Below, piece after piece: positions 1 to 64,000 of a stretch of 64,000 nt of DNA. Under the pieces are notes generated by a model, which ran no database searches, was not told the origin of the DNA, and was given only the letters and a program-made list of their open reading frames with translations. Both the position numbers and the translations under genes were made by a program. Source of the stretch: Alphaproteobacteria bacterium. Its GTDB lineage: Bacteria; Pseudomonadota; Alphaproteobacteria; Rs-D84. Location of the stretch: assembly GCA_017505705.1 (NCBI GenBank), contig JAFVOS010000007.1, forward strand, positions 1-64,000, read 5' to 3'. Position 1 is the stretch's first letter. Every line of letters begins with the position of its first letter.

Positions 1-132
1 AGAGGATATTATCGCACTGCTATCTTTTACATCGCCATTCTTAGCACGAATTTCCGTTAAGTATTCTCTTATGCCGATTTCTCCTGGTTGTAAACGTTCG
101 TCCTCGTCCTGGGTCACACTCGCACTGCCCAT
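1..132 (-). CDS. Possible partial gene running off the left edge
   Basis: This is an open frame of 44 codons read leftward that continues past the window edge. The likely ATG ends at position 132 and has GGGAG seven bases upstream. The peptide is hydrophilic and acidic (VTQDEDERLQPGEIGIREY), and the plus strand here is C-rich, as it is opposite other leftward genes. An in-frame ATG at 156 is an alternative start. It would be divergent from the gene at 224. I do not recognise the product, and the frame stays open upstream of the start, so a chance open frame is possible. Confidence 0.35.
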   Translation of the reverse strand, partial: MGSASVTQDEDERLQPGEIGIREYLTEIRAKNGDVKDSSAIISS

Positions 133-223
133 CTTTATGCTCCCAAACGATATCATCCCGGTCACGCGATATACGTCACCAGATTTTTGGTGGTTGACAG
201 GCAGTTGGGAAAATGTATACTGA

Positions 224-670
224 ATGCCAAAAAGGGGCACGTGCGTGGAAATATATCGTGTTGAACAAGTGCGCAACAGTGATGCATGCTCATACCAGGT
301 GTTGGATTTGATTGGGGTAAATAAAAAGGCATCACTGAAGTGGCGTGGTTTTCGGGTGTATCGGATTGAGCCGAAATTTAATGTTGGCAATATTATAAAT
401 CTGTATACAACAGATGATAAAAACAGGCGTATTTTTAAGGCTTGTTCTTATAAAATCGACGGCAATTCGTTCGTGGATATTCAAATTAAGCCAGAAACCC
501 AGTATCAGGTCGAGCATTTTTATGACGATATGCCAAAATTTGAGGCGTTGCGCCTGAGGTACGATGTGGTATGTGCATTGCGAGCGCAAAAAATAGAGCC
601 AACTTTCAATTCTGCAAACAATCTGCGTCTGCTGCTGTTTAATCCGGTGGCGCTAGGTAAAACACTATAG
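224..670 (+). CDS. Hypothetical protein, 148 aa
   Basis: I do not recognise this protein. It has no signal peptide or membrane segment and is basic, with mixed alpha/beta character (KWRGFRVYRIEP, NIINLYTTDDKNRR). The ATG at 224 has a weak purine stretch (GGGAAAA) upstream. It ends nine bases before the next gene, which has a good ribosome-binding site, so the two probably form a two-gene unit. That unit is closed by the hairpin at 1306. The G/T-rich coding strand matches neighbouring real genes. Confidence 0.6.
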   Translation: MPKRGTCVEIYRVEQVRNSDACSYQVLDLIGVNKKASLKWRGFRVYRIEPKFNVGNIINLYTTDDKNRRIFKACSYKIDGNSFVDIQIKPETQYQVEHFYDDMPKFEALRLRYDVVCALRAQKIEPTFNSANNLRLLLFNPVALGKTL

Positions 671-679
671 GGGGCTGTT

Positions 680-1285
680 ATGGCAAAATATAAGATGACT
701 GAATACGAATATAATCTGTTGGAAAGAGAATACAGAAGATTGGGAATGATGCTGGAAAATGCAGAAATTATTTTACCAAATGGCCGTCCAAAAAATTTTG
801 TGGATTTGTCTGGGGTGCTGGATGAAGAAAAATTTAAGCAGCTGATGGGGAACAATTCTGGGAATGTGTGGTACTATAATTTTGATGATAACAAATGGTA
901 CACAAATAATTTGGTGACAGATGGTTTTTTCCATAAGCGATATAATACGACCAATGTTAAGGAATTAAAGCGGGTCATTGATGCCCAATATTCTGATATA
1001 GAAGTGACAGGTTGCGTTGTTATGCCGGTCAGTACGCAAAAATATCCATTGTTATCAGGTAATATAATTCATAATCCGGTTTTTTGTTCAGATGGACTGG
1101 GGGCGGTTGGAACAGTTGTTTGTCGGGATGCTAAATCAAAGCAGTTTATACAAATTGTTGATTGGATTGGTCTGGCAGAATATGAATCAAAATATCAGGT
1201 AATGCAGGCGGCAATGTCAAAGTTGGCCGTTGAATGTGCCAGGAATTATACATTCAGACAAACCTTGTTGGGAAAGTATAAATAA
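680..1285 (+). CDS. Hypothetical protein, 201 aa
   Basis: This is a cytoplasmic-looking protein of unknown function. It starts at an ATG preceded by AGGGGG. The N-terminal third is charged and probably helical (EYEYNLLEREYRRLGMMLEN). The middle is rich in Asn and aromatic residues (NVWYYNFDDNKWYTNN). The C-terminal half contains a hydrophobic stretch around VVMPVSTQKYPLLSG. No catalytic motif is apparent. It follows the 148-aa gene closely and is followed by a terminator hairpin, so it is probably the last gene of a small operon. Confidence 0.65.
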   Translation: MAKYKMTEYEYNLLEREYRRLGMMLENAEIILPNGRPKNFVDLSGVLDEEKFKQLMGNNSGNVWYYNFDDNKWYTNNLVTDGFFHKRYNTTNVKELKRVIDAQYSDIEVTGCVVMPVSTQKYPLLSGNIIHNPVFCSDGLGAVGTVVCRDAKSKQFIQIVDWIGLAEYESKYQVMQAAMSKLAVECARNYTFRQTLLGKYK

Positions 1286-1305
1286 TTGTCTGATATTCTT
1301 GCATG

Positions 1306-1331
1306 GCACGCAAAAGCGTGCTATTATTTTT
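1306..1331 (+). terminator. Rho-independent terminator upstream of tyrS
   Basis: The hairpin GCACGC-AAAA-GCGTGC is followed by TATTATTTTT. It lies between the 201-aa gene and the tyrS ATG at 1355. This argues against the longer TTG-initiated reading of tyrS from 1286, which would place the terminator inside the gene. Confidence 0.7.
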
Positions 1332-1354
1332 CTGATAAAAAAGGTTTGATAGAT

Positions 1355-2578
1355 ATGCAGAACGAATTGTTGAATGAATTACAGGCACGTGGGTTTATTA
1401 ATCAAACATCTAATATGGATGGATTGAATGATGCATTAAATGCTGGAAAAATTACAGCGTATTTGGGGTCTGACCCAACAGCGGATTCATTGCATGTTGG
1501 ACATTTGGTGCCGGTTATGATGATGCGTTGGTTGCAAAAATATGGACACAAACCAATTGCGTTGGTTGGTGGTGCCACAGGTCGCATTGGTGACCCGTCT
1601 GGGCGTGACAGTGGCAGACCAATGATGACCGAAGAAACATTGGCAAAAAATGTGGCAGGGTTGAAGAAGTCTTTTTCTAAGTTCTTTAAGTTTGGTGATG
1701 GGGCATCTGATGCATTGATGGTGGATAACTATGACTGGATGAAAAATTACAGTCATATGGATTTTCTGCGTGATTTTGGAACAGATTTTACGGTGCCACG
1801 TATGCTGTCGATGGATTCTGTGAAACGTCGGTTGGATAATGGAATGACGTTCTTGGAATTTAATTATATGACATTCCAGGCGGTGGATTTCTTGACACTG
1901 TATCGTGAACATAATTGTATCTTGCAAACATGTGGGGCAGACCAGTGGGGAAATGCAATTATGGGAATTGAACTGATACGTAAAAAGTTGGGCAAGGAAG
2001 CGTTTGTTCTGTCAACGGCGTTGATTACAGATTCAAATGGAAATAAAATTGGCAAGTCAGCTGGTAATGCAGTATGGGTTAATGAAGATAAAACCAGTCC
2101 ATATGAGTACTATCAATATTTTCGTAATACCCCAGATGATTTGGTGGAAAAATTCTTGAAAATATTTACCGAAATCCCACTGGATGAAATTGCACGTTTG
2201 GCTAAGCTGCAGGGGGCGGAATTGAATGCAGCTAAAAAAATATTGGCGTTTGCTGCAACAGAAATTGCACATGGGCATGACGCTGCGGTCAAGGCACAGG
2301 AAACCGCCGATGCCTTGTTTGGTGGTGGGGCGAATATGGAAAATATGCCGACCGTTGAAATTCAGCCAAGGGCAGAAGAGGTTAGTTTGCTGGAATTAAT
2401 TGCAGAGGTTGGATTGGTTGAATCTAAATCCGAAGGGCGCAGGTTGATACAGCAGGGTGGATTAAAACTGGATGGAAACAAGGCCGATGGTACGGAACGC
2501 TTTGAATTAGGTGCACAGCCGTTTGACATTGTGTTGCAAAAGGGGAAAAAGGTCTTTTTAAGAGTTATAAGAAAATAA
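1355..2578 (+). CDS. tyrS: Tyrosyl-tRNA synthetase
   Basis: This class I aminoacyl-tRNA synthetase charges tRNA-Tyr in the cytoplasm. The HIGH-type motif appears as LHVGHLVP near residue 44, and the KMSKS-type motif as KIGKSAGN near residue 230. The substrate-binding stretches GDPSGRDSGR and QTCGADQWGNAIMG are present. An S4-like RNA-binding domain closes the protein (SEGRRLIQQGGLKLDG). The 407-residue length is normal for the family. I chose the ATG at 1355 because AAGG lies upstream and a terminator precedes it. Its stop overlaps the ATG of the next gene by one base, so the pair is translationally coupled. Confidence 0.97.
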   Translation: MQNELLNELQARGFINQTSNMDGLNDALNAGKITAYLGSDPTADSLHVGHLVPVMMMRWLQKYGHKPIALVGGATGRIGDPSGRDSGRPMMTEETLAKNVAGLKKSFSKFFKFGDGASDALMVDNYDWMKNYSHMDFLRDFGTDFTVPRMLSMDSVKRRLDNGMTFLEFNYMTFQAVDFLTLYREHNCILQTCGADQWGNAIMGIELIRKKLGKEAFVLSTALITDSNGNKIGKSAGNAVWVNEDKTSPYEYYQYFRNTPDDLVEKFLKIFTEIPLDEIARLAKLQGAELNAAKKILAFAATEIAHGHDAAVKAQETADALFGGGANMENMPTVEIQPRAEEVSLLELIAEVGLVESKSEGRRLIQQGGLKLDGNKADGTERFELGAQPFDIVLQKGKKVFLRVIRK

Positions 2579-3651
2579 TGAAGAAAGTAGCAGTAATATT
2601 TTCTTTGTTATGTATTGTGGCGGCGCCGGCGTTTGGGGCCAGTGAGTTGTCCAAGATAAATGCGCAAATAAAGCAGACAGAGCAACAGAATAAAAAGTTA
2701 GAACAACAGGTTAAGTCGTCTGAACGTGATGTCGCAAAAACTAAAAAAGATTTGGTGCGGGCTGCTGATAAGGTCAGTTCTCTGGAAGAGCAGCGCAGTG
2801 CAGTTGTAAAAAAAATAGATGAACTGGATTCAAAGCGAGATAAAATAGCCACCGAAATGGAGAAAAATCGTGGACGAATTGCAGATGCAGCGGCCAGTAT
2901 TCTGTTCGTGGCATCGCACCCCAGTTTTGATGCGGATAATATGAGGCAATATGTCTTAACGTCGGCGGTGCTGTCTGGGGCGGCAGACAGATTTGAGGCA
3001 GATATTGATGTGGCAAATAAACAAATTGTAGAGCTGGAAAAAATAAGAAATGCACGTGCAATCGAAAAAGAAAAATTGGACAGAACTGCAAAAAAATATA
3101 GCAAGGAAAAAAGCCAATTAGATAAACTGCTGAAAACACGCAGTGCACAGAATAAAAAGTTGAAAAATGAACATTCTGCGCTGCAAAAGAAATTACGTGA
3201 ATTGTCTGCACGTGCGAAAAGTATTTCTGAATTGTCGGCTGGGGTGGGAAGTTCTGAGATGTCATCGGATTCAAGGTTTTCAAAACGAAAGTTAAATCTG
3301 CCTGTGCGGGGACGGGTTGTGGTGCGGTTTGGCGAAAAAACTGCACTGGGGTTGCAGTCTGATGGATGGCGTGTGCGTACACGTGGTGATGCGTTGGTGT
3401 TGGCACCAGCAGACGGAACAGTAAAATTTGCAGACAGTTTTCGTGGATTTGGCAAGGTCGTTATTATGTCACATAAAAATGGATATAATACAGTTATGAC
3501 AAATCTTGGAAATATAGATGTGGCATTGGAACAAGAAGTGTTGGCCGGCGAGCCAATTGGACGCATGAATCCGGATAAACCAGAAATGTATCTGGAAGTG
3601 AGACGTGGAAATAATGCCGTTGACCCAGCACGATTATTTAAAGATGAATAA
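2578..3651 (+). CDS. EnvC-like murein hydrolase activator
   Basis: This is a periplasmic protein with an N-terminal signal peptide ending AAPAFGA. A long coiled coil follows (about residues 25-225, rich in K, E and Q). A C-terminal LytM/M23 fold covers about residues 240-357 (RFGEKTALG, ALVLAPADGTVKFA, DPARLF). The zinc ligands of active M23 peptidases are missing: the usual HxxxD is replaced by RGDALVL and the HLHYE motif by MYLEVRR. This is the pattern of EnvC/NlpD activators, which switch on amidases at the division septum rather than cut peptidoglycan themselves. It is coupled to tyrS and followed by a terminator. Confidence 0.85.
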   Translation: MKKVAVIFSLLCIVAAPAFGASELSKINAQIKQTEQQNKKLEQQVKSSERDVAKTKKDLVRAADKVSSLEEQRSAVVKKIDELDSKRDKIATEMEKNRGRIADAAASILFVASHPSFDADNMRQYVLTSAVLSGAADRFEADIDVANKQIVELEKIRNARAIEKEKLDRTAKKYSKEKSQLDKLLKTRSAQNKKLKNEHSALQKKLRELSARAKSISELSAGVGSSEMSSDSRFSKRKLNLPVRGRVVVRFGEKTALGLQSDGWRVRTRGDALVLAPADGTVKFADSFRGFGKVVIMSHKNGYNTVMTNLGNIDVALEQEVLAGEPIGRMNPDKPEMYLEVRRGNNAVDPARLFKDE

Positions 3652-3660
3652 GGATAAAAA

Positions 3661-3685
3661 AAACGCCCAATCGGGCGTTCTTTTA
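3661..3685. terminator. Bidirectional terminator
   Basis: AACGCCC-AATC-GGGCGTT has an A run on its left and CTTTT on its right. It can end both the rightward EnvC-like gene and the leftward ferredoxin gene, whose stop codon overlaps it. Confidence 0.8.
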
Positions 3686-3859
3686 TTCGTGTGATATTGC
3701 GTTAACTGGACATATCGCAGCACATGTGCCACATGATATACACTTGCTGGGGTCGATTACGCATTTGCCATCTGGGCCAACAGATATTGCGCCAACAGGA
3801 CATGCGCCCATGCATGTGTGACATCCGATACATTTGCTTGGATCTATTTTATATGCCAT
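3683..3859 (-). CDS. 2[4Fe-4S] ferredoxin, 58 aa
   Basis: This is a small electron carrier. The 58-residue translation has two clostridial-type cluster motifs, CIGCHTCMGACP (residues 10-21) and CISCGTCAAICP (40-51). The two halves look like an internal duplication, each preceded by IDPSK. The ATG at 3859 has AAAGGA eight bases upstream. Such ferredoxins are typical of anaerobic metabolism, which fits the class III ribonucleotide reductase nearby. The gene lies just downstream of, and co-oriented with, the Bax-inhibitor gene. Confidence 0.92.
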   Translation of the reverse strand: MAYKIDPSKCIGCHTCMGACPVGAISVGPDGKCVIDPSKCISCGTCAAICPVNAISHE

Positions 3860-3882
3860 TTTATATTCCTTTGATTTTCAGA

Positions 3883-4629
3883 TTATTCACGATTAAACAA
3901 ACTTAACAAATATTCAAACATTGCAATGAATGATATGTATAAATGCAGTGCCCCTAAAACAGCCATTTGATTCTTTTGGGTGTCATCACTGATATAGTTG
4001 TATGCATTCTTTAATGTCTGCATGTCGTATGCAGTAAACAGGGCAAATACCAAAACGCCAATCAGGCTGACCGCTGTAGAAAATCCAGCACCCAGTGGTA
4101 TGAACAGTGATATTACCCCAACCAGGATTAAACCCAACATTCCAATAAACAAAAATATTCCCAGGAATGACAGGTCTTTAACCGTTTTATAGCCAAATAA
4201 TGCCATGCATGCGAACATCAGGGCTGCAACACCAAATGCCCATATAATTGACATTGGATTAATGTGCAATGATGCCCACAACAGTGGCGTCATCGTAATA
4301 CCAATTAATATTGCGTACAGGGCCAACAACCATGCGGCTGTGCTGGGTTTTATGTGAAAAACACGAACCTGGGCCCAGATGGATAATGCCAGACCCCCAA
4401 ACAGCAATACATAATACGTGCCAGAAAAACCAGAAAAGTCAGGTCTGAATAAATGCACAAATGCGCCAGATGCCATCATAATGAATGCTGCAACCCCGGT
4501 AAGAGCAACCGCCCCAAACATTAATCCAAATATGCGTTTCAGGTATCCTTCGATGCCGCCAGATTTTGCAGATGTGCGTGAAAGTCGACGCGCAGTTGTA
4601 TCTGTAATCTTTGATTTTTTTGTTGCCAT
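3883..4629 (-). CDS. Bax inhibitor-1/YccA family membrane protein
   Basis: This is an inner-membrane protein of 248 residues with about seven hydrophobic segments after a short, basic, S/T-rich N-terminus. Family hallmarks are the YDMQTLK stretch near the C-terminus and the final helix GALHLYISFIAMFEYLLSLF. BI-1 (TMBIM) proteins are proton-sensitive calcium-leak channels or membrane-protease partners (family knowledge). It is divergent from lgt, with a short AT-rich promoter region between them. Confidence 0.9.
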   Translation of the reverse strand: MATKKSKITDTTARRLSRTSAKSGGIEGYLKRIFGLMFGAVALTGVAAFIMMASGAFVHLFRPDFSGFSGTYYVLLFGGLALSIWAQVRVFHIKPSTAAWLLALYAILIGITMTPLLWASLHINPMSIIWAFGVAALMFACMALFGYKTVKDLSFLGIFLFIGMLGLILVGVISLFIPLGAGFSTAVSLIGVLVFALFTAYDMQTLKNAYNYISDDTQKNQMAVLGALHLYISFIAMFEYLLSLFNRE

Positions 4630-4702
4630 TTAAGTTTCTCCTTGTTGTATGATGAATATATAATATAATGCCAATGTTATTTCAAGATTAAAAGGAATTT
4701 TT

Positions 4703-5515
4703 ATGTCGCCAATTATTATTCAGCAGATGAATCCCGTTGCTTTTTCTGTGTTTGGAATCAGTATACGTTGGTATGCGCTGGCATATGTGGCAGCGTTTGT
4801 TATTGGATATTTTTTGTTTAAATATTTGATGCGACGTTCAAATGTGGGATTAAGTTTGTCCAGTAAGAATTTGGATGATTTGTTGACTGCTGTGATATTA
4901 GGGGTGATTCTGGGGGGGCGTTTTGGATATGTCCTGTTTTATAATCTGGGGTATTTTATTAATAATCCGTTGGAAATTTTTGCGGTTTGGAACGGAGGAA
5001 TGAGTTTTCATGGTGGCTTAATCGGGGTTATTGTGGCGGTGTTTTTATTCGGATGGAAAAATAAAGTTAATTCATGGAAAATTCTGGATTTAATGGCGGT
5101 TGTTGCGCCAATTGGGCTGTTCTTTGGGCGGATTGCTAATTTTGTAAATATGGAATTGATGGGGTATCCAACAGATATGCCATGGGCGGTGGAATTTGTT
5201 GATAAAAATGGTAATGTCTTGATTCCTGCGTCGCATCCCAGTCCGATATATGAAGCATTAACCGAAGGTGTATTGTTATTTTGTTTAATGTTTTGTTTGT
5301 ATCGTTTTACACGTTTGCGCCAATACCCTGGGGCAATTGCAGGGATAATGGGAATGGGCTATGCGGTGGCACGCATTTTCTGTGAACAGTTTCGTGTCCC
5401 AGATGTTCAGCTTGGTTTTTTGGTTGGAGATTGGTTAACAATGGGAATGACGTTGTCGTTGTTAATGTTTTTTATCGGTTTTGTAATTTTTGTGTTTGCG
5501 TTTCGTAAAAAATAA
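4703..5515 (+). CDS. lgt: Prolipoprotein diacylglyceryl transferase
   Basis: Lgt moves diacylglycerol from phosphatidylglycerol to the lipobox cysteine of prolipoproteins, at the outer face of the inner membrane. The 270 residues have seven or so membrane helices. Recognisable stretches are SIRWYALAY, GGRFGYVLFYN, the catalytic-region GGMSFHGGLIG with its essential His, and the Lgt signature GRIANFVNMELMG. AAAAGG precedes the ATG at 4703. The gene is monocistronic and upstream of tRNA-Ser. Confidence 0.97.
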   Translation: MSPIIIQQMNPVAFSVFGISIRWYALAYVAAFVIGYFLFKYLMRRSNVGLSLSSKNLDDLLTAVILGVILGGRFGYVLFYNLGYFINNPLEIFAVWNGGMSFHGGLIGVIVAVFLFGWKNKVNSWKILDLMAVVAPIGLFFGRIANFVNMELMGYPTDMPWAVEFVDKNGNVLIPASHPSPIYEALTEGVLLFCLMFCLYRFTRLRQYPGAIAGIMGMGYAVARIFCEQFRVPDVQLGFLVGDWLTMGMTLSLLMFFIGFVIFVFAFRKK

Positions 5516-5559
5516 TGTACAATACGCCCCGTTGACCGGTAAAAGGAACAATATCATTA

Positions 5560-5649
5560 GGATGGTTGGCAGAGCGGTCGAATGCGGCGGTCTTGAAAAC
5601 CGTTGAAGGGGCAACCCTTCCGGGGGTTCGAATCCCTCACCATCCGCCA
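5560..5649 (+). tRNA. tRNA-Ser(TGA)
   Basis: This is a 90-base class II tRNA with encoded CCA. The acceptor GGATGGT pairs with ACCATCC. The anticodon loop CTTGAAA gives anticodon TGA. A long variable arm follows (AAGGGGCAACCCTT), and the T loop is TTCGAAT. Confidence 0.97.
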
Positions 5650-5660
5650 GGAAATCAAAT

Positions 5661-5684
5661 GCCCCATAATGGGGTGTTTTTTTT
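5661..5684 (+). terminator. Terminator after tRNA-Ser
   Basis: CCCCA-TAA-TGGGG is followed by a run of eight T, eleven bases after the tRNA CCA end. Confidence 0.75.
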
Positions 5685-5772
5685 ATTTAGTGCCTGGATA
5701 AAGAATTTAAAAAATTTATCGTTTTAATGCAAATAATCGTTTGTTTTTTGGGGATTTTTTGTAAAAAAACAA

Positions 5773-5891
5773 CTGCCTAATCCAAACGGTCAGTTTTTTC
5801 GTTATCTCTTGTTGTTTATTTTATCCCAGTTTTCTGGCACATGTCAACAGCAAAATAGTGCCGAATTAAAACCACCGTTTACATTAGCGGT
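5773..5891. repeat. Inverton A: 99-bp inverted-repeat element upstream of a Cys-rich gene
   Basis: CTGCCTAA (5773-5780), two bases, a 19-bp arm (5783-5801), 61 bp, and an inverted 19-bp arm (5863-5881) are followed after two bases by a degenerate copy of the outer box (TTAGCGGT). The arms share AAACGGT/ACCGTTT and match at 11 of 19 positions. The gene-side arm matches the perfect arm of inverton C at 16 of 19. Spacing and internal order equal those of inverton C. The degenerate distal arm may mean it is locked. Inversion itself is an inference. Confidence 0.5.
5818..5847 (-). promoter_or_regulatory. Promoter inside inverton A, pointing away from the gene
   Basis: On the minus strand TTGACA (5847-5842) lies 18 bases before TAAAAT (5823-5818). 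It fires leftward, away from the gene at 5912. If the element were inverted it would fire rightward, with a transcription start about 60 bases before the ATG. Confidence 0.55.
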
Positions 5892-5911
5892 CACAAGAAA
5901 CGGGGGATTTT

Positions 5912-6682
5912 ATGAAAAAGATTTTCATTTTATGTTCAGGTTTAATCTTAGCACCATCAACTGGATGGACGGGCGCTGTATCGGCATATATAGCTGGGTC
6001 TTGTGGTGGAATCCAATCAAATTCATCTATGCAGCTATTGTGTGATGATCCGATACAAAGTTGTACATCGACAGGTGTAGGTGTTATTACGGATGGTACA
6101 TATAAAAATTATGATAACTGTGTAGTAAATAGTGCGAACGTGATTCTTTGTTTCGAAGATACTACTGATGGTGCATTGGCTTGTCAACTGTTGAAGAAAG
6201 GGGGGTGTCATAGCGATTATGTTGGGAATTTGGTGAGTGGGCCAACTACCAGTGCATCTGGAACCGGCAGAACAACAAAAGTGTATACAGAACAATTGGA
6301 GTGTTGTCAAAGTACTACTTGTTCTGGGTACTCGGATGGCACGACTTTATCAGCCGCACCGGGTGCATTATATAGTCATCCAAAGTCATGTGGAACAGAT
6401 GGCACATGCAGTGATCTTGCGCGGGGGATAGTTACCTGTGCAAAGGGATATTTTAGTGCAGCAGGAACTGATTATACGTCTGTATCTTCAAGTGAAAATC
6501 CGGCAACTAAAGCAATTGCTTTGGAATGCACATCGTGCGCAACATATACAAATGAAACAGATGCAACCACTGCTGGGCTCAGATCAACCAGTGCCAGTTC
6601 TTGTTATGTGCCGGCTGGTCACAGTGAAACGGATACAACAGGTACGTGGCAGTTTACAGCAAATTGTAATTATACACCGTAA
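5912..6682 (+). CDS. Cysteine-rich secreted protein, 256 aa
   Basis: The protein has a signal peptide (MKKIFILCSGLILAPSTG) and then a Ser/Thr-rich, cysteine-rich exported region with many CxxC-like spacings (CCQSTTCSGYSDG, ECTSCATYTNETD). I do not recognise a named domain. Layout and composition match four other secreted proteins in this window (31696, 32692, 54858, 55777). GGGGG lies eight bases before the ATG. It is a single gene, bounded by inverton A upstream and a terminator downstream. As sequenced, the nearby strong promoter points away, so it may be silent. A surface role is inferred. Confidence 0.8.
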   Translation: MKKIFILCSGLILAPSTGWTGAVSAYIAGSCGGIQSNSSMQLLCDDPIQSCTSTGVGVITDGTYKNYDNCVVNSANVILCFEDTTDGALACQLLKKGGCHSDYVGNLVSGPTTSASGTGRTTKVYTEQLECCQSTTCSGYSDGTTLSAAPGALYSHPKSCGTDGTCSDLARGIVTCAKGYFSAAGTDYTSVSSSENPATKAIALECTSCATYTNETDATTAGLRSTSASSCYVPAGHSETDTTGTWQFTANCNYTP

Positions 6683-6687
6683 AAATC

Positions 6688-6710
6688 AAATGCCCCATTA
6701 TGGGGCATTT
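6688..6710. terminator. Bidirectional terminator
   Basis: AAATGCCCC-ATT-A-TGGGGCATTT is a nearly perfect palindrome between the convergent Cys-rich gene and nrdG. Confidence 0.8.
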
Positions 6711-6716
6711 AATAAA

Positions 6717-7418
6717 TTATTCACGCCATGTGACAGACTTAAACATTGATTCTATTTTTGTCCGCAGGGCAGAATCGTTAAAAAACTGTTCACGTGCCGC
6801 AGAATCTGTTTTGTTGTTTTCGTCTTCAAAGTGTGGGATATATTTCTGAATTGCAATATTTGCAACATTGCGTGTGTGCAAAATTTCTGCAATTTCAAGT
6901 AAATCAGATTTTGTGATAAATCGGGGATCGGTTGTTATTCGAACCTCAAAGTCTTTGCCGGTGGCATTCCATATATCTAATGTTTTTATCATATTGTCGT
7001 ATGCAATATGCTGGCCGGTCAGATCGGGATATTTTTCACGTGTTGCCTTGAAATCCAGTCCAATCCAATCAATCGTGTCCAATGCACGACGCAATGTTTC
7101 TGGATAGAATCCATTGGTGTGCAAGCCTATTTTAAATCCCATGTCACGTACACGACGCATGTATTCAATGGCCGCATCTGATTGCATTAACGCTTCGCCA
7201 CCAGAAAATACAACAGCTTCCAGTTTGCCTGTTCTGGATTGCAACCATTCAAATACCCGTTCTGGGTCATATTCACCGTCATGTGGGGTTAATAAATGGG
7301 GGTTGGAACAATATGCACATCGCAATGGACATCCAACAAGAAACAGTACCGCAGCCAATTTCCCAGGATAGTCAATTGTGGTGAACGAAACCAATCCCCC
7401 GATCTGTACAGCTTTCAT
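6717..7418 (-). CDS. nrdG: Anaerobic ribonucleotide reductase activase (radical SAM)
   Basis: NrdG is a radical SAM enzyme that installs the glycyl radical on NrdD. The cluster motif CPLRCAYC (CX3CX2C) is at about residues 30-37. It is followed by the SAM-binding FSGGEALMQ and the strand motif IGLHTNGFYP. At 233 residues it is longer than the shortest NrdG proteins and resembles the NrdG/PflA-like type that extends beyond the core. It ends the nrdD - tail - nrdG operon, so activase and both substrate pieces are co-expressed under the NrdR boxes upstream of nrdD. Confidence 0.92.
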   Translation of the reverse strand: MKAVQIGGLVSFTTIDYPGKLAAVLFLVGCPLRCAYCSNPHLLTPHDGEYDPERVFEWLQSRTGKLEAVVFSGGEALMQSDAAIEYMRRVRDMGFKIGLHTNGFYPETLRRALDTIDWIGLDFKATREKYPDLTGQHIAYDNMIKTLDIWNATGKDFEVRITTDPRFITKSDLLEIAEILHTRNVANIAIQKYIPHFEDENNKTDSAAREQFFNDSALRTKIESMFKSVTWRE

Positions 7419-7422
7419 ATTA

Positions 7423-7602
7423 TTATGCTGCTTTCTTTAACAGTTCAGCATGTCGGCAACCTGCAGTCAGGCAATTTGGTTCTGTAAATGTTTTGCGTTC
7501 ACAGAATTCTGAATATTTGCCAATGTTAAAGTTTGATACAGGACGAATAAATCCCATAGAGCGTGAAAATACTTCGCAACGTGTTCTTTGGCAGTTAGTC
7601 AT
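7423..7602 (-). CDS. Separate glycyl-radical tail of NrdD, 59 aa
   Basis: The peptide carries CEVFSRSMGFIRPVSNFNIGK and SEFCERKTF. This corresponds to the extreme C-terminus of single-chain class III reductases, where the Gly of the S/T-R-x-x-G-Y/F motif holds the radical. Here it is a separate reading frame with its own start (ATG at 7602) and a strong GGGAGG nine bases upstream, 46 bases after the nrdD stop. The preceding chain ends at the zinc ribbon and lacks this motif. So the radical is inferred to sit on a small partner subunit. An ancestral frameshift made into a split gene is the other reading. Confidence 0.85.
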   Translation of the reverse strand: MTNCQRTRCEVFSRSMGFIRPVSNFNIGKYSEFCERKTFTEPNCLTAGCRHAELLKKAA

Positions 7603-7648
7603 AGCGTGTTTCCTCCCTTTCTTTGTTTGCTGACTGTTAATTAAATTC

Positions 7649-9673
7649 CTAGGCCTGATTTGCGCCGTTTTCGGCATCGCATTTCGGACAGAATTCATGT
7701 TTGCCCGGCAGATATCCATGTTTTGGACAAATCGAGAATGTTGGTGTCAGTGTCATATATGGCACCTTGTAATTTTCGAATATTGTTCGGACAATCTTTT
7801 GTGCGGCATCGCCACTGGATACCGGTTCACCCATATACAAGTGCAACATTGTTCCACCGGTATATTTACGCTGTAATTCTTCCTGGTGTTCCAGGGCAAC
7901 GAACGGATCGTCTGTAAAATTCACAGGTAATTGGGTCGAATTTGTGTAATATGGGGCGTCTTTGGTTCCAGCAGTGATGATGTCTGGAAAGTTTTTGACG
8001 TCTGTTTTTGCAAAACGATATGAACAACCTTCTGCTGGGGTGGCTTCCAGGTTGTACAGATTTCCTGTTTGTTCCTGGAAATTAGCCAGGTTTTCACGAA
8101 TGAAATCCATAACATCCAAAACCAATTTTTTTCCGAATACGGTTGCAATGTTGTCTGTACCGTTTGTAAAGTTCAGAACCATTTCATTGGCACCATTTAC
8201 ACCAATGGTTGAAAAGTGATGATTCCAATCACCCAGATAGCGACGTGTAAATGGATACAGACCACGTTCCATATTCTTGGTGATAATCTTGCGCTTGATT
8301 TCCAGGCTGTCGCGTCCCAGATCCAGCAGGCGTTTTAATTCGCGGAATAAACCTTCGCGGTTACCACGATGTATATAACCCAATCGTGCCAGATTAATCG
8401 TCACAACGCCAATAGAACCAGTCTTTTCTGCTGAACCAAACAAGCCACCACCACGCTTTAATAATTCACGTACATCCAAACGCAGACGACAGCACATAGA
8501 ACGGACATCTGTTGGGTTCAAATCAGAATTCAAGAAGTTCTGGAAGTTTGGAATTCCATATTTTGCCGCTAATTCAAACAATGGCTTCACATTTGGGTGA
8601 TCCCATGGAAAATCTGGCGTGATATTGTATGTCGGAATAGGGAATGTAAATGGACGGCCCAGGGCGTCACCTTCGGTCATTACTTCGATAAACGCCTTGT
8701 TGATCATGTCCATTTCGGTCTGAAGGTCGCCATATGTGAAGTCAACCTGTTTGCGGCCAATAAATGGGCGCTGTTCACGTAAATCTGTTGGGCATGTCCA
8801 ATCAAATGTAAAGTTGATAAATGGTGTTTGTGTGCCCCAACGACATGGTACACCACAGTTAAATACCAATGTTTGCATCGCATTTTTTACATCTGCATAT
8901 GACAGATTATCAATACGTACATATGGTGCCAAATATGTGTCAACAGACGAGAACGCCTGGGCCCCGGCAAATTCATTTTGTAATGTGCCAAGGAAGTTTA
9001 CCATGTGGGATATGGCGGTGGCCATGTGTTTGGCAGGTTCGCAATGCAGATAGCCTGGTACACCATTGAATCCTTCGTATAATAATTCACGCAGTGACCA
9101 ACCTGCACAATAACCTGTCAGCCAACCCAAGTCGTGTACGTGGATTGCAGCATTCTTGTGTGCTTCGGCAACAGCACGTGGATACAGGTTTAACCAGTAT
9201 TCTGCAGTCACACGTTCAGATGTACGTAAAATCAATCCACCAATTGAATATCCAACATTTGCGTTTTCTTTGATGCGCCAATTTGATCCGCCAACGTATC
9301 CTTCAATTATGTCAACAGCATCAACCATTGATTCACGAATTTCTGTGCGCTTTTGGCGATAGATAATATATGATTCGGCTGTTTTATAAGCGCCATTATC
9401 CATCAGTGTTCTGATAACTGTGTCTTGAATTTTTTCAACAGATGGCATAGTTTCAATAAACTCCTGGGCCAGTGTGTCCAGTACAGACTGGGTGATAGAT
9501 ATCACCTGTTCTTCGGATAATTCTGTTGTGACGTCAACAGCACGTTTGATTGCGTTATAAATCTTTTTCGCATCAAATGGGACAGTTTCGCCACTGCGTT
9601 TTTGAACAGCGACCAATTTTGTCGTTAATGTAGGTGTTATTTCAATTTTTGTTTCAATATGTGTTTCTGACAT
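7649..9673 (-). CDS. nrdD: Anaerobic ribonucleoside-triphosphate reductase, catalytic chain
   Basis: This enzyme makes deoxynucleotides from NTPs without oxygen. Residues 18-105 form an ATP-cone (VQKRSGETVPFDAKKIYNAI). The barrel includes FNCGVPCRWGTQTPFINFTFD, FPIPTYNIT and CCRLRLDVRELLKRGG. The chain ends with a zinc ribbon of two cysteine pairs (SICPKHGY, EFCPKC) and stops at residue 674. The glycyl-radical segment is encoded separately just downstream. CGGAG lies eight bases before the ATG. Tandem NrdR boxes lie immediately upstream. No class I or II reductase is in the window. Confidence 0.96.
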   Translation of the reverse strand: MSETHIETKIEITPTLTTKLVAVQKRSGETVPFDAKKIYNAIKRAVDVTTELSEEQVISITQSVLDTLAQEFIETMPSVEKIQDTVIRTLMDNGAYKTAESYIIYRQKRTEIRESMVDAVDIIEGYVGGSNWRIKENANVGYSIGGLILRTSERVTAEYWLNLYPRAVAEAHKNAAIHVHDLGWLTGYCAGWSLRELLYEGFNGVPGYLHCEPAKHMATAISHMVNFLGTLQNEFAGAQAFSSVDTYLAPYVRIDNLSYADVKNAMQTLVFNCGVPCRWGTQTPFINFTFDWTCPTDLREQRPFIGRKQVDFTYGDLQTEMDMINKAFIEVMTEGDALGRPFTFPIPTYNITPDFPWDHPNVKPLFELAAKYGIPNFQNFLNSDLNPTDVRSMCCRLRLDVRELLKRGGGLFGSAEKTGSIGVVTINLARLGYIHRGNREGLFRELKRLLDLGRDSLEIKRKIITKNMERGLYPFTRRYLGDWNHHFSTIGVNGANEMVLNFTNGTDNIATVFGKKLVLDVMDFIRENLANFQEQTGNLYNLEATPAEGCSYRFAKTDVKNFPDIITAGTKDAPYYTNSTQLPVNFTDDPFVALEHQEELQRKYTGGTMLHLYMGEPVSSGDAAQKIVRTIFENYKVPYMTLTPTFSICPKHGYLPGKHEFCPKCDAENGANQA

Positions 9674-9697
9674 TTTAATACTCCGATACTATTAAAA

Positions 9698-9772
9698 ACA
9701 CAATATATAGTGATTGTTTGTTTGATTTGATATCAATATATAGTTTTTGCTGTAAGTAAACAATATATAAAA
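9698..9772 (-). promoter_or_regulatory. Tandem NrdR boxes in front of nrdD
   Basis: CAATATATA occurs three times, at 9701, 9734 and 9761. The first copy sits in ACACAATATATAGTGA (9698-9713), a close match to the NrdR operator consensus. The first two are 33 bp apart, the three-helical-turn spacing typical of NrdR pairs. A palindrome TTGATATCAA (9727-9736), made of FNR-like half-sites, overlaps the second box. The remaining AT-rich stretch to 10096 shows no gene that I can support. Confidence 0.7.
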
Positions 9773-10096
9773 CGTAATTTTTTTTGTATTTTTTACTTTA
9801 CTTTTAAAAAGGTTAATTTTCCGCATGGTATAGCAATAAAACAGAATCGGTGTTTTCATACGAAATTAGCTTTTGTGTAAACTTTTTTGTTTTTTAGGCT
9901 CATGAACTGATTCGTTTTTTATGGGCAAATACAAAATATAGATAAAAATTTCGATTCGGATACTATATGTTGACGATAAAAAGTGGCGTTTGTCTAAAAT
10001 AGGTTGTGTTTCTTATAAAAAACGGGCATAGTAGTATGTGTGTCCGGGGTAATAAGGCTGCGGATATACTTAACATATAAAATAAAGAGCATTATT

Positions 10097-11686
10097 ATGA
10101 TTAAGAATATATATGAAATGCTGCACCAGGTTTGTGAGCAGAACAAAGATCGTATTTTCTTTGTCAGACAAAATGAAACCTATGCAGATTTGTTGAAAAA
10201 GGTAAAACAGCGTGCTGTGTTATTAGCGAAACGTTTTGGTATCAAAAAGGGTGATACGGTTGCAATTCTGTCGGGCAATACACCGGACTTCGTACGTTCA
10301 TACTTTGCGATTACATCACAGGGGGCACGTGTTTTGATGTTGGATACTGGTTTGCAAACAAATGAGCACATCAATATGATGAAGCGCACAGATTGCAAGC
10401 TGATATTAGCACAGAAACACTACTTTATGGATGATGCACCAGCAGAGTTGTTTGATATCGAATCAATCGATGATACCGATGAAAATGATTTTGTTATGGC
10501 CAAGACTGAACGCAGTGATATTGCACAATTGTCTTTTACGTCGGGATCAACCGGTAATCCAAAGGTTGTTGGTTTGACACACAATAATCTGTTGTCTTTG
10601 TGTGATGGTGCACAATTCTATAAAGATGTAATATTTCCAGGGTATACGTTCTATGGATTCTTGCCGTTGTATCATATATATGGTGTGGTAATTAATATTA
10701 TTGTGCCTGTATGCTTACAGGGAAAACTGTTGTTGCAACCGGTGCTAAAACCACAAGAATTTTTAAAGGACTTTAAGCAATATAAACCAGAAGTAATCCC
10801 TGCTGTCCCACGTATTTGGGAAGTGTTTTATAAAAAGATTGTAGATGCAGCACGTGCAAAGCATGCATGGACACTGATGCGTGTGGTTGTATCGCTGCGA
10901 CATGTGTTGCGTGCAATTGGACTGGGTGGTGTTGTGACCAAGGTGACAAAACCGATACATGACTTGTTCGGTGGAAATACCAAGGTGTTGGTTTCAGCAG
11001 GGGCAACATTGAAACCATCGATTCGCAAATTCTATGAAAGATTGGGATTTGTTGTTGGTGACTGCTATGGCTTAACAGAAACAACGGGACCGGGGAACTT
11101 TAACTTTGCTTTCCGTCGTGCAAATGGCCAGATGTATTATGCAGGACCATTGTTGGGTAACGAATTGAAGATTCATAATCCAAATAAAGATGGAATTGGT
11201 GAAATTTGGATTCGTGGAAACATGGTTATGCCAGGCTATATTGATAATGACGAAGCAAACAAGGCGGCATTTGAAGATGGTTGGTTTAAAACAGGTGACA
11301 TTGGAATGCTGGATAAAAAGGGGCGTTTGGTTGTAAAAGGACGCCAAAAGCAAGTTATTGTTTTAGACAGTGGTAAAAATGTTTATCCTGATGAATTGGA
11401 AGATCTGTATATGCAGAATGATGAAATATTGGCTGCAGCAGTATTTGAATATACGTTGAAAGGAAAAATTGTCCCATATGCTGTTTTTCAGGTAAAGCCG
11501 GGGACAACAATTGAACGTGTTTCAATGCTGATTAAAAAGTCTAATTTGGCAGTTGCGCAGTATAAATGGGTAAAGCATTTTGCGATTACCGAAGAAGAAT
11601 TGCCACAGACATCTGCAAAAAAGATTAAGCATTTTGCAGTGCGTGAAATGCTGGAATCTGGTGCATTCTTGCGTGCAGATAAATAA
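10097..11686 (+). CDS. AMP-binding acyl-CoA synthetase / ligase
   Basis: This is an ANL-superfamily adenylate-forming enzyme, probably activating a fatty or other carboxylic acid. The P-loop-like AMP motif is LSFTSGSTGNPKVVGLTH at about residues 153-170. The A5 region is DCYGLTETTGPG, the hinge motifs are WFKTGDIG and VVKGRQKQVIVLDSGKNVYP, and the C-terminal lysine lies near LPQTSAKKIKH. I use the ATG at 10097, giving 529 residues, because the upstream GTG extension has no sensible sequence. The substrate cannot be told from the sequence. It stands alone, with its own terminator. Confidence 0.88.
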   Translation: MIKNIYEMLHQVCEQNKDRIFFVRQNETYADLLKKVKQRAVLLAKRFGIKKGDTVAILSGNTPDFVRSYFAITSQGARVLMLDTGLQTNEHINMMKRTDCKLILAQKHYFMDDAPAELFDIESIDDTDENDFVMAKTERSDIAQLSFTSGSTGNPKVVGLTHNNLLSLCDGAQFYKDVIFPGYTFYGFLPLYHIYGVVINIIVPVCLQGKLLLQPVLKPQEFLKDFKQYKPEVIPAVPRIWEVFYKKIVDAARAKHAWTLMRVVVSLRHVLRAIGLGGVVTKVTKPIHDLFGGNTKVLVSAGATLKPSIRKFYERLGFVVGDCYGLTETTGPGNFNFAFRRANGQMYYAGPLLGNELKIHNPNKDGIGEIWIRGNMVMPGYIDNDEANKAAFEDGWFKTGDIGMLDKKGRLVVKGRQKQVIVLDSGKNVYPDELEDLYMQNDEILAAAVFEYTLKGKIVPYAVFQVKPGTTIERVSMLIKKSNLAVAQYKWVKHFAITEEELPQTSAKKIKHFAVREMLESGAFLRADK

Positions 11687-11709
11687 TGTGCGATTCGAAG
11701 CATAAAAGA

Positions 11710-11738
11710 AACTGGGGCAGAAAAACCCCAGTTTTTTG
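11710..11738 (+). terminator. Terminator after the acyl-CoA synthetase
   Basis: AACTGGGG - 8-base loop - CCCCAGTT is followed by TTTTG. Confidence 0.8.
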
Positions 11739-11747
11739 TCTTGTATA

Positions 11748-11776
11748 TTGACAAAACACAAAATATGTACTATATA
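11748..11776 (+). promoter_or_regulatory. Promoter of the coiled-coil gene
   Basis: TTGACA (11748) - 17 bases - TATATA (11771), 25 bases before the ATG at 11802. A similar pair, TTGACA at 12421 and TATATA at 12443, precedes the next gene. Confidence 0.65.
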
Positions 11777-11801
11777 TACAGTGTTGGACGTGGAGGACAA
11801 A

Positions 11802-12347
11802 ATGACTGGTGTAAAGAAAAGAACATTAAGACAGGCTAAATTAGATATGGATGTGCGTGTGCAGGGGTTGCGCACTGTGGTTGCGTCTGGTGTTGAAGCT
11901 GAAAAGCGGTTGCCAGCATTAAGAGAAGAATTGCAGGCAACACAGCGTTATTTGCGTACAAACAGTGTCTATGAATCTGCACGCTATGAAGATGGTGAAA
12001 AAACACCAGAAGATTTAGAAAGTGAGATTAGTGCGTTGGAAACAAATGTCGTAGAGGCGAATGTTGCACGTGATGAACTGAAACGTGCAGCGCAATTTTA
12101 TCATGCGTATCATATTGTTGCTTTTATGCCAAAAATGCGAGAATTAAAAAAACGTTTGACTGCCGCTGAATATTGGGTTGAACAATGGAAAGAACGTATA
12201 AATAATCTTGTGTTGGATTCTGATATGGATATCGATGAAAGATTGGCAGAAAAAGATTATCTGGAAATTGAATATTCAAAGGCGCAGGATCGTGTTCAAC
12301 AAATTCAATTACAAATAAAAGAGATAAAAAATATTAAATATATGTAA
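11802..12347 (+). CDS. Coiled-coil hypothetical protein, 181 aa
   Basis: This is a highly charged, mostly helical protein, with long heptad-like stretches throughout (LREELQATQRYLRTN, ESEISALETNVVEANVARDELKR cut here, KAQDRVQQIQLQIKEIKN). It has no signal peptide. The ATG at 11802 has TGGAGG seven bases upstream, so I prefer it to the upstream in-frame codon at 11736, which lies before the promoter. The function is unknown. A scaffolding or DNA/RNA-binding role would be guesswork. Confidence 0.75.
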   Translation: MTGVKKRTLRQAKLDMDVRVQGLRTVVASGVEAEKRLPALREELQATQRYLRTNSVYESARYEDGEKTPEDLESEISALETNVVEANVARDELKRAAQFYHAYHIVAFMPKMRELKKRLTAAEYWVEQWKERINNLVLDSDMDIDERLAEKDYLEIEYSKAQDRVQQIQLQIKEIKNIKYM

Positions 12348-12365
12348 AAAGTTTTAAGAATAGTG

Positions 12366-12394
12366 TCCGCTGGAAAATCTGGCGGATTTTTTAT
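12366..12394 (+). terminator. Terminator after the coiled-coil gene
   Basis: TCCGC - loop - GCGGA is followed by TTTTTTATT. Confidence 0.7.
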
Positions 12395-12482
12395 TATATG
12401 TGTTTAAAGTACAAAACAGGTTGACAAAATAAATAATTGTGCTATATATTTGTCGACGAATAATAAATTAAAAGGATTTGTT

Positions 12483-12707
12483 ATGTATATTGAAAGTCAT
12501 ATTATTGAAGAAAATAGTGTTGATGTGGCAGAAAAGACATGGATTAAACCGGCTGTTGATGTTGCAATTGCTGGTCAGGTGGTTGTCAATACCCCAGCTG
12601 AGGTTCGTACGCCATCGTCTGCATGTTTACGTTGTGCATATAATGCATTTGCGGAACAGTTGGGATGTGTTAATGCATTTGGTTCATGTCCATATTTGAC
12701 AAGATAG
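12483..12707 (+). CDS. Small hypothetical protein with four cysteines, 74 aa
   Basis: The ATG at 12483 has AAAGGA upstream, and a TTGACA/TATATA promoter lies about 40-60 bases before it. The N-terminal half is acidic. The C-terminal third has CLRC, then GC and GSC (cysteines at residues 48, 51, 62 and 69 by my count), a spacing that could bind a metal. I do not recognise it. It lies just upstream of tRNA-Arg and outside the integrated element. Confidence 0.6.
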   Translation: MYIESHIIEENSVDVAEKTWIKPAVDVAIAGQVVVNTPAEVRTPSSACLRCAYNAFAEQLGCVNAFGSCPYLTR

Positions 12708-12787
12708 AAGATTGTTTTTTAGATTTTGGTAAAATTTTAATTTTTACCTTGCATTTTGAATAAAATGCTATAAAATAACAGTCCGTT

Positions 12788-12864
12788 GCATCCATAGCTT
12801 AACTGGATAAAGCATCTGACTACGGATCAGAAGACTGAGGGTTCGAATCCTTCTGGATGCGCCA
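12788..12864 (+). tRNA. tRNA-Arg(ACG), attachment site of the integrated element
   Basis: This is a 77-base tRNA with encoded CCA. The acceptor GCATCCA pairs with TGGATGC, the anticodon loop CTACGGA gives ACG (12822-12824), and the T loop is TTCGAAT. The last 45 bases also form the 3' end of the recombinase gene on the other strand. Confidence 0.97.
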
Positions 12865-14415
12865 CTTCTTTATTTCCCCCACATTTTCATCAAAAACATT
12901 GAAAATTGGCGCCAATTTCGGTGTTCCAAATTTTTCTGCAAAATCATATGAAATTTGCTCAGGAAAACACAAGTTTAGAACACCCTGCCGTTTTTTGAAG
13001 TTCCCTGTGCGCCAAATATCCAATGGTCGGCGTATAAACTGCAAAACATATTCTGTCGCCTGGTCAAGTGGCATGGTTTCTATTTCCTGAACCTGCTGTT
13101 CATCGGTCAGTTGTTGTATTTGTGCCGTCAGCATGCTGATGCGTTCCTGGCACATTGAAACAACCTCTGGCGGATTATTCGGGTTCATTAACAAATTGAA
13201 CGCCTGGGTCTTTTCCCGTTCTTTCTGCGCAATCAACGCCTGCCGTTCCGCAACACGCTGCTGCGCATCAGCCGTTTGTTCTTCATAAGCCCGTTGAATT
13301 GCACGCCCAGCCAGCGCAATAAAGCGCTGGTCTGGGGTTATTTTTTCCAAAATACATTCCAGGTCCTGATGTATTTCGCTGGGCTTTATGCCTTTGCCAT
13401 ACATGGGGCACCCCTTGCAATAACAATGATAATACAAAAAGCGCTTGCCACCTTTGCCTTTTGGCCGACTGGCAGTCAATGGTTTTCCGCATCTCGCACA
13501 CCTAACAAAGCGGCGCAATGGAAATGTTTCATCTTCTGTATTATATTGCCGCGTCACCTTTTCATTCATGCGACCACCGTTCAACCGTTCCTGAATGGCA
13601 CGATAAGTTTCCACTGAAATCAACGGTTCCATTGCCCACTTCTGATATGGGATTCCCCATCGTGGGTAGGCAAAATATCCCGTATATTTTTCATTGGTCA
13701 ACAAGTTATGTATCGCATTATAGGTTAAACGAAATGGTCGTCCATCCCTGTAAAGACTTAGCGGCTTGTCCCGTAAATATTCATACACATCCCTTTGTGT
13801 CAGAAAACGGCACGACGCAAAACCCTCCAGCGCAGTTTGAATAAATGTCGCTGTTGGCTCATTGCGCACTTGATGCATGCGCCCATTCTTGCGAACTTCT
13901 TTTAAGCCCACAGGCGGTCGCATAACCCAAAAGCCCTGTTTTGCATGCTCAATCATGTTGTTTTTCGTGCGTCCCGCATTCTTTTTGCGTTCATATTGAC
14001 TTAATGCTGCCGATACATTTTCCAGCAATTCGCTTTCATCCGTATCTTCCAGCGTCATATTCACGGTCTGCAACGAATGCCCCATTTTGCGAATTTGTTC
14101 GCGCAAAATGCCATGAACGACCACATCACGGGCAAATCGGTTCAAATCGTATGCCAAGACAATATAATTCTGGTCTGTTTCGGACAAGAATTTCAGCATT
14201 TCATTAAATGCAGGCCTGTCTTGTTTCGCCCCTGAAACACCTGGTTCCACAAACACACGGTCCACAGGAAATCCCCGTTGTCTTGCCCATGCACGGCACG
14301 TTTGTTCTTGGCTGTCCAGGCCTTGGCCCTCTGTCACCTGGCGGCGGCTGGACACACGACAGTAAATAACAACCCTTTTGGGGCATTCTTGATTTAATAT
14401 TTTATTTTTATACAT
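12820..14415 (-). CDS. Large serine recombinase (integrase)
   Basis: This catalyses site-specific integration and excision. The N-terminal resolvase domain (about residues 12-160) starts VVIYCRVSSRRQ, with the nucleophilic Ser, and contains VLAYDLNRFARD. The recombinase domain follows (NAIHNLLTNEKYTGYFAYPRWG), then a zinc ribbon CARCGKPLTA...CYCKGCP, then a coiled coil (QRVAERQALIAQKEREK). AAGGAG precedes the ATG. The last 14 codons and the stop lie inside tRNA-Arg, the stop overlapping the anticodon. Excision would therefore change the C-terminus. Confidence 0.95.
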   Translation of the reverse strand: MYKNKILNQECPKRVVIYCRVSSRRQVTEGQGLDSQEQTCRAWARQRGFPVDRVFVEPGVSGAKQDRPAFNEMLKFLSETDQNYIVLAYDLNRFARDVVVHGILREQIRKMGHSLQTVNMTLEDTDESELLENVSAALSQYERKKNAGRTKNNMIEHAKQGFWVMRPPVGLKEVRKNGRMHQVRNEPTATFIQTALEGFASCRFLTQRDVYEYLRDKPLSLYRDGRPFRLTYNAIHNLLTNEKYTGYFAYPRWGIPYQKWAMEPLISVETYRAIQERLNGGRMNEKVTRQYNTEDETFPLRRFVRCARCGKPLTASRPKGKGGKRFLYYHCYCKGCPMYGKGIKPSEIHQDLECILEKITPDQRFIALAGRAIQRAYEEQTADAQQRVAERQALIAQKEREKTQAFNLLMNPNNPPEVVSMCQERISMLTAQIQQLTDEQQVQEIETMPLDQATEYVLQFIRRPLDIWRTGNFKKRQGVLNLCFPEQISYDFAEKFGTPKLAPIFNVFDENVGEIKKWRIQKDSNPQSSDP

Positions 14416-14428
14416 TTTTACTCCTTTA

Positions 14429-14569
14429 TTATTTTATTAGTACATCATGTAAGATGCTGTTTATAATTTGTGTCAGATGCCCCATTATTTCATGCACCTG
14501 TTGGTCTGTAAGGGCGCTATTTAATGCGCCCAGACATTCCCTGCATTCTGCAAGCGATAACAAAGCCAT
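14429..14569 (-). CDS. Small protein upstream of the recombinase, 46 aa
   Basis: The translation begins MALLSLAECRECLGALNSA and ends INSILHDVLIK. It is a compact, probably helical peptide with one CxxC pair. AAGG lies about eight bases before the ATG at 14569, and it ends just before the recombinase ribosome-binding site. It overlaps the 3' end of the 60-aa frame on the same strand by about 50 bases. It may help regulate or direct the recombinase (inferred from position only). Confidence 0.5.
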   Translation of the reverse strand: MALLSLAECRECLGALNSALTDQQVHEIMGHLTQIINSILHDVLIK

Positions 14570-14699
14570 GGCACAAACCTTTGTGTTGGATTCGTGCTCT
14601 GGCGTATCCAGTCGCAGAATGAGTGGTTAATTGGTTGGCGATGGTTCTGGCATATCCAGTCACCATTGCCAACAGGTTTAATTTGCTGTTTTTAGCCAT
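14517..14699 (-). CDS. Small basic protein, 60 aa
   Basis: The start ATG overlaps the stop of the MerR-like gene and has GGAGG six bases upstream (GGAGGTGTTAA), so translation is likely coupled. The peptide is basic (MAKNSKLNLLAMVTGYART, ARARIQHKG) and contains two TGYAR repeats. The 3' end overlaps the 46-aa frame. The product is unknown. The two frames could be one gene split by a frameshift. Confidence 0.5.
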   Translation of the reverse strand: MAKNSKLNLLAMVTGYARTIANQLTTHSATGYARARIQHKGLCHGFVIACRMQGMSGRIK

Positions 14700-15450
14700 T
14701 TAACACCTCCGTTGACTTAACAACATCGGACACAACACGGCCATTTTGGTATTTTATAACCCGTTCGCCAAACAGCGGATTTTCGCCACCGTCTGTTTCC
14801 GTGTATATTCGGTTGCGTTCGGGTTCAATTTTCACTTTCTTAATGCCTGCCTGGCACAAACGCTGCGCAATCTTGCGTGGCAGTTCCAAAAAGCATTCCG
14901 CACCAAATTGAACAACCTTTTGCATTGCGCATTCATCATTCAAAACACGCCCCATGTTCACAATCGTATGTGAATAGGTGTAATTATCGCCATTGCCCAC
15001 GATTGCTGGTAAATCATGCGCCAGGCACAGCCCAACACAATTATTGCCATCAATCACCAAAAACGGCCTTTCCACCGCTGCCAAGCAATCAGCACGGCAT
15101 GCCAAAACTGCGAATTGCAGCATGCTGATATCACGATACATTGGCATATCCAGGGTTCTAAAAACACTTTTGATGCTTTCTAAACTCAATCCACGGCATT
15201 TCAGCACAAAACCAATACCAGCCCGTGCCACATCCAGGGCACTTATGCGTTCGCCATTAGGCTCGGCAATCAGTCCCCGTTCGTGCCAGTCTGCCAAGAC
15301 ACGCAGGGTTGAATCATCCATTTCCAAGCCCTGTGCTGGATTTAGCAATTCAACCAGTTGATGTTCCATGACCTTTTCTGCAAACGCATCAAAGACCGCA
15401 TGTGTTTCAGCACTTATACATTGAATGTTTAACTTTTCTGTCATATTCAT
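14692..15450 (-). CDS. MerR-like HTH protein, 252 aa
   Basis: Residues about 40-105 look like a MerR-type winged helix: DDSTLRVLADWHERGLI, then ISALDVARAGIGFVLKCRGLSLESIKSVFRTL. The C-terminal part (LVIDGNNCVGLCLAHDLPAIVGNGDNYTYSH cut here) is unfamiliar and may sense a ligand. An upstream in-frame ATG at 15489 is possible, but the ATG at 15450 has AAGAGA just before it. It sits next to the GAATC repeat cluster and at the head of the recombinase operon, so it probably controls the element (inference). Confidence 0.65.
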   Translation of the reverse strand: MNMTEKLNIQCISAETHAVFDAFAEKVMEHQLVELLNPAQGLEMDDSTLRVLADWHERGLIAEPNGERISALDVARAGIGFVLKCRGLSLESIKSVFRTLDMPMYRDISMLQFAVLACRADCLAAVERPFLVIDGNNCVGLCLAHDLPAIVGNGDNYTYSHTIVNMGRVLNDECAMQKVVQFGAECFLELPRKIAQRLCQAGIKKVKIEPERNRIYTETDGGENPLFGERVIKYQNGRVVSDVVKSTEVLNG

Positions 15451-15527
15451 TTCTCTTGTTTTATTGTTATTCTTCACAACAATCCGCACACCATGGTCTT
15501 GGTTTGTCCAGATTATTGCTCTCGACT

Positions 15528-15834
15528 GAATCGTGAGTCAAATCCTTATTGCTCAAAAAATGGCTGCAAAACCCACCCCCAGGGAAACACCCCCTCGGCA
15601 TGTAATATCCATTTTTGATGCAAAAAAGACCTCCGCAAAAGCGGTCTTTTTGAATCGTAAAACACGACTCTTTAACTAGCCCTCATAAATGAATCGTAAG
15701 AGCCCATCTTTTATGACGAATCATAAAATATCAGTCTTTTTATTATTCACCACACTCTGCCATAGTTAATCCGATTTTATCTTTTTCTGAATCGCAATCG
15801 AATCATAATTCCGAATCACAAAACCGAATCATAA
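15528..15834. repeat. Cluster of eight GAATC repeats in the element's control region
   Basis: GAATC followed by R-Y-R-A/T occurs at 15528, 15652, 15691, 15718, 15789, 15800, 15813 and 15826, all in the same orientation. The last four are 11-13 bp apart, about one helical turn. The 15451-16214 gap holds these, a hairpin (15622-15651), a promoter region and the structured leader, with no supported gene. Candidate roles are operator for the MerR-like protein or a replication or transfer iteron. Confidence 0.55.
15622..15651. terminator. Hairpin with A and T flanks
   Basis: AAAAGACC and GGTCTTTT pair across an 11-base insert that includes CCGCAAAAGCGG. It could terminate in either direction. Confidence 0.5.
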
Positions 15835-15930
15835 AAAATCGCTCAAACCCTTGCTGTGCCTGGGCTTGACGATTTTATAACTATCTTAAAAAAATTAAAA
15901 AGTCAAGGGCAAAAAACAAAAAAATTTCCA

Positions 15931-15983
15931 CCCATTGGACTTTTGATTTTATTGGTGTTAAACTAGGCAATGAATCCAATGGG
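15931..15983 (+). promoter_or_regulatory. Promoter region with flanking 9-bp inverted repeat
   Basis: CCCATTGGA (15931-15939) and TCCAATGGG (15975-15983) are perfect inverted repeats. They flank a promoter-like pair, TTGGAC (15935) - 17 bases - TTAAAC (15958). This looks like an operator controlling the methylase cassette through the leader downstream. Confidence 0.45.
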
Positions 15984-15984
15984 A

Positions 15985-16192
15985 ATTGGACTCGGGCTGT
16001 GGTAAGCCCAACATATTCGGTGCGAAAGCATCGTAATCTGATGTATTTCGGTGCCTTTTGCGCCGTTATCATCCCTGACTTTATAGTCGGGGGGCTGTTG
16101 TTATATAACAGGTGCATAACCGAAAGCAACAGAATCACTAATATGTTGATTTACCAACTCCCCGACCGCCATCCCGTTGGCGGTTTTTTGTT
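15985..16192 (+). ncRNA. Structured leader/attenuator of the methylase cassette
   Basis: The transcript would form GGGCT/AGCCC (from 15994), a CGGTGC-GAAA-GCATCG hairpin (about 16018-16033), CCCTGACT-TTAT-AGTCGGGG (16073-16092) and a terminator ACCGCC - 8 - GGCGGT plus six T (16165-16189). GTCGGGGGG (16086-16094) can instead pair with CTCCCCGAC (16158-16166), which overlaps the terminator stem. This gives a mutually exclusive antiterminator. CAACATAT near 16009 can pair with ATATGTTG near 16141. The class is not one I recognise. A similar leader lies at 38490. Confidence 0.5.
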
Positions 16193-16214
16193 TCAAACAA
16201 AACGGGGCGCCACA

Positions 16215-16877
16215 GTGGCTGATAACAAACAAATCGTTTCAAAACGTCGTATTGCCGACCATGGGGAAGTATTCACGGCCCCACGGGAAGTTAATGCCAT
16301 GCTGGACTTGGTAAAACAAGAAACCCAGCGCATTGACAGTCGTTTCTTGGAACCAGCCTGTGGCAAGGGCGCATTCCTGACCGAAATTTTGCGCAGAAAA
16401 CTGGAAATTGTAAATTCACGCTATCGTAAAAGCCAGATTGAATATGAACGATACATGGCATTGGCCGTGTCCAGCATATATGGCATTGATATTTTGCCCG
16501 ACAATGTGGAGGATTGCCGTTCGTTGTTATTGGGTATTTGTATCGACAATTATGCCAGCGCATGCAAACTGAAATGCGAATGCATTCCAACCGACTTTAT
16601 TGCAGCATTGCGGTTCATTCTGTCCAAGAACATTGTATTGGGGGATGCATTAACCCTGAAACGGGTTGATGGTTCAAACGCCCCGATTGTATTCAGCGAA
16701 TGGTCGTTGGTCATGGGCGACATGTTCAAGCGCCGTGATTTTTATTTCTCTTCCTTGGTTGACAGCGAAATAGGCGGCGAATATTGCCGTTCTGATATGG
16801 GCGGTGGCACATGGATGCCCGTGCCTGTGCGTGAATTTCCCCTGACACATTACAAAAGGTTAAAAGATGCAGAATAA
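16215..16877 (+). CDS. DNA methylase-like protein lacking the catalytic motif, 220 aa
   Basis: The GTG at 16215, after GGGGCGCC, begins [17 protein letters not shown]. The sequence then matches the N-terminus of N6-adenine methylases: [17 protein letters not shown] and the SAM-binding motif [13 protein letters not shown]. No NPPY/DPPY catalytic motif is present. It may be a regulatory or structural partner of the next gene's methylase, or a truncated paralogue of it. The codons upstream of 16215 lie in the leader and terminator, so I reject the longer frame. Its end overlaps the next ATG by 11 bases. Confidence 0.75.
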
Positions 16878-18357
16878 CACATATAACCCAGACGTGTTAA
16901 GTTGCCTGGCAAATTTAAGTAATGACGAAGTATTTACACCACCAGCATTAGCGAACCAAATGCTGGACATGTTGCCAGCAGAATTGTGGTCAAATCCCGA
17001 TGCAAAGTTCCTGGACCCGTGTTGCAAAAGTGGTGTATTCCTGCGTGAAATTGCAAAACGCCTGATTGTGGGGTTGGAACACAAAATCCCAGACATTCAG
17101 GAACGACTGAACCACATTTATAAAAACCAGTTATTCGGCATTGCCATCACGGAATTAACATCGTTGTTGGCACGGCGTTCGGTATATTGTTCCAAGAACG
17201 CAAACAGCAAATATTCCATTTGCACCGATTTTAACACCGAATGCGGCAACATCGTATTTGAACGGGTTAAACACACATGGGAAAACGGCCGTTGTAAATA
17301 TTGCGGTGCATCGCAATCCGAATATGACCGTGATGACACCCTGGAAACCCACGCATACCAATTCATTCATGCAGACGAGGTATTTAACATGAAATTTGAC
17401 GTAATTATTGGAAATCCACCCTACCAATTAAGTGATGGTGCTGGCGGAGGTGGCTCCAGCGCAGTTCCATTATACCACCTGTTTATACAGCAGGCAAAAC
17501 GCCTAATGCCAAGATATCTAACAATGGTTGTGCCAAGCCGTTGGTTTAGCGGCGGCAAAGGTTTAGATAGTTTTAGAGAAGAAATGTTAAACGATTCTCG
17601 CCTCCGTAAACTTGTTGACTTCCCAGTTTCAACGGATTGTTTCTCGGGTGTAGACATTCAGGGTGGTGTTTGTTATTTCCTTTGGAACCGTGATGAAAAA
17701 GGAACGTGCGAAATAACCACAATAACACACCAAGAAACAACTGTCGCAACACGTCCTCTACTAGAAAACGGGTGCGACGTGTTCATTCGTTATAACCAAG
17801 CCGTGGATATATTCAAAAAAGTTTCTGCCAAAAACGAACCCAGTTTTGCAGACATAATAAGTTCTCGTAAACCATTTGGCTTTTCTTCTGATTTTAGAAA
17901 CTTTTCCAGCAAATATTTTGGGGGCGCAGTAAAAATTTATGCTAACAAAACAACGGGTTGGATTGAAAAAAGTTTAATCGAACAAAACAGAAACTGGGTC
18001 GATGAACATAAAGTATATATTTCTTTCGCTTATGGCATGGGCGATTTCCCACACCAAATTATAAACAAACCATTCTTAGGCGAAAAGAATACATGTTGCA
18101 CAGAAACATATTTGCATATTGGACCGTTTGAAACACAAGAAATGGCAAATAATGCAATAAGTTATATAAAAACTAAATTATTCCGTTTTCTCGTGTTGCT
18201 TATAAAGAACACACAAAACGCCACTAAAAAGGTGTATTCATTCGTTCCCATGCAGGATTTCAATGAACCGTGGGATGATGCCAAATTGTATAAGAAATAT
18301 GGCCTGACGACGGATGAAATCGCCTTTATTGAATCAATGGTTCGACCAATGGAGTAA
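16867..18357 (+). CDS. Eco57I-type N6-adenine DNA methylase, 496 aa
   Basis: SAM-binding motif I is [12 protein letters not shown] (about residues 40-51) and the catalytic motif is IIGNPPYQ (about 178-185). Between them lie a CKYCGAS zinc-knuckle-like segment and EVFNMKFD. After NPPY come LVVPSRWF-type stretches ([13 protein letters not shown]) and a C-terminal region that would bind target DNA. It methylates adenine in DNA (family knowledge). It overlaps the methylase-like protein upstream and is followed three bases later by the helicase gene, giving one operon. Confidence 0.88.
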
Positions 18358-18360
18358 GTT

Positions 18361-20895
18361 ATGGCAAAAAAAGTTATGTTCCCAGCACGTCCCGATGCCA
18401 ATCCAACTATTTATGCATATTCTGACAAAAATCCGCAATATGACGGCATGTTAAAGGTTGGATATACCATAAAAACCGCTGCCGCCCGTGTGGCCGAACA
18501 ATACCCCATACTAAAACCTGGCGACATTCCATATACCATTCATGTGGACGAACCCGCCATTCGCAAAGACGGTTCGGTATTCACTGATAAAGATGTCCAC
18601 CGCATATTGCGAAACCGTGGCATTATTCAACTGCACGACAAAGACGGCAAGTTAACCGAATGGTTCCAATGCGACGTCAAAGACGTTATGGCGGCAATCA
18701 CATCATTGCGCACAGGCACCGACCTGGAAACCCAGCGCACAGAAACATTTGCCATGCGCCCTGAACAGGCCGCAGCCGTTGAAAAAACAATCGCTTATTT
18801 CAATGCTTGGCACCATGAAACCCCAGGTAAAACTCCGCACTTTTTGTGGAATGCCAAAATGCGTTTTGGTAAAACATTCGCCACATATCAACTGGCCAAA
18901 CAAATGGGCTGGACCAAGATATTGGTGCTGACATTCAAACCAGCGGTGCATCAGGCATGGGAAGAAGACCTGAACAGCCATTGTGACTTTGACGGGTGGC
19001 AGTTTATTTCCAAGAAAGACAAAACAACCGACCAATTCATGGATGCGGTCAAACACCTGGACAGCAATCGCCCGATTGTATGTTTTGGTTCATTCCAGGA
19101 TTATCTAGGCAAAAATGATGCAGGCGGCATCAAGGCACAGAATGAATGGGTGCATGGCACAAACTGGGACTGTGTCGTATTTGACGAGTATCATTATGGC
19201 GCATGGCGTGAAAATGCCAAAGACCTGTTTGAAAACGAATCCAAAGCCGAACAAAAAAATGCCGCTGGCGAAGCCATGGACTATTTTGACGAGTCCAACA
19301 TGCCAATCACCACAGGGCATTATTTATACCTGTCTGGCACCCCGTTCCGCGCCATAAACAGCGGCGAATTCATAGAAGAGCAAATTTATAACTGGACATA
19401 TTCGGATGAACAGCGCGAAAAGGAAGAGTGGAAAGGGCCAAACAACCCGTATGCGGCCTTGCCACGCATGGTAATGATGACATATCAGTTGCCCGACACC
19501 ATTCGCAATATCGCACTGGGTGGCGAATTTAACGAATTCAACCTTAATGAATTCTTTGCCGCCGATGGCGATGGGGAAAATGCCAAGTTCAAATATGAAA
19601 ACGAAGTTCAAAAATGGTTGGACTTAATTCGTGGCCAGTTGGCAGAAACCACCCTGGACAATCTGAAAATGGGTGCAAAAAAGCCACCAATGCCATTTGC
19701 AGACACGCGCCTGTTGGGCATCCTGTCACATACAATATGGTTCCTACCATCGATTGCGGCATGCAATGCCATGGCAAACCTGCTGAAACGCCGTCAAAAC
19801 ATATTCTATCACGATTATCGGGTAATTGTGGCTGCTGGCACGTCCGCTGGCGTTGGTATAAAAGCCCTGGCGCCTGTGCAAGAGGCAATGGCCAACCCAT
19901 TGGAAACGAAGACAATCACCTTGTCGTGTGGCAAACTGATGACGGGTGTATCGGTTAAGCCATGGTCTGGCATCTTTATGCTGTGCAACCTGAAAAGCCC
20001 TGAATCATATTTCCAGGCAGCATTCCGTGTTCAAACCCCATGGACAATCAAAAATCCAGATGGCGAACACCCAAATGCCACCCAAATCATGAAAGAAGAG
20101 TGTTATATCTTTGACTTTGCGCCCGACCGTGCGTTGCGCCAAATCACAGATTACAGTTGTCGACTGAATGTAAATGAATCCGACCCAGAAAAGAAAGTCG
20201 CTGAATTTATTAACTTTTTACCTGTATTGGCCTATGACGGCAGCGCCATGCGCCAAGTTAATGCCAGTGAAATCCTGGATATGGCAATGAGTGGCACCAG
20301 CGCAACATTGCTGGCACGCCGTTGGGAAAGTGCATTGCTGGTTAATGTGGACAATGCAACCCTGTTGCGCCTTATGAATAACAAAGCGGCCATGGATGCC
20401 CTTATGAGTATCGAAGGATTCCGCAGCCTGAACCAGGACATTGAAACAGTTATTAACAAATCAAATGCCGTGAAAGAAAAGAAAGCGGCCGCCAATGAAC
20501 GGGAGTTGACACCGAAAGAAAAGAAAGAAATGTCGGAAGAAGAAAAGGAATTCAAATCCGCACGCAAACGCATCCAGGAAAAACTGATTAAGTTCGCAAC
20601 CCGTGTGCCAATTTTCATGTATTTAACCGACTATCGTGAACGCAGTTTGAAAGATGTAATAACCCAACTGGAACCAGGCCTGTTCAAAAAGGTGACGGGG
20701 CTGGATGTAAAAGATTTTGAATTGCTGGTAAGTTTGGGCGTGTTCAATGATGCGCTTATGAACGATGCGGTGTATAAATTCAAACGCTATGAAGACGCCA
20801 GTTTGGAATATGCGGGCATTAACAAACACGCAGGTGAAAGCGTTGGATTATTCGACACCGTAGTATCTCGTGAGGACTATGTAATGATGCAATAG
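18361..20895 (+). CDS. GIY-YIG/T5orf172 nuclease fused to SF2 helicase, 844 aa
   Basis: The N-terminus (about residues 14-60: PTIYAYSDKNPQYDGMLKVG, then YTIKTAAARV) resembles the T5orf172 branch of GIY-YIG nucleases. A superfamily 2 helicase follows, with MRFGKTFATYQL as motif I, VVFDEYHYG as the DExH motif and LYLSGTPFRA as motif III. The C-terminal third has a charged coiled coil (KEKKAAANERELTPKEKKE). It is probably the restriction subunit that translocates on and cuts unmethylated DNA, paired with the two methylase genes. A type I, III or ISP enzyme would be built differently, so the system type is uncertain. Confidence 0.85.
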   Translation: MAKKVMFPARPDANPTIYAYSDKNPQYDGMLKVGYTIKTAAARVAEQYPILKPGDIPYTIHVDEPAIRKDGSVFTDKDVHRILRNRGIIQLHDKDGKLTEWFQCDVKDVMAAITSLRTGTDLETQRTETFAMRPEQAAAVEKTIAYFNAWHHETPGKTPHFLWNAKMRFGKTFATYQLAKQMGWTKILVLTFKPAVHQAWEEDLNSHCDFDGWQFISKKDKTTDQFMDAVKHLDSNRPIVCFGSFQDYLGKNDAGGIKAQNEWVHGTNWDCVVFDEYHYGAWRENAKDLFENESKAEQKNAAGEAMDYFDESNMPITTGHYLYLSGTPFRAINSGEFIEEQIYNWTYSDEQREKEEWKGPNNPYAALPRMVMMTYQLPDTIRNIALGGEFNEFNLNEFFAADGDGENAKFKYENEVQKWLDLIRGQLAETTLDNLKMGAKKPPMPFADTRLLGILSHTIWFLPSIAACNAMANLLKRRQNIFYHDYRVIVAAGTSAGVGIKALAPVQEAMANPLETKTITLSCGKLMTGVSVKPWSGIFMLCNLKSPESYFQAAFRVQTPWTIKNPDGEHPNATQIMKEECYIFDFAPDRALRQITDYSCRLNVNESDPEKKVAEFINFLPVLAYDGSAMRQVNASEILDMAMSGTSATLLARRWESALLVNVDNATLLRLMNNKAAMDALMSIEGFRSLNQDIETVINKSNAVKEKKAAANERELTPKEKKEMSEEEKEFKSARKRIQEKLIKFATRVPIFMYLTDYRERSLKDVITQLEPGLFKKVTGLDVKDFELLVSLGVFNDALMNDAVYKFKRYEDASLEYAGINKHAGESVGLFDTVVSREDYVMMQ

Positions 20896-21344
20896 TGCTG
20901 TCTGCGCGACAAATGCCTCGACACGCGTTTTGTGGTTTGGGATGCACAAGTCCCAGCGCAAAAACAATTAACCGCACTGTCGAACCACGACAATGCGATT
21001 GTCGCACACACCACATAATACAACATCTTAACACACGCATATAAGCCATACCATATCCACCATACCAGCCCATATACCTGTCTACCATACCCCCACCCCC
21101 CATGTGTGAGGCTAGAAGTGGGGGCAACATAATAAGAATGCTTTTTTATAAATAATGGTTGCATTTCATTTTTAGCGTGATATACATATTATGTCTCGTG
21201 GTAAGACACGCCGTTCGTGTAAAGACCAAGGTCATACCACCCAGCATAATATTAACCTATGGTGATGTTTATCTGGCCAAAAATTTACGAACTTCCCAAA
21301 AAAATACAGATAACCAGCATCAGACAATAATATGAGGTAATATT
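20896..21344. other. Non-coding spacer with hairpins and a three-way-junction RNA fold
   Basis: This stretch has no convincing gene. It holds CGACAAT-GCG-ATTGTCG (from about 20989) and a CCCCCAC/GTGGGGG hairpin (about 21092-21126). It also holds a small three-way junction at 21198-21240: GTGGTA/TACCAC outside, with ACACG/CGTGT and GACC/GGTC inside. A 24-codon ORF at 21191 overlaps this fold and has no good ribosome-binding site. CCCAGCGCAAAAA (20952) and AAGAATGCTTTTTTA (21134) recur after the next gene. Confidence 0.4.
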
Positions 21345-21980
21345 ATGAATAAATTAAATATTTTTCAATCCCAAGCAAAACAATTATTAAAAGACTTTAA
21401 CGCTGGCAAGCCATTTGCGTTGGACCGTATTGCCGTGTATATTCATGACACAAGCAAATTCAGTTTAATGAAGGCACAACATGTGATTGCCAAAGAACAG
21501 GGGTTTAATTCATGGGACGAACTTGCAAAAGATACCCCAGAACATTTGGCAGTCGTCAAACAAATGATGAAATATCCCACATTAACAAGCTCTGGGTTTC
21601 TGCAGCGCAACCTCAAAAAAACATATCCCGAATGGAAAAAAGAGTTTGATGAAGACCGTGCAGAATTATTTTCCACAGGCACAATATGCGGCAACATTAT
21701 GTCTAATTATGATATCGTGTTGAAAATTGCAGATTGGTTGCGCAAAAACATTGAGCCAATAAAAACACAAAATTTGCGCCACACAAGTTATAGCCACAAA
21801 CACAGAATGGAACGCATGTTTGATAAAACTGAACCACATCATGTGTATGTATCAAACGGTGTTTTCATTGCTGCCGCCATTTTGGCAGGTTTTACCCCTA
21901 AGCCCAATGGCATAAATTGCACATTCAACATGAGTGAACGCAGTTGGCAGACCGCATATAAAAAATTCAAAATGTATTAA
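21345..21980 (+). CDS. Hypothetical cargo protein, 211 aa
   Basis: The ATG at 21345 follows ATGAGGTAATATT. The N-terminus contains LMKAQHVIAKEQGFNSWDELAKD. This motif occurs at the start of several unrelated small proteins as 'AQ..IAREHGF.SW..L', and I know of no enzymatic role for it. The middle is basic, and a hydrophobic helix (VYVSNGVFIAAAILAGF) lies near the end. The gene is flanked on both sides by the same two short repeats and closed by a hairpin. It is probably cargo at the right end of the element, possibly a defence gene (guess). Confidence 0.6.
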   Translation: MNKLNIFQSQAKQLLKDFNAGKPFALDRIAVYIHDTSKFSLMKAQHVIAKEQGFNSWDELAKDTPEHLAVVKQMMKYPTLTSSGFLQRNLKKTYPEWKKEFDEDRAELFSTGTICGNIMSNYDIVLKIADWLRKNIEPIKTQNLRHTSYSHKHRMERMFDKTEPHHVYVSNGVFIAAAILAGFTPKPNGINCTFNMSERSWQTAYKKFKMY

Positions 21981-22007
21981 AGTCCATAAATGCACTGTTA
22001 AATCACA

Positions 22008-22041
22008 GCCCCAGAAAAAAAGAATGCTTTTTTAATGGGGC
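22008..22041 (+). terminator. Nested hairpin terminator at the element's right end
   Basis: GCCCCA/TGGGGC encloses AAAAAAG-AATG-CTTTTTT. It ends the 211-aa gene. From here to 22280 I see only a leftward open frame ending at 22110 (last residues SKVTETVHIIARRD) with no start, which may be a gene remnant. Confidence 0.55.
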
Positions 22042-22280
22042 CCCAGCGCAAAAAATTCACCAGGACCGACACAAAACTTTACCAAAGCAGATATAATATA
22101 TTATATATTCTAATCTCTCCTTGCGATAATATGCACGGTTTCTGTCACTTTTGATTGCGCCACACATGTTTGCTGCACCCCATCCAAAAGTCCTGCCGCA
22201 CAAATATATTCAGCACTTTTCACGATTTCGGCATGCAAAATTTTCCAATGGTTTAAGATATTAGTGCGCCACGAATTCAA

Positions 22281-22300
22281 ACACCGCCAAACGGCGGTGT
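22281..22300 (-). terminator. Terminator of tdk
   Basis: ACACCGCC-AAAC-GGCGGTGT lies directly after the tdk stop on the minus strand. Confidence 0.7.
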
Positions 22301-22303
22301 CTT

Positions 22304-22885
22304 TTATTTTACCTTTTGACCAATGCCATGATACAGCATATTGTAATGTTGGCGGCATACAGACTTATAGTTGCTGTCGCCCAGGGCAAATTGATCGCCG
22401 GCGTGTATAATATTGCCATTTGTATCAAATCGCAGGTGATGTGTGGCCAGTTCCATGCAGCCATTAATTTGGCAATTCGATTCGTGCAGATGTAATTCTG
22501 CGCCAACTTCTATTAATCGTTTTGATGCAGGGAACATTTGTTCGTTGCTGTCATTTAACAGACCGTAACACATAACAGTTATATTTAAATCGTCGGCAAT
22601 TCGTACCAGTTTATCAATGTCGGATGGTGAAAAAAATTGTACTTCGTCGACCAAAACAACACGTGTCCCAGGGGTGGGGATGTAAGCATTTAGATTTTGT
22701 AATGCCAGGGCCGGCGTTTCGATGCCAATTCTGGATTTTACAGTTGTATCAGAAAAACGGGTGTCAAAAGATGGCTTTATAACCTGGGTTTTTATGCCGT
22801 TTTGATTGTAATTGTATGCATTGATAATAAGGCGAGCAGATTTTGAACTGCTCATCACGCCATAATGAAAATGTAATGTTGCCAT
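22304..22885 (-). CDS. tdk: Thymidine kinase
   Basis: This type II (TK1-like) kinase phosphorylates thymidine for salvage. The P-loop is GVMSSSKSARL at residues 9-19, the Walker B-like motif is VVLVDEVQFF, and MCYGLLND lies in the lasso-side region. The zinc site has unusual spacing: C in ESNCQINGCME and a CRQHY near the end replace the usual two CxxC pairs. The 193-residue length is standard. It is a single gene. Confidence 0.93.
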   Translation of the reverse strand: MATLHFHYGVMSSSKSARLIINAYNYNQNGIKTQVIKPSFDTRFSDTTVKSRIGIETPALALQNLNAYIPTPGTRVVLVDEVQFFSPSDIDKLVRIADDLNITVMCYGLLNDSNEQMFPASKRLIEVGAELHLHESNCQINGCMELATHHLRFDTNGNIIHAGDQFALGDSNYKSVCRQHYNMLYHGIGQKVK

Positions 22886-22973
22886 TATTTGTTACCTGGT
22901 TAGTAAATTGTTCCTGGTGCAAGTGGTATGGACTTGCTGGTATGATTATTAACATAAAAAACTGGATTGTGTT

Positions 22974-24089
22974 ATGAAAAAATACTGTAAATGTTTATTT
23001 TGTTGCTGTGGTGGTATTTTTATCTTTTGTGGTGATTTATTTGCGGACGGGGCATATCTGGTTAATGCGCAAAATGCGTGGGTAAATTCTGTGCCAAAAT
23101 CGGTTGTTGGGGCATCGGTTGCCACAGATGTAGATCAGGCATATAATGAAAATATTGCTGAATTTTACAATATGGTGTCATTGCTGGCGTATAATGATAC
23201 AGGGCTTAATATATTGGAATCTTTTAATATAATTTCTGGTTCTTATGGTGTTATTGATATGCCGTTGGCTGGGCGGCGACGGGCGGGACAAAATATCTTA
23301 AATCTGGATGCAGATGTTTTTGCTGTATACGATAAATATGATTCTAATGATAATGATTATTTCAAGGTACGGCGTCAGGGTGCCTCTATGTATGGGTACG
23401 GTTTTGTTAACAATGGTCTGGCAATTGGGTTGTCGTATACATATTCTGATTTAAACAGTCGTGATACAAGCGTTGATATTGATGGAACAGGAAACAGTTT
23501 GACATTGTTTTCTAAATATTTAGGTAAATCAGGTGCTTTTATAAATATGGGAGTAAATGGCGGAAGGATTAATTGGGAACTGGACAAGGTAATAGCAGGG
23601 GTTGAAAATTCAGCGGCATATGATACGGATTTTGTATCCGGGCAAGTTAATACCGGCGTTCAAATGCAACGGAACAGATTTATAATTACACCACAAATGT
23701 TTATGCGATATGTGCGGATTATGTCTGAAAAGCATACAGATGATGCAGCACAAGAGTTTGGTCGTTGGTGGTATAATACTTTGACGGCGGGTGTGCGTGT
23801 GGATTTGGCTGCAGATTTTTCTAGTTTGGGATTTTTATTGCGCCCCAGTATATCTCTGGGGGCAGGGTATGATTTAATTAAGAATGGCACAGACAGTGTA
23901 AATGTAAATATTATTGGCGGAGGGCAATATTTGATTCCTATTGTTACACCGAACGAGTTGGCATTAATGGGTGCCGTTGGGATTGATGTTTTTTATGGTT
24001 TTTTGGGTATGGGATTGCAATATAAAATGGATATGCGATCCAACTATTTAGCGCAGACAGCAGCCTTTAATTTAAAAGTAATCTTTTAA
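22974..24089 (+). CDS. Outer-membrane beta-barrel protein, 371 aa
   Basis: The unusual cysteine-rich leader (MKKYCKCLFCCCGGIFIFCG) could be a signal or lipoprotein-like sequence, ending near DLFADGA. The rest is alternating-residue beta-strand sequence with Gly and aromatic residues (MYGYGFVNNGLAIGLSYTYSD, GFLGMGLQYKMDM), resembling an autotransporter-type barrel. It ends in phenylalanine (NLKVIF), as outer-membrane proteins do for Bam recognition. No passenger domain is present. The function is unknown. Confidence 0.8.
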   Translation: MKKYCKCLFCCCGGIFIFCGDLFADGAYLVNAQNAWVNSVPKSVVGASVATDVDQAYNENIAEFYNMVSLLAYNDTGLNILESFNIISGSYGVIDMPLAGRRRAGQNILNLDADVFAVYDKYDSNDNDYFKVRRQGASMYGYGFVNNGLAIGLSYTYSDLNSRDTSVDIDGTGNSLTLFSKYLGKSGAFINMGVNGGRINWELDKVIAGVENSAAYDTDFVSGQVNTGVQMQRNRFIITPQMFMRYVRIMSEKHTDDAAQEFGRWWYNTLTAGVRVDLAADFSSLGFLLRPSISLGAGYDLIKNGTDSVNVNIIGGGQYLIPIVTPNELALMGAVGIDVFYGFLGMGLQYKMDMRSNYLAQTAAFNLKVIF

Positions 24090-24120
24090 TTAGTGTTATG
24101 TTTATGGTATACTGCTGGGT

Positions 24121-25113
24121 ATGAAGTGGTATCGTGCAATATTTTTTACAGCAATTTGTTTAGTGTTTGAAAACGCATGGGGCAACAGTTTTTTGCAGGC
24201 TCAGAATTTCCCGGGAACGTTTCAGGATTTAGACTTCGCCAGTCGGTTGGATGTGCTGGCACAGGGTTATGAAGATGTCGGTGTTGAATATGATGAAAAT
24301 GGAAAATGTATTTCTGGGTGTGCATACAAAGGAATTACACTGGCTGAGGAAGAACAGCTGATTTATCAGGCGTCAGCAGAATTGCAACAGGTGATTGAGC
24401 AAGAACAAGTACAGGTGACCGCTGGGCAATTGAAGCCGGTGCCAACAGAAAATGATATCGCTGTAAAGCCGGAGATAGAGCCTTTTGTGCCACAAGAAAT
24501 CCCAAGCGGTAATCGTGTTAATAAATTTTTTAGACCACCAGTTGGTGGCAGTGTCAAAGTTGCTTCTGATTTTGGTGAAAGAAGACCGCCAAAGACATCA
24601 AATGGAACAGGGGCAAAATATCACAGAGGGATAGACATTAAGGCATCAACTGGAACGCCCTTGTATGCAGCGGCAGATGGGGTGGTTATAGAGGCTGGAA
24701 AAAATGGTGGATACGGTAATGTTGTAAAAATTCAGCATCCCTTTAGCACGACTGATAAAACTGCGGTAACTGTTTATGCTCATCTTAGTCAGATTGATGT
24801 AAAAAATGGACAGCGTGTTGTGCAAGGTCAGCAGATTGGCAAGGCGGGAAATACCGGAAACAGTAGCAGTGCACATTTACATTATGAATTGCGTTTTAAT
24901 AATGTTAAGGTTGATCCGCTGGGGGCGTATGTGGCGCCGATTCTGAATTCTGATACTGCGGTTGCTACATCAACACGTGGTACAAATTATCTGGGGGCAG
25001 ATTATTGTTTTAAACCAGGTATCAGCAGTACTAGATTACAACCATTTGTTGGGGATAGCCAGGGGTTGCAACAGAATTTTCCTGGGTGTATGGGCTGGTG
25101 TTCTTCTTATTAA
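24121..25113 (+). CDS. M23 family metallopeptidase
   Basis: This is a secreted peptidoglycan endopeptidase of 330 residues with a signal peptide ending FENAWG. A linker with ELQQVIEQEQVQV precedes the M23 domain (about residues 140-280), which has all zinc ligands: HRGID and HLHYE, with VTVYAHLSQ between them. The C-terminal tail has several cysteines (ADYCFKPG, FPGCMGWC). Unlike the EnvC-like protein at 2578, this one should be catalytically active. It is convergent with the Smr gene, and the two stop codons overlap. Confidence 0.92.
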   Translation: MKWYRAIFFTAICLVFENAWGNSFLQAQNFPGTFQDLDFASRLDVLAQGYEDVGVEYDENGKCISGCAYKGITLAEEEQLIYQASAELQQVIEQEQVQVTAGQLKPVPTENDIAVKPEIEPFVPQEIPSGNRVNKFFRPPVGGSVKVASDFGERRPPKTSNGTGAKYHRGIDIKASTGTPLYAAADGVVIEAGKNGGYGNVVKIQHPFSTTDKTAVTVYAHLSQIDVKNGQRVVQGQQIGKAGNTGNSSSAHLHYELRFNNVKVDPLGAYVAPILNSDTAVATSTRGTNYLGADYCFKPGISSTRLQPFVGDSQGLQQNFPGCMGWCSSY

Positions 25114-25478
25114 GATTGTTTTTTGAATTTAACGGCGAAACTGCCGTTGTTAATTGGGGAAAATGATATAATGTGTGGGCTTAAAATACTGGTGGTGGCC
25201 CATTGTGGAAATTTTTTGTGCAAAATGCCGCTGGCCCCGGTGATGATATTGGCTGTGCGTACACCAGATGTGGCCAATTCCATGATTGCGTTCCATGCTT
25301 CTTCTTCGGTGTATTGATGCAAGTCCAGTGTTGCATGATGTGGAATTGTTTGTTGGGTGTGAACAATGCGGCGTGATAAGTGTAATTCAGATCGTACACT
25401 TTTGCGTGTATCGTTGTCATCAGGGCGGAATTCGTCCCCAATCATTGCAGCGATATCATTGTCATTTAATTGTTTCAT
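25110..25478 (-). CDS. Smr domain protein, 122 aa
   Basis: The C-terminal half matches the Smr (MutS2-like small nuclease) domain: LDLHQYTEEEAWNAIMEL, then VRTANIITGASGILHKKFPQW. In Smr proteins this fold nicks nucleic acid or binds ribosomes (family knowledge). The usual LDLHG...GKG residues are altered to LDLHQ and TGASG. I start at the ATG at 25478 because codons upstream run through the terminator of the RNase gene. No clear ribosome-binding site is visible. Confidence 0.8.
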   Translation of the reverse strand: MKQLNDNDIAAMIGDEFRPDDNDTRKSVRSELHLSRRIVHTQQTIPHHATLDLHQYTEEEAWNAIMELATSGVRTANIITGASGILHKKFPQWATTSILSPHIISFSPINNGSFAVKFKKQS

Positions 25479-25490
25479 TGTATTATTTGC

Positions 25491-25512
25491 AAACGCCCCA
25501 ATTGGGGCGTTT
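25491..25512. terminator. Terminator of the RNase E/G gene
   Basis: AAACGCCCC-AATT-GGGGCGTTT is a perfect palindrome immediately after the RNase stop. Confidence 0.8.
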
Positions 25513-25513
25513 T

Positions 25514-27310
25514 TTATCCAACCAGTTTTTTCCACAGACTTTGTTTTTTCTGGGGTTGCTTTTTGCGTTTACGACGTGGTGCATTCATTGTTGTCTTTTT
25601 TGCATCAACGTGGCGTGCATTTTTACGCTGGGCATCAGTCGATGGTGCGTATGCCCCCAGCAAGTCTTCGGTTTTATTTTGTTCTGGCGCAACACGCTGG
25701 ATAGAATATTGATCAATACTCATCAGGCTGTCGTCACCAATGATAACAATTTCTGTTTCGAATTTTGATTCCATTTCTGCCAGTTCTGCACGTTTGTGGT
25801 TAAGCAAATATACAGCCACATCCGTTGGAACAGTCATTATTATTTTCTGGGCAGATTTTGCCAATAATTTTTCCTGCAGATGACGGAATAAAATAATTGC
25901 CGCTGTCTGGATAGATGGCACAACACCAGAACCCATACAGTGTGGACACTGAACATAAGAAGATTCCATAAAACTGCTGCGCAGGCGTTGACGTGATAAC
26001 ATCAATACACCAAAATTATTGATTTTTGCAACCTGGGTACGGGCACGATCACGTTTCATAACTTCGCGCATTTTTAGTTCCAGTTTGCGATTGTTGCGTT
26101 CTTCTTCCATGTCGATAAAATCGATGGCAACAATCCCGGCCAAATCACGCAGACGTAATTGCAGTGCAATCTCTTCGGCGGCTTCCAGGTTTGTATTCAG
26201 GGCCGTTTGTTCGATGTCTTTTTCTTTGATTGCACGTGATGAATTAACGTCGATTGTCACCATGGCTTCGGTCTGGTTGATTACCAATGAACCGCCAGAT
26301 GGCAATGTGACGTATGGGCCATGCAGACCTTCTAGTTGTTTTTCAACCCCGGCCTTAACCATTAATGGAACGGCGATGTCTTTATAGTGAACCAATTGTT
26401 TGCGTGGTGCACGACCATACATTTGCTGAAAATATGTTTTGGCGGCGTCATATGCTTCTTCGCCCTGGATGACCAGTGTGTCTTCTTTGTCGCTAACAAA
26501 ATCACGAACAACACGACGCAGTAACGAATCTTCTGTGTGAATCGTGACAGGGGCCACAGATTCCAGTGTGGTTTTGCGAATTTCATTCCACAGGTTGACC
26601 AGATAATCATAGTCTGCTGCAATGTCAGATGGGGCTGCGCCAAATGCCGCAGTTCTTAACACAACAGTCATACCTTTTGGAATTTTTAAGCCATGTAAAA
26701 TTTCACGCAGGCGTGCACGTTCGGCTTTGTCAGAAATTTTCTTGGAAATACCATAACTGTTGCGTTTGCGTGAATTTGGCATCAAGACAGCAAAACGACC
26801 AGCCAATGACAAGTATGTTGTCATTGATGCGCCTTTTTGACCACGTTCTTCTTTGACACCTTGGATTAACAGGATTTGTTTTGGTTTTATAACATCCTGA
26901 ATTTTAAATTCGTGTGTGCGCTTAATAAATTCTTTGTTATCTTCGCCAGCGCTGTGATCGTCGTATTCGGCGATTTCATCTTCTTCGTCGTTTGGATCGT
27001 CGTCATCATCGACAATGTTGGCGTGCGCCAGTTCTAATAACTTCTTTTTTTGTTCGGGGGTTACCTGGTAATAATCTGGATGAATTTCAGAAAATGGTAA
27101 AAATCCATTCTTGCCCGTTCCATAGTCGACAAATGCCGCCTGAAGCGATGGTTCAACACGTATAACCTTGGCCAGGTAAATATTTCCCTTAATCTGGGGT
27201 TTTGTCGTTGTTTCAACGTCAAAATCAGATACACGATTGGTTGTTGTATCGACAACTACTACACGTGTTTCTTCCGGGTGGACTGCATCCACATAAATTT
27301 TCTTTGACAT
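25514..27310 (-). CDS. rne: Ribonuclease E/G
   Basis: This is the main endoribonuclease for mRNA decay and rRNA/tRNA processing. The N-terminal S1 domain (about residues 35-160) is interrupted by a very acidic insert (DDDDDPNDEEDE). The 5'-sensor/RNase H region and the catalytic domain follow, with metal-binding VTIDVNSSRA and IVAIDFIDM. The Zn-link is CPHCMGSG. The C-terminus is short and basic (RRKRKKQPQKK) rather than a long degradosome scaffold. AAAGGA precedes the ATG at 27310. The 598-residue length lies between RNase G and full RNase E. Confidence 0.94.
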   Translation of the reverse strand: MSKKIYVDAVHPEETRVVVVDTTTNRVSDFDVETTTKPQIKGNIYLAKVIRVEPSLQAAFVDYGTGKNGFLPFSEIHPDYYQVTPEQKKKLLELAHANIVDDDDDPNDEEDEIAEYDDHSAGEDNKEFIKRTHEFKIQDVIKPKQILLIQGVKEERGQKGASMTTYLSLAGRFAVLMPNSRKRNSYGISKKISDKAERARLREILHGLKIPKGMTVVLRTAAFGAAPSDIAADYDYLVNLWNEIRKTTLESVAPVTIHTEDSLLRRVVRDFVSDKEDTLVIQGEEAYDAAKTYFQQMYGRAPRKQLVHYKDIAVPLMVKAGVEKQLEGLHGPYVTLPSGGSLVINQTEAMVTIDVNSSRAIKEKDIEQTALNTNLEAAEEIALQLRLRDLAGIVAIDFIDMEEERNNRKLELKMREVMKRDRARTQVAKINNFGVLMLSRQRLRSSFMESSYVQCPHCMGSGVVPSIQTAAIILFRHLQEKLLAKSAQKIIMTVPTDVAVYLLNHKRAELAEMESKFETEIVIIGDDSLMSIDQYSIQRVAPEQNKTEDLLGAYAPSTDAQRKNARHVDAKKTTMNAPRRKRKKQPQKKQSLWKKLVG

Positions 27311-27452
27311 TTAATAATCCTTTTATTTTTGGGGCGTATGAAATATTGTGCGTAATTTGTCCCCATGGGGCGTCCATGCCCATGCCAAGGGAAAGTGCCA
27401 CGATAATCATCAGCACCATGCAAATTACAAAAAGCAACGATAAGATAAACAC
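27225..27452 (-). CDS. Possible small membrane protein, 75 aa, overlapping the rne start
   Basis: A GTG at 27452, with AAGGG upstream, begins a frame whose first 25 residues are strongly hydrophobic (MFILSLLFVICMVLMIIVAL). The C-terminal third overlaps the start of rne in another frame and looks like shadow sequence. It may be a leader peptide or chance. The 27311-27522 gap has nothing else. Confidence 0.25.
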   Translation of the reverse strand: MFILSLLFVICMVLMIIVALSLGMGMDAPWGQITHNISYAPKIKGLLNVKENLCGCSPPGRNTCSSCRYNNQSCI

Positions 27453-27522
27453 TTATATCAGCCCTTAATGTTTTCATACACAGGGTCGATTTTAACATGC
27501 TATATTATAGTTCGCAAGGTAT

Positions 27523-28560
27523 TTATTTTTTATTTGTTGGGCGAACTTTTTTTGCAGTATTTTTAAGGCGTTCTTGAATTTGAGGAATTTTTTCTTTGGC
27601 CTGTCGTGCCCAGGCTTTCATTTTAGATCGCAGATAGCGTTCATAGATGAAAAATAATCCCCCAACACCAATCAGTGGCAGTACATAATATATGATTCTG
27701 TATGCCAGCAGGGCACCAAACACGTCGGCTTTATCAATTGTGTCCGGCAGGGCAGTTAAAAATATCGTTTCAAATACACCGATGCCACCGGGAACCTGGC
27801 TGAAAATACCAGTGGCCTGGGCAATAACAAACAGGCCGATAAATGTACCAAATGGTATTTGAATAAATGGTGTCAGGCAGAAATACAGTACTAAACCAGC
27901 CAGAACACTGTCTGTAATTCCCAGTATTATTTGAATTGTCGCAATGCGTGGTGTTGGAACATGAAATTTAATTTGGCCAATACGGATGCTTTTTTTCTGA
28001 AATGCAAGTGTGGATGCAAAGTATGCAAGTATCAGTGCTAAACAAATACCAAATAACCATCCCAGACCCATTGACAATCCAGCGGATTGTGAAACCTGAT
28101 CGTGCGGAATCAGAAAATATCCAATTACGACAATTGCTGCCACCCCCAGAAAGTATGTCACCCCAGATAGTGTTAACATTTTAAATATGTCAGATGCCTG
28201 GATGCGCCAGCGTGTATATAAACGGTACCGAATCGCACCGCCACTGATGGCGGCATTACCGGCGTTGTTGCTGATTGCAAATCCCAACATGCCAGCCAGC
28301 ATCCATTTCCACCACGTGACACGACCACCAACATAATTTAATGCCAGGTAATCATATAATGATAGTACAAAGTATCCAGCCAGACATGCCAAACATGCCG
28401 CACATAAATTAGTCAGTGGTATATTTGCAATTGCATGAAATATGTCAGATAAACTGTAATTACGCAACTGCCACCACAGCATTACTGCGGCCAGGGCAAA
28501 AAAGAAAATTCCTGAATAACTAATTATTTTTTTTATCAGGCGTTTTGTCTGTGCTGACAT
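27523..28560 (-). CDS. LPG synthase-like / YbhN family membrane protein
   Basis: This is a polytopic inner-membrane protein of 345 residues with about eight hydrophobic helices, of the UPF0104/LPG_synthase_TM type, which resembles the flippase half of MprF. Typical stretches are NNAGNAAISGGAIRYRLY and the conserved SQVPGGIGVFE. The soluble aminoacyl transferase half of MprF is absent, so lipid transport rather than lysyl transfer is likely. I use the ATG at 28560 (AAAGGA seven bases upstream), not the longer frame from 28722, which overlaps the rph promoter region. It is divergent from rph. Confidence 0.85.
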   Translation of the reverse strand: MSAQTKRLIKKIISYSGIFFFALAAVMLWWQLRNYSLSDIFHAIANIPLTNLCAACLACLAGYFVLSLYDYLALNYVGGRVTWWKWMLAGMLGFAISNNAGNAAISGGAIRYRLYTRWRIQASDIFKMLTLSGVTYFLGVAAIVVIGYFLIPHDQVSQSAGLSMGLGWLFGICLALILAYFASTLAFQKKSIRIGQIKFHVPTPRIATIQIILGITDSVLAGLVLYFCLTPFIQIPFGTFIGLFVIAQATGIFSQVPGGIGVFETIFLTALPDTIDKADVFGALLAYRIIYYVLPLIGVGGLFFIYERYLRSKMKAWARQAKEKIPQIQERLKNTAKKVRPTNKK

Positions 28561-28689
28561 AAATATCCTTTTCAAGTGTGCTAGGATACCAATCATTGTA
28601 CTAAAAAGCAAACTTAAAAAATTGATTTTGGTTTGGTACTGTATAATAATGATTAATGTTATGTGATTAGATATAAAAGGATATAAGAT

Positions 28690-29406
28690 ATGATGCGTCC
28701 ATCGTTGCGAAAATTTGATCAAATGCGTCCTGTGTCTTTGGAAACAGGTATTAATAAGTGGGCAGAAGGATCGTGTTTAATAAAAATGGGTGGAACCCAG
28801 GTGTTGTGTACGGCGTCGGTTGATTTTAATCAACCAACATGGAAACGGTTGCAAAATAAAACCGGTGGCTGGGTGACAGCTGAATATTCAATGTTGCCAC
28901 GTGCAGTTGGTGTACGCAAAGGGCGTGAAGCCATAAGCAAGGATAATCGAAGCGCAGAAATATCCAGATTGATTGGACGGGCATTGCGTAGCGTGGTCGA
29001 TATGGAACGTTTGGGGCGACATACAATTACAATTGATTGTGATGTTATTCAGGCTGACGGTGGTACAAGGTGTGCCGCAATAACAGGTGGGTTTGTCGCA
29101 ATGTCTTTGGCGATAAGGTGGCTGATTGCCCAGGGCAGAATTAACGAGAATCCAATTATGGATGATGTTGCAGCTGTCAGCGTTGGTGTGCGTGATGGTG
29201 AACTGATTTTAGATTTGGATTTTGAAGAAGACTGTGGTGCAGAAATGGATGCGAACTTTGTTGTGTCTGGCAGTGGCAAGTTTGTAGAAATTCAGGCAAC
29301 AGGTGAACAACACCCATTTACATCAGAACAAATAATAAAAATGATGGATTTGGCTGTTGCTGGTTGTAAAAAGCTGATAGGGTTGCAAAAACAGGTTTTG
29401 GAATAA
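28690..29406 (+). CDS. rph: Ribonuclease PH
   Basis: This phosphorolytic 3' exoribonuclease trims tRNA precursors. The 238 residues contain the family stretches GTQVLCTASVD, GWVTAEYSMLPRA, the Arg-rich RLIGRALRSVVD, the signature DCDVIQADGGTRCAAITG and the phosphate/metal-site LDLDFEEDCGAEMDANFV. AAAGGA precedes the ATG, and an in-frame second ATG follows one codon later. recO begins five bases after its stop, so they are an operon. Confidence 0.97.
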   Translation: MMRPSLRKFDQMRPVSLETGINKWAEGSCLIKMGGTQVLCTASVDFNQPTWKRLQNKTGGWVTAEYSMLPRAVGVRKGREAISKDNRSAEISRLIGRALRSVVDMERLGRHTITIDCDVIQADGGTRCAAITGGFVAMSLAIRWLIAQGRINENPIMDDVAAVSVGVRDGELILDLDFEEDCGAEMDANFVVSGSGKFVEIQATGEQHPFTSEQIIKMMDLAVAGCKKLIGLQKQVLE

Positions 29407-29411
29407 TAACA

Positions 29412-30065
29412 GTGAAGCTGGAATCAAAAGGTGTTTTAATTGGATTGCGTCCTTTGAACGAACGTGATGCATTGGGGCGTGTGTTTTCGCACGATTATGG
29501 AATTATTGCGGGTGTGATGCGTGGCGCAGTTGTAGCCAAGAAAAATAAACCGTTGGTTGGTCAGTTTGGAAATTTAACGTGGAATGCACGTTTAGATTCA
29601 CAGCTGGGCACATTTCATTGGGAAGCAGAAAAAAATCTGGCGGCAGGTTTAATGCTGAATTCTGGGGCGTGTATGGCAATGAACGCTGCATTTGGGCTGC
29701 TGGATGTGCTGCTGCCAGAACGGGAAGAGTATCCAATCCTGTATGATAATACAATGGAATTGCTGGAAAAATTACAGGTCGATGATATTTATGACGTGTA
29801 TTTAAACTGGGAAATTAATTTATTACAGGAATTGGGGTATGCGCTGGATTTGTCACGTTGTTCTGGGTGTGGTAAATGTGAAAACTTATCTTATTTGTCG
29901 CCACGAACAGGTCGGGCGGTATGTGCAGACTGTGCATCACCATATATAAATAGATTATATAAATTGCCTATAAATTTAGGTATAACATTACGTTTTTTGG
30001 ACAGTGTGTGCATGCAACAGGGGGTACAGTTGCCAATAATGCGGAAAATGTTAAAATTAAATTAA
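29412..30065 (+). CDS. recO: DNA repair protein RecO
   Basis: RecO loads RecA with RecR during gap repair. The GTG start directly follows rph. The N-terminal OB fold (ESKGVLIGLRPLNERDALGRVFS) leads into a helical part and a zinc finger CSGCGKC...CADC (about residues 154-176). At 217 residues it is normal to slightly short. Pairing with rph is not the commonest order but is plausible for a reduced genome. Confidence 0.9.
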   Translation: MKLESKGVLIGLRPLNERDALGRVFSHDYGIIAGVMRGAVVAKKNKPLVGQFGNLTWNARLDSQLGTFHWEAEKNLAAGLMLNSGACMAMNAAFGLLDVLLPEREEYPILYDNTMELLEKLQVDDIYDVYLNWEINLLQELGYALDLSRCSGCGKCENLSYLSPRTGRAVCADCASPYINRLYKLPINLGITLRFLDSVCMQQGVQLPIMRKMLKLN

Positions 30066-30141
30066 AAAATTTATATTTATTCCTTGCGCTTTTATTAAAA
30101 TTTGCTATTGTTTGCATGTTCAACAGAAGAAGGAGAAAATC

Positions 30142-30963
30142 ATGATTTGGACAATCTTGGTGCTGGTTTTGGCAATTGCGTTGTTCTTGTTCGGCGGGAA
30201 GCTGGTTAAGATTGATGCAAAAAAACCAACAACTGGTTCTGTATTAGTTAAAAAAACAGTAAAACTGGTATCTGTTTTGTTAATCGCAGGCTGTGTATGC
30301 CGTTTGTACACACCATATTACCTGACAAGCGTTAATCCAGTAATCTTGCAGGAAATGGTTGAAGCAATGCAGGCACAACAGAACGAAATGAAGAACAAAG
30401 CAGTTCGTGAATATGTTCGCAAAAATGGCGACACAATGGCAATTGATGCGCCAGTATTGGGTAACGTAGATGCAGAAAACACAATTTATGTATGGACAGC
30501 TGCATCATGTGGATACTGCCGTCGTGTACATGGTGAACTGGATCGTGTTCTGAAAGAACGTGATGATGTTCGTGTTGTTATCAAAAACTTTTCTATCCAT
30601 GGCGTAATGTCTGATGGTCCAGCACGTGCAATGATTGCTGCAAAAATGCAGGACAATGCAAAAGCTGCAAAATTCGTAGACATGGTTATGACACGTGAAT
30701 ATCGTCCAGCTGGTGAAGTAAAAGATCAAGATAAATTGGCAGCACAAATCGAAAAGAAGTTGATGGAATTTGCCAAAGAAGCAGGTCTGGATACAGCAAA
30801 ATTGGCTGAAGACATGAACAGTGATGTTGTTGCACGTGAATTGACAAACGTTCGTGATTTGGCAGAACGTTTCGAAATCACAGGTACACCGTTCTTGATT
30901 ATCAATGAACAGGCGTTCCCAGGTGCAATCCCAGCATCTCAGATCTTGGAAGCTTTGAAATAA
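30142..30963 (+). CDS. DsbA-like thiol-disulfide oxidoreductase
   Basis: This is a periplasmic, membrane-anchored thioredoxin-fold protein of 273 residues. Two hydrophobic N-terminal segments are present (about residues 1-18 and 36-55), then the active site AASCGYCRR and the cis-Pro loop TGTPFLIINEQAFPG. It probably forms or isomerises disulfides in exported proteins. The several cysteine-rich secreted proteins in this window are obvious candidate substrates (inference). AAGGAG precedes the ATG at 30142. It has its own terminator. Confidence 0.9.
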   Translation: MIWTILVLVLAIALFLFGGKLVKIDAKKPTTGSVLVKKTVKLVSVLLIAGCVCRLYTPYYLTSVNPVILQEMVEAMQAQQNEMKNKAVREYVRKNGDTMAIDAPVLGNVDAENTIYVWTAASCGYCRRVHGELDRVLKERDDVRVVIKNFSIHGVMSDGPARAMIAAKMQDNAKAAKFVDMVMTREYRPAGEVKDQDKLAAQIEKKLMEFAKEAGLDTAKLAEDMNSDVVARELTNVRDLAERFEITGTPFLIINEQAFPGAIPASQILEALK

Positions 30964-30980
30964 TACCAGTTTAAAAAACA

Positions 30981-31005
30981 AATCCCCCGATTGGGGGATT
31001 TTTTT
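30981..31005 (+). terminator. Terminator after the DsbA-like gene
   Basis: AATCCCCC-GATT-GGGGGATT is followed by TTTTT. Confidence 0.85.
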
Positions 31006-31065
31006 GTTGGGAAAATATGTCTGATTTGTGTATAATTAATTTATGTTGAGACAAAAGGATTTGTA

Positions 31066-31377
31066 ATGGCTATGATTTATTGTCGTGAATGTGGGGCCAA
31101 GCATTCGGATCGGGCAAAGGCCTGTCCAAAATGTGGATACCAGGCGAACAATACAGATAAATCAATGGTGGTTTATGTGTTGTTGGCGTTCTTGCTGGGT
31201 ACGTGGGGTGTGCATAAATTCTATGCGGGGCGTTCCGGTGAAGGAATTGCAATGTTGTTGATGGGAACAATTGGATGGCTGTTGATAATTCCGGGGATAG
31301 CCGTTTGTATATGGGCATTGGTTGATTTGATTGTTGGTATTGTTAATATCAATGATCCTAAAAAGATTTTTAAATAA
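31066..31377 (+). CDS. Zinc-ribbon TM2 domain protein, 103 aa
   Basis: This is a small membrane protein. An N-terminal zinc ribbon (CRECG...CPKCG, residues 6-24) is followed by a TM2 domain: two helices joined by the conserved loop GVHKFYAGRSGEGIAMLL, ending DLIVGI. The function of bacterial TM2 proteins is unclear. AAAAGGA precedes the ATG. Terminators lie on both sides, so it is a single gene. Confidence 0.88.
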   Translation: MAMIYCRECGAKHSDRAKACPKCGYQANNTDKSMVVYVLLAFLLGTWGVHKFYAGRSGEGIAMLLMGTIGWLLIIPGIAVCIWALVDLIVGIVNINDPKKIFK

Positions 31378-31380
31378 AAA

Positions 31381-31406
31381 CAAATCCCGCCAATCGGCGG
31401 GATTTG
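31381..31406 (+). terminator. Terminator after the TM2 gene
   Basis: CAAATCCCGCC-AATC-GGCGGGATTTG. The same hairpin sequence recurs after the second Cys-rich gene at 33732. Confidence 0.8.
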
Positions 31407-31536
31407 CTTTGTTAGAAATTATTATTTGGTATTTGTCGTGGTGTTGAGAAATCATGTAATGAACAGTTAAGTAAAATTTATGGTCTTTGTTTTGTGTCAC
31501 AAGCTTTTTTTTGTATGTTTGGGGTTGATTTTTATA

Positions 31537-31565
31537 TTGCTAAAATCATCGCAATGCATTAGAAT
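31537..31565 (+). promoter_or_regulatory. Promoter upstream of inverton B
   Basis: TTGCTA (31537) - 17 bases - TAGAAT (31560). It lies outside the invertible element and points at it. As sequenced, its transcript would meet the hairpin at 31601 almost at once. Confidence 0.5.
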
Positions 31566-31589
31566 ACATGGCATAGACAGGAAAAACAC

Positions 31590-31698
31590 CTGCCTAAAAT
31601 AAAGGGACGTTTGGATTCGTCCTTTTTATTTTTATAAATTTCCCAGAATTCTGCATATTTTTCTCCCTTGATTACTGCCTAAAATAAACGTCCCATTG
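31590..31698. repeat. Inverton B: 99-bp element at the start of a Cys-rich gene
   Basis: CTGCCTAA (31590-31597), two bases, arm 31600-31618, 61 bp, inverted arm 31680-31698, two bases, then TTCGGCGG (6 of 8 bases like the outer box). The arms share a perfect 9-bp core, GGGACGTTT/AAACGTCCC, and match at 13 of 19. The core differs from that of inverton C, yet both arms carry the same changes. CTGCCTAAAATAAA is also directly repeated (31590 and 31675). On paper, inversion gives the downstream gene an AGGGAG site, an ATG and 18 in-frame codons. Confidence 0.6.
31601..31633 (+). terminator. Orientation-dependent terminator inside inverton B
   Basis: AAAGGGACG (31601-31609) and CGTCCTTT (31618-31625) pair over an 8-base loop and are followed by a T-rich run (TTTTTATTTTT in part). 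Flipping the element separates the stem from the T run, so termination would occur only in the present orientation. Confidence 0.6.
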
Positions 31699-32667
31699 TT
31701 TTCGGCGGTGATTGGGGTGCTGATGTTGTTTTCGACGGTTTCAGATGGGGTGGCGACAACAGACGCATTGTGTGGAAAAACGTGTGGCACAAATTCTTCA
31801 ACACAAAATTTTTGTAATGACCCCAGTTTGTGGTGTGGATCTTCTTATGTAAATGTAGGTGGCAACGATACTTATTTAAATTGCATGCCGTTGCAGGGAG
31901 ATTGCCGAACCATAACAACATCAACATATATTGTGTGCTTTCAGAATGAATCTGATTGTCAAAATCGTAACTGGACGGTTAGCAGTTCTGGCAGAGAATT
32001 TTCAGCAGGTATGAAATGCAGTGCGGTTGGCGCAAAAACAACAGTTTATGGTGGGTACAACATGTGGCGTTGTGGGCCGGGATATTATAATACCAAAGGT
32101 ACAGAGTTTACAGCAGGTTCATCTTCTTCATCAATAACGTGTAATTTATGCCCGGCGGGAACATTTGGCGCAACATCTGGATTAAGTACCAGCACATGTT
32201 CGGGAAAATGTGCCAAGGGTTCATACACCAGCACCGCTGGTCAAACCGCTTGTACTGCATGCCAAAATGGCACAACAACATCTGCCGCTGGTCAAACCAG
32301 CTGTGACGCAACATGTGCCAATTATGGATACGTTAATGCATGGAATACCGCCACATGGAATTCTGGTAACACGATGACTAATTTATGTTCTGCAAAAAAC
32401 TGCAAAGCAGGAATGCGAAAGTCTTCCACAACCTGTGCCCCATGTGCAGCCGGCACATACATGGCCAGCAGCGCCCACACAAATACAGCATGCACCACAT
32501 GCCCCAAACATACATCCAACAGCGGTACCACCGTCAGTGGCACAACATTGTACGCAGGTTCTACATCCGTTACCGAATGTTATCTAACGGCAAACAGTGG
32601 TGCCACATGGTCAGACACAACCGGGGAATACGATTGTCCAACGGAAAATGCATCATACACAAACTAA
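31696..32667 (+). CDS. Cysteine-rich secreted protein with an incomplete start, 323+ aa
   Basis: As sequenced the frame begins at a TTG with no ribosome-binding site, inside a signal-peptide hydrophobic core (FSAVIGVLMLFSTVSDGVA). A CTG at 31675 is the only other choice. With inverton B flipped, the frame would begin ATG and read MQNSGKFIKIKRTNPN then VPLFSAV, a normal signal peptide. The mature part has repeated CPAGT-like units (CNLCPAGTFGATSGLSTSTC, CAKGSYTSTAGQTAC), as in GCC2/GCC3 or ephrin-receptor-like modules. It is probably a surface protein. An operon partner follows 24 bases later. Confidence 0.75.
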   Translation: MFSAVIGVLMLFSTVSDGVATTDALCGKTCGTNSSTQNFCNDPSLWCGSSYVNVGGNDTYLNCMPLQGDCRTITTSTYIVCFQNESDCQNRNWTVSSSGREFSAGMKCSAVGAKTTVYGGYNMWRCGPGYYNTKGTEFTAGSSSSSITCNLCPAGTFGATSGLSTSTCSGKCAKGSYTSTAGQTACTACQNGTTTSAAGQTSCDATCANYGYVNAWNTATWNSGNTMTNLCSAKNCKAGMRKSSTTCAPCAAGTYMASSAHTNTACTTCPKHTSNSGTTVSGTTLYAGSTSVTECYLTANSGATWSDTTGEYDCPTENASYTN

Positions 32668-32691
32668 CAGTTCGTTGCAAAGGTGGCTAAA

Positions 32692-33726
32692 ATGAAACGC
32701 TTTTTTTGTGCTTTTATTGGATTTATGTTAATGGGTGGGGTGGTTTGGGCTGCTGTGCCATATTGTACGTCGTTTAAATGCAGTAATGATACATCGTTTT
32801 GTAATACCCCTGGTTTGTGGTGTGCCAATTATGGGGCTAAATTTGGGACGACTTATAATGGGGTGAGGTATCAAAATTGTATGCCAGTAAATGGGCATGT
32901 TGTTACCCCAACCAGTGATACGATGATAGTGTGTTTTCAAGATGGTGAAGGATGCGAAAGTAATTTGTGGGGGGCAACCAATTCTAACAATAATGGTCAA
33001 AGTTCTGCCAAATACGAATGTCCTGGTATGCAAACATTAGCGACACGAACTGCGTATTATTGGCGATGTGGTCCTGGTGCCAGTACTAAGGCAGGATATG
33101 ATTTATACACAGAAACAACTTCGTCAGCGCCGATTGCTTTTGCAGGATGCACAAAATGTCCCGTTGGAACGGCAAATCCAAATCCTGCATCCAAGTCATG
33201 CAGTAAATGTACAGGTTTTTATTACAGTGACGAAGCGGGGTTGACGGCGTGTAAAAAATGTCCAGATGCCCCAAATAATGCAACCGCAATTCCATGGACT
33301 GGAACATCTGGGGCAAGTACAACAATTGATAATTGTAAGTGGGAATGTGATGCCGGGTATTATGGTTCTTCGGACAATGGAAATACATCATGTGCTGATT
33401 GTGGTCAGGGGTATTTTTGTCCTGGTGGAATTGAAAGGGTGGAATGCCCAGCGGGTACAGATGGAAGTGCAATGAATAATGAAACCAGTAACTGTGGTGG
33501 TGGATGCAAAACAAATCCTGGACAATATTCTGCCAAGGGGAGTACATCTGGTTGTAAAGATTGTCCAGCGTCAAATATTTCGGGGTATACGCCCCTGGTT
33601 CTGGGTGGTGCAGGTGCAATTACAGATTGTTATTTGTCGAATACTGGAAGCACCCCTATTTATGATACTGATACCTTTGGAAGGTTTAAGTGTACGTCGG
33701 AAAAGCTTTATTACAGCAATAACTAG
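32692..33726 (+). CDS. Cysteine-rich secreted protein, 344 aa
   Basis: The ATG at 32692 has AAAGGTGG upstream and begins MKRFFCAFIGFMLMGGVVWA, a clear signal peptide. The mature protein has about forty cysteines in CxxC and CPxG contexts (CTKCPVGTANPNPASKSCSKC, DCGQGYFCPGG, VECPAGTDG). Its N-terminal half aligns by eye with the preceding protein (NTPGLWCANYG against NDPSLWCGSSY; NCMPV/NCMPL; VCFQ). The two are tandem paralogues and should share the inverton-controlled transcript. A terminator follows. Confidence 0.82.
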   Translation: MKRFFCAFIGFMLMGGVVWAAVPYCTSFKCSNDTSFCNTPGLWCANYGAKFGTTYNGVRYQNCMPVNGHVVTPTSDTMIVCFQDGEGCESNLWGATNSNNNGQSSAKYECPGMQTLATRTAYYWRCGPGASTKAGYDLYTETTSSAPIAFAGCTKCPVGTANPNPASKSCSKCTGFYYSDEAGLTACKKCPDAPNNATAIPWTGTSGASTTIDNCKWECDAGYYGSSDNGNTSCADCGQGYFCPGGIERVECPAGTDGSAMNNETSNCGGGCKTNPGQYSAKGSTSGCKDCPASNISGYTPLVLGGAGAITDCYLSNTGSTPIYDTDTFGRFKCTSEKLYYSNN

Positions 33727-33731
33727 ATTTT

Positions 33732-33757
33732 AAATCCCGCCAATCGGCGGGATTTTT
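33732..33757 (+). terminator. Terminator after the Cys-rich pair
   Basis: AAATCCCGCC-AATC-GGCGGGATTT is followed by TTT. Confidence 0.85.
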
Positions 33758-33793
33758 TATAAGATGATTTGTTCAGAATGTTTTCTGTGACTC

Positions 33794-33891
33794 CGTCGGA
33801 CTGTAAATTTCCATATTCGCCAAATAAAAATCCCCAAAAGGGGATTTAAATTCTGGTGGCGGCTCGTCGGACTGTAAATCCCCATATTCGC
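33794..33891. repeat. Duplicated 27-bp repeat with tRNA-like flank
   Basis: Two copies of a 27-bp sequence starting CGTCGGACTGTAAAT (33794-33820 and 33865-33891) differ at two bases. The second copy is preceded by TCTGGTGGCGGCT, resembling the antisense of the tRNA-Leu 3' end at 34119 (TCTGGTGGCCCTGGTCGGACT). The rest of 33758-34119 has no gene that I can support. An open frame from 33856 runs through these repeats and the tRNA. Confidence 0.5.
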
Positions 33892-34119
33892 ATTCGCTCT
33901 ATGGGCCCCATTCGCTACGTAAGGTTCAAACTTCGCCAAATGGCTCGTTTTCACCAACTGACGCTCCGAACCGGTCGGCTCCCTCGGCATAAATGCCTGT
34001 GGGGCATTCCTGACAATTCGCCTGTGCTGGCGCTTGGCTCATTTACTCATTGTCTTCGTCCGCCCAGAAATGACAATATAAATAAAAAACATCCCACTGG
34101 GGGATATTTTTTATTTATC

Positions 34120-34204
34120 TGGTGGCCCTGGTCGGACTCGAACCGACACTCATTGCTGAACTTGATTTTGAGTCAAGCGCGTCTACCAATTCCGCCACGG
34201 GGCC
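34120..34204 (-). tRNA. tRNA-Leu(CAA)
   Basis: This is an 85-base class II tRNA with encoded CCA. The anticodon loop CTCAAAA gives CAA, the D arm is GCGGAATTGGTAGACGC and the T loop TTCGAGT. The acceptor GGCCCCG against CAGGGCC has one A-C mismatch at the sixth pair. Confidence 0.95.
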
Positions 34205-34226
34205 GTCACATCAAAAGTTGCAATTA

Positions 34227-34595
34227 TTATGCAGCTTTCTTTGCTTCAACTTTCTTTACCAAGCGTGCACTGCGATTCGCTTTGTGTGCAGGTTTCTTGG
34301 CTGGTTTTTCCGCTTTACCAACTTTCTTTTCAATAGCCTTTTTAATAGCGGCCATTTCGTCAGTCAAGCGTGAAACAGGTTTAGACATTACATAACCATC
34401 CAAACCGCCATGCTTTGTCAATGTGCGCAGACCAGCAGTTGAAATGCGCAATGAAAAATCACGACCCAGAATTTCGCTGTGGAACTTTAATTTTTGCAGA
34501 TTTGGTAAGAATGTACGTTTTGTATGACGTTCAGAGTGGGAAACATTCATCCCAACTTCTGTTTTCTTACCTGTAACTTTACATACACGTGGCAT
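34227..34595 (-). CDS. rpmB: 50S ribosomal protein L28
   Basis: bL28 is a large-subunit ribosomal protein. The core is MPRVCKVTGKKTEVGMNVSH, SERHTKRTFLPNLQ, and the C-terminal STAGLRTLTKHGGLDGYVM. After the usual end, a lysine/alanine-rich tail (KKVGKAEKPAKKPAHKANR) extends it to 122 residues. Tails of this kind occur in alphaproteobacterial L28. AAGGA precedes the ATG. Confidence 0.96.
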   Translation of the reverse strand: MPRVCKVTGKKTEVGMNVSHSERHTKRTFLPNLQKLKFHSEILGRDFSLRISTAGLRTLTKHGGLDGYVMSKPVSRLTDEMAAIKKAIEKKVGKAEKPAKKPAHKANRSARLVKKVEAKKAA

Positions 34596-34677
34596 AATAC
34601 TTATCCTTAATAATTAATAGCGAGGCTAAATTTATAACAAAAATACAGAAAAGTCAAGTAATCTTTTCATTTTTTTG

Positions 34678-36123
34678 TTATTTAGCCAAATGGTCTGGTG
34701 TTATCAGGTCTAAAATCGTTTTGGCCGGCGTAAATGTTGTTGACGGTGTTATCACAAATATAGTGTTCCATTTCGCCATTGCGCCGTTCCACAGGCCAGG
34801 TCGTTCCATCGCACGCAGGTCACGACCATTTTTTGATTTTGTGCTGATAAAGCCAGCCGTTTCGTCGATGTGTTCAATCAGGTTGAACTTATTTCCCTTG
34901 TAATCACGTGTGCCACATATGATGTCGGTTGGACTGAAAAATTCACCATCGTGCAGAATTGATATTTGTTCAGGTGCAATTTGACCGGGTTCAACGATTT
35001 GTGGACAGACCATGCCATCGGTATCCCGTACCAAGAATGGGCCACCACCTGGGGCGCCAGCGTTTTTGATGATGCCACATATGCGCAGTGGGCGATTTAA
35101 TATTGTACGCAAGGTTTCGGTATTTGGTGCATCGGGTGTGGTTATATGCAATACACTGTTGATGAAATTGGTTATTTCTTCAATGTTTGCAGTGTTATTA
35201 TCCAGTGCGTTCAGGTATTCAAATATTTTGTTTTGGGTTTCGATTAAGATGCCGCCAATTAATTTCTTGTATTTAACAGTGTCGTCACGCATATGGTCTG
35301 GGCATATATTATCGATATTTTTTATGAATATGATGTCTGCATTGATGTCGTTAAGATTTTCTATTAATGCGCCATGACCGGCGGGGCGGAAAAGTAATGT
35401 CCCATCATCGTTTCTGAATGGGGTGTTGTCCATGTTGACGGCAATCGTATCAGTTTGGGGTTTTTGTACAGACATGGAAATGTCGTATTTTATTCCAAAT
35501 TTTTGCTCATATATTGGGATAATGTTTGTCAGCAGATTGTTAAATGCACTGATATGTTCGGGTGATACGGTAAAGTGAATACGGACAGTATCGTTGGCAC
35601 ATGCGTACAGTGCGCCTTCGATTAAATGTTCTGCGACGGCGGTGCGACATTCGTCGTTGTATTTGTGGAACTGCAACAGGCCTTTGGGGCGGTTGCCATA
35701 GTTTAAGCCGATGTCAGTTATAAGGTATTTTATTTTGTCTGTGTCACTGGCGTTTTCTGGTAAAATTTTCTTTAAATCGTTCCAGAATGCGAATCGGGTG
35801 ATGTTATCTAATACGGTTTGGGTGGTGGTGTTGATTTGACCCGATGATAAGAATTCAAACAAGTCCTTGAACATTCGGGTGGCAGCACCAGATGCAGGAA
35901 CAAATTTTACAATATTGTATTCATTGCAATTAGTATCGTATAAATCGATATATTTATCCAATTGGTTATCGTAATTAAATGCGCCGTTGCCAACGACACA
36001 TGCGGATACAATGTCAGAGTATGGAAAGCCAGATTTAAAGTCGGATAATTGTTTGATTACTGTGTCAACAGTCAGACCATGTGATTGAATTTGTTTTATG
36101 TCGCAATCTGAGAAATTATTCAT
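34678..36123 (-). CDS. DUF4301 domain protein, 481 aa
   Basis: This is a cytoplasmic protein of unknown function. The recognisable stretches are VKFVPASGAATRMFKDLFEFL, the LQFHKY region, FRPAGHGALIENLNDI, and RICGIIKNAGAPGGGPFLV. They suggest a nucleotidyltransferase/sugar-phosphate-type fold with a Gly-rich loop (inference). I associate DUF4301 with Bacteroidetes, so this could be an acquired gene. I start at the ATG at 36123 because the longer frame would read through the clpB promoter. It is divergent from clpB. Confidence 0.8.
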   Translation of the reverse strand: MNNFSDCDIKQIQSHGLTVDTVIKQLSDFKSGFPYSDIVSACVVGNGAFNYDNQLDKYIDLYDTNCNEYNIVKFVPASGAATRMFKDLFEFLSSGQINTTTQTVLDNITRFAFWNDLKKILPENASDTDKIKYLITDIGLNYGNRPKGLLQFHKYNDECRTAVAEHLIEGALYACANDTVRIHFTVSPEHISAFNNLLTNIIPIYEQKFGIKYDISMSVQKPQTDTIAVNMDNTPFRNDDGTLLFRPAGHGALIENLNDINADIIFIKNIDNICPDHMRDDTVKYKKLIGGILIETQNKIFEYLNALDNNTANIEEITNFINSVLHITTPDAPNTETLRTILNRPLRICGIIKNAGAPGGGPFLVRDTDGMVCPQIVEPGQIAPEQISILHDGEFFSPTDIICGTRDYKGNKFNLIEHIDETAGFISTKSKNGRDLRAMERPGLWNGAMAKWNTIFVITPSTTFTPAKTILDLITPDHLAK

Positions 36124-36198
36124 GTGCACCCCCATCTGTTCCCAGCATAATACAATTTTTCTATTGGTGCAAGATATGGTGGGGATTGGTTCCTGTGT

Positions 36199-36231
36199 CT
36201 TGAAAGGTGGATTTTTGGCACTATATATAGG
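36199..36231 (+). promoter_or_regulatory. RpoH-like heat-shock promoter of clpB
   Basis: CTTG at 36199 is followed after 17 bases by ACTATATATAG, matching the alphaproteobacterial RpoH pattern CTTG-N17/18-CYTATNT. It lies about 30 bases before the clpB ATG, with AAAAGG between. Confidence 0.55.
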
Positions 36232-36258
36232 GCAATTAGAAAATAAAAGGATATATAT

Positions 36259-38316
36259 ATGAATCCAGAAGAAATGCAAGAAACACCGCAGCAGGCAATT
36301 GAACGTTATACAACGGATTTTACAAAACTGGCAGCGGATGGAAAATTAGACCCTGTTATCGGACGTGAAGATGAAATTCGACGTACCGTCCAGGTTTTGA
36401 CACGCAGAACAAAAAACAATCCTGTGTTGATTGGAAATCCAGGGGTTGGTAAGACTGCTATTATAGAAGGGTTGGCAACACGTATCATATCAGGTGACGT
36501 GCCAGAAAATTTGCAGAAAAAGAAACTGCTGTCGCTGGATATGGGGGCATTGATGGCGGGGGCGATGTATCGTGGCCAATTCGAAGGGCGGTTAAAAGCA
36601 ATATTAAAGGCTGTCAAAGAATCAAATGGCGAGATTATTTTATTTATTGATGAATTGCATACGTTGGTTGGTGCCGGCAAAGGTGAAGGCAGCATGGATG
36701 CAGGTAACTTGTTAAAACCAATGTTGGCACGTGGAGAATTACACTGTCTGGGGGCGACAACATTGGACGAGTATCGTCAGTATATTGAAAAAGATCCTGC
36801 GCTGGCACGCCGATTCCAACCAGTTTATGTTGATGAGCCGACAGTTGACGATACGATTTCAATATTGCGTGGATTGAAAGAAAAATACGAAGGACATCAT
36901 GGGGTGCGAATCGCTGATGCGGCATTGGTGTCAGCGGTAAAATTATCGAATCGCTATATCACGGATAGATTTTTGCCAGACAAGGCAATTGATTTAATTG
37001 ATGAAGCTGCTGCACGTGTGCGAATCGAAATTGCATCAAAACCAGAGCGGTTGGATGAAATTGACAGACATTTAATGCAGTTGAAAATCGAGCAACAGGC
37101 GCTGAAAAAAGAAAAAGATGACGAATCGAAAAAGCGGTTGAAAGACCTGGAAAAGTTGATAGATGAATTGTCAGCTGATTCGGCACAACAGACAGCAGCG
37201 TGGAAAGAAGAACAGAAAAAAATGCGTGGTTTGTCGGATGCAATGGCGGCACTGGACGCAGCCAAGGCAGAAGTTGCATCAGCAATGCGAAACGGTGATT
37301 ATGAAAAGGCGTCTGCACTGCAGTATGGAAAAATCCCAGAACTGGAAGAATCAATTGCAAAAATGAATGCCGATGCAAAAGAATATAAAACTGTTTTGCC
37401 AGAACATATTGCAGCGGTGGTCAGCAAATGGACAGGTGTGCCAGCTGACAGACTTAGTGTTGAAGAGCAATCAAAACTGTTAAATATCGAAGATGAATTG
37501 CGCAAACGTGTTGTTGGTCAAGATCATGCGCTGGGGGTTGTGTCACGTGCGATTCGTCGCAGTCGGGCAGGGTTGTCTGATCCACGTCGTCCATCGGGCA
37601 GTTTTATGTTCTTGGGGCCCACAGGTGTTGGAAAAACAGAAGTTGCCAAGGCATTGGCAGAATATCTGTTCAATGATGATACTGCGATGACACGAATCGA
37701 TATGAGTGAATATATGGAACCACATTCGGTTTCACGTCTGATTGGCAGTCCCCCGGGATATGTTGGATATGAACAGGGTGGGGTACTGACCGAAAGTGTA
37801 CGCCGTCGTCCGTATCAGGTTTTGCTGTTTGATGAAATTGAAAAAGCAAATCCAGATGTGTTTAATGTGTTCTTGCAAATATTAGATGATGGGCGTTTAA
37901 CCGATGGCCAGGGGCATGTTGTAAACTTTACCAATACAATAATTATTATGACCAGCAACCTGCCAGATATGGAGGCTGTAAAGCGCAATTTCCGTCCTGA
38001 ATTTATAAATCGAATCGATGAAATTGTGTTCTTTAATCCGCTGGGCAAGGATGTAATGGCGGGTATTGTGAAGATACAATTGCGTGGTCTGGAAAAACGA
38101 TTGGCAGAACGCAGAATTGGATTAAATATCACCGACAAGGCGATTAAGTGGCTGGGCGATAATGGATACGATGCGGTTTTCGGTGCACGTCCATTAAAGC
38201 GTTTAATAACAACAGCTGTTGAAGACAAAGTGGCAGATTTAATATTGTCTGGTACAATTGGCGAAGGCGGTACTGTCTATGTTGATGTTAAGGGTAAAGA
38301 ATTAACAGTTGGGTAA
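36259..38316 (+). CDS. clpB: ClpB-type AAA+ disaggregase lacking the N-domain
   Basis: ClpB threads aggregated proteins with DnaK. Both AAA modules are intact: [10 protein letters not shown] and [12 protein letters not shown], then [14 protein letters not shown] and [15 protein letters not shown], with pore loop [10 protein letters not shown] middle coiled coil (about residues 255-385) identifies ClpB rather than ClpA. The protein begins at [15 protein letters not shown], so the usual N-terminal substrate domain of about 150 residues is missing, giving 685 aa. This resembles the short ClpB form. The RpoH-like promoter upstream shows this is the real start and not a truncation. Confidence 0.93.
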
Positions 38317-38339
38317 GAAATTAACCATAATAAATTATC

Positions 38340-38399
38340 TAAAAGCAAATCGGGCATCTTATGTAGCGTCTGTACACTATGATGCCCGATTTGCTTTTA
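38340..38399 (+). terminator. 19-bp perfect inverted repeat after clpB
   Basis: TAAAAGCAAATCGGGCATC (38340-38358) and its exact inverse (38381-38399) enclose 22 bases. The right arm ends CTTTTA. The arms are longer than those of the other terminators here. I read it as the clpB terminator. Confidence 0.6.
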
Positions 38400-38454
38400 T
38401 CTAAATCATTCTATGTAATTTTTTATCCAGCGGCGGGGGCGGAGTTGTTTTTGT

Positions 38455-38483
38455 TTGAATTATACATTTTTATGATTTATAAT
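38455..38483 (+). promoter_or_regulatory. Strong promoter of the structured leader
   Basis: TTGAAT (38455) - 17 bases - TATAAT (38478), with the expected start near 38490. Confidence 0.75.
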
Positions 38484-38489
38484 GGGCTG

Positions 38490-38632
38490 GCATTGGGAAA
38501 CCGGTGTGAGGACTCAAAACCTCTAAGGGAAACTCCAACATTGGTTGGAGGGTTGCGATATATCTAAATAAGCACGCTATTACTCTTAATAGTTTTGAGC
38601 CTCCAACCGCCTTGAATTGTGGCGGTTTTTTG
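38490..38632 (+). ncRNA. Structured leader RNA/attenuator upstream of the XRE gene
   Basis: Hairpins: GCATTGG-GAAA-CCGGTGT (38490-38507), GAGG-ACTCAAAA-CCTC (38508-38523), CTCCAAC-ATTG-GTTGGAG (38533-38550) and CTATTA-CTCT-TAATAG (38577-38592). The loop ACTCAAAA can pair with TTTTGAG (38593-38599). GGTTGGAGG (38543-38551) can pair with CCTCCAACC (38600-38608), which overlaps the terminator AACCGCC/GGCGGTT plus T run (38605-38632). The order makes a pseudoknot and a switchable antiterminator. No known class is recognised. It may also act as a free small RNA. Confidence 0.6.
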
Positions 38633-38657
38633 TTTAACAAAAAAGATGGAGGAAAAA

Positions 38658-38876
38658 ATGAGTGTAATCTTGGTTGATGCCAGATATCTGGGGCATTATT
38701 TGAAACGCGCCAGGCGTACATTAAATTTAACGCGTAATGAGTGTGGAAAGGTGCTAAACATATCTCATTCGGAAATAATGAAACTGGAAAACGGCAAGAT
38801 TTTAATAAGTGAAAGGTTGTTGGAAAAAATAATGGTAAATGGATTAACGATGATTTTGTGCAAAAGGCGTAAATAA
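38658..38876 (+). CDS. XRE-family helix-turn-helix protein, 72 aa
   Basis: This is a single HTH_3 DNA-binding domain: LGHYLKRARRTLNLTRNECGKVLNISHSEIMKLENGK in two parts here (LKRARRTLNLTRNECGKVLN; ISHSEIMKLENGKIL). It has no effector domain, as in phage-type repressors, restriction controller proteins and antitoxins. The ATG at 38658 has GGAGG five bases upstream. It lies 26 bases after a leader terminator, so its expression depends on readthrough. The target is unknown. Confidence 0.85.
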   Translation: MSVILVDARYLGHYLKRARRTLNLTRNECGKVLNISHSEIMKLENGKILISERLLEKIMVNGLTMILCKRRK

Positions 38877-38880
38877 AAAT

Positions 38881-38902
38881 AACGGGCATTGCCCGTTTTT
38901 TT
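38881..38902. terminator. Bidirectional terminator
   Basis: AACGGGC-ATT-GCCCGTT has T on the right and A on the left. It serves the XRE gene and the convergent ABC transporter gene. Confidence 0.8.
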
Positions 38903-40727
38903 ATTTCTTTGATTTCTTGGATGATTTTGATTCGGTTTTAAACTGAATATCACGCAGGCGTTTGTATTCGCCATTCATTGCGCACAATTCTGCATCTGTG
39001 CCCATTTCAACAATTTGACCGTCTTTGATTACGCATATTATGTCTGCGTCCAGGATTGTTGACAGGCGGTGCGCAATAACAAATGTTGTACGACCAACCA
39101 TTAATTCTTTTAGGGCACCTTGAATCATTTTTTCGCTTTGTGTGTCCAGCGCAGATGTCGCTTCGTCCAATAACAATATTGGTGCATCTTTTAATATCGC
39201 ACGTGCAATGGCGATACGCTGTTTCTGGCCACCAGACAGCAGCCCACCACGTTCACCAACACATGTGTTGTATCCGTCTGGAAATTCCATGATGAAATCG
39301 TGTGCGTTTGCTGCACGTGCCGCCGCCATTACCATTTCGTCTGATGCGGTTTCATTGCCGTATTTTATGTTGTCAGAAATTGTCCCGTTGAACAAAAATA
39401 CGTCTTGGGATACATCGGCAATATTTTTTCTTAATGATTTTAGTGTGTAATTGCGAATGTCACGACGGTTTATAGTGATTTTGCCAAATTGTGGTTCATA
39501 GAAACGTTCCAGTAAATTAAATAATGTTGTTTTGCCACCACCAGATGGACCAACCAGTGCACATATCTTGCCAGATGGAACAGTCAGGTTAATGTTACGC
39601 AGTACTGGTTCCCCTGGGGTATATTCAAATGATACATTGTCAAATGCAACAGACATTTTCTTTGATTTTAATTCGACTGCGTCCGGCTTGTCTGTAATCT
39701 CTGGCTTGCTGTCCAGGAATTCAAATAAAACTTCGGCGGCAAGCAGGCCATGTTGCAACGAATCCCCTGTGCCGGTAATACTTTTTGCGGGTTTATATGC
39801 CGCAGTCAGGGCCAATAAAAATGCAGTGAAATCACCAGTTGTGATTGCGCCACTGGAAATAAAGTGACCGCCCATAATCATTGCAATACACAGGCCAATC
39901 GAAATCATAAATTCCATTAATGGTGAACGCAGTGAGTTTGCCTGGGTGCTTTTGTATGAGTTTATAACCGAATTATTTAATACATGAGCAAAATTTTTTG
40001 CTTCTTTGTCTTCGTTGGCAAATGCTTGAATTGTTTTGATGCCATGCAATGTTTGATTAAGTTGTTGGGATACTTCGTTGGCAATTGCAAAAGACTGACG
40101 TGATAATTTGCGGCGTTTGCGCATAATTACAACCATTGGTATCATGATTGCAGGTGTCAAAAACAGTAATACAACACACATTTGTGGGGCGTAATAGAAC
40201 ATCAATCCCAGCGTCATTGCCAGTGTCGCAACGTTTTGTACCAGTTTGATTACATTGTTTGTCACCAAGCTTAAAACAGCACCAGATTGGACCGTAAAAT
40301 AATTCAGATTTTTACCAATGCCATCACCATAGAAACGTGACAGGTTCATGTGTGTCATATGGTTATAAATTTTCTTCTGCAAATCAGCATGTGCCAACAA
40401 TCCCCCCTTGGACATAATCAGGGATTTTGCATACGTAAATGCGCCCTTGGCACCGAATGCAATAATAACCTGGCCACCAAGAAAGTATATTGCAGCCATG
40501 CTTTTTTCGATAAATGCCTGGTCTACGACCTGTTGGACAAGGGTGATGGTGTATGCTTCGGCGGCAGCGGCCAGTATGGTAAATACTATACCAGCAATCA
40601 GCCATTTTAAATATGGACGACCAATTTCACGCCATACACGACCATACAGTGACCATTTTATGCGACCATTATCATGGTCACCATGTATAAAGGATTTGAT
40701 TTTTTCTATAAATTTTTTCTTTGCCAT
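38901..40727 (-). CDS. ABC exporter, MsbA-like
   Basis: This is a half-transporter of 608 residues with six membrane helices (about residues 35-330) fused to an ATPase. The Walker A motif is GPSGGGKTTLFNLL, the Q-loop VSQDVFLFNGTI, the signature LLSGGQKQRIAIARAIL, Walker B PILLLDEATSALD and the switch His IAHRLST. It resembles lipid A flippase MsbA and related multidrug exporters, which sequence alone cannot separate. It is a single gene with a basic tail (SKSSKKSKK). Confidence 0.92.
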   Translation of the reverse strand: MAKKKFIEKIKSFIHGDHDNGRIKWSLYGRVWREIGRPYLKWLIAGIVFTILAAAAEAYTITLVQQVVDQAFIEKSMAAIYFLGGQVIIAFGAKGAFTYAKSLIMSKGGLLAHADLQKKIYNHMTHMNLSRFYGDGIGKNLNYFTVQSGAVLSLVTNNVIKLVQNVATLAMTLGLMFYYAPQMCVVLLFLTPAIMIPMVVIMRKRRKLSRQSFAIANEVSQQLNQTLHGIKTIQAFANEDKEAKNFAHVLNNSVINSYKSTQANSLRSPLMEFMISIGLCIAMIMGGHFISSGAITTGDFTAFLLALTAAYKPAKSITGTGDSLQHGLLAAEVLFEFLDSKPEITDKPDAVELKSKKMSVAFDNVSFEYTPGEPVLRNINLTVPSGKICALVGPSGGGKTTLFNLLERFYEPQFGKITINRRDIRNYTLKSLRKNIADVSQDVFLFNGTISDNIKYGNETASDEMVMAAARAANAHDFIMEFPDGYNTCVGERGGLLSGGQKQRIAIARAILKDAPILLLDEATSALDTQSEKMIQGALKELMVGRTTFVIAHRLSTILDADIICVIKDGQIVEMGTDAELCAMNGEYKRLRDIQFKTESKSSKKSKK

Positions 40728-40769
40728 AGTGATTATTATTATATGCTGTGTGCAAAAAACTGTCCAGTG

Positions 40770-41723
40770 TTATTTAGAGCGCTTTTTTCTGATGTGTTGG
40801 GATTTTATAAGGTTGATAATTGCATTATAATCACGATGTTGGTCGACAAAAGAATGCTTGCTGTTCGGGAATTCAACAAATTTGAACAAGTGTGCGTTTG
40901 ACTGTAATTGCAGGGCATCATATATTTTTCTTAGTAATTCTATGGGGGATTTACGGTCTTTGCCGCCACCGACAATAGTTATTGGTATGTTGTATTGAGA
41001 CATTAAATCTGGACGAATTTCAACATCATCAACATCGTCGTAAAATTTTGGATATATTGTGATGTGACGCTTTTTCTTGCTGTGCCATATATCATGCGGA
41101 CTGATTATTCCAATTGGTGTTTTCTCAAATTCTTGGTCTGTTATATCTGGTGCACAGTTCCGGGATTTGTATACTGATTTTATGTAATCGTGCCACTGTG
41201 GAATCGTATATGGTGCAAACAAAATCGCAGCGGACAGGCGTGGTTTTTTGTTGGCTTGGACACGTTTGTTGAATATTTCAATTGCACCAGTTGCGCCAAC
41301 AGAATGACCAATCATGCATGTCCACTGATCATGACATTGTTGTTCGATTAAGTCGATGCCCATGTCCATCAGGGTTATAAATTCAGAAAATGTATTTTGG
41401 GCGGCTAGTTCATGGGTAATTTCTTCTTTGAAGTCGCCCAGGAAGGTTGTGATTGCGTAAATATTAAATCGTTTGGTTAATGCCCAATATGTAATAGACT
41501 GCATTAATGGTTCAATATCTGCGTTGCTGGCCAGACCAGGGGCCAGGATTATGTTGCCGTTTGCTTTTTTGCCATCAGGTAAAATTGGACTGTAGTGTGT
41601 TATATGGGCAATGGTGGACAGGGCGGTTCGTGAACTGTATTCCAGACGCCATTTAAATGATTTTTCTTTTAATTCAGGCAGACGAGTTTGAAAATCGTCT
41701 GGAATTTGAATACGTGTAGCCAT
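40770..41723 (-). CDS. Alpha/beta hydrolase, 317 aa
   Basis: This is a cytoplasmic alpha/beta-hydrolase. The nucleophile elbow is GHSVGATGA. The strand before it is NGNIILAPGLASNADIEP, probably the oxyanion region. The acid is likely in VGGGKDRKSP and the catalytic His in NSKHSFVDQH. The longer frame from 41990 would run through tRNA-Ala, so I use the ATG at 41723. The substrate is unknown. Confidence 0.8.
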   Translation of the reverse strand: MATRIQIPDDFQTRLPELKEKSFKWRLEYSSRTALSTIAHITHYSPILPDGKKANGNIILAPGLASNADIEPLMQSITYWALTKRFNIYAITTFLGDFKEEITHELAAQNTFSEFITLMDMGIDLIEQQCHDQWTCMIGHSVGATGAIEIFNKRVQANKKPRLSAAILFAPYTIPQWHDYIKSVYKSRNCAPDITDQEFEKTPIGIISPHDIWHSKKKRHITIYPKFYDDVDDVEIRPDLMSQYNIPITIVGGGKDRKSPIELLRKIYDALQLQSNAHLFKFVEFPNSKHSFVDQHRDYNAIINLIKSQHIRKKRSK

Positions 41724-41781
41724 AGTAAAGAGAATTATATTGTACAAAAAATATTTGTCAACAATAAATAGAATTTTTCTG

Positions 41782-41810
41782 TTGACATTTATTTTTAAAA
41801 TAGATAAAAT
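41782..41810 (+). promoter_or_regulatory. Promoter of tRNA-Ala
   Basis: TTGACA (41782) - 17 bases - TAAAAT (41805). It gives an independent local example of the promoter type seen inside the invertons. Confidence 0.75.
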
Positions 41811-41843
41811 CTGTTCGCTTTCAAATTGAAAGTGCAAAGTTTT

Positions 41844-41919
41844 GGGGTCATAGCTCAGTTGGTAGAGCACCTGCTTTGCAAGCAGGGGGTCGTCAGTTCG
41901 AGTCTGATTGGCTCCACCA
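41844..41919 (+). tRNA. tRNA-Ala(TGC)
   Basis: This is a 76-base tRNA with encoded CCA. The anticodon loop TTTGCAA gives TGC, the D arm is GCTCAGTTGGTAGAGC and the T loop TTCGAGT. Confidence 0.97.
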
Positions 41920-41927
41920 AAAAAAAG

Positions 41928-41950
41928 AAGGGGGATGAGTGTCCCCCTTT
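41928..41950 (+). terminator. Terminator after tRNA-Ala
   Basis: GGGGGA - 6 bases - TCCCCC is followed by TTTT. Confidence 0.75.
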
Positions 41951-41990
41951 TAAGTAAATATATTAAATGCGCTAAAGGGGGTGAATACAT

Positions 41991-42197
41991 ATGGTGAAGG
42001 TTCTGGTTCGTGATAATAACGTCGAACAGGCTTTGCGTGTCGCAAAACGTAAATCGCAGAAAGAAGGTCTGTATCGTGAAATGAAAGAACGTCAGCGTTA
42101 TGAAAAACCAACTACACGACGCAAACGCTTGAAAGAAGAAGCGGTTCGTAATGAAAAGAAGCGTCAGTCAAAACAGCGTATGGTTTTTGGTTTCTAG
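41991..42197 (+). CDS. rpsU: 30S ribosomal protein S21
   Basis: bS21 is a small, very basic protein of the 30S subunit. The 68 residues begin [20 protein letters not shown] and contain [28 protein letters not shown] nine bases before the ATG is a strong ribosome-binding site. It is a single gene ended by a hairpin that it shares with polA. Confidence 0.95.
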
Positions 42198-42203
42198 TGA
42201 AAA

Positions 42204-42231
42204 AAATCCCACCGTTTGGTGGGATTTTTAT
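42204..42231. terminator. Bidirectional terminator
   Basis: AAATCCCACC-GTTT-GGTGGGATTT lies between convergent rpsU and polA and reaches the last codons of polA. Confidence 0.8.
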
Positions 42232-44999
42232 TTCCCCCATGATGGGGCAATTATGTATTCTGCAACCAGGGGGACCGACAGGGATGTTATGTTTTCCATT
42301 GCTGATTTGATTTGTTTGGCAAAATCAGATGCATATTGTTCATCGCATTCAAATACAATTTCATCATGAACCTGCATAATCATTTGTATTTTGTCTGCGT
42401 TTGGAATCATAATTTTATTATAAATTTCAACCATTGCGCGTCGCATTAAATCTGCTTCAAATCCCTGGATTGGTGCATTAATGGCGGCACGCATTGCATA
42501 GCTGCGCATGCGGGAATTACGAATCGCTGGTAATTCAATGCGACGGCCCCATGGGGTATAAACATATGCATTTTCAGATGCAAACTTTTTAATGTTTTCG
42601 ATATATTCTTTGATTTCAGGCAGACCGGCCATGTATGTGTTTATTATGTTTTGGGCGTCGCTGCGTGACGTGCCTAGTTGTGCCGCCAGACCAAACGGTG
42701 ATATACCATATATGATAGAGAAGTTAACTGTTTTTGCGGCGCGTCTTAATTCTTTTGGAACCGGGGTATTTGACGGCAGGTTAAATATTTTGCGTGCGGT
42801 TTGTTCGTGTATGTCGGCGCCACTGTTAAATGTTTCTTGAAATGTTTGTATGTTGGCGACGTCTGCCAGCAGGCGCAATTGAATTTGTGAATAGTCAACC
42901 GATATCAAGGTGCGACCCGTTGGGGCAATGAAGCATTTTCTTATCTCTTCGCCAAGGGATGTTTTTATTGGTATGTTTTGCAGATTAGGATCACGACTGG
43001 ACAGGCGGCCTGTGTTGGTGCTGGTTTGTAAATATGTGGTGTGAATACGACCGTCTGATGCGATTTGGTGTGGAAATGCGTCTGCGTATGTGCCAGCTAG
43101 CTTTGCGACAGAACGCCAATTTAGTATTTTTTCAATAATCGGGTGCTGGTCTGATAATTCATTCAATGTATCCGCATCCGTAGAACGTTTTTTATTCGCT
43201 GGCAACCCCAATTCGTCAAACAGGACGGTGCCCATTTGTTTCGGACTGGCGATATTAAATTCGTGACCGGCGGCGTCCCAAATTTCTTGCTGTAATTGGG
43301 TTAACTGTTCGTGAAAAACAACCGACAGTTGTTTTAAGCGTTGGCGATCCGCCATGACACCGGTGCGTTCCATTTTTAACAGTATTGGCATCAGTGGCAA
43401 GTCGCATGTTTCATACAGGTGGCGTAACTTGTCATCTTTGTTCAACAGTGGGCGCATGATTTTATACAGTGCCATGCATATCACAGCATCTTCGGCGGCA
43501 TATGGTGTTGCGACTTCGACTGGCAGTGTGTCAAAGTGCATGTCTGCATCGCGTGTTTTTGGTGCAAATAATGATGTAAATTTTATGTTGTCGTGTTCCA
43601 GATATTTTGACGCCAACTCGTCCAAACCATGCCCATGTAAAGAGCCATATAATGCATACGACAGCAGCATGGTGTCGTCAAATGGGCGAATTTTTGTGGT
43701 GTCCCAGCCTTCGTTTTCCATAATATGAAAATCATATTTCAAGTTGTGACCGATTTTGATTATGTTTGGGTTGGTAAATATTGGCCACAGCTTTTTATAT
43801 ACTGTATCAATCGGCATTTGGTTTGGGGCAGGGGTGCATTCGCCAAACAAATCATTTGATTGGGTGCGGTGACGAACAGGAATATAGGCGCCATGTTGAT
43901 CATTGTATGCAATGCAAATACCAACAATTTTATCTGTGTTTGTGTTCAGACCTGTGGTTTCTGTGTCGATGGCGACGATATCGGTTATGTGTGATAAAAA
44001 TTTGTCTAGCGCATCAGGGGTTGTAATTGTTTCGTATGTTATGGTGCGTTTTCTTTGTGGTGATTGTTCGGATGTGGTTGGCATGTCACATTCAGAGCCA
44101 GGGTATGAAAAAATATCTGGTTGGCTGGTTGTTGTTTTTTTTGCGGCTGGAAATAATTTTTCGATTTTGGTTGCCAAAGAATTGCTTTCCAGTTTGGTTT
44201 TTACAAAATCCAAGGCACCAATCGTATTAAACACAAATGGGGTAATGTTCAGCCCCGGCAATTCAACGTCTGTTTTTAATGTGACCAGTTGGCGTGAAAT
44301 GTATGCCTTTTCTCGATTTTCGTGCAGCAGATTGCGGGTGCGTTCGTTCTTGACACTGGCCAGGTTTGAATACAGGTTGTCCAGATTGCCAAATTCATTT
44401 ATTAGTTCAGATGCTTTCTTGGGGCCAATCCCTGGGACACCAGGTACATTATCAGTGGAATCGCCCATTAATGATTGCACATCGATAACCTGGTCTGGAC
44501 GAACACCAAATTTTTCTAAAACGCCAGGTGCATGAATTTCAATGTTTTTCATGCCGTCATATAAAAATGTACAGTCTGATACCAGTTGCATTAAATCTTT
44601 GTCGCTGGTGATGATGCGTGTGATTTGTCCAGTGGCACAATTTTTGTTCGCCAGTGTTGCGATGACGTCATCCGCTTCGACGCCGGGAATGCATAACACA
44701 GGCATGCCCAGTGATGCCAAACCTTCACGTATCAATATGGACTGGGATATTAAATCGGCTGGTGTTTCAGGGCGATTTGCTTTGTACGGGGGGTAAATAT
44801 CCTGACGAAATGTGATGCGTGATGCGTCAAATATGCATACGAATTTGTCGTCTGGGCTCGCAGATGACAATATTGGTAATATCATATTTAGGAACCCATA
44901 AACGGCACCTGTTGGTGTGCCGTCGCTGCGTGTTAAGCGACTGTGCACACCGTAATATGCACGAAACAATAAAGAGTTCCCATCAATCAGTGTCAGCAT
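42228..44999 (-). CDS. polA: DNA polymerase I
   Basis: The 923-residue three-domain enzyme performs repair and Okazaki fragment maturation. The 5' nuclease is at about residues 1-290 (LIDGNSLLFRAYYG, GVEADDVIATLA, LMGDSTDNVPGVPGIGPKKA). The 3'-5' exonuclease has its metal ligands (IVAIDTETTGLN). The polymerase domain has LISVDYSQIQLRLLA as motif A, RRAAKTVNFSIIYG as the O-helix and MQVHDEIVFE as motif C. All three activities look intact. A rightward tRNA/rpsU unit converges on it. Confidence 0.97.
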   Translation of the reverse strand: MLTLIDGNSLLFRAYYGVHSRLTRSDGTPTGAVYGFLNMILPILSSASPDDKFVCIFDASRITFRQDIYPPYKANRPETPADLISQSILIREGLASLGMPVLCIPGVEADDVIATLANKNCATGQITRIITSDKDLMQLVSDCTFLYDGMKNIEIHAPGVLEKFGVRPDQVIDVQSLMGDSTDNVPGVPGIGPKKASELINEFGNLDNLYSNLASVKNERTRNLLHENREKAYISRQLVTLKTDVELPGLNITPFVFNTIGALDFVKTKLESNSLATKIEKLFPAAKKTTTSQPDIFSYPGSECDMPTTSEQSPQRKRTITYETITTPDALDKFLSHITDIVAIDTETTGLNTNTDKIVGICIAYNDQHGAYIPVRHRTQSNDLFGECTPAPNQMPIDTVYKKLWPIFTNPNIIKIGHNLKYDFHIMENEGWDTTKIRPFDDTMLLSYALYGSLHGHGLDELASKYLEHDNIKFTSLFAPKTRDADMHFDTLPVEVATPYAAEDAVICMALYKIMRPLLNKDDKLRHLYETCDLPLMPILLKMERTGVMADRQRLKQLSVVFHEQLTQLQQEIWDAAGHEFNIASPKQMGTVLFDELGLPANKKRSTDADTLNELSDQHPIIEKILNWRSVAKLAGTYADAFPHQIASDGRIHTTYLQTSTNTGRLSSRDPNLQNIPIKTSLGEEIRKCFIAPTGRTLISVDYSQIQLRLLADVANIQTFQETFNSGADIHEQTARKIFNLPSNTPVPKELRRAAKTVNFSIIYGISPFGLAAQLGTSRSDAQNIINTYMAGLPEIKEYIENIKKFASENAYVYTPWGRRIELPAIRNSRMRSYAMRAAINAPIQGFEADLMRRAMVEIYNKIMIPNADKIQMIMQVHDEIVFECDEQYASDFAKQIKSAMENITSLSVPLVAEYIIAPSWGK

Positions 45000-45022
45000 A
45001 TTTTACCCCACAGGCGTTGTTT

Positions 45023-45574
45023 TTAGAATATATAACGCAATTTTAAACGTGCGTCATAGTGCATGATATCTACCATTTCGTTGGCAATTTCATATGCATT
45101 GTTGGCGTATAAGATGCGACCTTCTATGTCGAATTTAATTGGGGCAACCGGTAAATCCAGTGTTAAGCCCACCATGCCTTGGTATGTGACAGAATTGTCC
45201 ATGTCGATGTCATTGCCATGCTTGGGGGTGTATTTTGATTCAAATGTTGTTCCCAGACCCGCACCAAAATAGGGCTTTAATACAGGGGTGGGAATTTTAA
45301 AGTATGCATTTATCATTGCCAGATTGATGCTGGTATCATGGCCGTCCAGATAACTATATTCGCCTTCGATGCGGAACATTGGGATATCAATCCCAAATAC
45401 TGCACCATAACTTTGTGCACTGTGATCATAGAAATGGCCGTCTGTTATCTTGGTTGTTGCGCCAATGCCAGCAGTTGCCCCAGCATAAATATCAAACAAT
45501 AAATTTGCATTTGCGTTGCCTGCAGATAACATAATTGCAGCAGTGGTAAAAAAAGCGATGGAATTTAATTTCAT
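45023..45574 (-). CDS. Small outer-membrane beta-barrel protein, 183 aa
   Basis: A signal peptide ends SAGNANA. Alternating beta-strand sequence follows with typical OmpA/opacity-type features (KPYFGAGLGTTFESKYTPK, ARLKLRYIF). It ends in Phe. It probably forms an eight-strand barrel. It lies downstream of divergent pth, with an AT-rich spacer. The role is unknown. Confidence 0.82.
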   Translation of the reverse strand: MKLNSIAFFTTAAIMLSAGNANANLLFDIYAGATAGIGATTKITDGHFYDHSAQSYGAVFGIDIPMFRIEGEYSYLDGHDTSINLAMINAYFKIPTPVLKPYFGAGLGTTFESKYTPKHGNDIDMDNSVTYQGMVGLTLDLPVAPIKFDIEGRILYANNAYEIANEMVDIMHYDARLKLRYIF

Positions 45575-45621
45575 TTTTTGCTCCTTTGTATGATATCATA
45601 ATAAAAAAAAGAGTACTGAAT

Positions 45622-46143
45622 ATGCAAGAAAATAAACCGTTGTTGGTGGTTGGACTGGGGAATCCGGGGACAGAATATAATAATACACGTCATAATGTTG
45701 GATTTATGGCTGTTGATGCGTTTGTTGATAATGGTGTATGGAAAAAGGAAAAAAATGCACTGACGTCTGTTGTGGATATTGATGGGCGACGTGTTATATT
45801 TGTAAAGCCACAAACATACATGAATAACAGTGGTGTAGCGGTTTTGGCACTGATGACATTTTATAAAATTCCATTGGAAAACCTGGTTGTGATTCATGAT
45901 GACATGGATTTAGCCGTTGGTACACTGAAAGAAAAAGTCGGTGGTGGCAGTGCAGGGCACAATGGTATCAAATCAATTGATGCAAATGTCGGACGGGATT
46001 ACAGACGTATAAGGATAGGAATCGGACACCCACGTGATTTTAATTTGCCAATGGATCCAGCTGATTGGGTGCTGGGAAGATTTATGCCCAATCAAATCAC
46101 TGAAGTAAACAAGGTGATTAAGGATATCAAATTGTTTAAATAA
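45622..46143 (+). CDS. pth: Peptidyl-tRNA hydrolase
   Basis: Pth releases tRNA from stalled peptidyl-tRNA. The motifs are GLGNPGTEYNNTRHNVGF with the catalytic His, PQTYMNNSGVAV, and HDDMDLAVG with the Asp, followed by KVGGGSAGHNGIKSI. At 173 residues from the ATG at 45622 it is somewhat shorter than usual at the C-terminus. The longer frame from 45586 adds a non-conserved extension. Confidence 0.94.
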   Translation: MQENKPLLVVGLGNPGTEYNNTRHNVGFMAVDAFVDNGVWKKEKNALTSVVDIDGRRVIFVKPQTYMNNSGVAVLALMTFYKIPLENLVVIHDDMDLAVGTLKEKVGGGSAGHNGIKSIDANVGRDYRRIRIGIGHPRDFNLPMDPADWVLGRFMPNQITEVNKVIKDIKLFK

Positions 46144-46145
46144 AA

Positions 46146-46170
46146 AAATCCTGTGTTAACAGGATTTTTT
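46146..46170. terminator. Bidirectional terminator
   Basis: AAATCCTGT - GTTA - ACAGGATTT is followed by TTT, between convergent pth and the large Cys-rich gene. Confidence 0.8.
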
Positions 46171-49100
46171 AATTCCAGCGAATTTTATATGCTTGTTCTC
46201 CGGGAACGCCTGTTTCGTTGGACGGCAACACCCCATCACACGTAGCGTTGTTAACAGATGATTGCCATTCCCATTTCTGTTCTTCTTCGTCATATATAAG
46301 CGTGCACGTCTGTTGGCCGCTGTTACGAAGGTAATATTGGGTGACGCTGTTGGGGTTTGTTGGAACATAGTATACGCCAGTGTCATTGTTCACCACCAGA
46401 TACCGGCCACCTCCACATTCGATGTTGTCACCAGAAGCGTCAAGTGTGCCATCCAGACAAATTAATAAGTATTGTGAATCATCTGGGTAGTAGCCAGTTT
46501 CTTCGTTGCCAGTAAATGTCATTACCAGTTGGGCGCTTTTTACTGTTGCTGGTAAACACAATTTTAATTCATTATTTGTTTCTGCCAGATCCTGGATAGC
46601 ATTTATATAGTTGCGGTCTATGGAATTATCGTAATTTTGGATTTTAATCTCATGTTTTCCATCCATGCAGCAGTTGCCCCATGAATCCTTGAAATTGTCG
46701 CTGGTACAGCAATTGGATTCATCAGATTCTGGGGTGTCAAATGCAGTTATACTGCAGCGTCCGCCGTCAGCAGTGAACATAGATGCAGGATAGCATAGGC
46801 CATTTTCAGGATCCATTTTGTACCCAGGACCACATGATGTGTCACGACAAGAGTCTGCCATTTGGTCTGTACCGGTGTTTAGTGCAAACCAATACAACAA
46901 TGTACTGTCTGAATCGTTGATTGGTTTTTTTATTTTGTTGTGTGCCAGTTCGCCCAAGACGGTTGATGGTACAACCTCGCAGTTGCCCCAAATTTTTTCA
47001 GCAATACGACATGTTTTGCATGTAAGAGAATTATCTTCAAATCCTTGGCATTTCTCAGATTCAATACATATGTCGTATACGCAATTTTCCTTCTTGTTAC
47101 CGGGGACAAGTTCTTTTTCGCCATTTTCTGTTTCTTTCCAGGAATCTCCATTGGTAATACACTGGTCAGCATAATCGCTGTGATAGCCAGAATTTTTTAT
47201 GTTTAAAACGTCGTATATATCTTTGTTGTCTGTGTAATATAATGATTTATAGAAGGAATACGCAGGAATTTCCCCATATGTTTCGTCTTGGGTGTCTGTA
47301 ATTATATTACGTTTAACCAACTGGTCCATTATGTTGTTGATAGATTCGGCGCCTGCATCGGCAACGCAATCAACAACCTCTTGCCAGCATGCGGTTCTGT
47401 TAATAATAGACTTACGGTTAACGGATGTTTCAATATTTTCGCACAGCCCAAAGTTGCCAGAAATTGATTTGCATACCTGGATGATGCAGGCACGTCCAAC
47501 CTCGCGGCAGGTTTTGATAACTGTATCGTATGTTTTGTCTGTCGCAATTTCGGTCATACCACCAATCCAGTCTGTGTCGCCGTCCGTTGCTTGAAGCAGT
47601 GCTGTGCACGCTGTTTTTACATTCGCACACATTGCATTTACAGTGACGTCTGCAATAACGCCAAATGTAGATAACGCACGTGCGTCAAATTCTTCCAGTG
47701 TTTTTGCAGTGTTGGACATGCATTGCGTTGTAAGGGTGGTGCAACTTTGGCGGACTTCTTCCAGTTTTGCATCTTGGGCCAATTTGATTTGTGACAGGGC
47801 GTCTTCAATAAAGTCTTGCCATACATAATCAGAAATATCCTGGCAATGTTCAGTAGCGGGTTCCAGGTACTGTTTCTTGGAATTTAAGAAAGATACAAAT
47901 TTTTCGTTGCCAGGCATTCCAACCCATGTTTGATTTGCAGATGGTCGGGTTATTAAATAATTTAAGTTGGCTAAATTCACTGTTAAAAATGCTTCGCCGG
48001 TTGATGGGTCAATATATTGGCCGGTTGTGTCCAGGCATTTTACCAGATTTGGTCCGCATACAGATTGGTTGGTCAGCATTTCCAACATTTTCTTTTTACA
48101 TGTTAAAATATCATCGGAATTTCTGTCTTGGTATACATTCAGGCGTGATATGTCCAATAATGCGCTGTTTTCACGTACCTTGTTGCGTGCTTGATCTGCT
48201 TGGGACTGATACGATTTTTTAACGGTGTTGCAATCTTGTTCAATCTGCATTTGATAGCCGCTTTCTGCAATTGATAACTGGTCTTCGGTACAGACTTCTT
48301 GGGCCATTTCACGACATACCGGCAGGGCGGCGGCATATAATTCTGTGCCCGTTTTTAGGGTGGTTGATGCGCCCATCAATGAATCGACGTTATCAAAGGC
48401 GGCGTCTTCGTTTAAGGATAAAGAGATTGCTGTTAAATTTCTGTCAAAAGATTCATCTTCGAACGTTTTATTAAGTTTTTTGGATATCTCGTTCAGGATG
48501 TTTTGCGAATCGGATTTGTCTTTTTTGTTAAATGCCAATTCGCCTTCGGTGGCAACATTTAGGGCGGCGGCATCTTCGGCGTTCATGCTGACTGTCAACA
48601 GGCGTTGACTGAAATCCAGCATTTTTTCTTCGGCGGTTGCCAATTGTTTTTTTACAGTGTCAAATTCGTTCAAGCGTGATGAACATGCGCAACGTTTTAA
48701 TTGGCTGTCTTTGTTGGCACAAAATTCGTCCATGCATTTATAGTAAACATCACGACATTCTTTGTTGTTGGAATTCATTATCGTGTTGCGCAATTCAAGT
48801 GTTTGCAATGGTGTGGTGCCACTGCGGCCAATGGATGCACGCTGGGCAGATTCACGATTTTGGCGGATTCCGGATGGTATGCTGCGTGTTGCAGAACGTG
48901 TAATCGTGGCAGAACGTTGCGGGGCATATGCGGATTTTGTTGCACTTGTGCCAGCGGCAACAGCCCGACTGGTGACGTTGGTGCTGGTACTGCGGGCGGA
49001 AACAGATTCGGGAACATGATTGCGTGAAGATGCCGTCCGAGACACTGTTGAAACAGATGTTCCAGATCGTGTTGCGGTTGTGCGCTGGCGTGTGTTTTGT

Positions 49101-49312
49101 GGGGTTTTGTTGGAAATGTTTGTTTGGCGTGAAATGCCAGACTTTATGCCCGGTTCAGCGGGGGTGGGCGTTTTTTTGCGGCTGGCTGTGGTTGTGCCCG
49201 TTGTGACACGACGTACAGCGGCGCGTGCTGCGTCGGTATCATCTGTTGCGTATGCGCCGCCAAAGCCAAGCAGCACAAGGCATACAGCTAAAATCGCCTT
49301 GATTCCCTTCAT
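46169..49312 (-). CDS. Very large cysteine-rich envelope protein, about 1047 aa
   Basis: I do not recognise this protein. A signal peptide (MKGIKAILAVCLVLLGFGG) precedes a low-complexity Thr/Ser/Arg region of about 150 residues (RSGTSVSTVSRTASSRN). A helical region follows with paired cysteines (ECRDVYYKCMDEFCANK, RCACSSRL). The C-terminal half is Asp/Glu-rich with EGF-like cysteine spacing (CQGFEDNSLTCKTCRIAEK). AAGG sits almost against the ATG at 49312, so the start is uncertain. An upstream ATG at 49378 would spoil the signal peptide. It is probably a secreted structural or surface protein. Confidence 0.75.
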   Translation of the reverse strand: MKGIKAILAVCLVLLGFGGAYATDDTDAARAAVRRVTTGTTTASRKKTPTPAEPGIKSGISRQTNISNKTPQNTRQRTTATRSGTSVSTVSRTASSRNHVPESVSARSTSTNVTSRAVAAGTSATKSAYAPQRSATITRSATRSIPSGIRQNRESAQRASIGRSGTTPLQTLELRNTIMNSNNKECRDVYYKCMDEFCANKDSQLKRCACSSRLNEFDTVKKQLATAEEKMLDFSQRLLTVSMNAEDAAALNVATEGELAFNKKDKSDSQNILNEISKKLNKTFEDESFDRNLTAISLSLNEDAAFDNVDSLMGASTTLKTGTELYAAALPVCREMAQEVCTEDQLSIAESGYQMQIEQDCNTVKKSYQSQADQARNKVRENSALLDISRLNVYQDRNSDDILTCKKKMLEMLTNQSVCGPNLVKCLDTTGQYIDPSTGEAFLTVNLANLNYLITRPSANQTWVGMPGNEKFVSFLNSKKQYLEPATEHCQDISDYVWQDFIEDALSQIKLAQDAKLEEVRQSCTTLTTQCMSNTAKTLEEFDARALSTFGVIADVTVNAMCANVKTACTALLQATDGDTDWIGGMTEIATDKTYDTVIKTCREVGRACIIQVCKSISGNFGLCENIETSVNRKSIINRTACWQEVVDCVADAGAESINNIMDQLVKRNIITDTQDETYGEIPAYSFYKSLYYTDNKDIYDVLNIKNSGYHSDYADQCITNGDSWKETENGEKELVPGNKKENCVYDICIESEKCQGFEDNSLTCKTCRIAEKIWGNCEVVPSTVLGELAHNKIKKPINDSDSTLLYWFALNTGTDQMADSCRDTSCGPGYKMDPENGLCYPASMFTADGGRCSITAFDTPESDESNCCTSDNFKDSWGNCCMDGKHEIKIQNYDNSIDRNYINAIQDLAETNNELKLCLPATVKSAQLVMTFTGNEETGYYPDDSQYLLICLDGTLDASGDNIECGGGRYLVVNNDTGVYYVPTNPNSVTQYYLRNSGQQTCTLIYDEEEQKWEWQSSVNNATCDGVLPSNETGVPGEQAYKIRWN

Positions 49313-49384
49313 CCTTATATGGGTAAGTGTAGCAAATTTAAGAAAAACCGGGCAAGTAAAATATATTTTTTTATGCAACTAAAT

Positions 49385-49470
49385 TGGTGCGGCCAGGGGG
49401 AATCGAACCCCCAAGGATTTTGTCCACAGCATCCTTAGTGCTGCGCGTCTACCAATTCCGCCATGACCGC
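49385..49470 (-). tRNA. tRNA-Leu(AAG)
   Basis: This is an 86-base class II tRNA with encoded CCA. The anticodon stem CAGCA/TGCTG encloses CTAAGGA, giving anticodon AAG. The acceptor is GCGGTCA/TGGCCGC, the D arm GCGGAATTGGTAGACGC, and the long variable arm GTGGACAAAATCCTT precedes GGGGG-TTCGATT-CCCCC. A34 would need conversion to inosine to read CUC. Confidence 0.93.
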
Positions 49471-49562
49471 ATTTATTTTGTGTATTTTGACAAGAACATG
49501 TTTTTTTTTCAACCTTTTTATGATATTATTATGTTGATAATTGTGAAAGGTAAGGAAAAAAT

Positions 49563-51134
49563 ATGAAGGCTTTATCAAAAATTTTGTGTGGATGTTCAAT
49601 GCTGGTATTGGTGCCGGCGGCTGTAAATGCGGCTGGAACGTATTATACAGGGAATACGTATCAATCGCCCCAGGTGGCACGATATAACTCATCTGCGTAT
49701 TCGAATTCACGCAGCACGATGGGAACGGGTGCATATAATCAGGCACGTTATTCGTCGTATACAAATAGATATGGTCAAAATGCTCAAAATGGTCGTGTGG
49801 CAATGCAAAATCGTGGCCAATCACAGCAGCAGAATGCCAAGGGGCAAAAAGAACAGGTAAAGTCTGGTGGATTTAAACTGGATGCGGGGCTGTCGTATAA
49901 GACCGGAATGTGGCAGTTTGATATGAATACAGCTGGGTCTCGGTTGCATTATGATAATTTGGGATGGGCTGTGTTTGATGTTAATGCAGGCTATGATTTT
50001 AATGTTGGAAAATCCGTTTTGGCGTTAAAGGCCGGCGTGGAATATGGTATGCAGATTGGTGAATCAACCATGATTGACGACGATATTTCAAACGGCGGGT
50101 ATGAGGTGCAACGCTGGTATAATGATGCAGGTGGTCTGGAACAAATTCAAATGGGGCATGCGCTGTCGGTTGGTGCAACCAAGGGCGGTGATATGCTGGG
50201 GCTGAACGCCAGTGTGGGATTGAAAGATGTCTTTACATGGGGCAAGGTTAAAATTACACCATCGATTGGGTGGCGTCACTTTAAATATACCCTGGAGACC
50301 AAGGGGAACTATGGATTAAAGATTGATACGCTGAATAACAACGGTTCGTGTACAGATTATGATGGTATGACCCAGTGCTGGCCAGCAATTGGATTTTATC
50401 AGGTGCTAAGTACCAATGATGTACAATATCAGTTTAAAGATTTTGTATATGTTGATATTGATGGTGATGATTTGGCCGATTTGGCGGGAATTCCATTGGA
50501 TGGATTGTCTGGGTATGTTGATACGATGGATTCGTTCTATTTTCATCAGTCTAATATGAGTCATTCATACGAAGTGACGTGGTCGGGACCGTTCTTGGCG
50601 TTGGATATGTTGTATGATATCAATGAAAATAATGCGGTGACCGCACGCCTGGAAATTGGTTTGCCTGGATATAATGCAACCGCAGATCAACCATATCGTA
50701 CAGAATGGCAACATCCAAAATCAATCGAAGATGAAGCCGGTATCGGTTCTGCATTTCATATTGGGTTGGGGGCAAATTGGACAACAGCACTGACGGATCG
50801 TGTGTCTTTGTCATTGGGTGTGACATATGATTACTATAATGTAAGTGGGGCAGATGCGAATACGTATCTGGATCCTACATACTGGCAGGCTGTCTATGAT
50901 GGGATATTAGATGCGTATGAAAATGATCCTGAATTAACATTTGCAGATCGTGCCGAAGCGGAACAGGCAATGTTGAATGGGTTTATTTATGGGGACTATG
51001 AATATGGCCCAGATGCAACAGCGGTGTATATAAACAATGTTCGGTCCAATGGATGGAAAGATACTGTTTCAGATGAAATTGATTCTTTCTTTAAGTCGTT
51101 GGGGGTTCGTGTTGGCTTGACTGCACGTTTTTAA
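49563..51134 (+). CDS. Outer-membrane protein, 523 aa
   Basis: A signal peptide ends PAAVNAA. A low-complexity Tyr/Gln/Asn/Ser region follows (about residues 25-98: RYSSYTNRYGQNAQNGRVAM). From about residue 100 it is beta-barrel sequence with a terminal GLTARF. The barrel part has long aromatic-rich strands (ITPSIGWRHFKYTLETKGNY), reminiscent of the omptin/P44 style, but I see no omptin catalytic set. It starts a rightward group with the next two envelope genes. Confidence 0.82.
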   Translation: MKALSKILCGCSMLVLVPAAVNAAGTYYTGNTYQSPQVARYNSSAYSNSRSTMGTGAYNQARYSSYTNRYGQNAQNGRVAMQNRGQSQQQNAKGQKEQVKSGGFKLDAGLSYKTGMWQFDMNTAGSRLHYDNLGWAVFDVNAGYDFNVGKSVLALKAGVEYGMQIGESTMIDDDISNGGYEVQRWYNDAGGLEQIQMGHALSVGATKGGDMLGLNASVGLKDVFTWGKVKITPSIGWRHFKYTLETKGNYGLKIDTLNNNGSCTDYDGMTQCWPAIGFYQVLSTNDVQYQFKDFVYVDIDGDDLADLAGIPLDGLSGYVDTMDSFYFHQSNMSHSYEVTWSGPFLALDMLYDINENNAVTARLEIGLPGYNATADQPYRTEWQHPKSIEDEAGIGSAFHIGLGANWTTALTDRVSLSLGVTYDYYNVSGADANTYLDPTYWQAVYDGILDAYENDPELTFADRAEAEQAMLNGFIYGDYEYGPDATAVYINNVRSNGWKDTVSDEIDSFFKSLGVRVGLTARF

Positions 51135-51152
51135 GGTATAAAATAGCATAGC

Positions 51153-51758
51153 ATGAAAAAATATTTATTTGCTTTGTTGGGGCTTGTGTATATATCGGTG
51201 GCAAATGCCACCGGTTTATACGGTGTGGCAAACGTTAATGTCACCAGTGATACTGCGAATGCCGCAAAAAACATGGCCATGACAGAGGCAAGACGGCAGA
51301 TTATAACGGATGTTTTGGGGCAATATTCTGACAGGGGAACATTGTTGCCGGCGTTACAGGCGACAGATGATGCAAAACTGATGGGATTGATTGCAACAAC
51401 TGCGATTGATGGGGAACAGACGTCTGATACGACGTATTCTGCCAATATTTCGATGACGCTGGATTTAGATGCAGCACGTCAGTGGTTGGTTGAAAATGAA
51501 ATTCAGAACTGGTTGCCAAATGCAGCGGACAAGAATTATTTTGTCGTGACAGTTAACTTAAAAGATGTAATTGCAGATTGGGCGGAACTGAATAAAATTG
51601 CACGTGATGAAAAGATTGATTTTCAGACACGTGGAATTAATGGGGCAACTGTGACGTTGGATGTCCCGGTGACCCAGCGTGGGGCATTTACGATTGCTGT
51701 GCGTGAGGGGGGATGGCATTTTGCCAATATGGATACCGGATTGCGTATTTGGAAATAG
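51153..51758 (+). CDS. Periplasmic hypothetical protein, 201 aa
   Basis: A signal peptide (MKKYLFALLGLVYISVANA) is followed by a mixed alpha/beta domain starting NVNVTSDTANAAKNMAMTEA. This opening resembles DUF2066-type periplasmic proteins (A.n.A...ARR..), but I am not sure of the family. It lies 18 bases after the outer-membrane protein and 19 before another envelope gene, so the three are probably one operon concerned with the outer membrane. Confidence 0.72.
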   Translation: MKKYLFALLGLVYISVANATGLYGVANVNVTSDTANAAKNMAMTEARRQIITDVLGQYSDRGTLLPALQATDDAKLMGLIATTAIDGEQTSDTTYSANISMTLDLDAARQWLVENEIQNWLPNAADKNYFVVTVNLKDVIADWAELNKIARDEKIDFQTRGINGATVTLDVPVTQRGAFTIAVREGGWHFANMDTGLRIWK

Positions 51759-51777
51759 TTTTTAATTGGGGGATGGT

Positions 51778-52632
51778 GTGAAAAAAGTTTCTTTGATTTG
51801 TCTGTTGGGATTGTTGCCATTATCGGCATTCGCAGAAGGTGATGATGCCAGCTTGGTTTTGTCTGTGCGTCGTATCGGGTTGGAACTATCGCAAACCCAG
51901 GTTCGTAATGCCAATGAATACAAGAATTCGCCTGTGTCTGTATTGGCGGCGGACAGTCAAGAATTTATAAAGGGTGTATTTGATACAGCATTAGAATACA
52001 AGAAAAATCGTTTCCAATGGGATAATACACTGTTTATGGAATATGGGGAAACCAAACTGAAACCCGAAGATGGGGAAACGACATCCAGTGAAAATGCTGA
52101 TGATATATTGTTGTCCAGTAATTTGGAATATGAATGTTGGGAATTTTCAGGATTTAAGTTTGGTCCGACTGTTCGTGCGGCATATGATACTGAATTTGTG
52201 ACAACAGGTGATGCACCACGACAGAATATTGTTCGTGCCAATGCTGGTTTATCACTGTTTGACAACAAGGTTGTAAAAAGTCTGTATCTAACCGGCGTGT
52301 ATGAATATGATTTTACATATTCCGATAATAAAATTTCAAAAACCGCTGCAGAAGTGGGGTGGCGTTTAGAATATGAAGTGCGTGATGGGGTAAAGCTGTC
52401 GTCTAATGGATATTATCGTGAATATTTGGCATATTCTAGTTATGAGGAAACAGACTTGGAACGTGATTTAAGTGCGGTTGCACGTCTGGATACGAATTTA
52501 TGGGGCGATTTGACATTGGGGCCGTATGTTCAATATCGTCGTGCACGTGCACGTGGTGTGGATGTATACGGCAGTAATTTTATTGTTGGTATATCATTTA
52601 ACTATATCACTAAGTTTGGTCTGATAAAATAA
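51778..52632 (+). CDS. Outer-membrane beta-barrel protein, 284 aa
   Basis: The GTG at 51778, five bases after GGGGGA, begins MKKVSLICLLGLLPLSAFA, a good signal peptide. The TTG at 51766 would lengthen it without benefit. The sequence resembles DUF3078/DUF481-type barrels: FQWDNTLFMEYGETKLK, ADDILLSSNLEYE, LTLGPYVQYRRARARG. The stop is followed by a hairpin terminator. It is the third gene of the envelope group. Confidence 0.8.
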   Translation: MKKVSLICLLGLLPLSAFAEGDDASLVLSVRRIGLELSQTQVRNANEYKNSPVSVLAADSQEFIKGVFDTALEYKKNRFQWDNTLFMEYGETKLKPEDGETTSSENADDILLSSNLEYECWEFSGFKFGPTVRAAYDTEFVTTGDAPRQNIVRANAGLSLFDNKVVKSLYLTGVYEYDFTYSDNKISKTAAEVGWRLEYEVRDGVKLSSNGYYREYLAYSSYEETDLERDLSAVARLDTNLWGDLTLGPYVQYRRARARGVDVYGSNFIVGISFNYITKFGLIK

Positions 52633-52638
52633 TGAAAA

Positions 52639-52661
52639 ATCGCCGGATGGCGGTTTTTTTA
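52639..52661. terminator. Terminator between convergent operons
   Basis: ATCGCC-GGAT-GGCGGT is followed by seven T. Confidence 0.75.
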
Positions 52662-52667
52662 TTGCTT

Positions 52668-53696
52668 TTAAGCGCTCCATATTTTTACACCGAACAGATA
52701 CACATGTTTTTCAATTTGGCTGTAGTGAACCGTAGCAATTTTGAATTTGCCGAACAGTTTATAGTCTCGTACAAAATAGGTATTCTGTTTTACGATTTCT
52801 ATAACACCTTTGGGGTCGTTATTCCACAGCGACAACACCAATGAATAATCTTTCTCGATTAAAAAATCTATGTGTCGTAGTGTTTTGAACAACGAACATG
52901 CCGCAGTCGCTAGTTTTATCTGATTGTCTGGTGCAACACGCAATATTCTGTTGCACATAAATAAAAATCGGCGCTCTACAGCGATTTCATAAGACTTTTT
53001 ATCCACAAAAGTTGCCAAATTATAACAGTCAATAATTTTTGCAAGAGACGTTATAAAGTCATCAACTTGTTTTTCACCCCATATTACAGCATCCAACGAG
53101 CCAAAATGTTTCATATAGTGATATGCCGTACCACGTACATGTCTAATTGGTTTTGGCATATGGGTTTTGACCATCGATTCAAAAACAGAATCTTCGCCAA
53201 TGCACAGGTTCGGATAGTGTAAATTATATCTGTTCAGCATGTCACGCAAATAGACCGCTGAATAATGATACTTAAAATGGTGAAAGTTTTCTTTAACAGG
53301 GATATTTATTTTAAATGGTTTTCCTTTTATTGGATGTTCAATAACATCACCGCATACCACAGGCGTCTGGGTCTTTTCAGCGGTTTTGATTAATTTTTTA
53401 TAAAAGTCACTTTCAATCCAGTCGTCTGGATCAACAAAGCCAACAAATTCACCCTGGGCCGCATCGATACCACGATTTCGGCTGTATCCAACACCCATGT
53501 TTTCATCATTTTCCAGAATACGTATACGCAAATCATTCTTGGCGCATAATTTTAGTATTTCCAGTGTATTATCTGTTGATTTGTCATCGATACAGATAAT
53601 TTCCATATCTGTTAAGCTTTGGTTCGTGACACTTAATAAACAGCGGTCAACCCATGGTGCAACATTATAGCATGGTATAATTACAGATAACTTCAT
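52668..53696 (-). CDS. Family 2 glycosyltransferase, 342 aa
   Basis: This GT-A fold enzyme transfers sugar from a nucleotide donor. The N-terminal motifs are LSVIIPCYNVAPWVDRCLLS, IICIDDKSTDNT and the DxD-type FVDPDDWIESDF. The ATG at 53696 has TAAGGTG six bases upstream, made from the end of the previous gene. It is the last gene of the five-gene leftward operon behind inverton C. Confidence 0.9.
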   Translation of the reverse strand: MKLSVIIPCYNVAPWVDRCLLSVTNQSLTDMEIICIDDKSTDNTLEILKLCAKNDLRIRILENDENMGVGYSRNRGIDAAQGEFVGFVDPDDWIESDFYKKLIKTAEKTQTPVVCGDVIEHPIKGKPFKINIPVKENFHHFKYHYSAVYLRDMLNRYNLHYPNLCIGEDSVFESMVKTHMPKPIRHVRGTAYHYMKHFGSLDAVIWGEKQVDDFITSLAKIIDCYNLATFVDKKSYEIAVERRFLFMCNRILRVAPDNQIKLATAACSLFKTLRHIDFLIEKDYSLVLSLWNNDPKGVIEIVKQNTYFVRDYKLFGKFKIATVHYSQIEKHVYLFGVKIWSA

Positions 53697-53706
53697 AGAA
53701 AACACC

Positions 53707-54708
53707 TTAGCCAAAGATTTTCATAAACAGCCACAGTATGATACGGCGACTGCGTTTCAAGTATTTTGTCGGAAAATATTCTGTGCCGTATATTTGTTTT
53801 AATTGTTTTGCGGATTCATACATCATACGACCACTGGCAAGTGTTTTTATAATAAACTCGTACGTTAACATATCTAAATAATTTGCATAGAAATGTTTAT
53901 GATATCGTTTTGAATAATATGTATCCATAATCCAACGCAATCGGTGCATTGTCGGTACAATCCATGTAAATGATTTTTGATTAAATGGCGCAGCCGATAC
54001 AGAACGACGTGCTGCACGATGATATACAACCATTGCACGTGTTTCTATAATACGTCTGGCACGTGGCAGGGCCTCATATATAAAGCATGTATCTTCACCC
54101 GGGTACAGTTGTTCGTCAAAGCGGACATCTTGCAAGACCTCTCGTCGGAACAGTCGGCGCCACACCCACACCAATCGATGGGTTTCCCCCAGATATTCCA
54201 TTTTGATAACATCGACATCGTTAAAGCCCAAGATTACAAATTGTGGGTTTGCATAATTTACCACCGGTGTGTCAGCCAACTTAAAGTCGTCTGGTACCGT
54301 CACCCCACCACCACCGATGATGTCAGCATGGTTTTGTTCACCAACTTCGTATAAAATCTTTAACGCATCAGAATAAAAACAGTCGTCAGAATCCATAAAA
54401 CTTATCCAGCGTCCACGTGCCATATTTAATCCGACATTACGTGCGGCAGATACACCTTTGTTCTCTTGGAACACTGGGATAATACGTGGGTCTTGTTTAG
54501 CCCATCGTTTGATGATGTTTTTTGAACCGTCTGTTGAACCGTCGTCAACGATAATACATTCAAAATCTGTGAATGTTTGTGTGACGATACTGCGGATACA
54601 ATCGTCCAGATAAATATCGTTATTGTAATTGGCGACCAGAATAGATATAGCTGGTTGCTTTTTATTAGATGTATTGTTTTTATTAATTTTTTGTGGGTTT
54701 GGTTTCAT
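53707..54708 (-). CDS. Family 2 glycosyltransferase, 333 aa
   Basis: It has a basic, Asn-rich N-terminus (MKPNPQKINKNNTSNKKQP), then the GT2 core ISILVANYNNDIYLDDCI, CIIVDDGSTDGS and the metal-binding FMDSDDCFYSD. The C-terminal half has RLVWVWRRLFRREVL and YPGEDTCFIYEAL, as in glycan-building GT2 enzymes. It starts two bases after the small Gly-rich gene and ends eleven bases before the next GT2 start. The acceptor is unknown. A surface glycan or the co-transcribed Cys-rich proteins are possible. Confidence 0.9.
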   Translation of the reverse strand: MKPNPQKINKNNTSNKKQPAISILVANYNNDIYLDDCIRSIVTQTFTDFECIIVDDGSTDGSKNIIKRWAKQDPRIIPVFQENKGVSAARNVGLNMARGRWISFMDSDDCFYSDALKILYEVGEQNHADIIGGGGVTVPDDFKLADTPVVNYANPQFVILGFNDVDVIKMEYLGETHRLVWVWRRLFRREVLQDVRFDEQLYPGEDTCFIYEALPRARRIIETRAMVVYHRAARRSVSAAPFNQKSFTWIVPTMHRLRWIMDTYYSKRYHKHFYANYLDMLTYEFIIKTLASGRMMYESAKQLKQIYGTEYFPTKYLKRSRRIILWLFMKIFG

Positions 54709-54710
54709 TT

Positions 54711-54848
54711 TTATTTACCTTGCATTAGTTTATACCATGGCATTTTTTTCAATACCCGTTTACCCCCCCCATATCCACCGACAGACATCCCCCCATTAGA
54801 CCACAGGAATTCTTCAGCTAATTTTTTTATTTTATCTTTGCGCTTCAT
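54711..54848 (-). CDS. Small Gly-rich basic protein, 45 aa
   Basis: The translation begins MKRKDKIKKLAEEFLWSNGG and continues MSVGGYGGGKRVLKKMPWYK. It has a basic helical start, a glycine-rich centre and a basic end. AGG lies eight bases before the ATG at 54848. It fits tightly between a Cys-rich gene (9-base gap) and a glycosyltransferase (2-base gap), which supports it as real. A short peptide with a GG motif could be a modified or exported peptide, but no transporter or modifying enzyme is adjacent. Confidence 0.6.
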   Translation of the reverse strand: MKRKDKIKKLAEEFLWSNGGMSVGGYGGGKRVLKKMPWYKLMQGK

Positions 54849-54857
54849 AATAAAAAC

Positions 54858-55739
54858 CTAATAACTATAATAACAATTTTTTGTTGGATAATAGAAACCC
54901 GTTTTATCTATATTTCCCGCTAAATAGTGTGTTGATGTACAATTTGTTGAGCAATAGCTATTACCAACATAACATTCAGTTATAGCTGATGCACCCGTAG
55001 ACGATGTGTAAACAGCAGCCGCCGTTCCATAATGAGTGTTTCCATATTGAACAAAGACAAAAGATGTGTTGGCAATTGTACCGTATGGACACGATGAACA
55101 GCTTGTTTGCCCTGTTAATGAGTTATAATAGCCTATGCTGCAGGGGGTGCAAGTGTTTCCTCCTGCTTTATATGTGCCTGCCGGACATGGCACGCATTGA
55201 TTGTTAGAAGCTATTTGTCCGGTTGAACATTCCGAACATATTTGTATAAAATAGCTCAAATTGTTCACGGTAGTTGACACCAATTTTTTAATGTAGTTAA
55301 GGTTAGCACAATTACAATCTGTGGATGCGACTATGCCAGCTGGTAATGCAACTGTTCCCATGCATGAGCCTATTGCAAGGTAGGCAGGACCTATGTTTGG
55401 ATAGTCAGCAAAACCGCTAAAGGAACCACAAGTCATTCTATCCAGTGAATTGAACATGGCAACTTCAGTTTCGTTCATACAATAACATCTGTCTGAGCTA
55501 ATACAACCAGAATTGCCTGCTAAATAGAATAGCAAATTATTGCCCCATTTCCCACTTACGTAGGAATTGTTAAGAAGAATACATTGTGAGGCACATCCTG
55601 CATCAGCCAGATTCTGTGTATTGGCCATAGTATGCCAAACCAATGCACATGAAAATCTTGTATTCATGAATATGTTTGTCATAAAACACAATCCGATTAG
55701 TAAAAACCGTTTAAATGGACTTAATTTTATGTTTTGCAC
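54858..55739 (-). CDS. Cysteine-rich secreted protein, 293 aa
   Basis: The GTG start at 55739 has AGAGGA six bases upstream. The signal peptide MQNIKLSPFKRFLLIGLCFM is nearly identical to that of the upstream paralogue. The mature part has unusual Cys-containing motifs (CASQCILLNNS, CYCMNETE, CNCANLNY), then CPAGTYKAGGNTCTPCSIGY and CSSCPYGTIA, GCC2/GCC3 or ephrin-receptor-like units. It is the second gene of the inverton C operon and a clear tandem duplicate. Confidence 0.82.
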   Translation of the reverse strand: MQNIKLSPFKRFLLIGLCFMTNIFMNTRFSCALVWHTMANTQNLADAGCASQCILLNNSYVSGKWGNNLLFYLAGNSGCISSDRCYCMNETEVAMFNSLDRMTCGSFSGFADYPNIGPAYLAIGSCMGTVALPAGIVASTDCNCANLNYIKKLVSTTVNNLSYFIQICSECSTGQIASNNQCVPCPAGTYKAGGNTCTPCSIGYYNSLTGQTSCSSCPYGTIANTSFVFVQYGNTHYGTAAAVYTSSTGASAITECYVGNSYCSTNCTSTHYLAGNIDKTGFYYPTKNCYYSY

Positions 55740-55776
55740 AGTAAATCCTCTAGCTTTTTGTTTTAATCACACGTAT

Positions 55777-56637
55777 TTATTGATACATACAGCTGCCTGC
55801 AAAGTCATACATATGACCATTTTCAGTATAACCGATAAAGATCATAGAAGTTCCTATTTGTTGACCGGTTGTAATTGCTGCGGCATAACATTTTGTAATT
55901 GAATTCGCCCCAGTTGCTGTCAGTATTCCAAATACACAAGTTGAAAATAGACTCGTGTTGCCAGCAACATTCGCCATACACGGCAGGCCTGGACACGGAG
56001 CACATGTTGATAGCCCCGTAGTTGATGCGTATCGTCCGGCGGGACAGGCCGTACAGGTTGATAGCCCCGTAGTTGATGCGTATCGTCCGGCGGGACAGGT
56101 CGTACAGGTTGATAGCCCCGTAGTTGATGCGTATCGTCCGGCGGGACAGACCGTACAGGTTGCCACTGTTCCACCAGCCGAATACCGTCCAGCCGGACAG
56201 TTATAACATGCACTGCCACTCAAATACTTACCCGCTGCACAGGATGTTATTGTTGGCGTGTTACCTGTTACAGAAAACAAACACGCTACTGGTGAAAATA
56301 GTGCATAATTGCTACAATAAACCAAAAGATTTACGCTACCAGTTCTTGCAAGGGTCAACATGGACGCTTCTGTTGCGGAAAAACAATAACAAGCGCTTTG
56401 AATAAAGGAAACAGCACCACAGCTTACATTGGGCCAAGTTAACATTGATGTACCAGATACTACGTTTGGTGCATTTACAGCAGCGCAAATGCTTGCACAC
56501 ACAGTATACATAGATTGATCAGATAGCCCAATGGCATAGGCACCATACGATATTTTTGTGCCCATACATACATTAGATATCAGTACTAATGCAAACATTA
56601 ATAACCGCTTAAATGGACTTAATTTTATGTTTTTCAT
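55777..56637 (-). CDS. Cysteine-rich secreted protein with tandem repeats, 286 aa
   Basis: A signal peptide (MKNIKLSPFKRLLMFALVL) is followed by a Cys-containing N-terminal domain (VCASICAAVNAPN, CYCFSATEASML, paralogous to the next gene). Then come CPAGRYSAGGTVATCTVC and three near-identical 17-residue units CPAGRYASTTGLSTCT-x. The start ATG follows GGGGAAAGAGAA. It is the first gene of a five-gene leftward operon. The promoter within inverton C points away from it as sequenced. Confidence 0.83.
   Translation of the reverse strand: MKNIKLSPFKRLLMFALVLISNVCMGTKISYGAYAIGLSDQSMYTVCASICAAVNAPNVVSGTSMLTWPNVSCGAVSFIQSACYCFSATEASMLTLARTGSVNLLVYCSNYALFSPVACLFSVTGNTPTITSCAAGKYLSGSACYNCPAGRYSAGGTVATCTVCPAGRYASTTGLSTCTTCPAGRYASTTGLSTCTACPAGRYASTTGLSTCAPCPGLPCMANVAGNTSLFSTCVFGILTATGANSITKCYAAAITTGQQIGTSMIFIGYTENGHMYDFAGSCMYQ
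56006..56158. repeat. Three tandem 51-bp repeats in a Cys-rich gene
   Basis: Units begin at 56006, 56057 and 56108. They are identical except for a base or two near the end of each unit. Each encodes one 17-residue CPAGRY module in frame, so unit number could change without breaking the gene. Confidence 0.85.
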
Positions 56638-56654
56638 TTCTCTTTCCCCTATGC

Positions 56655-56763
56655 AAAACGGTGGTTTAGATTCGGCGGTTTTTGATGCTTGACAGTGCTA
56701 GAAATCCTGTGTTAAAATCATGGCAAGTGGTACAGAATCTAAACCACCGTTTTTTTTAGGCAG
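56655..56763. repeat. Inverton C: perfect 19-bp inverted repeat around a promoter
   Basis: AAAACGGTGGTTTAGATTC (56655-56673) and its exact inverse (56735-56753) enclose 61 bp. Two bases beyond the distal arm lies TTAGGCAG (56756-56763), the inverse of CTGCCTAA. The 61 bp begin GGC and carry the promoter at the same position as in inverton A. The gene-side arm ends 17 bases before the ATG at 56637. Confidence 0.7.
56689..56718 (+). promoter_or_regulatory. Promoter inside inverton C, pointing away from the operon
   Basis: TTGACA (56689-56694) - 18 bases - TAAAAT (56713-56718) points rightward, where no rightward gene exists. Inversion would place its start about 46 bases before the ATG of the leftward operon. 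Confidence 0.65.
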
Positions 56764-56849
56764 CTAAAATTGCAAATTTATTTACTGTTTTCAATATAGT
56801 ATTTCGTAAATATAGATTTTTATGATTTAAAAAATATTTGTGTCGGTGA

Positions 56850-59231
56850 TTATTTTATAATATTGAATTTATGTGATGTGCCGGTGCCAGTATCGGTGGA
56901 AATGCGAATGGTGTGGGTGCCAATTGATACAGGCTGGACGTGGGTTTCGCCCGGTTTTGTTCGGGCTATCATTTTATCATCCAGAAACCAAAAAATTTTA
57001 TCGTCTGGGTTCTGAGTAATGGCCATAAATGATATTTGTGCCTGGTTGGCGTCTGATACGATTACGTGATTTGTGCCGTCTGATGGTGATATTATCAGGG
57101 GTGCCGATGTGTTCGCAGAAATGTCATCTAATTCACAGCCCGGCATAAATGGGGGTGGGGTGTTGCGTTCAATTCCCGCACGTTTGAACATGTCCAGATA
57201 TTCTGCATCCCAAAATTCATAAACCACCATGTGGGTGTTTTTAGGATCGGCGTTGCATGCACGACGCCCAGTGGCATTATCAATGGGAACTGCACGATAA
57301 ACCGGTGATGTGTTAATTGGTGATACGCCCGGGATAAAATACGCAGATACAGATTTTGGACAATGGGGGCCTGCGATGCCACCAACATCGGCACACATTT
57401 CAACGGTTGCAATATTTAAATCATCATGCATAAAATTGTTGTCTTTTGTTGGTATGTCGTGCTGTCTGTTGTATTCCAGTATGCTGTCAGCCAGGCTGAA
57501 ATATATTGGGGCGGCTGTTTTTGCGCCGCTGAATGCATTGTTCGGTGCGCCGTCAAAATTACCAACCCATACAATTAATACATAGTCGCCAAATATGCCA
57601 GCTGTCCATGCGTCACGATATGACGATGATGTGCCCGTTTTCCAATAGTGGGTTATACGCTGTGGTGTGTGTTTGGCATATGGAATCTTTTTGTCGGGGG
57701 AATATTGACGGGCCAGCATATCCAATGTCATAAAGAATGATTCTGGTGATAAGATGTGACCTGTTATTTCATCGGGGGCAGATGTGCGCATTTTTATGCT
57801 GCGACGTGTGCCCAGATTCGCCATCGTGGCATAAATGTCAGCCAGTTCGTACATGGAAACTTCGGCACCACCCAGTGCAATAGATATGCCGTAATGTGAT
57901 GGTGGTTTCAGGTTGCTGACCCCGGAATCTGACAGTGTTTTATAGAATTTGTTCAGACCAATCTGACGAACCAGATTAATCGCAGGAATGTTTCTGGAAT
58001 GGGTCAGGGCATCACGTGCCAATACGGGACCATAAAATTCACTGTCTGAATTTTCAGGGGCGTATACACCAAAATTTATTCGTGCATCTTTTAGCAGCGT
58101 CATCGAATGTATGTGGCCGTCTGCAATTGCAGATGCGTATATCAGGGGTTTAAGGGTGGAACCTGGACTGCGTCGGGCGATGACGCCGTCATTTTGCCCC
58201 AGGATGGATTCATCAAAATAATTTACAGATCCAATATATGATAAAACCTGCATGGTTTTGTAATTTATCAGTATTGCAGAGGCATTCTTAACCCCCATGT
58301 GTTTGCGGATGGAAACCTGGTGGCGAAGCGTGCGTTCCAGATGATTGTGTAAATCCAAATCCAGCGTAGTGGTAATTATCGAATCGGGTTGTTGCGGGAC
58401 AGATTTGTCGTGTGTAATCTGGCGGTCTGTGAAATGGGGGGCGTGAAACGGTAAATCACTGAAACCGTATACAGACAGGGGCATTTGAACCATTGTGGAT
58501 AAATTTGAGTCGTCTGGATATTTAGATAGCCAACGGCGTACCAAATCGTTTCGCATTTTTGCCATGGTGGTCATGCCATGTGACGTGTTCAGACCACGTT
58601 TGGTGGGATTCTGGGGAATTGTTGCCAGGGTTATTGACTGAATTGTTGATAAATCTTGTGCAGGACGATGAAAATAAATTGTTGATGCGGCACCGATGCC
58701 TTCTATATTGCCACCATATGGGGCTAAATTTAGGTATGCTTCGATAATTTCTTGCTTGGAATAAAAAGCGTCAATATAAATTGCTGCGGCAATCTGTTCC
58801 AGTTTTCCGGGGATTGTTTTGGTGTTTATGTTGTATTTTATACGTGCTAACTGCATCGTTATGGTCGATGCGCCGGCGGTGTCTGTATTGCCGGATATAT
58901 AGTTGCGTGTGGCACGAAACAGGGCAACGGGATTGATGCCTGGGTGTGCGTAAAAATATTTATCTTCGTATAAAATAGTTGCGCGAATGATGTCTGGTGG
59001 AATTTGATTATATGGCGTGAATATTCGATATTTTTCATCAGCAGATAATGTCAGGCGCAATAATTGGCCATTTCTGTCGTAATAGGCACGTGAAAAATAT
59101 GTGTCTGATAATAAATGTGGGGTAAAAAATAGGCGAATGAATATGTATACAATAACTATTGCCAAGCAAAAAAGCCAAAATCGTGGAAGACGTTTTAATG
59201 TTTGTTTTAAATTTTTGGGATTTTTATTCAT
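56850..59231 (-). CDS. pbpC: Penicillin-binding protein 1C
   Basis: This is a bifunctional peptidoglycan synthase of 793 residues. A transmembrane segment (about 15-35) is followed by the GT51 glycosyltransferase (ILYEDKYFYAHPGINPVALFRA, GASTITMQLARI). The transpeptidase has SPGSTLKPLIYA (SxxK), SRN and KTGTSSSYRDAW, and the C-terminal PbpC domain follows. The ATG overlaps the end of the alpha-2-macroglobulin gene by eight bases. The same pairing occurs in enterobacteria (yfhM-pbpC), where the two are thought to act together in envelope defence and repair. Confidence 0.95.
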   Translation of the reverse strand: MNKNPKNLKQTLKRLPRFWLFCLAIVIVYIFIRLFFTPHLLSDTYFSRAYYDRNGQLLRLTLSADEKYRIFTPYNQIPPDIIRATILYEDKYFYAHPGINPVALFRATRNYISGNTDTAGASTITMQLARIKYNINTKTIPGKLEQIAAAIYIDAFYSKQEIIEAYLNLAPYGGNIEGIGAASTIYFHRPAQDLSTIQSITLATIPQNPTKRGLNTSHGMTTMAKMRNDLVRRWLSKYPDDSNLSTMVQMPLSVYGFSDLPFHAPHFTDRQITHDKSVPQQPDSIITTTLDLDLHNHLERTLRHQVSIRKHMGVKNASAILINYKTMQVLSYIGSVNYFDESILGQNDGVIARRSPGSTLKPLIYASAIADGHIHSMTLLKDARINFGVYAPENSDSEFYGPVLARDALTHSRNIPAINLVRQIGLNKFYKTLSDSGVSNLKPPSHYGISIALGGAEVSMYELADIYATMANLGTRRSIKMRTSAPDEITGHILSPESFFMTLDMLARQYSPDKKIPYAKHTPQRITHYWKTGTSSSYRDAWTAGIFGDYVLIVWVGNFDGAPNNAFSGAKTAAPIYFSLADSILEYNRQHDIPTKDNNFMHDDLNIATVEMCADVGGIAGPHCPKSVSAYFIPGVSPINTSPVYRAVPIDNATGRRACNADPKNTHMVVYEFWDAEYLDMFKRAGIERNTPPPFMPGCELDDISANTSAPLIISPSDGTNHVIVSDANQAQISFMAITQNPDDKIFWFLDDKMIARTKPGETHVQPVSIGTHTIRISTDTGTGTSHKFNIIK

Positions 59232-62200
59232 TAACTTGACTTAATACACTGAATGTTTTGGATGTTGGTGTTTTCGTTGCGGTTATGTCTGGATTATACA
59301 TAGATGTTGCATTGATTGCAGGTATGGCAAAGGTGCCTGCGGCAGTTATCTGGGCGGTGTATGTAAATTCGGATGTGTCACGTGTTAAATCTGTGTAAAT
59401 TATTACACGATCTTCACGTATTTCAGAAAATGTTTGCGGGCCAATAACGTCTTCGGCAACAAAGCCACCGGGCAACAAATCAGTAATGGCAATGTCAGGC
59501 AGATAGTTTGTGCCACGTGCGCGGGCACTGATTTTTACAGTCACAATGTCGCCCAGTTTGGCGGATGCAATTCTGTTGCCGTTTTCATCATAATATGTGC
59601 GAGAAATTTCAATGCCATTGGATTCGTCTGATGCGGTGGTGGCAAATCCTTGGGTGACCAGGGCGTAATATAGTGGGGTGTCGTGTGTACAAGACAAGCA
59701 TTCTAAATCCAATGTTTCGGCAGGTGTTGGTACCTGGGCAATTAGGATGTTGGATTCATTATGGGTATCCAATGGGGCGTCGTTGTATAATATTTTTACA
59801 GATGATGGAGCAGAATTGCCTGTTGCCGCCCCATTTAACCCCATTACAATTTTTGCAGATGTAAAGGCATCGTAATTTCCACGATTGATATAACCAGTGA
59901 TGGCATTGCCAGTATAGGTGATTGGGGTGTTAAACAATGTGTTTAATATGTACAGATATGTCGCATCGTCGGATACATTGTTTGAATATGCAGACATATA
60001 TTTAAAGCTACTGTGTTTTGACAGTTTATATTGCTGGATTAATTCTTGGGCCCGGTCAGATTGGCGCATAATTTGGAAACTGGCCCCGATATATACCCCA
60101 GAAATTTCTGATTCCCAGTGGCTGATGTTTTTATCAGCGTATTCTTGGAATTTGTCGATATAACTGGTTGTGACATATCCGTTTGTGGTCAGTACATATA
60201 TCGCATATGCAATTGCGTGTGCGTGTTCAGGGGTAGTAATTGTCGTGCCTGCAAATTCACGCAGAAAATCAATGGCGCGTCCCAACATTGTGTCTGGTAC
60301 GCTGAAACCGTTTTGACGGGCCATGGATAAAAAGTGAACGACATATGCAGTCAATTCAGCGTTGCCTTTGTCGGTTGAATGGGTGGTACTGGTTGGCCAC
60401 AGGGCAAATGAACCGTCTGGGTTTTGGCGGTTCTTTAATGTGTTTATTGTGTCGCCAATTTTCTTGGACGATACGTTATAGTTTGTGCCCAAAATTGTGT
60501 TGTCTGGCAACAGGACATATGGAATTGCCTTGGAAACCAGTTGTTCTGTACACGTAAAATCATATTTTGACAGATATTCAAACAGGGGCTTGATTAATAT
60601 TGCAGGCGTTTGAGATATGTACAGGGTTTGGGTTGCGTGTTCTGGATACATATCAATATGAAAGCGTTTAATCGTTTCGTGCTTTTTATTTATGATGTCT
60701 GTTTTTATGTGGGTTTCAAATGGGGTCGCTGGACGCACTGATATTGATGATGTCATTGAACGATTAATCAGGGCCAAACCGTTATCATTAACAGCACTGG
60801 CATTAATCGTTATTTCTGATGCACCAGGTGTGTTTTCTGTTTGAGCGTGGAATATGAACAGGTGATCATCTCCATTTTGAATATGATTTTCCATTTGTGC
60901 ACCAGATGTTATTTTTATGTTATCTGATGTGACAATGTCTGTTTGAATGTTGATGCCATCACTGATGTCTGTAAGATTCGCAATCAGTGCATTTATCTCA
61001 AATGTGTCCCCGGGGGCAACAAATGTTGGATTGGATACAGATATAACCAGTGGACTTTGTACAGTGGTTTCAATTTCAGATGCGCCAGCTGCAACGTCAT
61101 TTGTTATAATTGCATAGATTCTTAATGTGCCATTAAAGTTATCTGGTACGTCAAATGTTATATTGTTTTTTGTGTTGGCTGTGACATCAATAATACCTGA
61201 GTAAAACGCCACAGGTGATAATATGCGACGTGCAAATGGATTCGATAATGGAGACGATAATTCTGTGTCGGGTGCATCGAAATCACCACCACCTGTTTTG
61301 GCAAATTCGCGCAGTATTTTATATTCTGGCAACAGTAATGATAATATCTGAAATGTTTCAACCTGAAGCGCAGATTTTGCAAAGAAATATTTTAAAGGAT
61401 TGGGCGTTTTAAAGCGTGCAACCTGTAAAATTCCTTCGTCTATGGCGAACAGCATCATGCGACCAGATTGGCTGGATTCGTATTCAATGTTTAATTTGTT
61501 GTCACGAATGATTTTTGGTGCATTCAGTGTGACGTCAATCGTTCTGGATTTTATATCAGTGCTGAATGGGGCAACAGCGTATGTGTATGGTGATGTGAAT
61601 ATGTCACGTGAATCTATGCTGCGAATAAATGATACGTTTATATATCCAGTGCCTTCAAAATCAGCGGGCAGTTTGATTTTTTGGACAGAAGATGTTTGGT
61701 CTGCCTTAAACCATTTATATGCGTATACATTATCCCTTTCGATTGTAATCAGACCATGACCGGGGTATGGGGTGGTTATATTTATCTGTATTTCATCCCC
61801 AGGAGTGTATGTTTCTGAATTTAGGGTTATTTCCATTTCGGAACTTTGTATGGTATTCAGTTCTGGGTTATCATCGCCGGCAACAAAGTATTCGATGTTT
61901 GAGATAACCTTGTCAGCGGCATCCAGTATTTGAACAAAGTATGTGCCAGGTTTTTCTGTTATCAATGGAATAGATGCACCAGTCGTTGCAAGTGTGATTT
62001 TTTCTTGGGATACGACAGTGTCACGATTTGTTGTTTGATATTTATAAAAATTATTATAGTCCTTGATAAGGCTGGTCAATTTATCACGATGCACAAAACG
62101 TACGGTCAAATCATTTACTGCAATTGGTGCGGATGTGTGATCCAGTGCAATAAAATCAATTTCATGCCCACTGTTGCGATTAATGTATTTTAAGTTAGTG

Positions 62201-64000
62201 TTTGTGTGGTGGCCAATCAAATATTTAGCATTTGAACAACGTGAAGTTATGGTTGTTTGTACGGATTTGCCTGAATTTGGCTCAAATCCATTAATTGTTG
62301 CGGTTAATAGGTATGTTCCGTTTGGAATAGGGGTGTCAAATCTTATGTCTGCGTGGACAAAGCCATTGCTGTCGGTATATATGTTGTCGATTGTTTTGAC
62401 ATATGTTTGGTTGTTGATTGGACTGCTGGATGACATGGGGGTGTCGTTGGTCGCATCAATTACAAAGTTGTATTGTGAAAGATTGTCAAATTTGAATTCT
62501 AATGGACGCAATGTTGCACGAATGCTGACCCGGCGATTGGATGCAGGGGTGCCAAATAAATTGCGCAAATCAATGTCGGTGCTGATTGTATTTGGGAAAA
62601 TCCATCCTTGGCTGATTGCGCCGTTAATTACAGCGTTTATTTTCATTGTGTCTGGTGAAAATTCAGCAACGCTAAATGTGGTGGTGCCAAGCAAATCTTG
62701 GGGGGTGGCACGAACGTTCAAAGAATAAACGTTGACACTGTATTCGCCAATGGCGGCAGATGCAGAAATTGGAACCTGGATATCAAACATGCCGTCTGAG
62801 TGAAGCGATATGTTCTTTTCAAATATTATGCGCCCCCTGGGGTCTGTGACGCTGACTTTTACGGGGACCCCTTCGGGTGATTTAAATGATTTGTTTTTTA
62901 CAATTGCACCAATAATTGCCGTTTCCCCTGGGCGATATATGCCACGATCTGAAAATAAAAATGCTTTTAATGGAACGTCGGTATATGAATATTGGCCACC
63001 GGTATCAAATTTAGAGTATTGGACATGTTGAGAATGGGCTGCATCATATGGAATAAATGATACATCATCATTTAATCTGGCGACAATTGCCACAGGTGCG
63101 CGCGCGTTTTTGTATTCGTTCCATGGCAGGGCAGGTATGTCTGCACGACCATTGGTATCAGTGCGACCAGACCATATGGGGTTGCCATTGCGTCCCAAAA
63201 CATTTATTTGGGCATCTGGTACAGGACCACCATTGGAAAGCTTGGACACAAACAGGGCAGATGTGCCATCTGTGTTCAGCTTTCTAATTATTCCCAGGTC
63301 TGTCACCACGACAAGACGTTTGTCGTTGAATTCAGCGTCATTTTCTGATGTGCCGGCCTGGATAATAAAAATACCCGTTTTATCATTGGAAACACGATCC
63401 ATATAGTCGCCCAAATCAAGTGAAGCATAATTTGTTTCAATTGCGTTTGATACATTCAGTGGAATCCGCTTTTCAAATACGACAGACATGTCATATGTTC
63501 CAAAAGACCATGACTTAAATTCTATGTCAGAAGCAAATACATTATATGTTTGTGATATTAAATGATTTATTTCAGATGATTTGATTTTGTATAATTTTAT
63601 ATATGCATCGTGTACACCACCACGTGTCATAATCCCCAGCTTCTTTTCACCAGACATCGATAATAATGCCCCAGAACCTGCGATTTTAACCGATTGTTCT
63701 GGATAGGAAACAGGAACAACGGTATTCAAACCGTTTTTCATTGTAAAGTCACCAACTGATTTTGCGCCCGGTGTTATGTCAATGTACAAATATCTGGGAC
63801 TGGGATTAGGAATGTTGTATGCAAATGCATATTGGTTAACGCCCACTGGGGTGACAAAGTCAGATAGAGATAGCTTTATTTTTTTTGAATTCAGTAATAC
63901 TTCTGGGGTTATTTCGTCGCTTTGCCATATATGGTTGTTGTCCGATGTAGAGTTGTCTTTGTATTGTGGCAACAGGTATGCGTTAATATGTTGTTTCCAG
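59224..64000 (-). CDS. Alpha-2-macroglobulin family protein, N-terminus off the window
   Basis: This is a bacterial A2M, a periplasmic protease trap. The frame stays open to the edge, so at least 1591 codons are present and the N-terminus is missing. Visible are MG-type domains (KAFLFSDRGIYRPGETAIIGAI in parts), SLLLPEYKILREFAKTGGGDFDAP, the thioester motif CTEQ in FTCTEQLVSKAIP, and the helical thioester domain after it. The intact CxEQ suggests it can bind targets covalently. It is translationally coupled to pbpC. Confidence 0.92.
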   Translation of the reverse strand, partial: WKQHINAYLLPQYKDNSTSDNNHIWQSDEITPEVLLNSKKIKLSLSDFVTPVGVNQYAFAYNIPNPSPRYLYIDITPGAKSVGDFTMKNGLNTVVPVSYPEQSVKIAGSGALLSMSGEKKLGIMTRGGVHDAYIKLYKIKSSEINHLISQTYNVFASDIEFKSWSFGTYDMSVVFEKRIPLNVSNAIETNYASLDLGDYMDRVSNDKTGIFIIQAGTSENDAEFNDKRLVVVTDLGIIRKLNTDGTSALFVSKLSNGGPVPDAQINVLGRNGNPIWSGRTDTNGRADIPALPWNEYKNARAPVAIVARLNDDVSFIPYDAAHSQHVQYSKFDTGGQYSYTDVPLKAFLFSDRGIYRPGETAIIGAIVKNKSFKSPEGVPVKVSVTDPRGRIIFEKNISLHSDGMFDIQVPISASAAIGEYSVNVYSLNVRATPQDLLGTTTFSVAEFSPDTMKINAVINGAISQGWIFPNTISTDIDLRNLFGTPASNRRVSIRATLRPLEFKFDNLSQYNFVIDATNDTPMSSSSPINNQTYVKTIDNIYTDSNGFVHADIRFDTPIPNGTYLLTATINGFEPNSGKSVQTTITSRCSNAKYLIGHHTNTNLKYINRNSGHEIDFIALDHTSAPIAVNDLTVRFVHRDKLTSLIKDYNNFYKYQTTNRDTVVSQEKITLATTGASIPLITEKPGTYFVQILDAADKVISNIEYFVAGDDNPELNTIQSSEMEITLNSETYTPGDEIQINITTPYPGHGLITIERDNVYAYKWFKADQTSSVQKIKLPADFEGTGYINVSFIRSIDSRDIFTSPYTYAVAPFSTDIKSRTIDVTLNAPKIIRDNKLNIEYESSQSGRMMLFAIDEGILQVARFKTPNPLKYFFAKSALQVETFQILSLLLPEYKILREFAKTGGGDFDAPDTELSSPLSNPFARRILSPVAFYSGIIDVTANTKNNITFDVPDNFNGTLRIYAIITNDVAAGASEIETTVQSPLVISVSNPTFVAPGDTFEINALIANLTDISDGINIQTDIVTSDNIKITSGAQMENHIQNGDDHLFIFHAQTENTPGASEITINASAVNDNGLALINRSMTSSISVRPATPFETHIKTDIINKKHETIKRFHIDMYPEHATQTLYISQTPAILIKPLFEYLSKYDFTCTEQLVSKAIPYVLLPDNTILGTNYNVSSKKIGDTINTLKNRQNPDGSFALWPTSTTHSTDKGNAELTAYVVHFLSMARQNGFSVPDTMLGRAIDFLREFAGTTITTPEHAHAIAYAIYVLTTNGYVTTSYIDKFQEYADKNISHWESEISGVYIGASFQIMRQSDRAQELIQQYKLSKHSSFKYMSAYSNNVSDDATYLYILNTLFNTPITYTGNAITGYINRGNYDAFTSAKIVMGLNGAATGNSAPSSVKILYNDAPLDTHNESNILIAQVPTPAETLDLECLSCTHDTPLYYALVTQGFATTASDESNGIEISRTYYDENGNRIASAKLGDIVTVKISARARGTNYLPDIAITDLLPGGFVAEDVIGPQTFSEIREDRVIIYTDLTRDTSEFTYTAQITAAGTFAIPAINATSMYNPDITATKTPTSKTFSVLSQVNE

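What the first reader, a model, noticed from the sequence alone, without database searches (positions are those of the whole stretch)
5773..56763. Three elements with identical geometry: CTGCCTAA-N2-19 bp-61 bp-19 bp
Seen at 5773-5881, 31590-31698 and 56655-56763: the same outer box, the same two-base gap, arms of 19 bp, and exactly 61 bp between arms, in all three cases in front of a Cys-rich secreted protein gene. The arm cores differ between loci (GGGACG against CGGTGG), yet the two arms of a locus tend to share the local variant, as expected if arms recombine with each other. Degenerate outer boxes also follow the gene-side arms. This implies one dedicated recombinase acting genome-wide.
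Basis: partly seen in the sequence, partly recalled or inferred. Interest (0 to 1): 0.93.

Follow-up and report, generated by a model that had tools for sequence, protein, structure and literature searches.

The report
Flipping promoters and start codons
In a tiny-genome gut bacterium and its relatives, short DNA segments in front of genes for cysteine-rich, likely secreted proteins occur in both orientations at matching places, and each is predicted to be an on/off switch, likely flipped by one DNA invertase, that turns either a promoter or the beginning of the protein toward or away from its gene.

Summary
The three elements belong to a genome-wide set: 11 found in this 0.96-Mb genome, and many in related Candidatus Enterousia (gut Alphaproteobacteria). 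Box plus arm is one 32-bp dyad site. The two sites of a locus mostly lie 83-86 bp apart, and their central dinucleotide agrees in 91 of 95 distinct loci against 33 expected, the footprint of a serine recombinase. A 207-aa Mpi-family serine invertase lies 1.1 kb beyond the window; orthologs and elements co-occur (elements in 31 of 32 genomes with it, 6 of 64 without). Class 1 segments (5773, 56655) carry a near-consensus promoter, here pointing away from the gene. Class 2 segments (31590) carry a ribosome-binding site, ATG and signal-peptide start, joined in frame to the gene only when inverted. An orthologous locus in two species and one paralogous pair in a genome show the segment inverted between collinear flanks; three more paralogous pairs share inverted segment and downstream flank only. 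Ongoing inversion, catalysis and expression were not seen. Global Mpi-type promoter inversion is known from Bacteroides; the start-codon switch and its use in reduced-genome Alphaproteobacteria look new.

The parts
5774..5805 (+). Element 1, gene-distal recombination site (32 bp; core GT 5789-5790)
   Evidence: dyad half-site model; sequence
5818..5847 (-). Element 1 promoter-like TTGACA-18-TAAAAT, pointing away from the gene (predicted OFF)
5859..5890 (-). Element 1, gene-side recombination site (core AC on + strand, 5874-5875)
   Evidence: sequence
5912..6682 (+). Cys-rich predicted secreted protein, 256 aa, 18 Cys, no Pfam match; likely target of element 1
31591..31622 (+). Element 2, gene-distal site (core GA 31606-31607)
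   Evidence: sequence
31654..31668 (-). Element 2: AGGGAG and ATG pointing away from the gene (class 2, predicted OFF); on inversion they would read in frame into the gene
31676..31707 (-). Element 2, gene-side site (core TC on + strand, 31691-31692), which would be coding in the inverted state
31696..32667 (+). Cys-rich ORF with Ephrin_rec_like domain that as it stands lacks a start with a charged signal-peptide n-region; likely target of element 2
55777..56637 (-). Cys-rich protein, 286 aa, 23 Cys, Ephrin_rec_like domain; likely target of element 3
56646..56677 (+). Element 3, gene-side site (core GT 56661-56662)
   Evidence: sequence
56689..56718 (+). Element 3 promoter-like TTGACA-18-TAAAAT, pointing away from the gene (predicted OFF)
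56731..56762 (-). Element 3, gene-distal site (core AC on + strand, 56746-56747), with the box
   Evidence: sequence

Best explanation
These are DNA segments of about 85 bp between two matching 32-bp sites that occur in opposite orientations at orthologous and paralogous loci, and they are likely phase-variation switches inverted by one Mpi-family serine invertase, of two predicted kinds: one that turns a promoter toward or away from the gene, and one that turns a ribosome-binding site, start codon and signal-peptide beginning toward or away from it. Shown by sequence: site anatomy, narrow spacing, the 2-bp core that matches within a locus, both orientations between collinear flanks (one orthologous and one paralogous pair), in-frame joining on inversion in class 2, co-occurrence with the invertase gene. 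Inferred: that this invertase binds and cuts these sites at the core, that inversion is reversible in living cells, that orientation sets expression, and that cells gain a varied surface from it. In the window all three elements are in the predicted OFF state.
For: Central dinucleotide equal in the two sites of a locus in 91 of 95 distinct loci, 32.6 expected with shuffled partners, with the register set by the outer half-sites only. Spacing 83-86 bp in 26 of 27 exact-arm pairs, control 0. Orthologous locus G029 L325 (ON) against G012 L327 (OFF): flanks 182/200 and 292/300 identical, segment 53/89 as is and 83/87 inverted. Paralogs in G021, L075/L185: flanks 31/40 and 65/70, segment 58/109 as is, 86/88 inverted. 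Three more paralogous pairs (G029 L319/L320 and L321/L284, G048 L316/L278) match inverted (82/86, 80/86, 78/86 against 47/89, 51/90, 47/88) and downstream (88/89, 292/300, 120/120), but not upstream. Class 2: of 78 elements with SD + ATG 50-54 bp before the core end, 72 open a frame of 60 or more codons (40 or more if the contig ends) into the neighbour (56 only if inverted, 9 only as is, 7 both ways); in the 56, median codons open beyond the core are 248 inverted and 7 as is. Invertase: NF009949 (Mpi family), 310.7 bits, cut-off 272. Co-occurrence: genus 31 of 32 against 6 of 64; order 43 of 44 against 3 of 98, two of the 43 from other genera (many genomes are in both draws).
Against: No reads were seen, and no locus of one strain in both states; one genome per species is held, and MAGs can be mixed. 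Predicted OFF dominates (class 1 without G048: 60 OFF, 9 ON of 115; class 2: 56 OFF, 9 ON of 89). 18 of those 115 have no clear promoter (four of them, window 31.6k, L196, L205 and L256, are class 2), and 11 of the 89 lack SD + ATG at the usual place. Of 7 pairs compared only L075/L185 shows the inversion; L094 (OFF) and L214 (ON) have like upstream flanks (39/40) but unrelated segments (52/100 as is, 53/99 inverted); L094/L212 are both OFF, and the other four were too diverged. Matches without a >=75% invertase ortholog: G001, G005, G006, G023, G026, G031 (genus), G150 (order); ortholog without elements: G017, G132. Co-occurrence is not corrected for phylogeny. Four of 95 core pairs do not match: L101 and L188 look like one-base register errors, L260 is unclear, L242 is a real difference; also L320 and L322 in class 2. 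Other recombinases exist in the genome.
Confidence: 0.88

Rival explanations
1. The segments are inverted by another recombinase of the genome, a tyrosine recombinase or one of the two large serine recombinases (one lies in the window at 12820-14415).
For: Six tyrosine recombinase matches and two large serine recombinases are present.
Against: Only the 2 central bases are nearly always identical within a locus (0.97 and 0.98), the two positions on either side 0.75-0.86, whereas tyrosine recombinases need a matched core of 6-8 bp (recalled). Relatives of the window's large serine recombinase occur in 11 of 96 genomes, 6 of which carry elements, so it does not track the elements. The co-occurrence of the other large one and of the tyrosine recombinases was not tested.
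Confidence: 0.06
2. They are fixed regulatory elements or dead mobile repeats (MITE-like) whose orientation differs only through old rearrangements.
For: Most promoters point away from the gene; several elements lie at contig ends; G032 has many near-identical copies.
Against: Where both states were aligned, the change of orientation falls at the core while flanks stay collinear (L325/L327, L075/L185); core dinucleotides agree within but not between loci; class-2 frames stay open; the elements track the invertase.
Confidence: 0.04
3. Opposite orientations are assembly artefacts of repeated sequence in MAGs.
For: Several elements sit at or near contig ends, e.g. L218, L219, L231, L316, L319.
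Against: L325 and L327 have long collinear flanks and open frames that fit their state; L075 and L185 lie inside contigs.
Confidence: 0.02

Closest known systems
Mpi invertase of Bacteroides fragilis and its invertible promoters
   Same: Recombinase of the same NCBIfam family; one master invertase for many distant promoter loci of surface products (13 regions, passage in PMC4747536).
   Different: Alphaproteobacteria with ~1-Mb genomes; mostly Cys-rich predicted secreted proteins instead of polysaccharide operons; a core distance of mostly 83-86 bp; a second class of elements that carries the start codon. Enterousia-type invertases form a clade apart from the Bacteroidota rows (100/98 support, 99 rows).
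vpma/vsp/vsa loci of mycoplasmas (Xer1, HvsR)
   Same: DNA inversion at the 5' end of surface protein genes (passages in PMC2268961).
   Different: There one promoter serves a cluster of silent genes through a tyrosine recombinase, with vpma sites upstream of the start codon; here the genes have small cassettes of their own and class-2 sites would be translated.
cwpV switch of Clostridioides difficile
   Same: Inversion between promoter and gene with the promoter outside (abstract and passages, PMC2784873); class 2 would also need an outside promoter.
   Different: The cwpV segment holds no part of the ORF; the class-2 segment holds SD, ATG and about 17 codons.
Intragenic invertons (Chanin et al. 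2024)
   Same: Inversion changes coding sequence (recalled; only the reference was seen; paper not held).
   Different: Here the inverted part is a standard start cassette repeated genome-wide with one site family.

Membership tests
Mpi-family serine DNA invertase (NF009949) | curated family score | tested here: met
   310.7 bits, cut-off 272, residues 1-198 of 207
Mpi-family serine DNA invertase (NF009949) | resolvase catalytic domain with C-terminal helix-turn-helix, small size | tested here: met
   PF00239 111 bits at 2-143; weak DNA-binding-domain hits at 159-195, CENP-B_N just over and GerE under its cut-off
Mpi-family serine DNA invertase (NF009949) | inverts many distant loci | not testable with these tools
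   Only co-occurrence and the 2-bp core support it
Invertible promoter (inverton) | inverted sites flank a promoter next to a gene | tested here: met
   84 of 115 elements (without G048) have a called promoter and a predicted secreted neighbour gene; the 6 class-1 elements of the own genome do
Invertible promoter (inverton) | both orientations in one population | tested here: inconclusive
   Seen between paralogs of one genome (L075/L185), not within one locus of one strain
Invertible promoter (inverton) | expression follows orientation | not testable with these tools
   no expression data
Tyrosine recombinase switch (fim, Xer1, RecV type) | identical 6-8-bp overlap between the two sites | tested here: not met
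   Identity within a locus is near 1 at the two central bases and 0.75-0.86 beside them; the 6-8-bp requirement is recalled
Hin/Gin-type inversion with Fis enhancer | recombinational enhancer with Fis sites | not tested
   A central CCnGAAAnCnGG-like motif is visible in many elements, but an averaged dyad test gave no peak at the midpoint
Mycoplasma-type expression site | one promoter serves many silent genes | tested here: not met
   Elements have their own segments, most with an adjacent gene

The most novel reading that the evidence does not exclude
One Mpi-type invertase runs two kinds of genome-wide switches over a bacterium's Cys-rich secretome: promoter flips and start-codon flips. In the second, an 85-bp cassette with ribosome-binding site, ATG and signal-peptide n-region is flipped onto a headless gene and the recombination site itself is translated as part of the signal peptide (e.g. 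N-G-G-L-F-S-A). The core dinucleotide acts as a lock and key that limits recombination to partner sites of one locus.
Probability: 0.78. Interest if true: 0.92.

Novelty: new variant of a known kind. Interest (0 to 1): 0.86.

Why it matters
A paper reports invertible promoter loci in other gut taxa, Proteobacteria included, as far less common and far fewer per genome than in Bacteroidales (passage in PMC8748976); here uncultured Alphaproteobacteria of about 1 Mb carry many such loci. The start-codon cassette would be a compact way to switch translation and secretion by DNA inversion. The matched dinucleotide gives a footprint by which the recombinase class of an invertible locus can be read from sequence alone, and it can be tested directly.

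Tried and rejected
The loose pattern had more hits in its reversed control (12) than in the genome (5); not used as evidence. The 19-bp arm as unit was rejected (11, 13, 19 of 19) for the 32-bp dyad site. A strict motif [AG]A[AG]CG-NN-CG[TC]T[TC] was used to look for paired sites in all 80 named loci L102-L181 and found none, not even in Enterousia loci, so it was too strict to tell anything. A fixed central palindrome as operator or enhancer was not borne out by an averaged dyad test. 'At most one ON locus per genome' was considered, but G029 has two ON in class 2 and one in class 1.

Rows dropped or recounted: L231 and L232 (cut by contig ends); the duplicates L072, L076, L113 and L115 and the second, overlapping match of L268/L076; L189 and L201 of the 87 stretches gave no match; L304 and L305 (numbers that fall) were not used, which took 88 loci. 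Four G048 rows counted OFF are class 2; one search gives counts without G048. The class-1 and class-2 sets overlap in at least nine loci (window 31.6k, L207, L258, L205, L196, L085, L256, L211 and L183 are L276, L277, L278, L279, L282, L285, L289, L301 and L303). The >=75% threshold for the invertase ortholog was set after seeing the gap between 75-76% and 66%. In one search one locus falls at 72 bp, which the register does not show.

Literature: searches. Those on Enterousia (10 papers) and on invertible promoters in Alphaproteobacteria showed no title or abstract beginning that describes this; PMC10862772, listed in both of the latter, was not opened. The Enterousia paper opened by 'find' (PMC12306168, passages) has no hit for 'phase variation' or 'invert'. 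Coyne 2003, Jiang 2019 and Chanin 2024 were not held; seen as references only, content recalled.
Full report
OBSERVATION. The three stretches exist as described: 109 bp each, CTGCCTAA, then 2, 19, 61, 19. The arms are 11, 13 and 19 of 19 identical. The window is contig C5:1-64000 of a 962,633-bp genome of 12 contigs. The genus is that of Candidatus Enterousia: locus L106, titled Candidatus Enterousia excrementavium, is 100% identical over 3.6 kb to L056 of genome G018, which has the window's genus code. A paper describes Enterousia as gut Alphaproteobacteria of order Rs-D84 with reduced genomes (passages of PMC12306168).

MORE COPIES IN THE GENOME. TTGACA-N16-19-TAAAAT occurs 15 times in the genome against 4 in the reversed control; six of the 15 lie between the arms of such elements: C1:13.5k, C4:26.6k, C4:29.6k, C5:5.8k, C5:56.7k, C8:18.5k. 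The -35 and -10 boxes are 18 bp apart in all six. In five the promoter points away from the Cys-rich gene, in C4:26.6k toward it. This makes 11.

THE SITE. Box plus arm is one site with two half-sites around a dinucleotide: TGCC[GT]AA-nnn-AAACG-NN-CGTTT-nnn-TTCGGCA, with variants. The class-1 model, built from six elements of the own genome (5 OFF, 1 ON), was searched in 96 genomes of the genus. One search listed only part of its matches and on both strands; from that list and from named loci 123 elements were placed, 121 after dropping two cut by contig ends. With the register set by the outer half-sites only, 113 of 121 are unambiguous and 95 distinct. The two central bases agree within a locus in 0.97 and 0.98 of cases, between loci in 0.60 and 0.43; both agree in 91 of 95, against 32.6 expected with shuffled partners. 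The dinucleotides are GT 52, GA 13, AA 8, AC 7, GC 6, TT 4, AG 3, AT 1, TA 1. The distance between cores is 83-86 bp in 114 of the 121 and in 26 of 27 exact-arm pairs when any distance of 58-108 bp was allowed. The seven others lie at 74, 75, 95 (twice), 96, 107 and 109, roughly a helical turn apart; too few to test.

THE RECOMBINASE. PF00239 has three matches in the genome, one of them small: C5:65132-65755, 207 aa, 1.1 kb beyond the window and 8.4 kb from element 3. It matches NCBIfam 'master DNA invertase Mpi family' with 310.7 bits, cut-off 272. In 96 genomes of the genus, orthologs (76% identity or more) are in 32. Elements (class-1 model at E 1e-3 or class-2 model at E 1e-5) are in 31 of these 32 and in 6 of the other 64 (Fisher p 5e-18, not corrected for kinship). 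Of 40 genomes with only other copies of the family (45-66% identical) 4 have matches; of 24 with none at E 1e-20, 2. In 142 genomes of the order, class-2 matches are in 43 of 44 with the ortholog (75% or more) and 3 of 98 without; two of the 43 are of other genera; many genomes are shared with the genus draw. Relatives of the large serine recombinase in the window are in 11 of 96 genomes, 6 of them with elements.

CLASS 1, PROMOTER SWITCHES. Of 121 elements, 64 have the promoter away from a predicted secreted gene (OFF), 9 toward it (ON), 15 lie between two candidate genes, 19 have no clear promoter and 14 no clear gene. Without G048, whose elements proved to be mostly class 2, the numbers are 60, 9, 15, 18, 13 of 115. 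Gene calls are a simple heuristic (start near the element, hydrophobic N-terminus), and some of the 15 are surely spurious on one side. Of 115 such genes 105 have at least 3% cysteine, median 6.9%. In genome G021 two paralogous loci, L075 (OFF) and L185 (ON), have collinear flanks (31/40 upstream, 65/70 downstream) and segments that match 58/109 as they stand and 86/88 when one is inverted. The other six comparisons do not show this: one pair is OFF in both, L094/L214 have unrelated segments, four are between diverged loci.

CLASS 2, START-CODON SWITCHES. Element 2 has no good promoter. Its other strand has AGGGAG and ATG followed by codons for QNSGKFIKIKRTNPNVP; if inverted they run in frame into LFSAVIGVLMLFSTV of the Cys-rich ORF, which now lacks a start with a charged n-region. 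A model from seven such elements finds matches in 35 of 96 genomes. I placed 89 matches from 28 genomes (at least one, L303, is a class-1 element). 78 have SD + ATG 50, 51 or 54 bp before the core end. In 56 the frame runs 60 or more codons (40 or more if the contig ends) into the neighbour only if the segment is inverted (OFF), in 9 only as it stands (ON), in 7 both ways, in 6 neither (one of these, L319, is cut by the contig end). For 72 of 78, p is 1e-27 against one third, and 9e-13 against five ninths, which allows for two orientations; without the five model elements in the set, 67 of 73 and 1e-11. Of the 72 products 63 have at least 3% cysteine. The core dinucleotides agree in 87 of 89, here with a register that used arm identity. 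The site itself would be read as protein, for example N-G-G-L-F-S-A. The strongest case is an orthologous locus in two species: G029 L325 (ON) and G012 L327 (OFF) share 182/200 upstream and 292/300 downstream, while the segment matches 53/89 as is and 83/87 inverted. In four paralogous comparisons (L319/L320, L321/L284, L321/L322, L316/L278) the segment also matches inverted (82, 80, 78, 78 of 86) and not as is (47-51 of 88-90), with like downstream flanks in three, but upstream flanks are not alike. L312/L347 (upstream 167/200, 71/87 inverted, 57/98 as is) and L351/L279 (62/88, 53/99) are weaker (all).

MECHANISM. Most likely the invertase pairs the two sites of a locus, cuts at the central dinucleotide and rejoins with the 85-bp segment inverted. 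Class 1 would switch transcription. Class 2 would switch translation and export, with transcription from an outside promoter that was not identified. The match of dinucleotides within a locus would favour inversion within a locus over joining of different loci, though GT is shared by many loci. All of this paragraph is inference from anatomy and family knowledge.

AGAINST. No read data or expression data; one genome per species; OFF prevails, and the class-1 model's make-up may favour OFF a little. G017 and G132 have the ortholog without elements; G001, G005, G006, G023, G026, G031 and G150 have matches without it (G006 has a 66% copy). Core mismatches: L242, perhaps L260, and L320 and L322 in class 2. 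Some elements, mainly in G020, G010, G038 and G068, have neither a clear promoter nor an ATG and are not explained.

NOVELTY. Mpi of B. fragilis inverts 13 regions (PMC4747536, passages), so a global Mpi-type invertase is known. The two-class system, the translated recombination site, the narrow 85-bp geometry and its presence in reduced-genome Alphaproteobacteria were not found in the searches named under Tried and rejected, which cover open-licence papers only. I rate it a new variant of a known kind.

Noticed in passing
L194 (G072), L208 (G003), L190 (G057), L077 (G026): Elements between two divergent Cys-rich predicted secreted genes: one promoter could serve one or the other gene, an either/or toggle.
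   Followed up: partly
L268:1352-1556 (G095); L093 (G025): Tandem arrangements: two overlapping element matches that share a site (L268), and a class-2 start cassette next to a promoter switch whose gene-side site no longer matches, so perhaps locked ON (L093).
   Followed up: partly
L084, L206, L208, L214, L190, L230, L194: Rare core distances (74-75, 95-96, 107-109) differ from 85 by about one or two helical turns, as if helical phase matters.
   Followed up: no
middle of many segments of both classes: CCnGAAAnCnGG-like motif near the midpoint; an averaged dyad test did not show a fixed centre. Could be a host factor site.
   Followed up: partly
G032, loci L089 and L217-L228: More than ten near-identical class-1 elements in one genome before different Cys-rich genes, as if the cassette had been copied.
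   Followed up: no
40 of 96 genomes of the genus: Mpi-family copies of 45-66% identity in genomes mostly lacking these elements; they may drive other invertible loci with other sites.
   Followed up: no
window 12820-14415: Large serine recombinase (531 aa) of unknown target; relatives in 11 of 96 genomes.
   Followed up: partly
window 54858-55739 and 55777-56637: Two Cys-rich Ephrin_rec_like genes in tandem behind element 3, so one switch may control both.
   Followed up: no
window 38339-38400: Long inverted repeat around AAAAGCAAATCGGGC with a short loop, perhaps a terminator.
   Followed up: no
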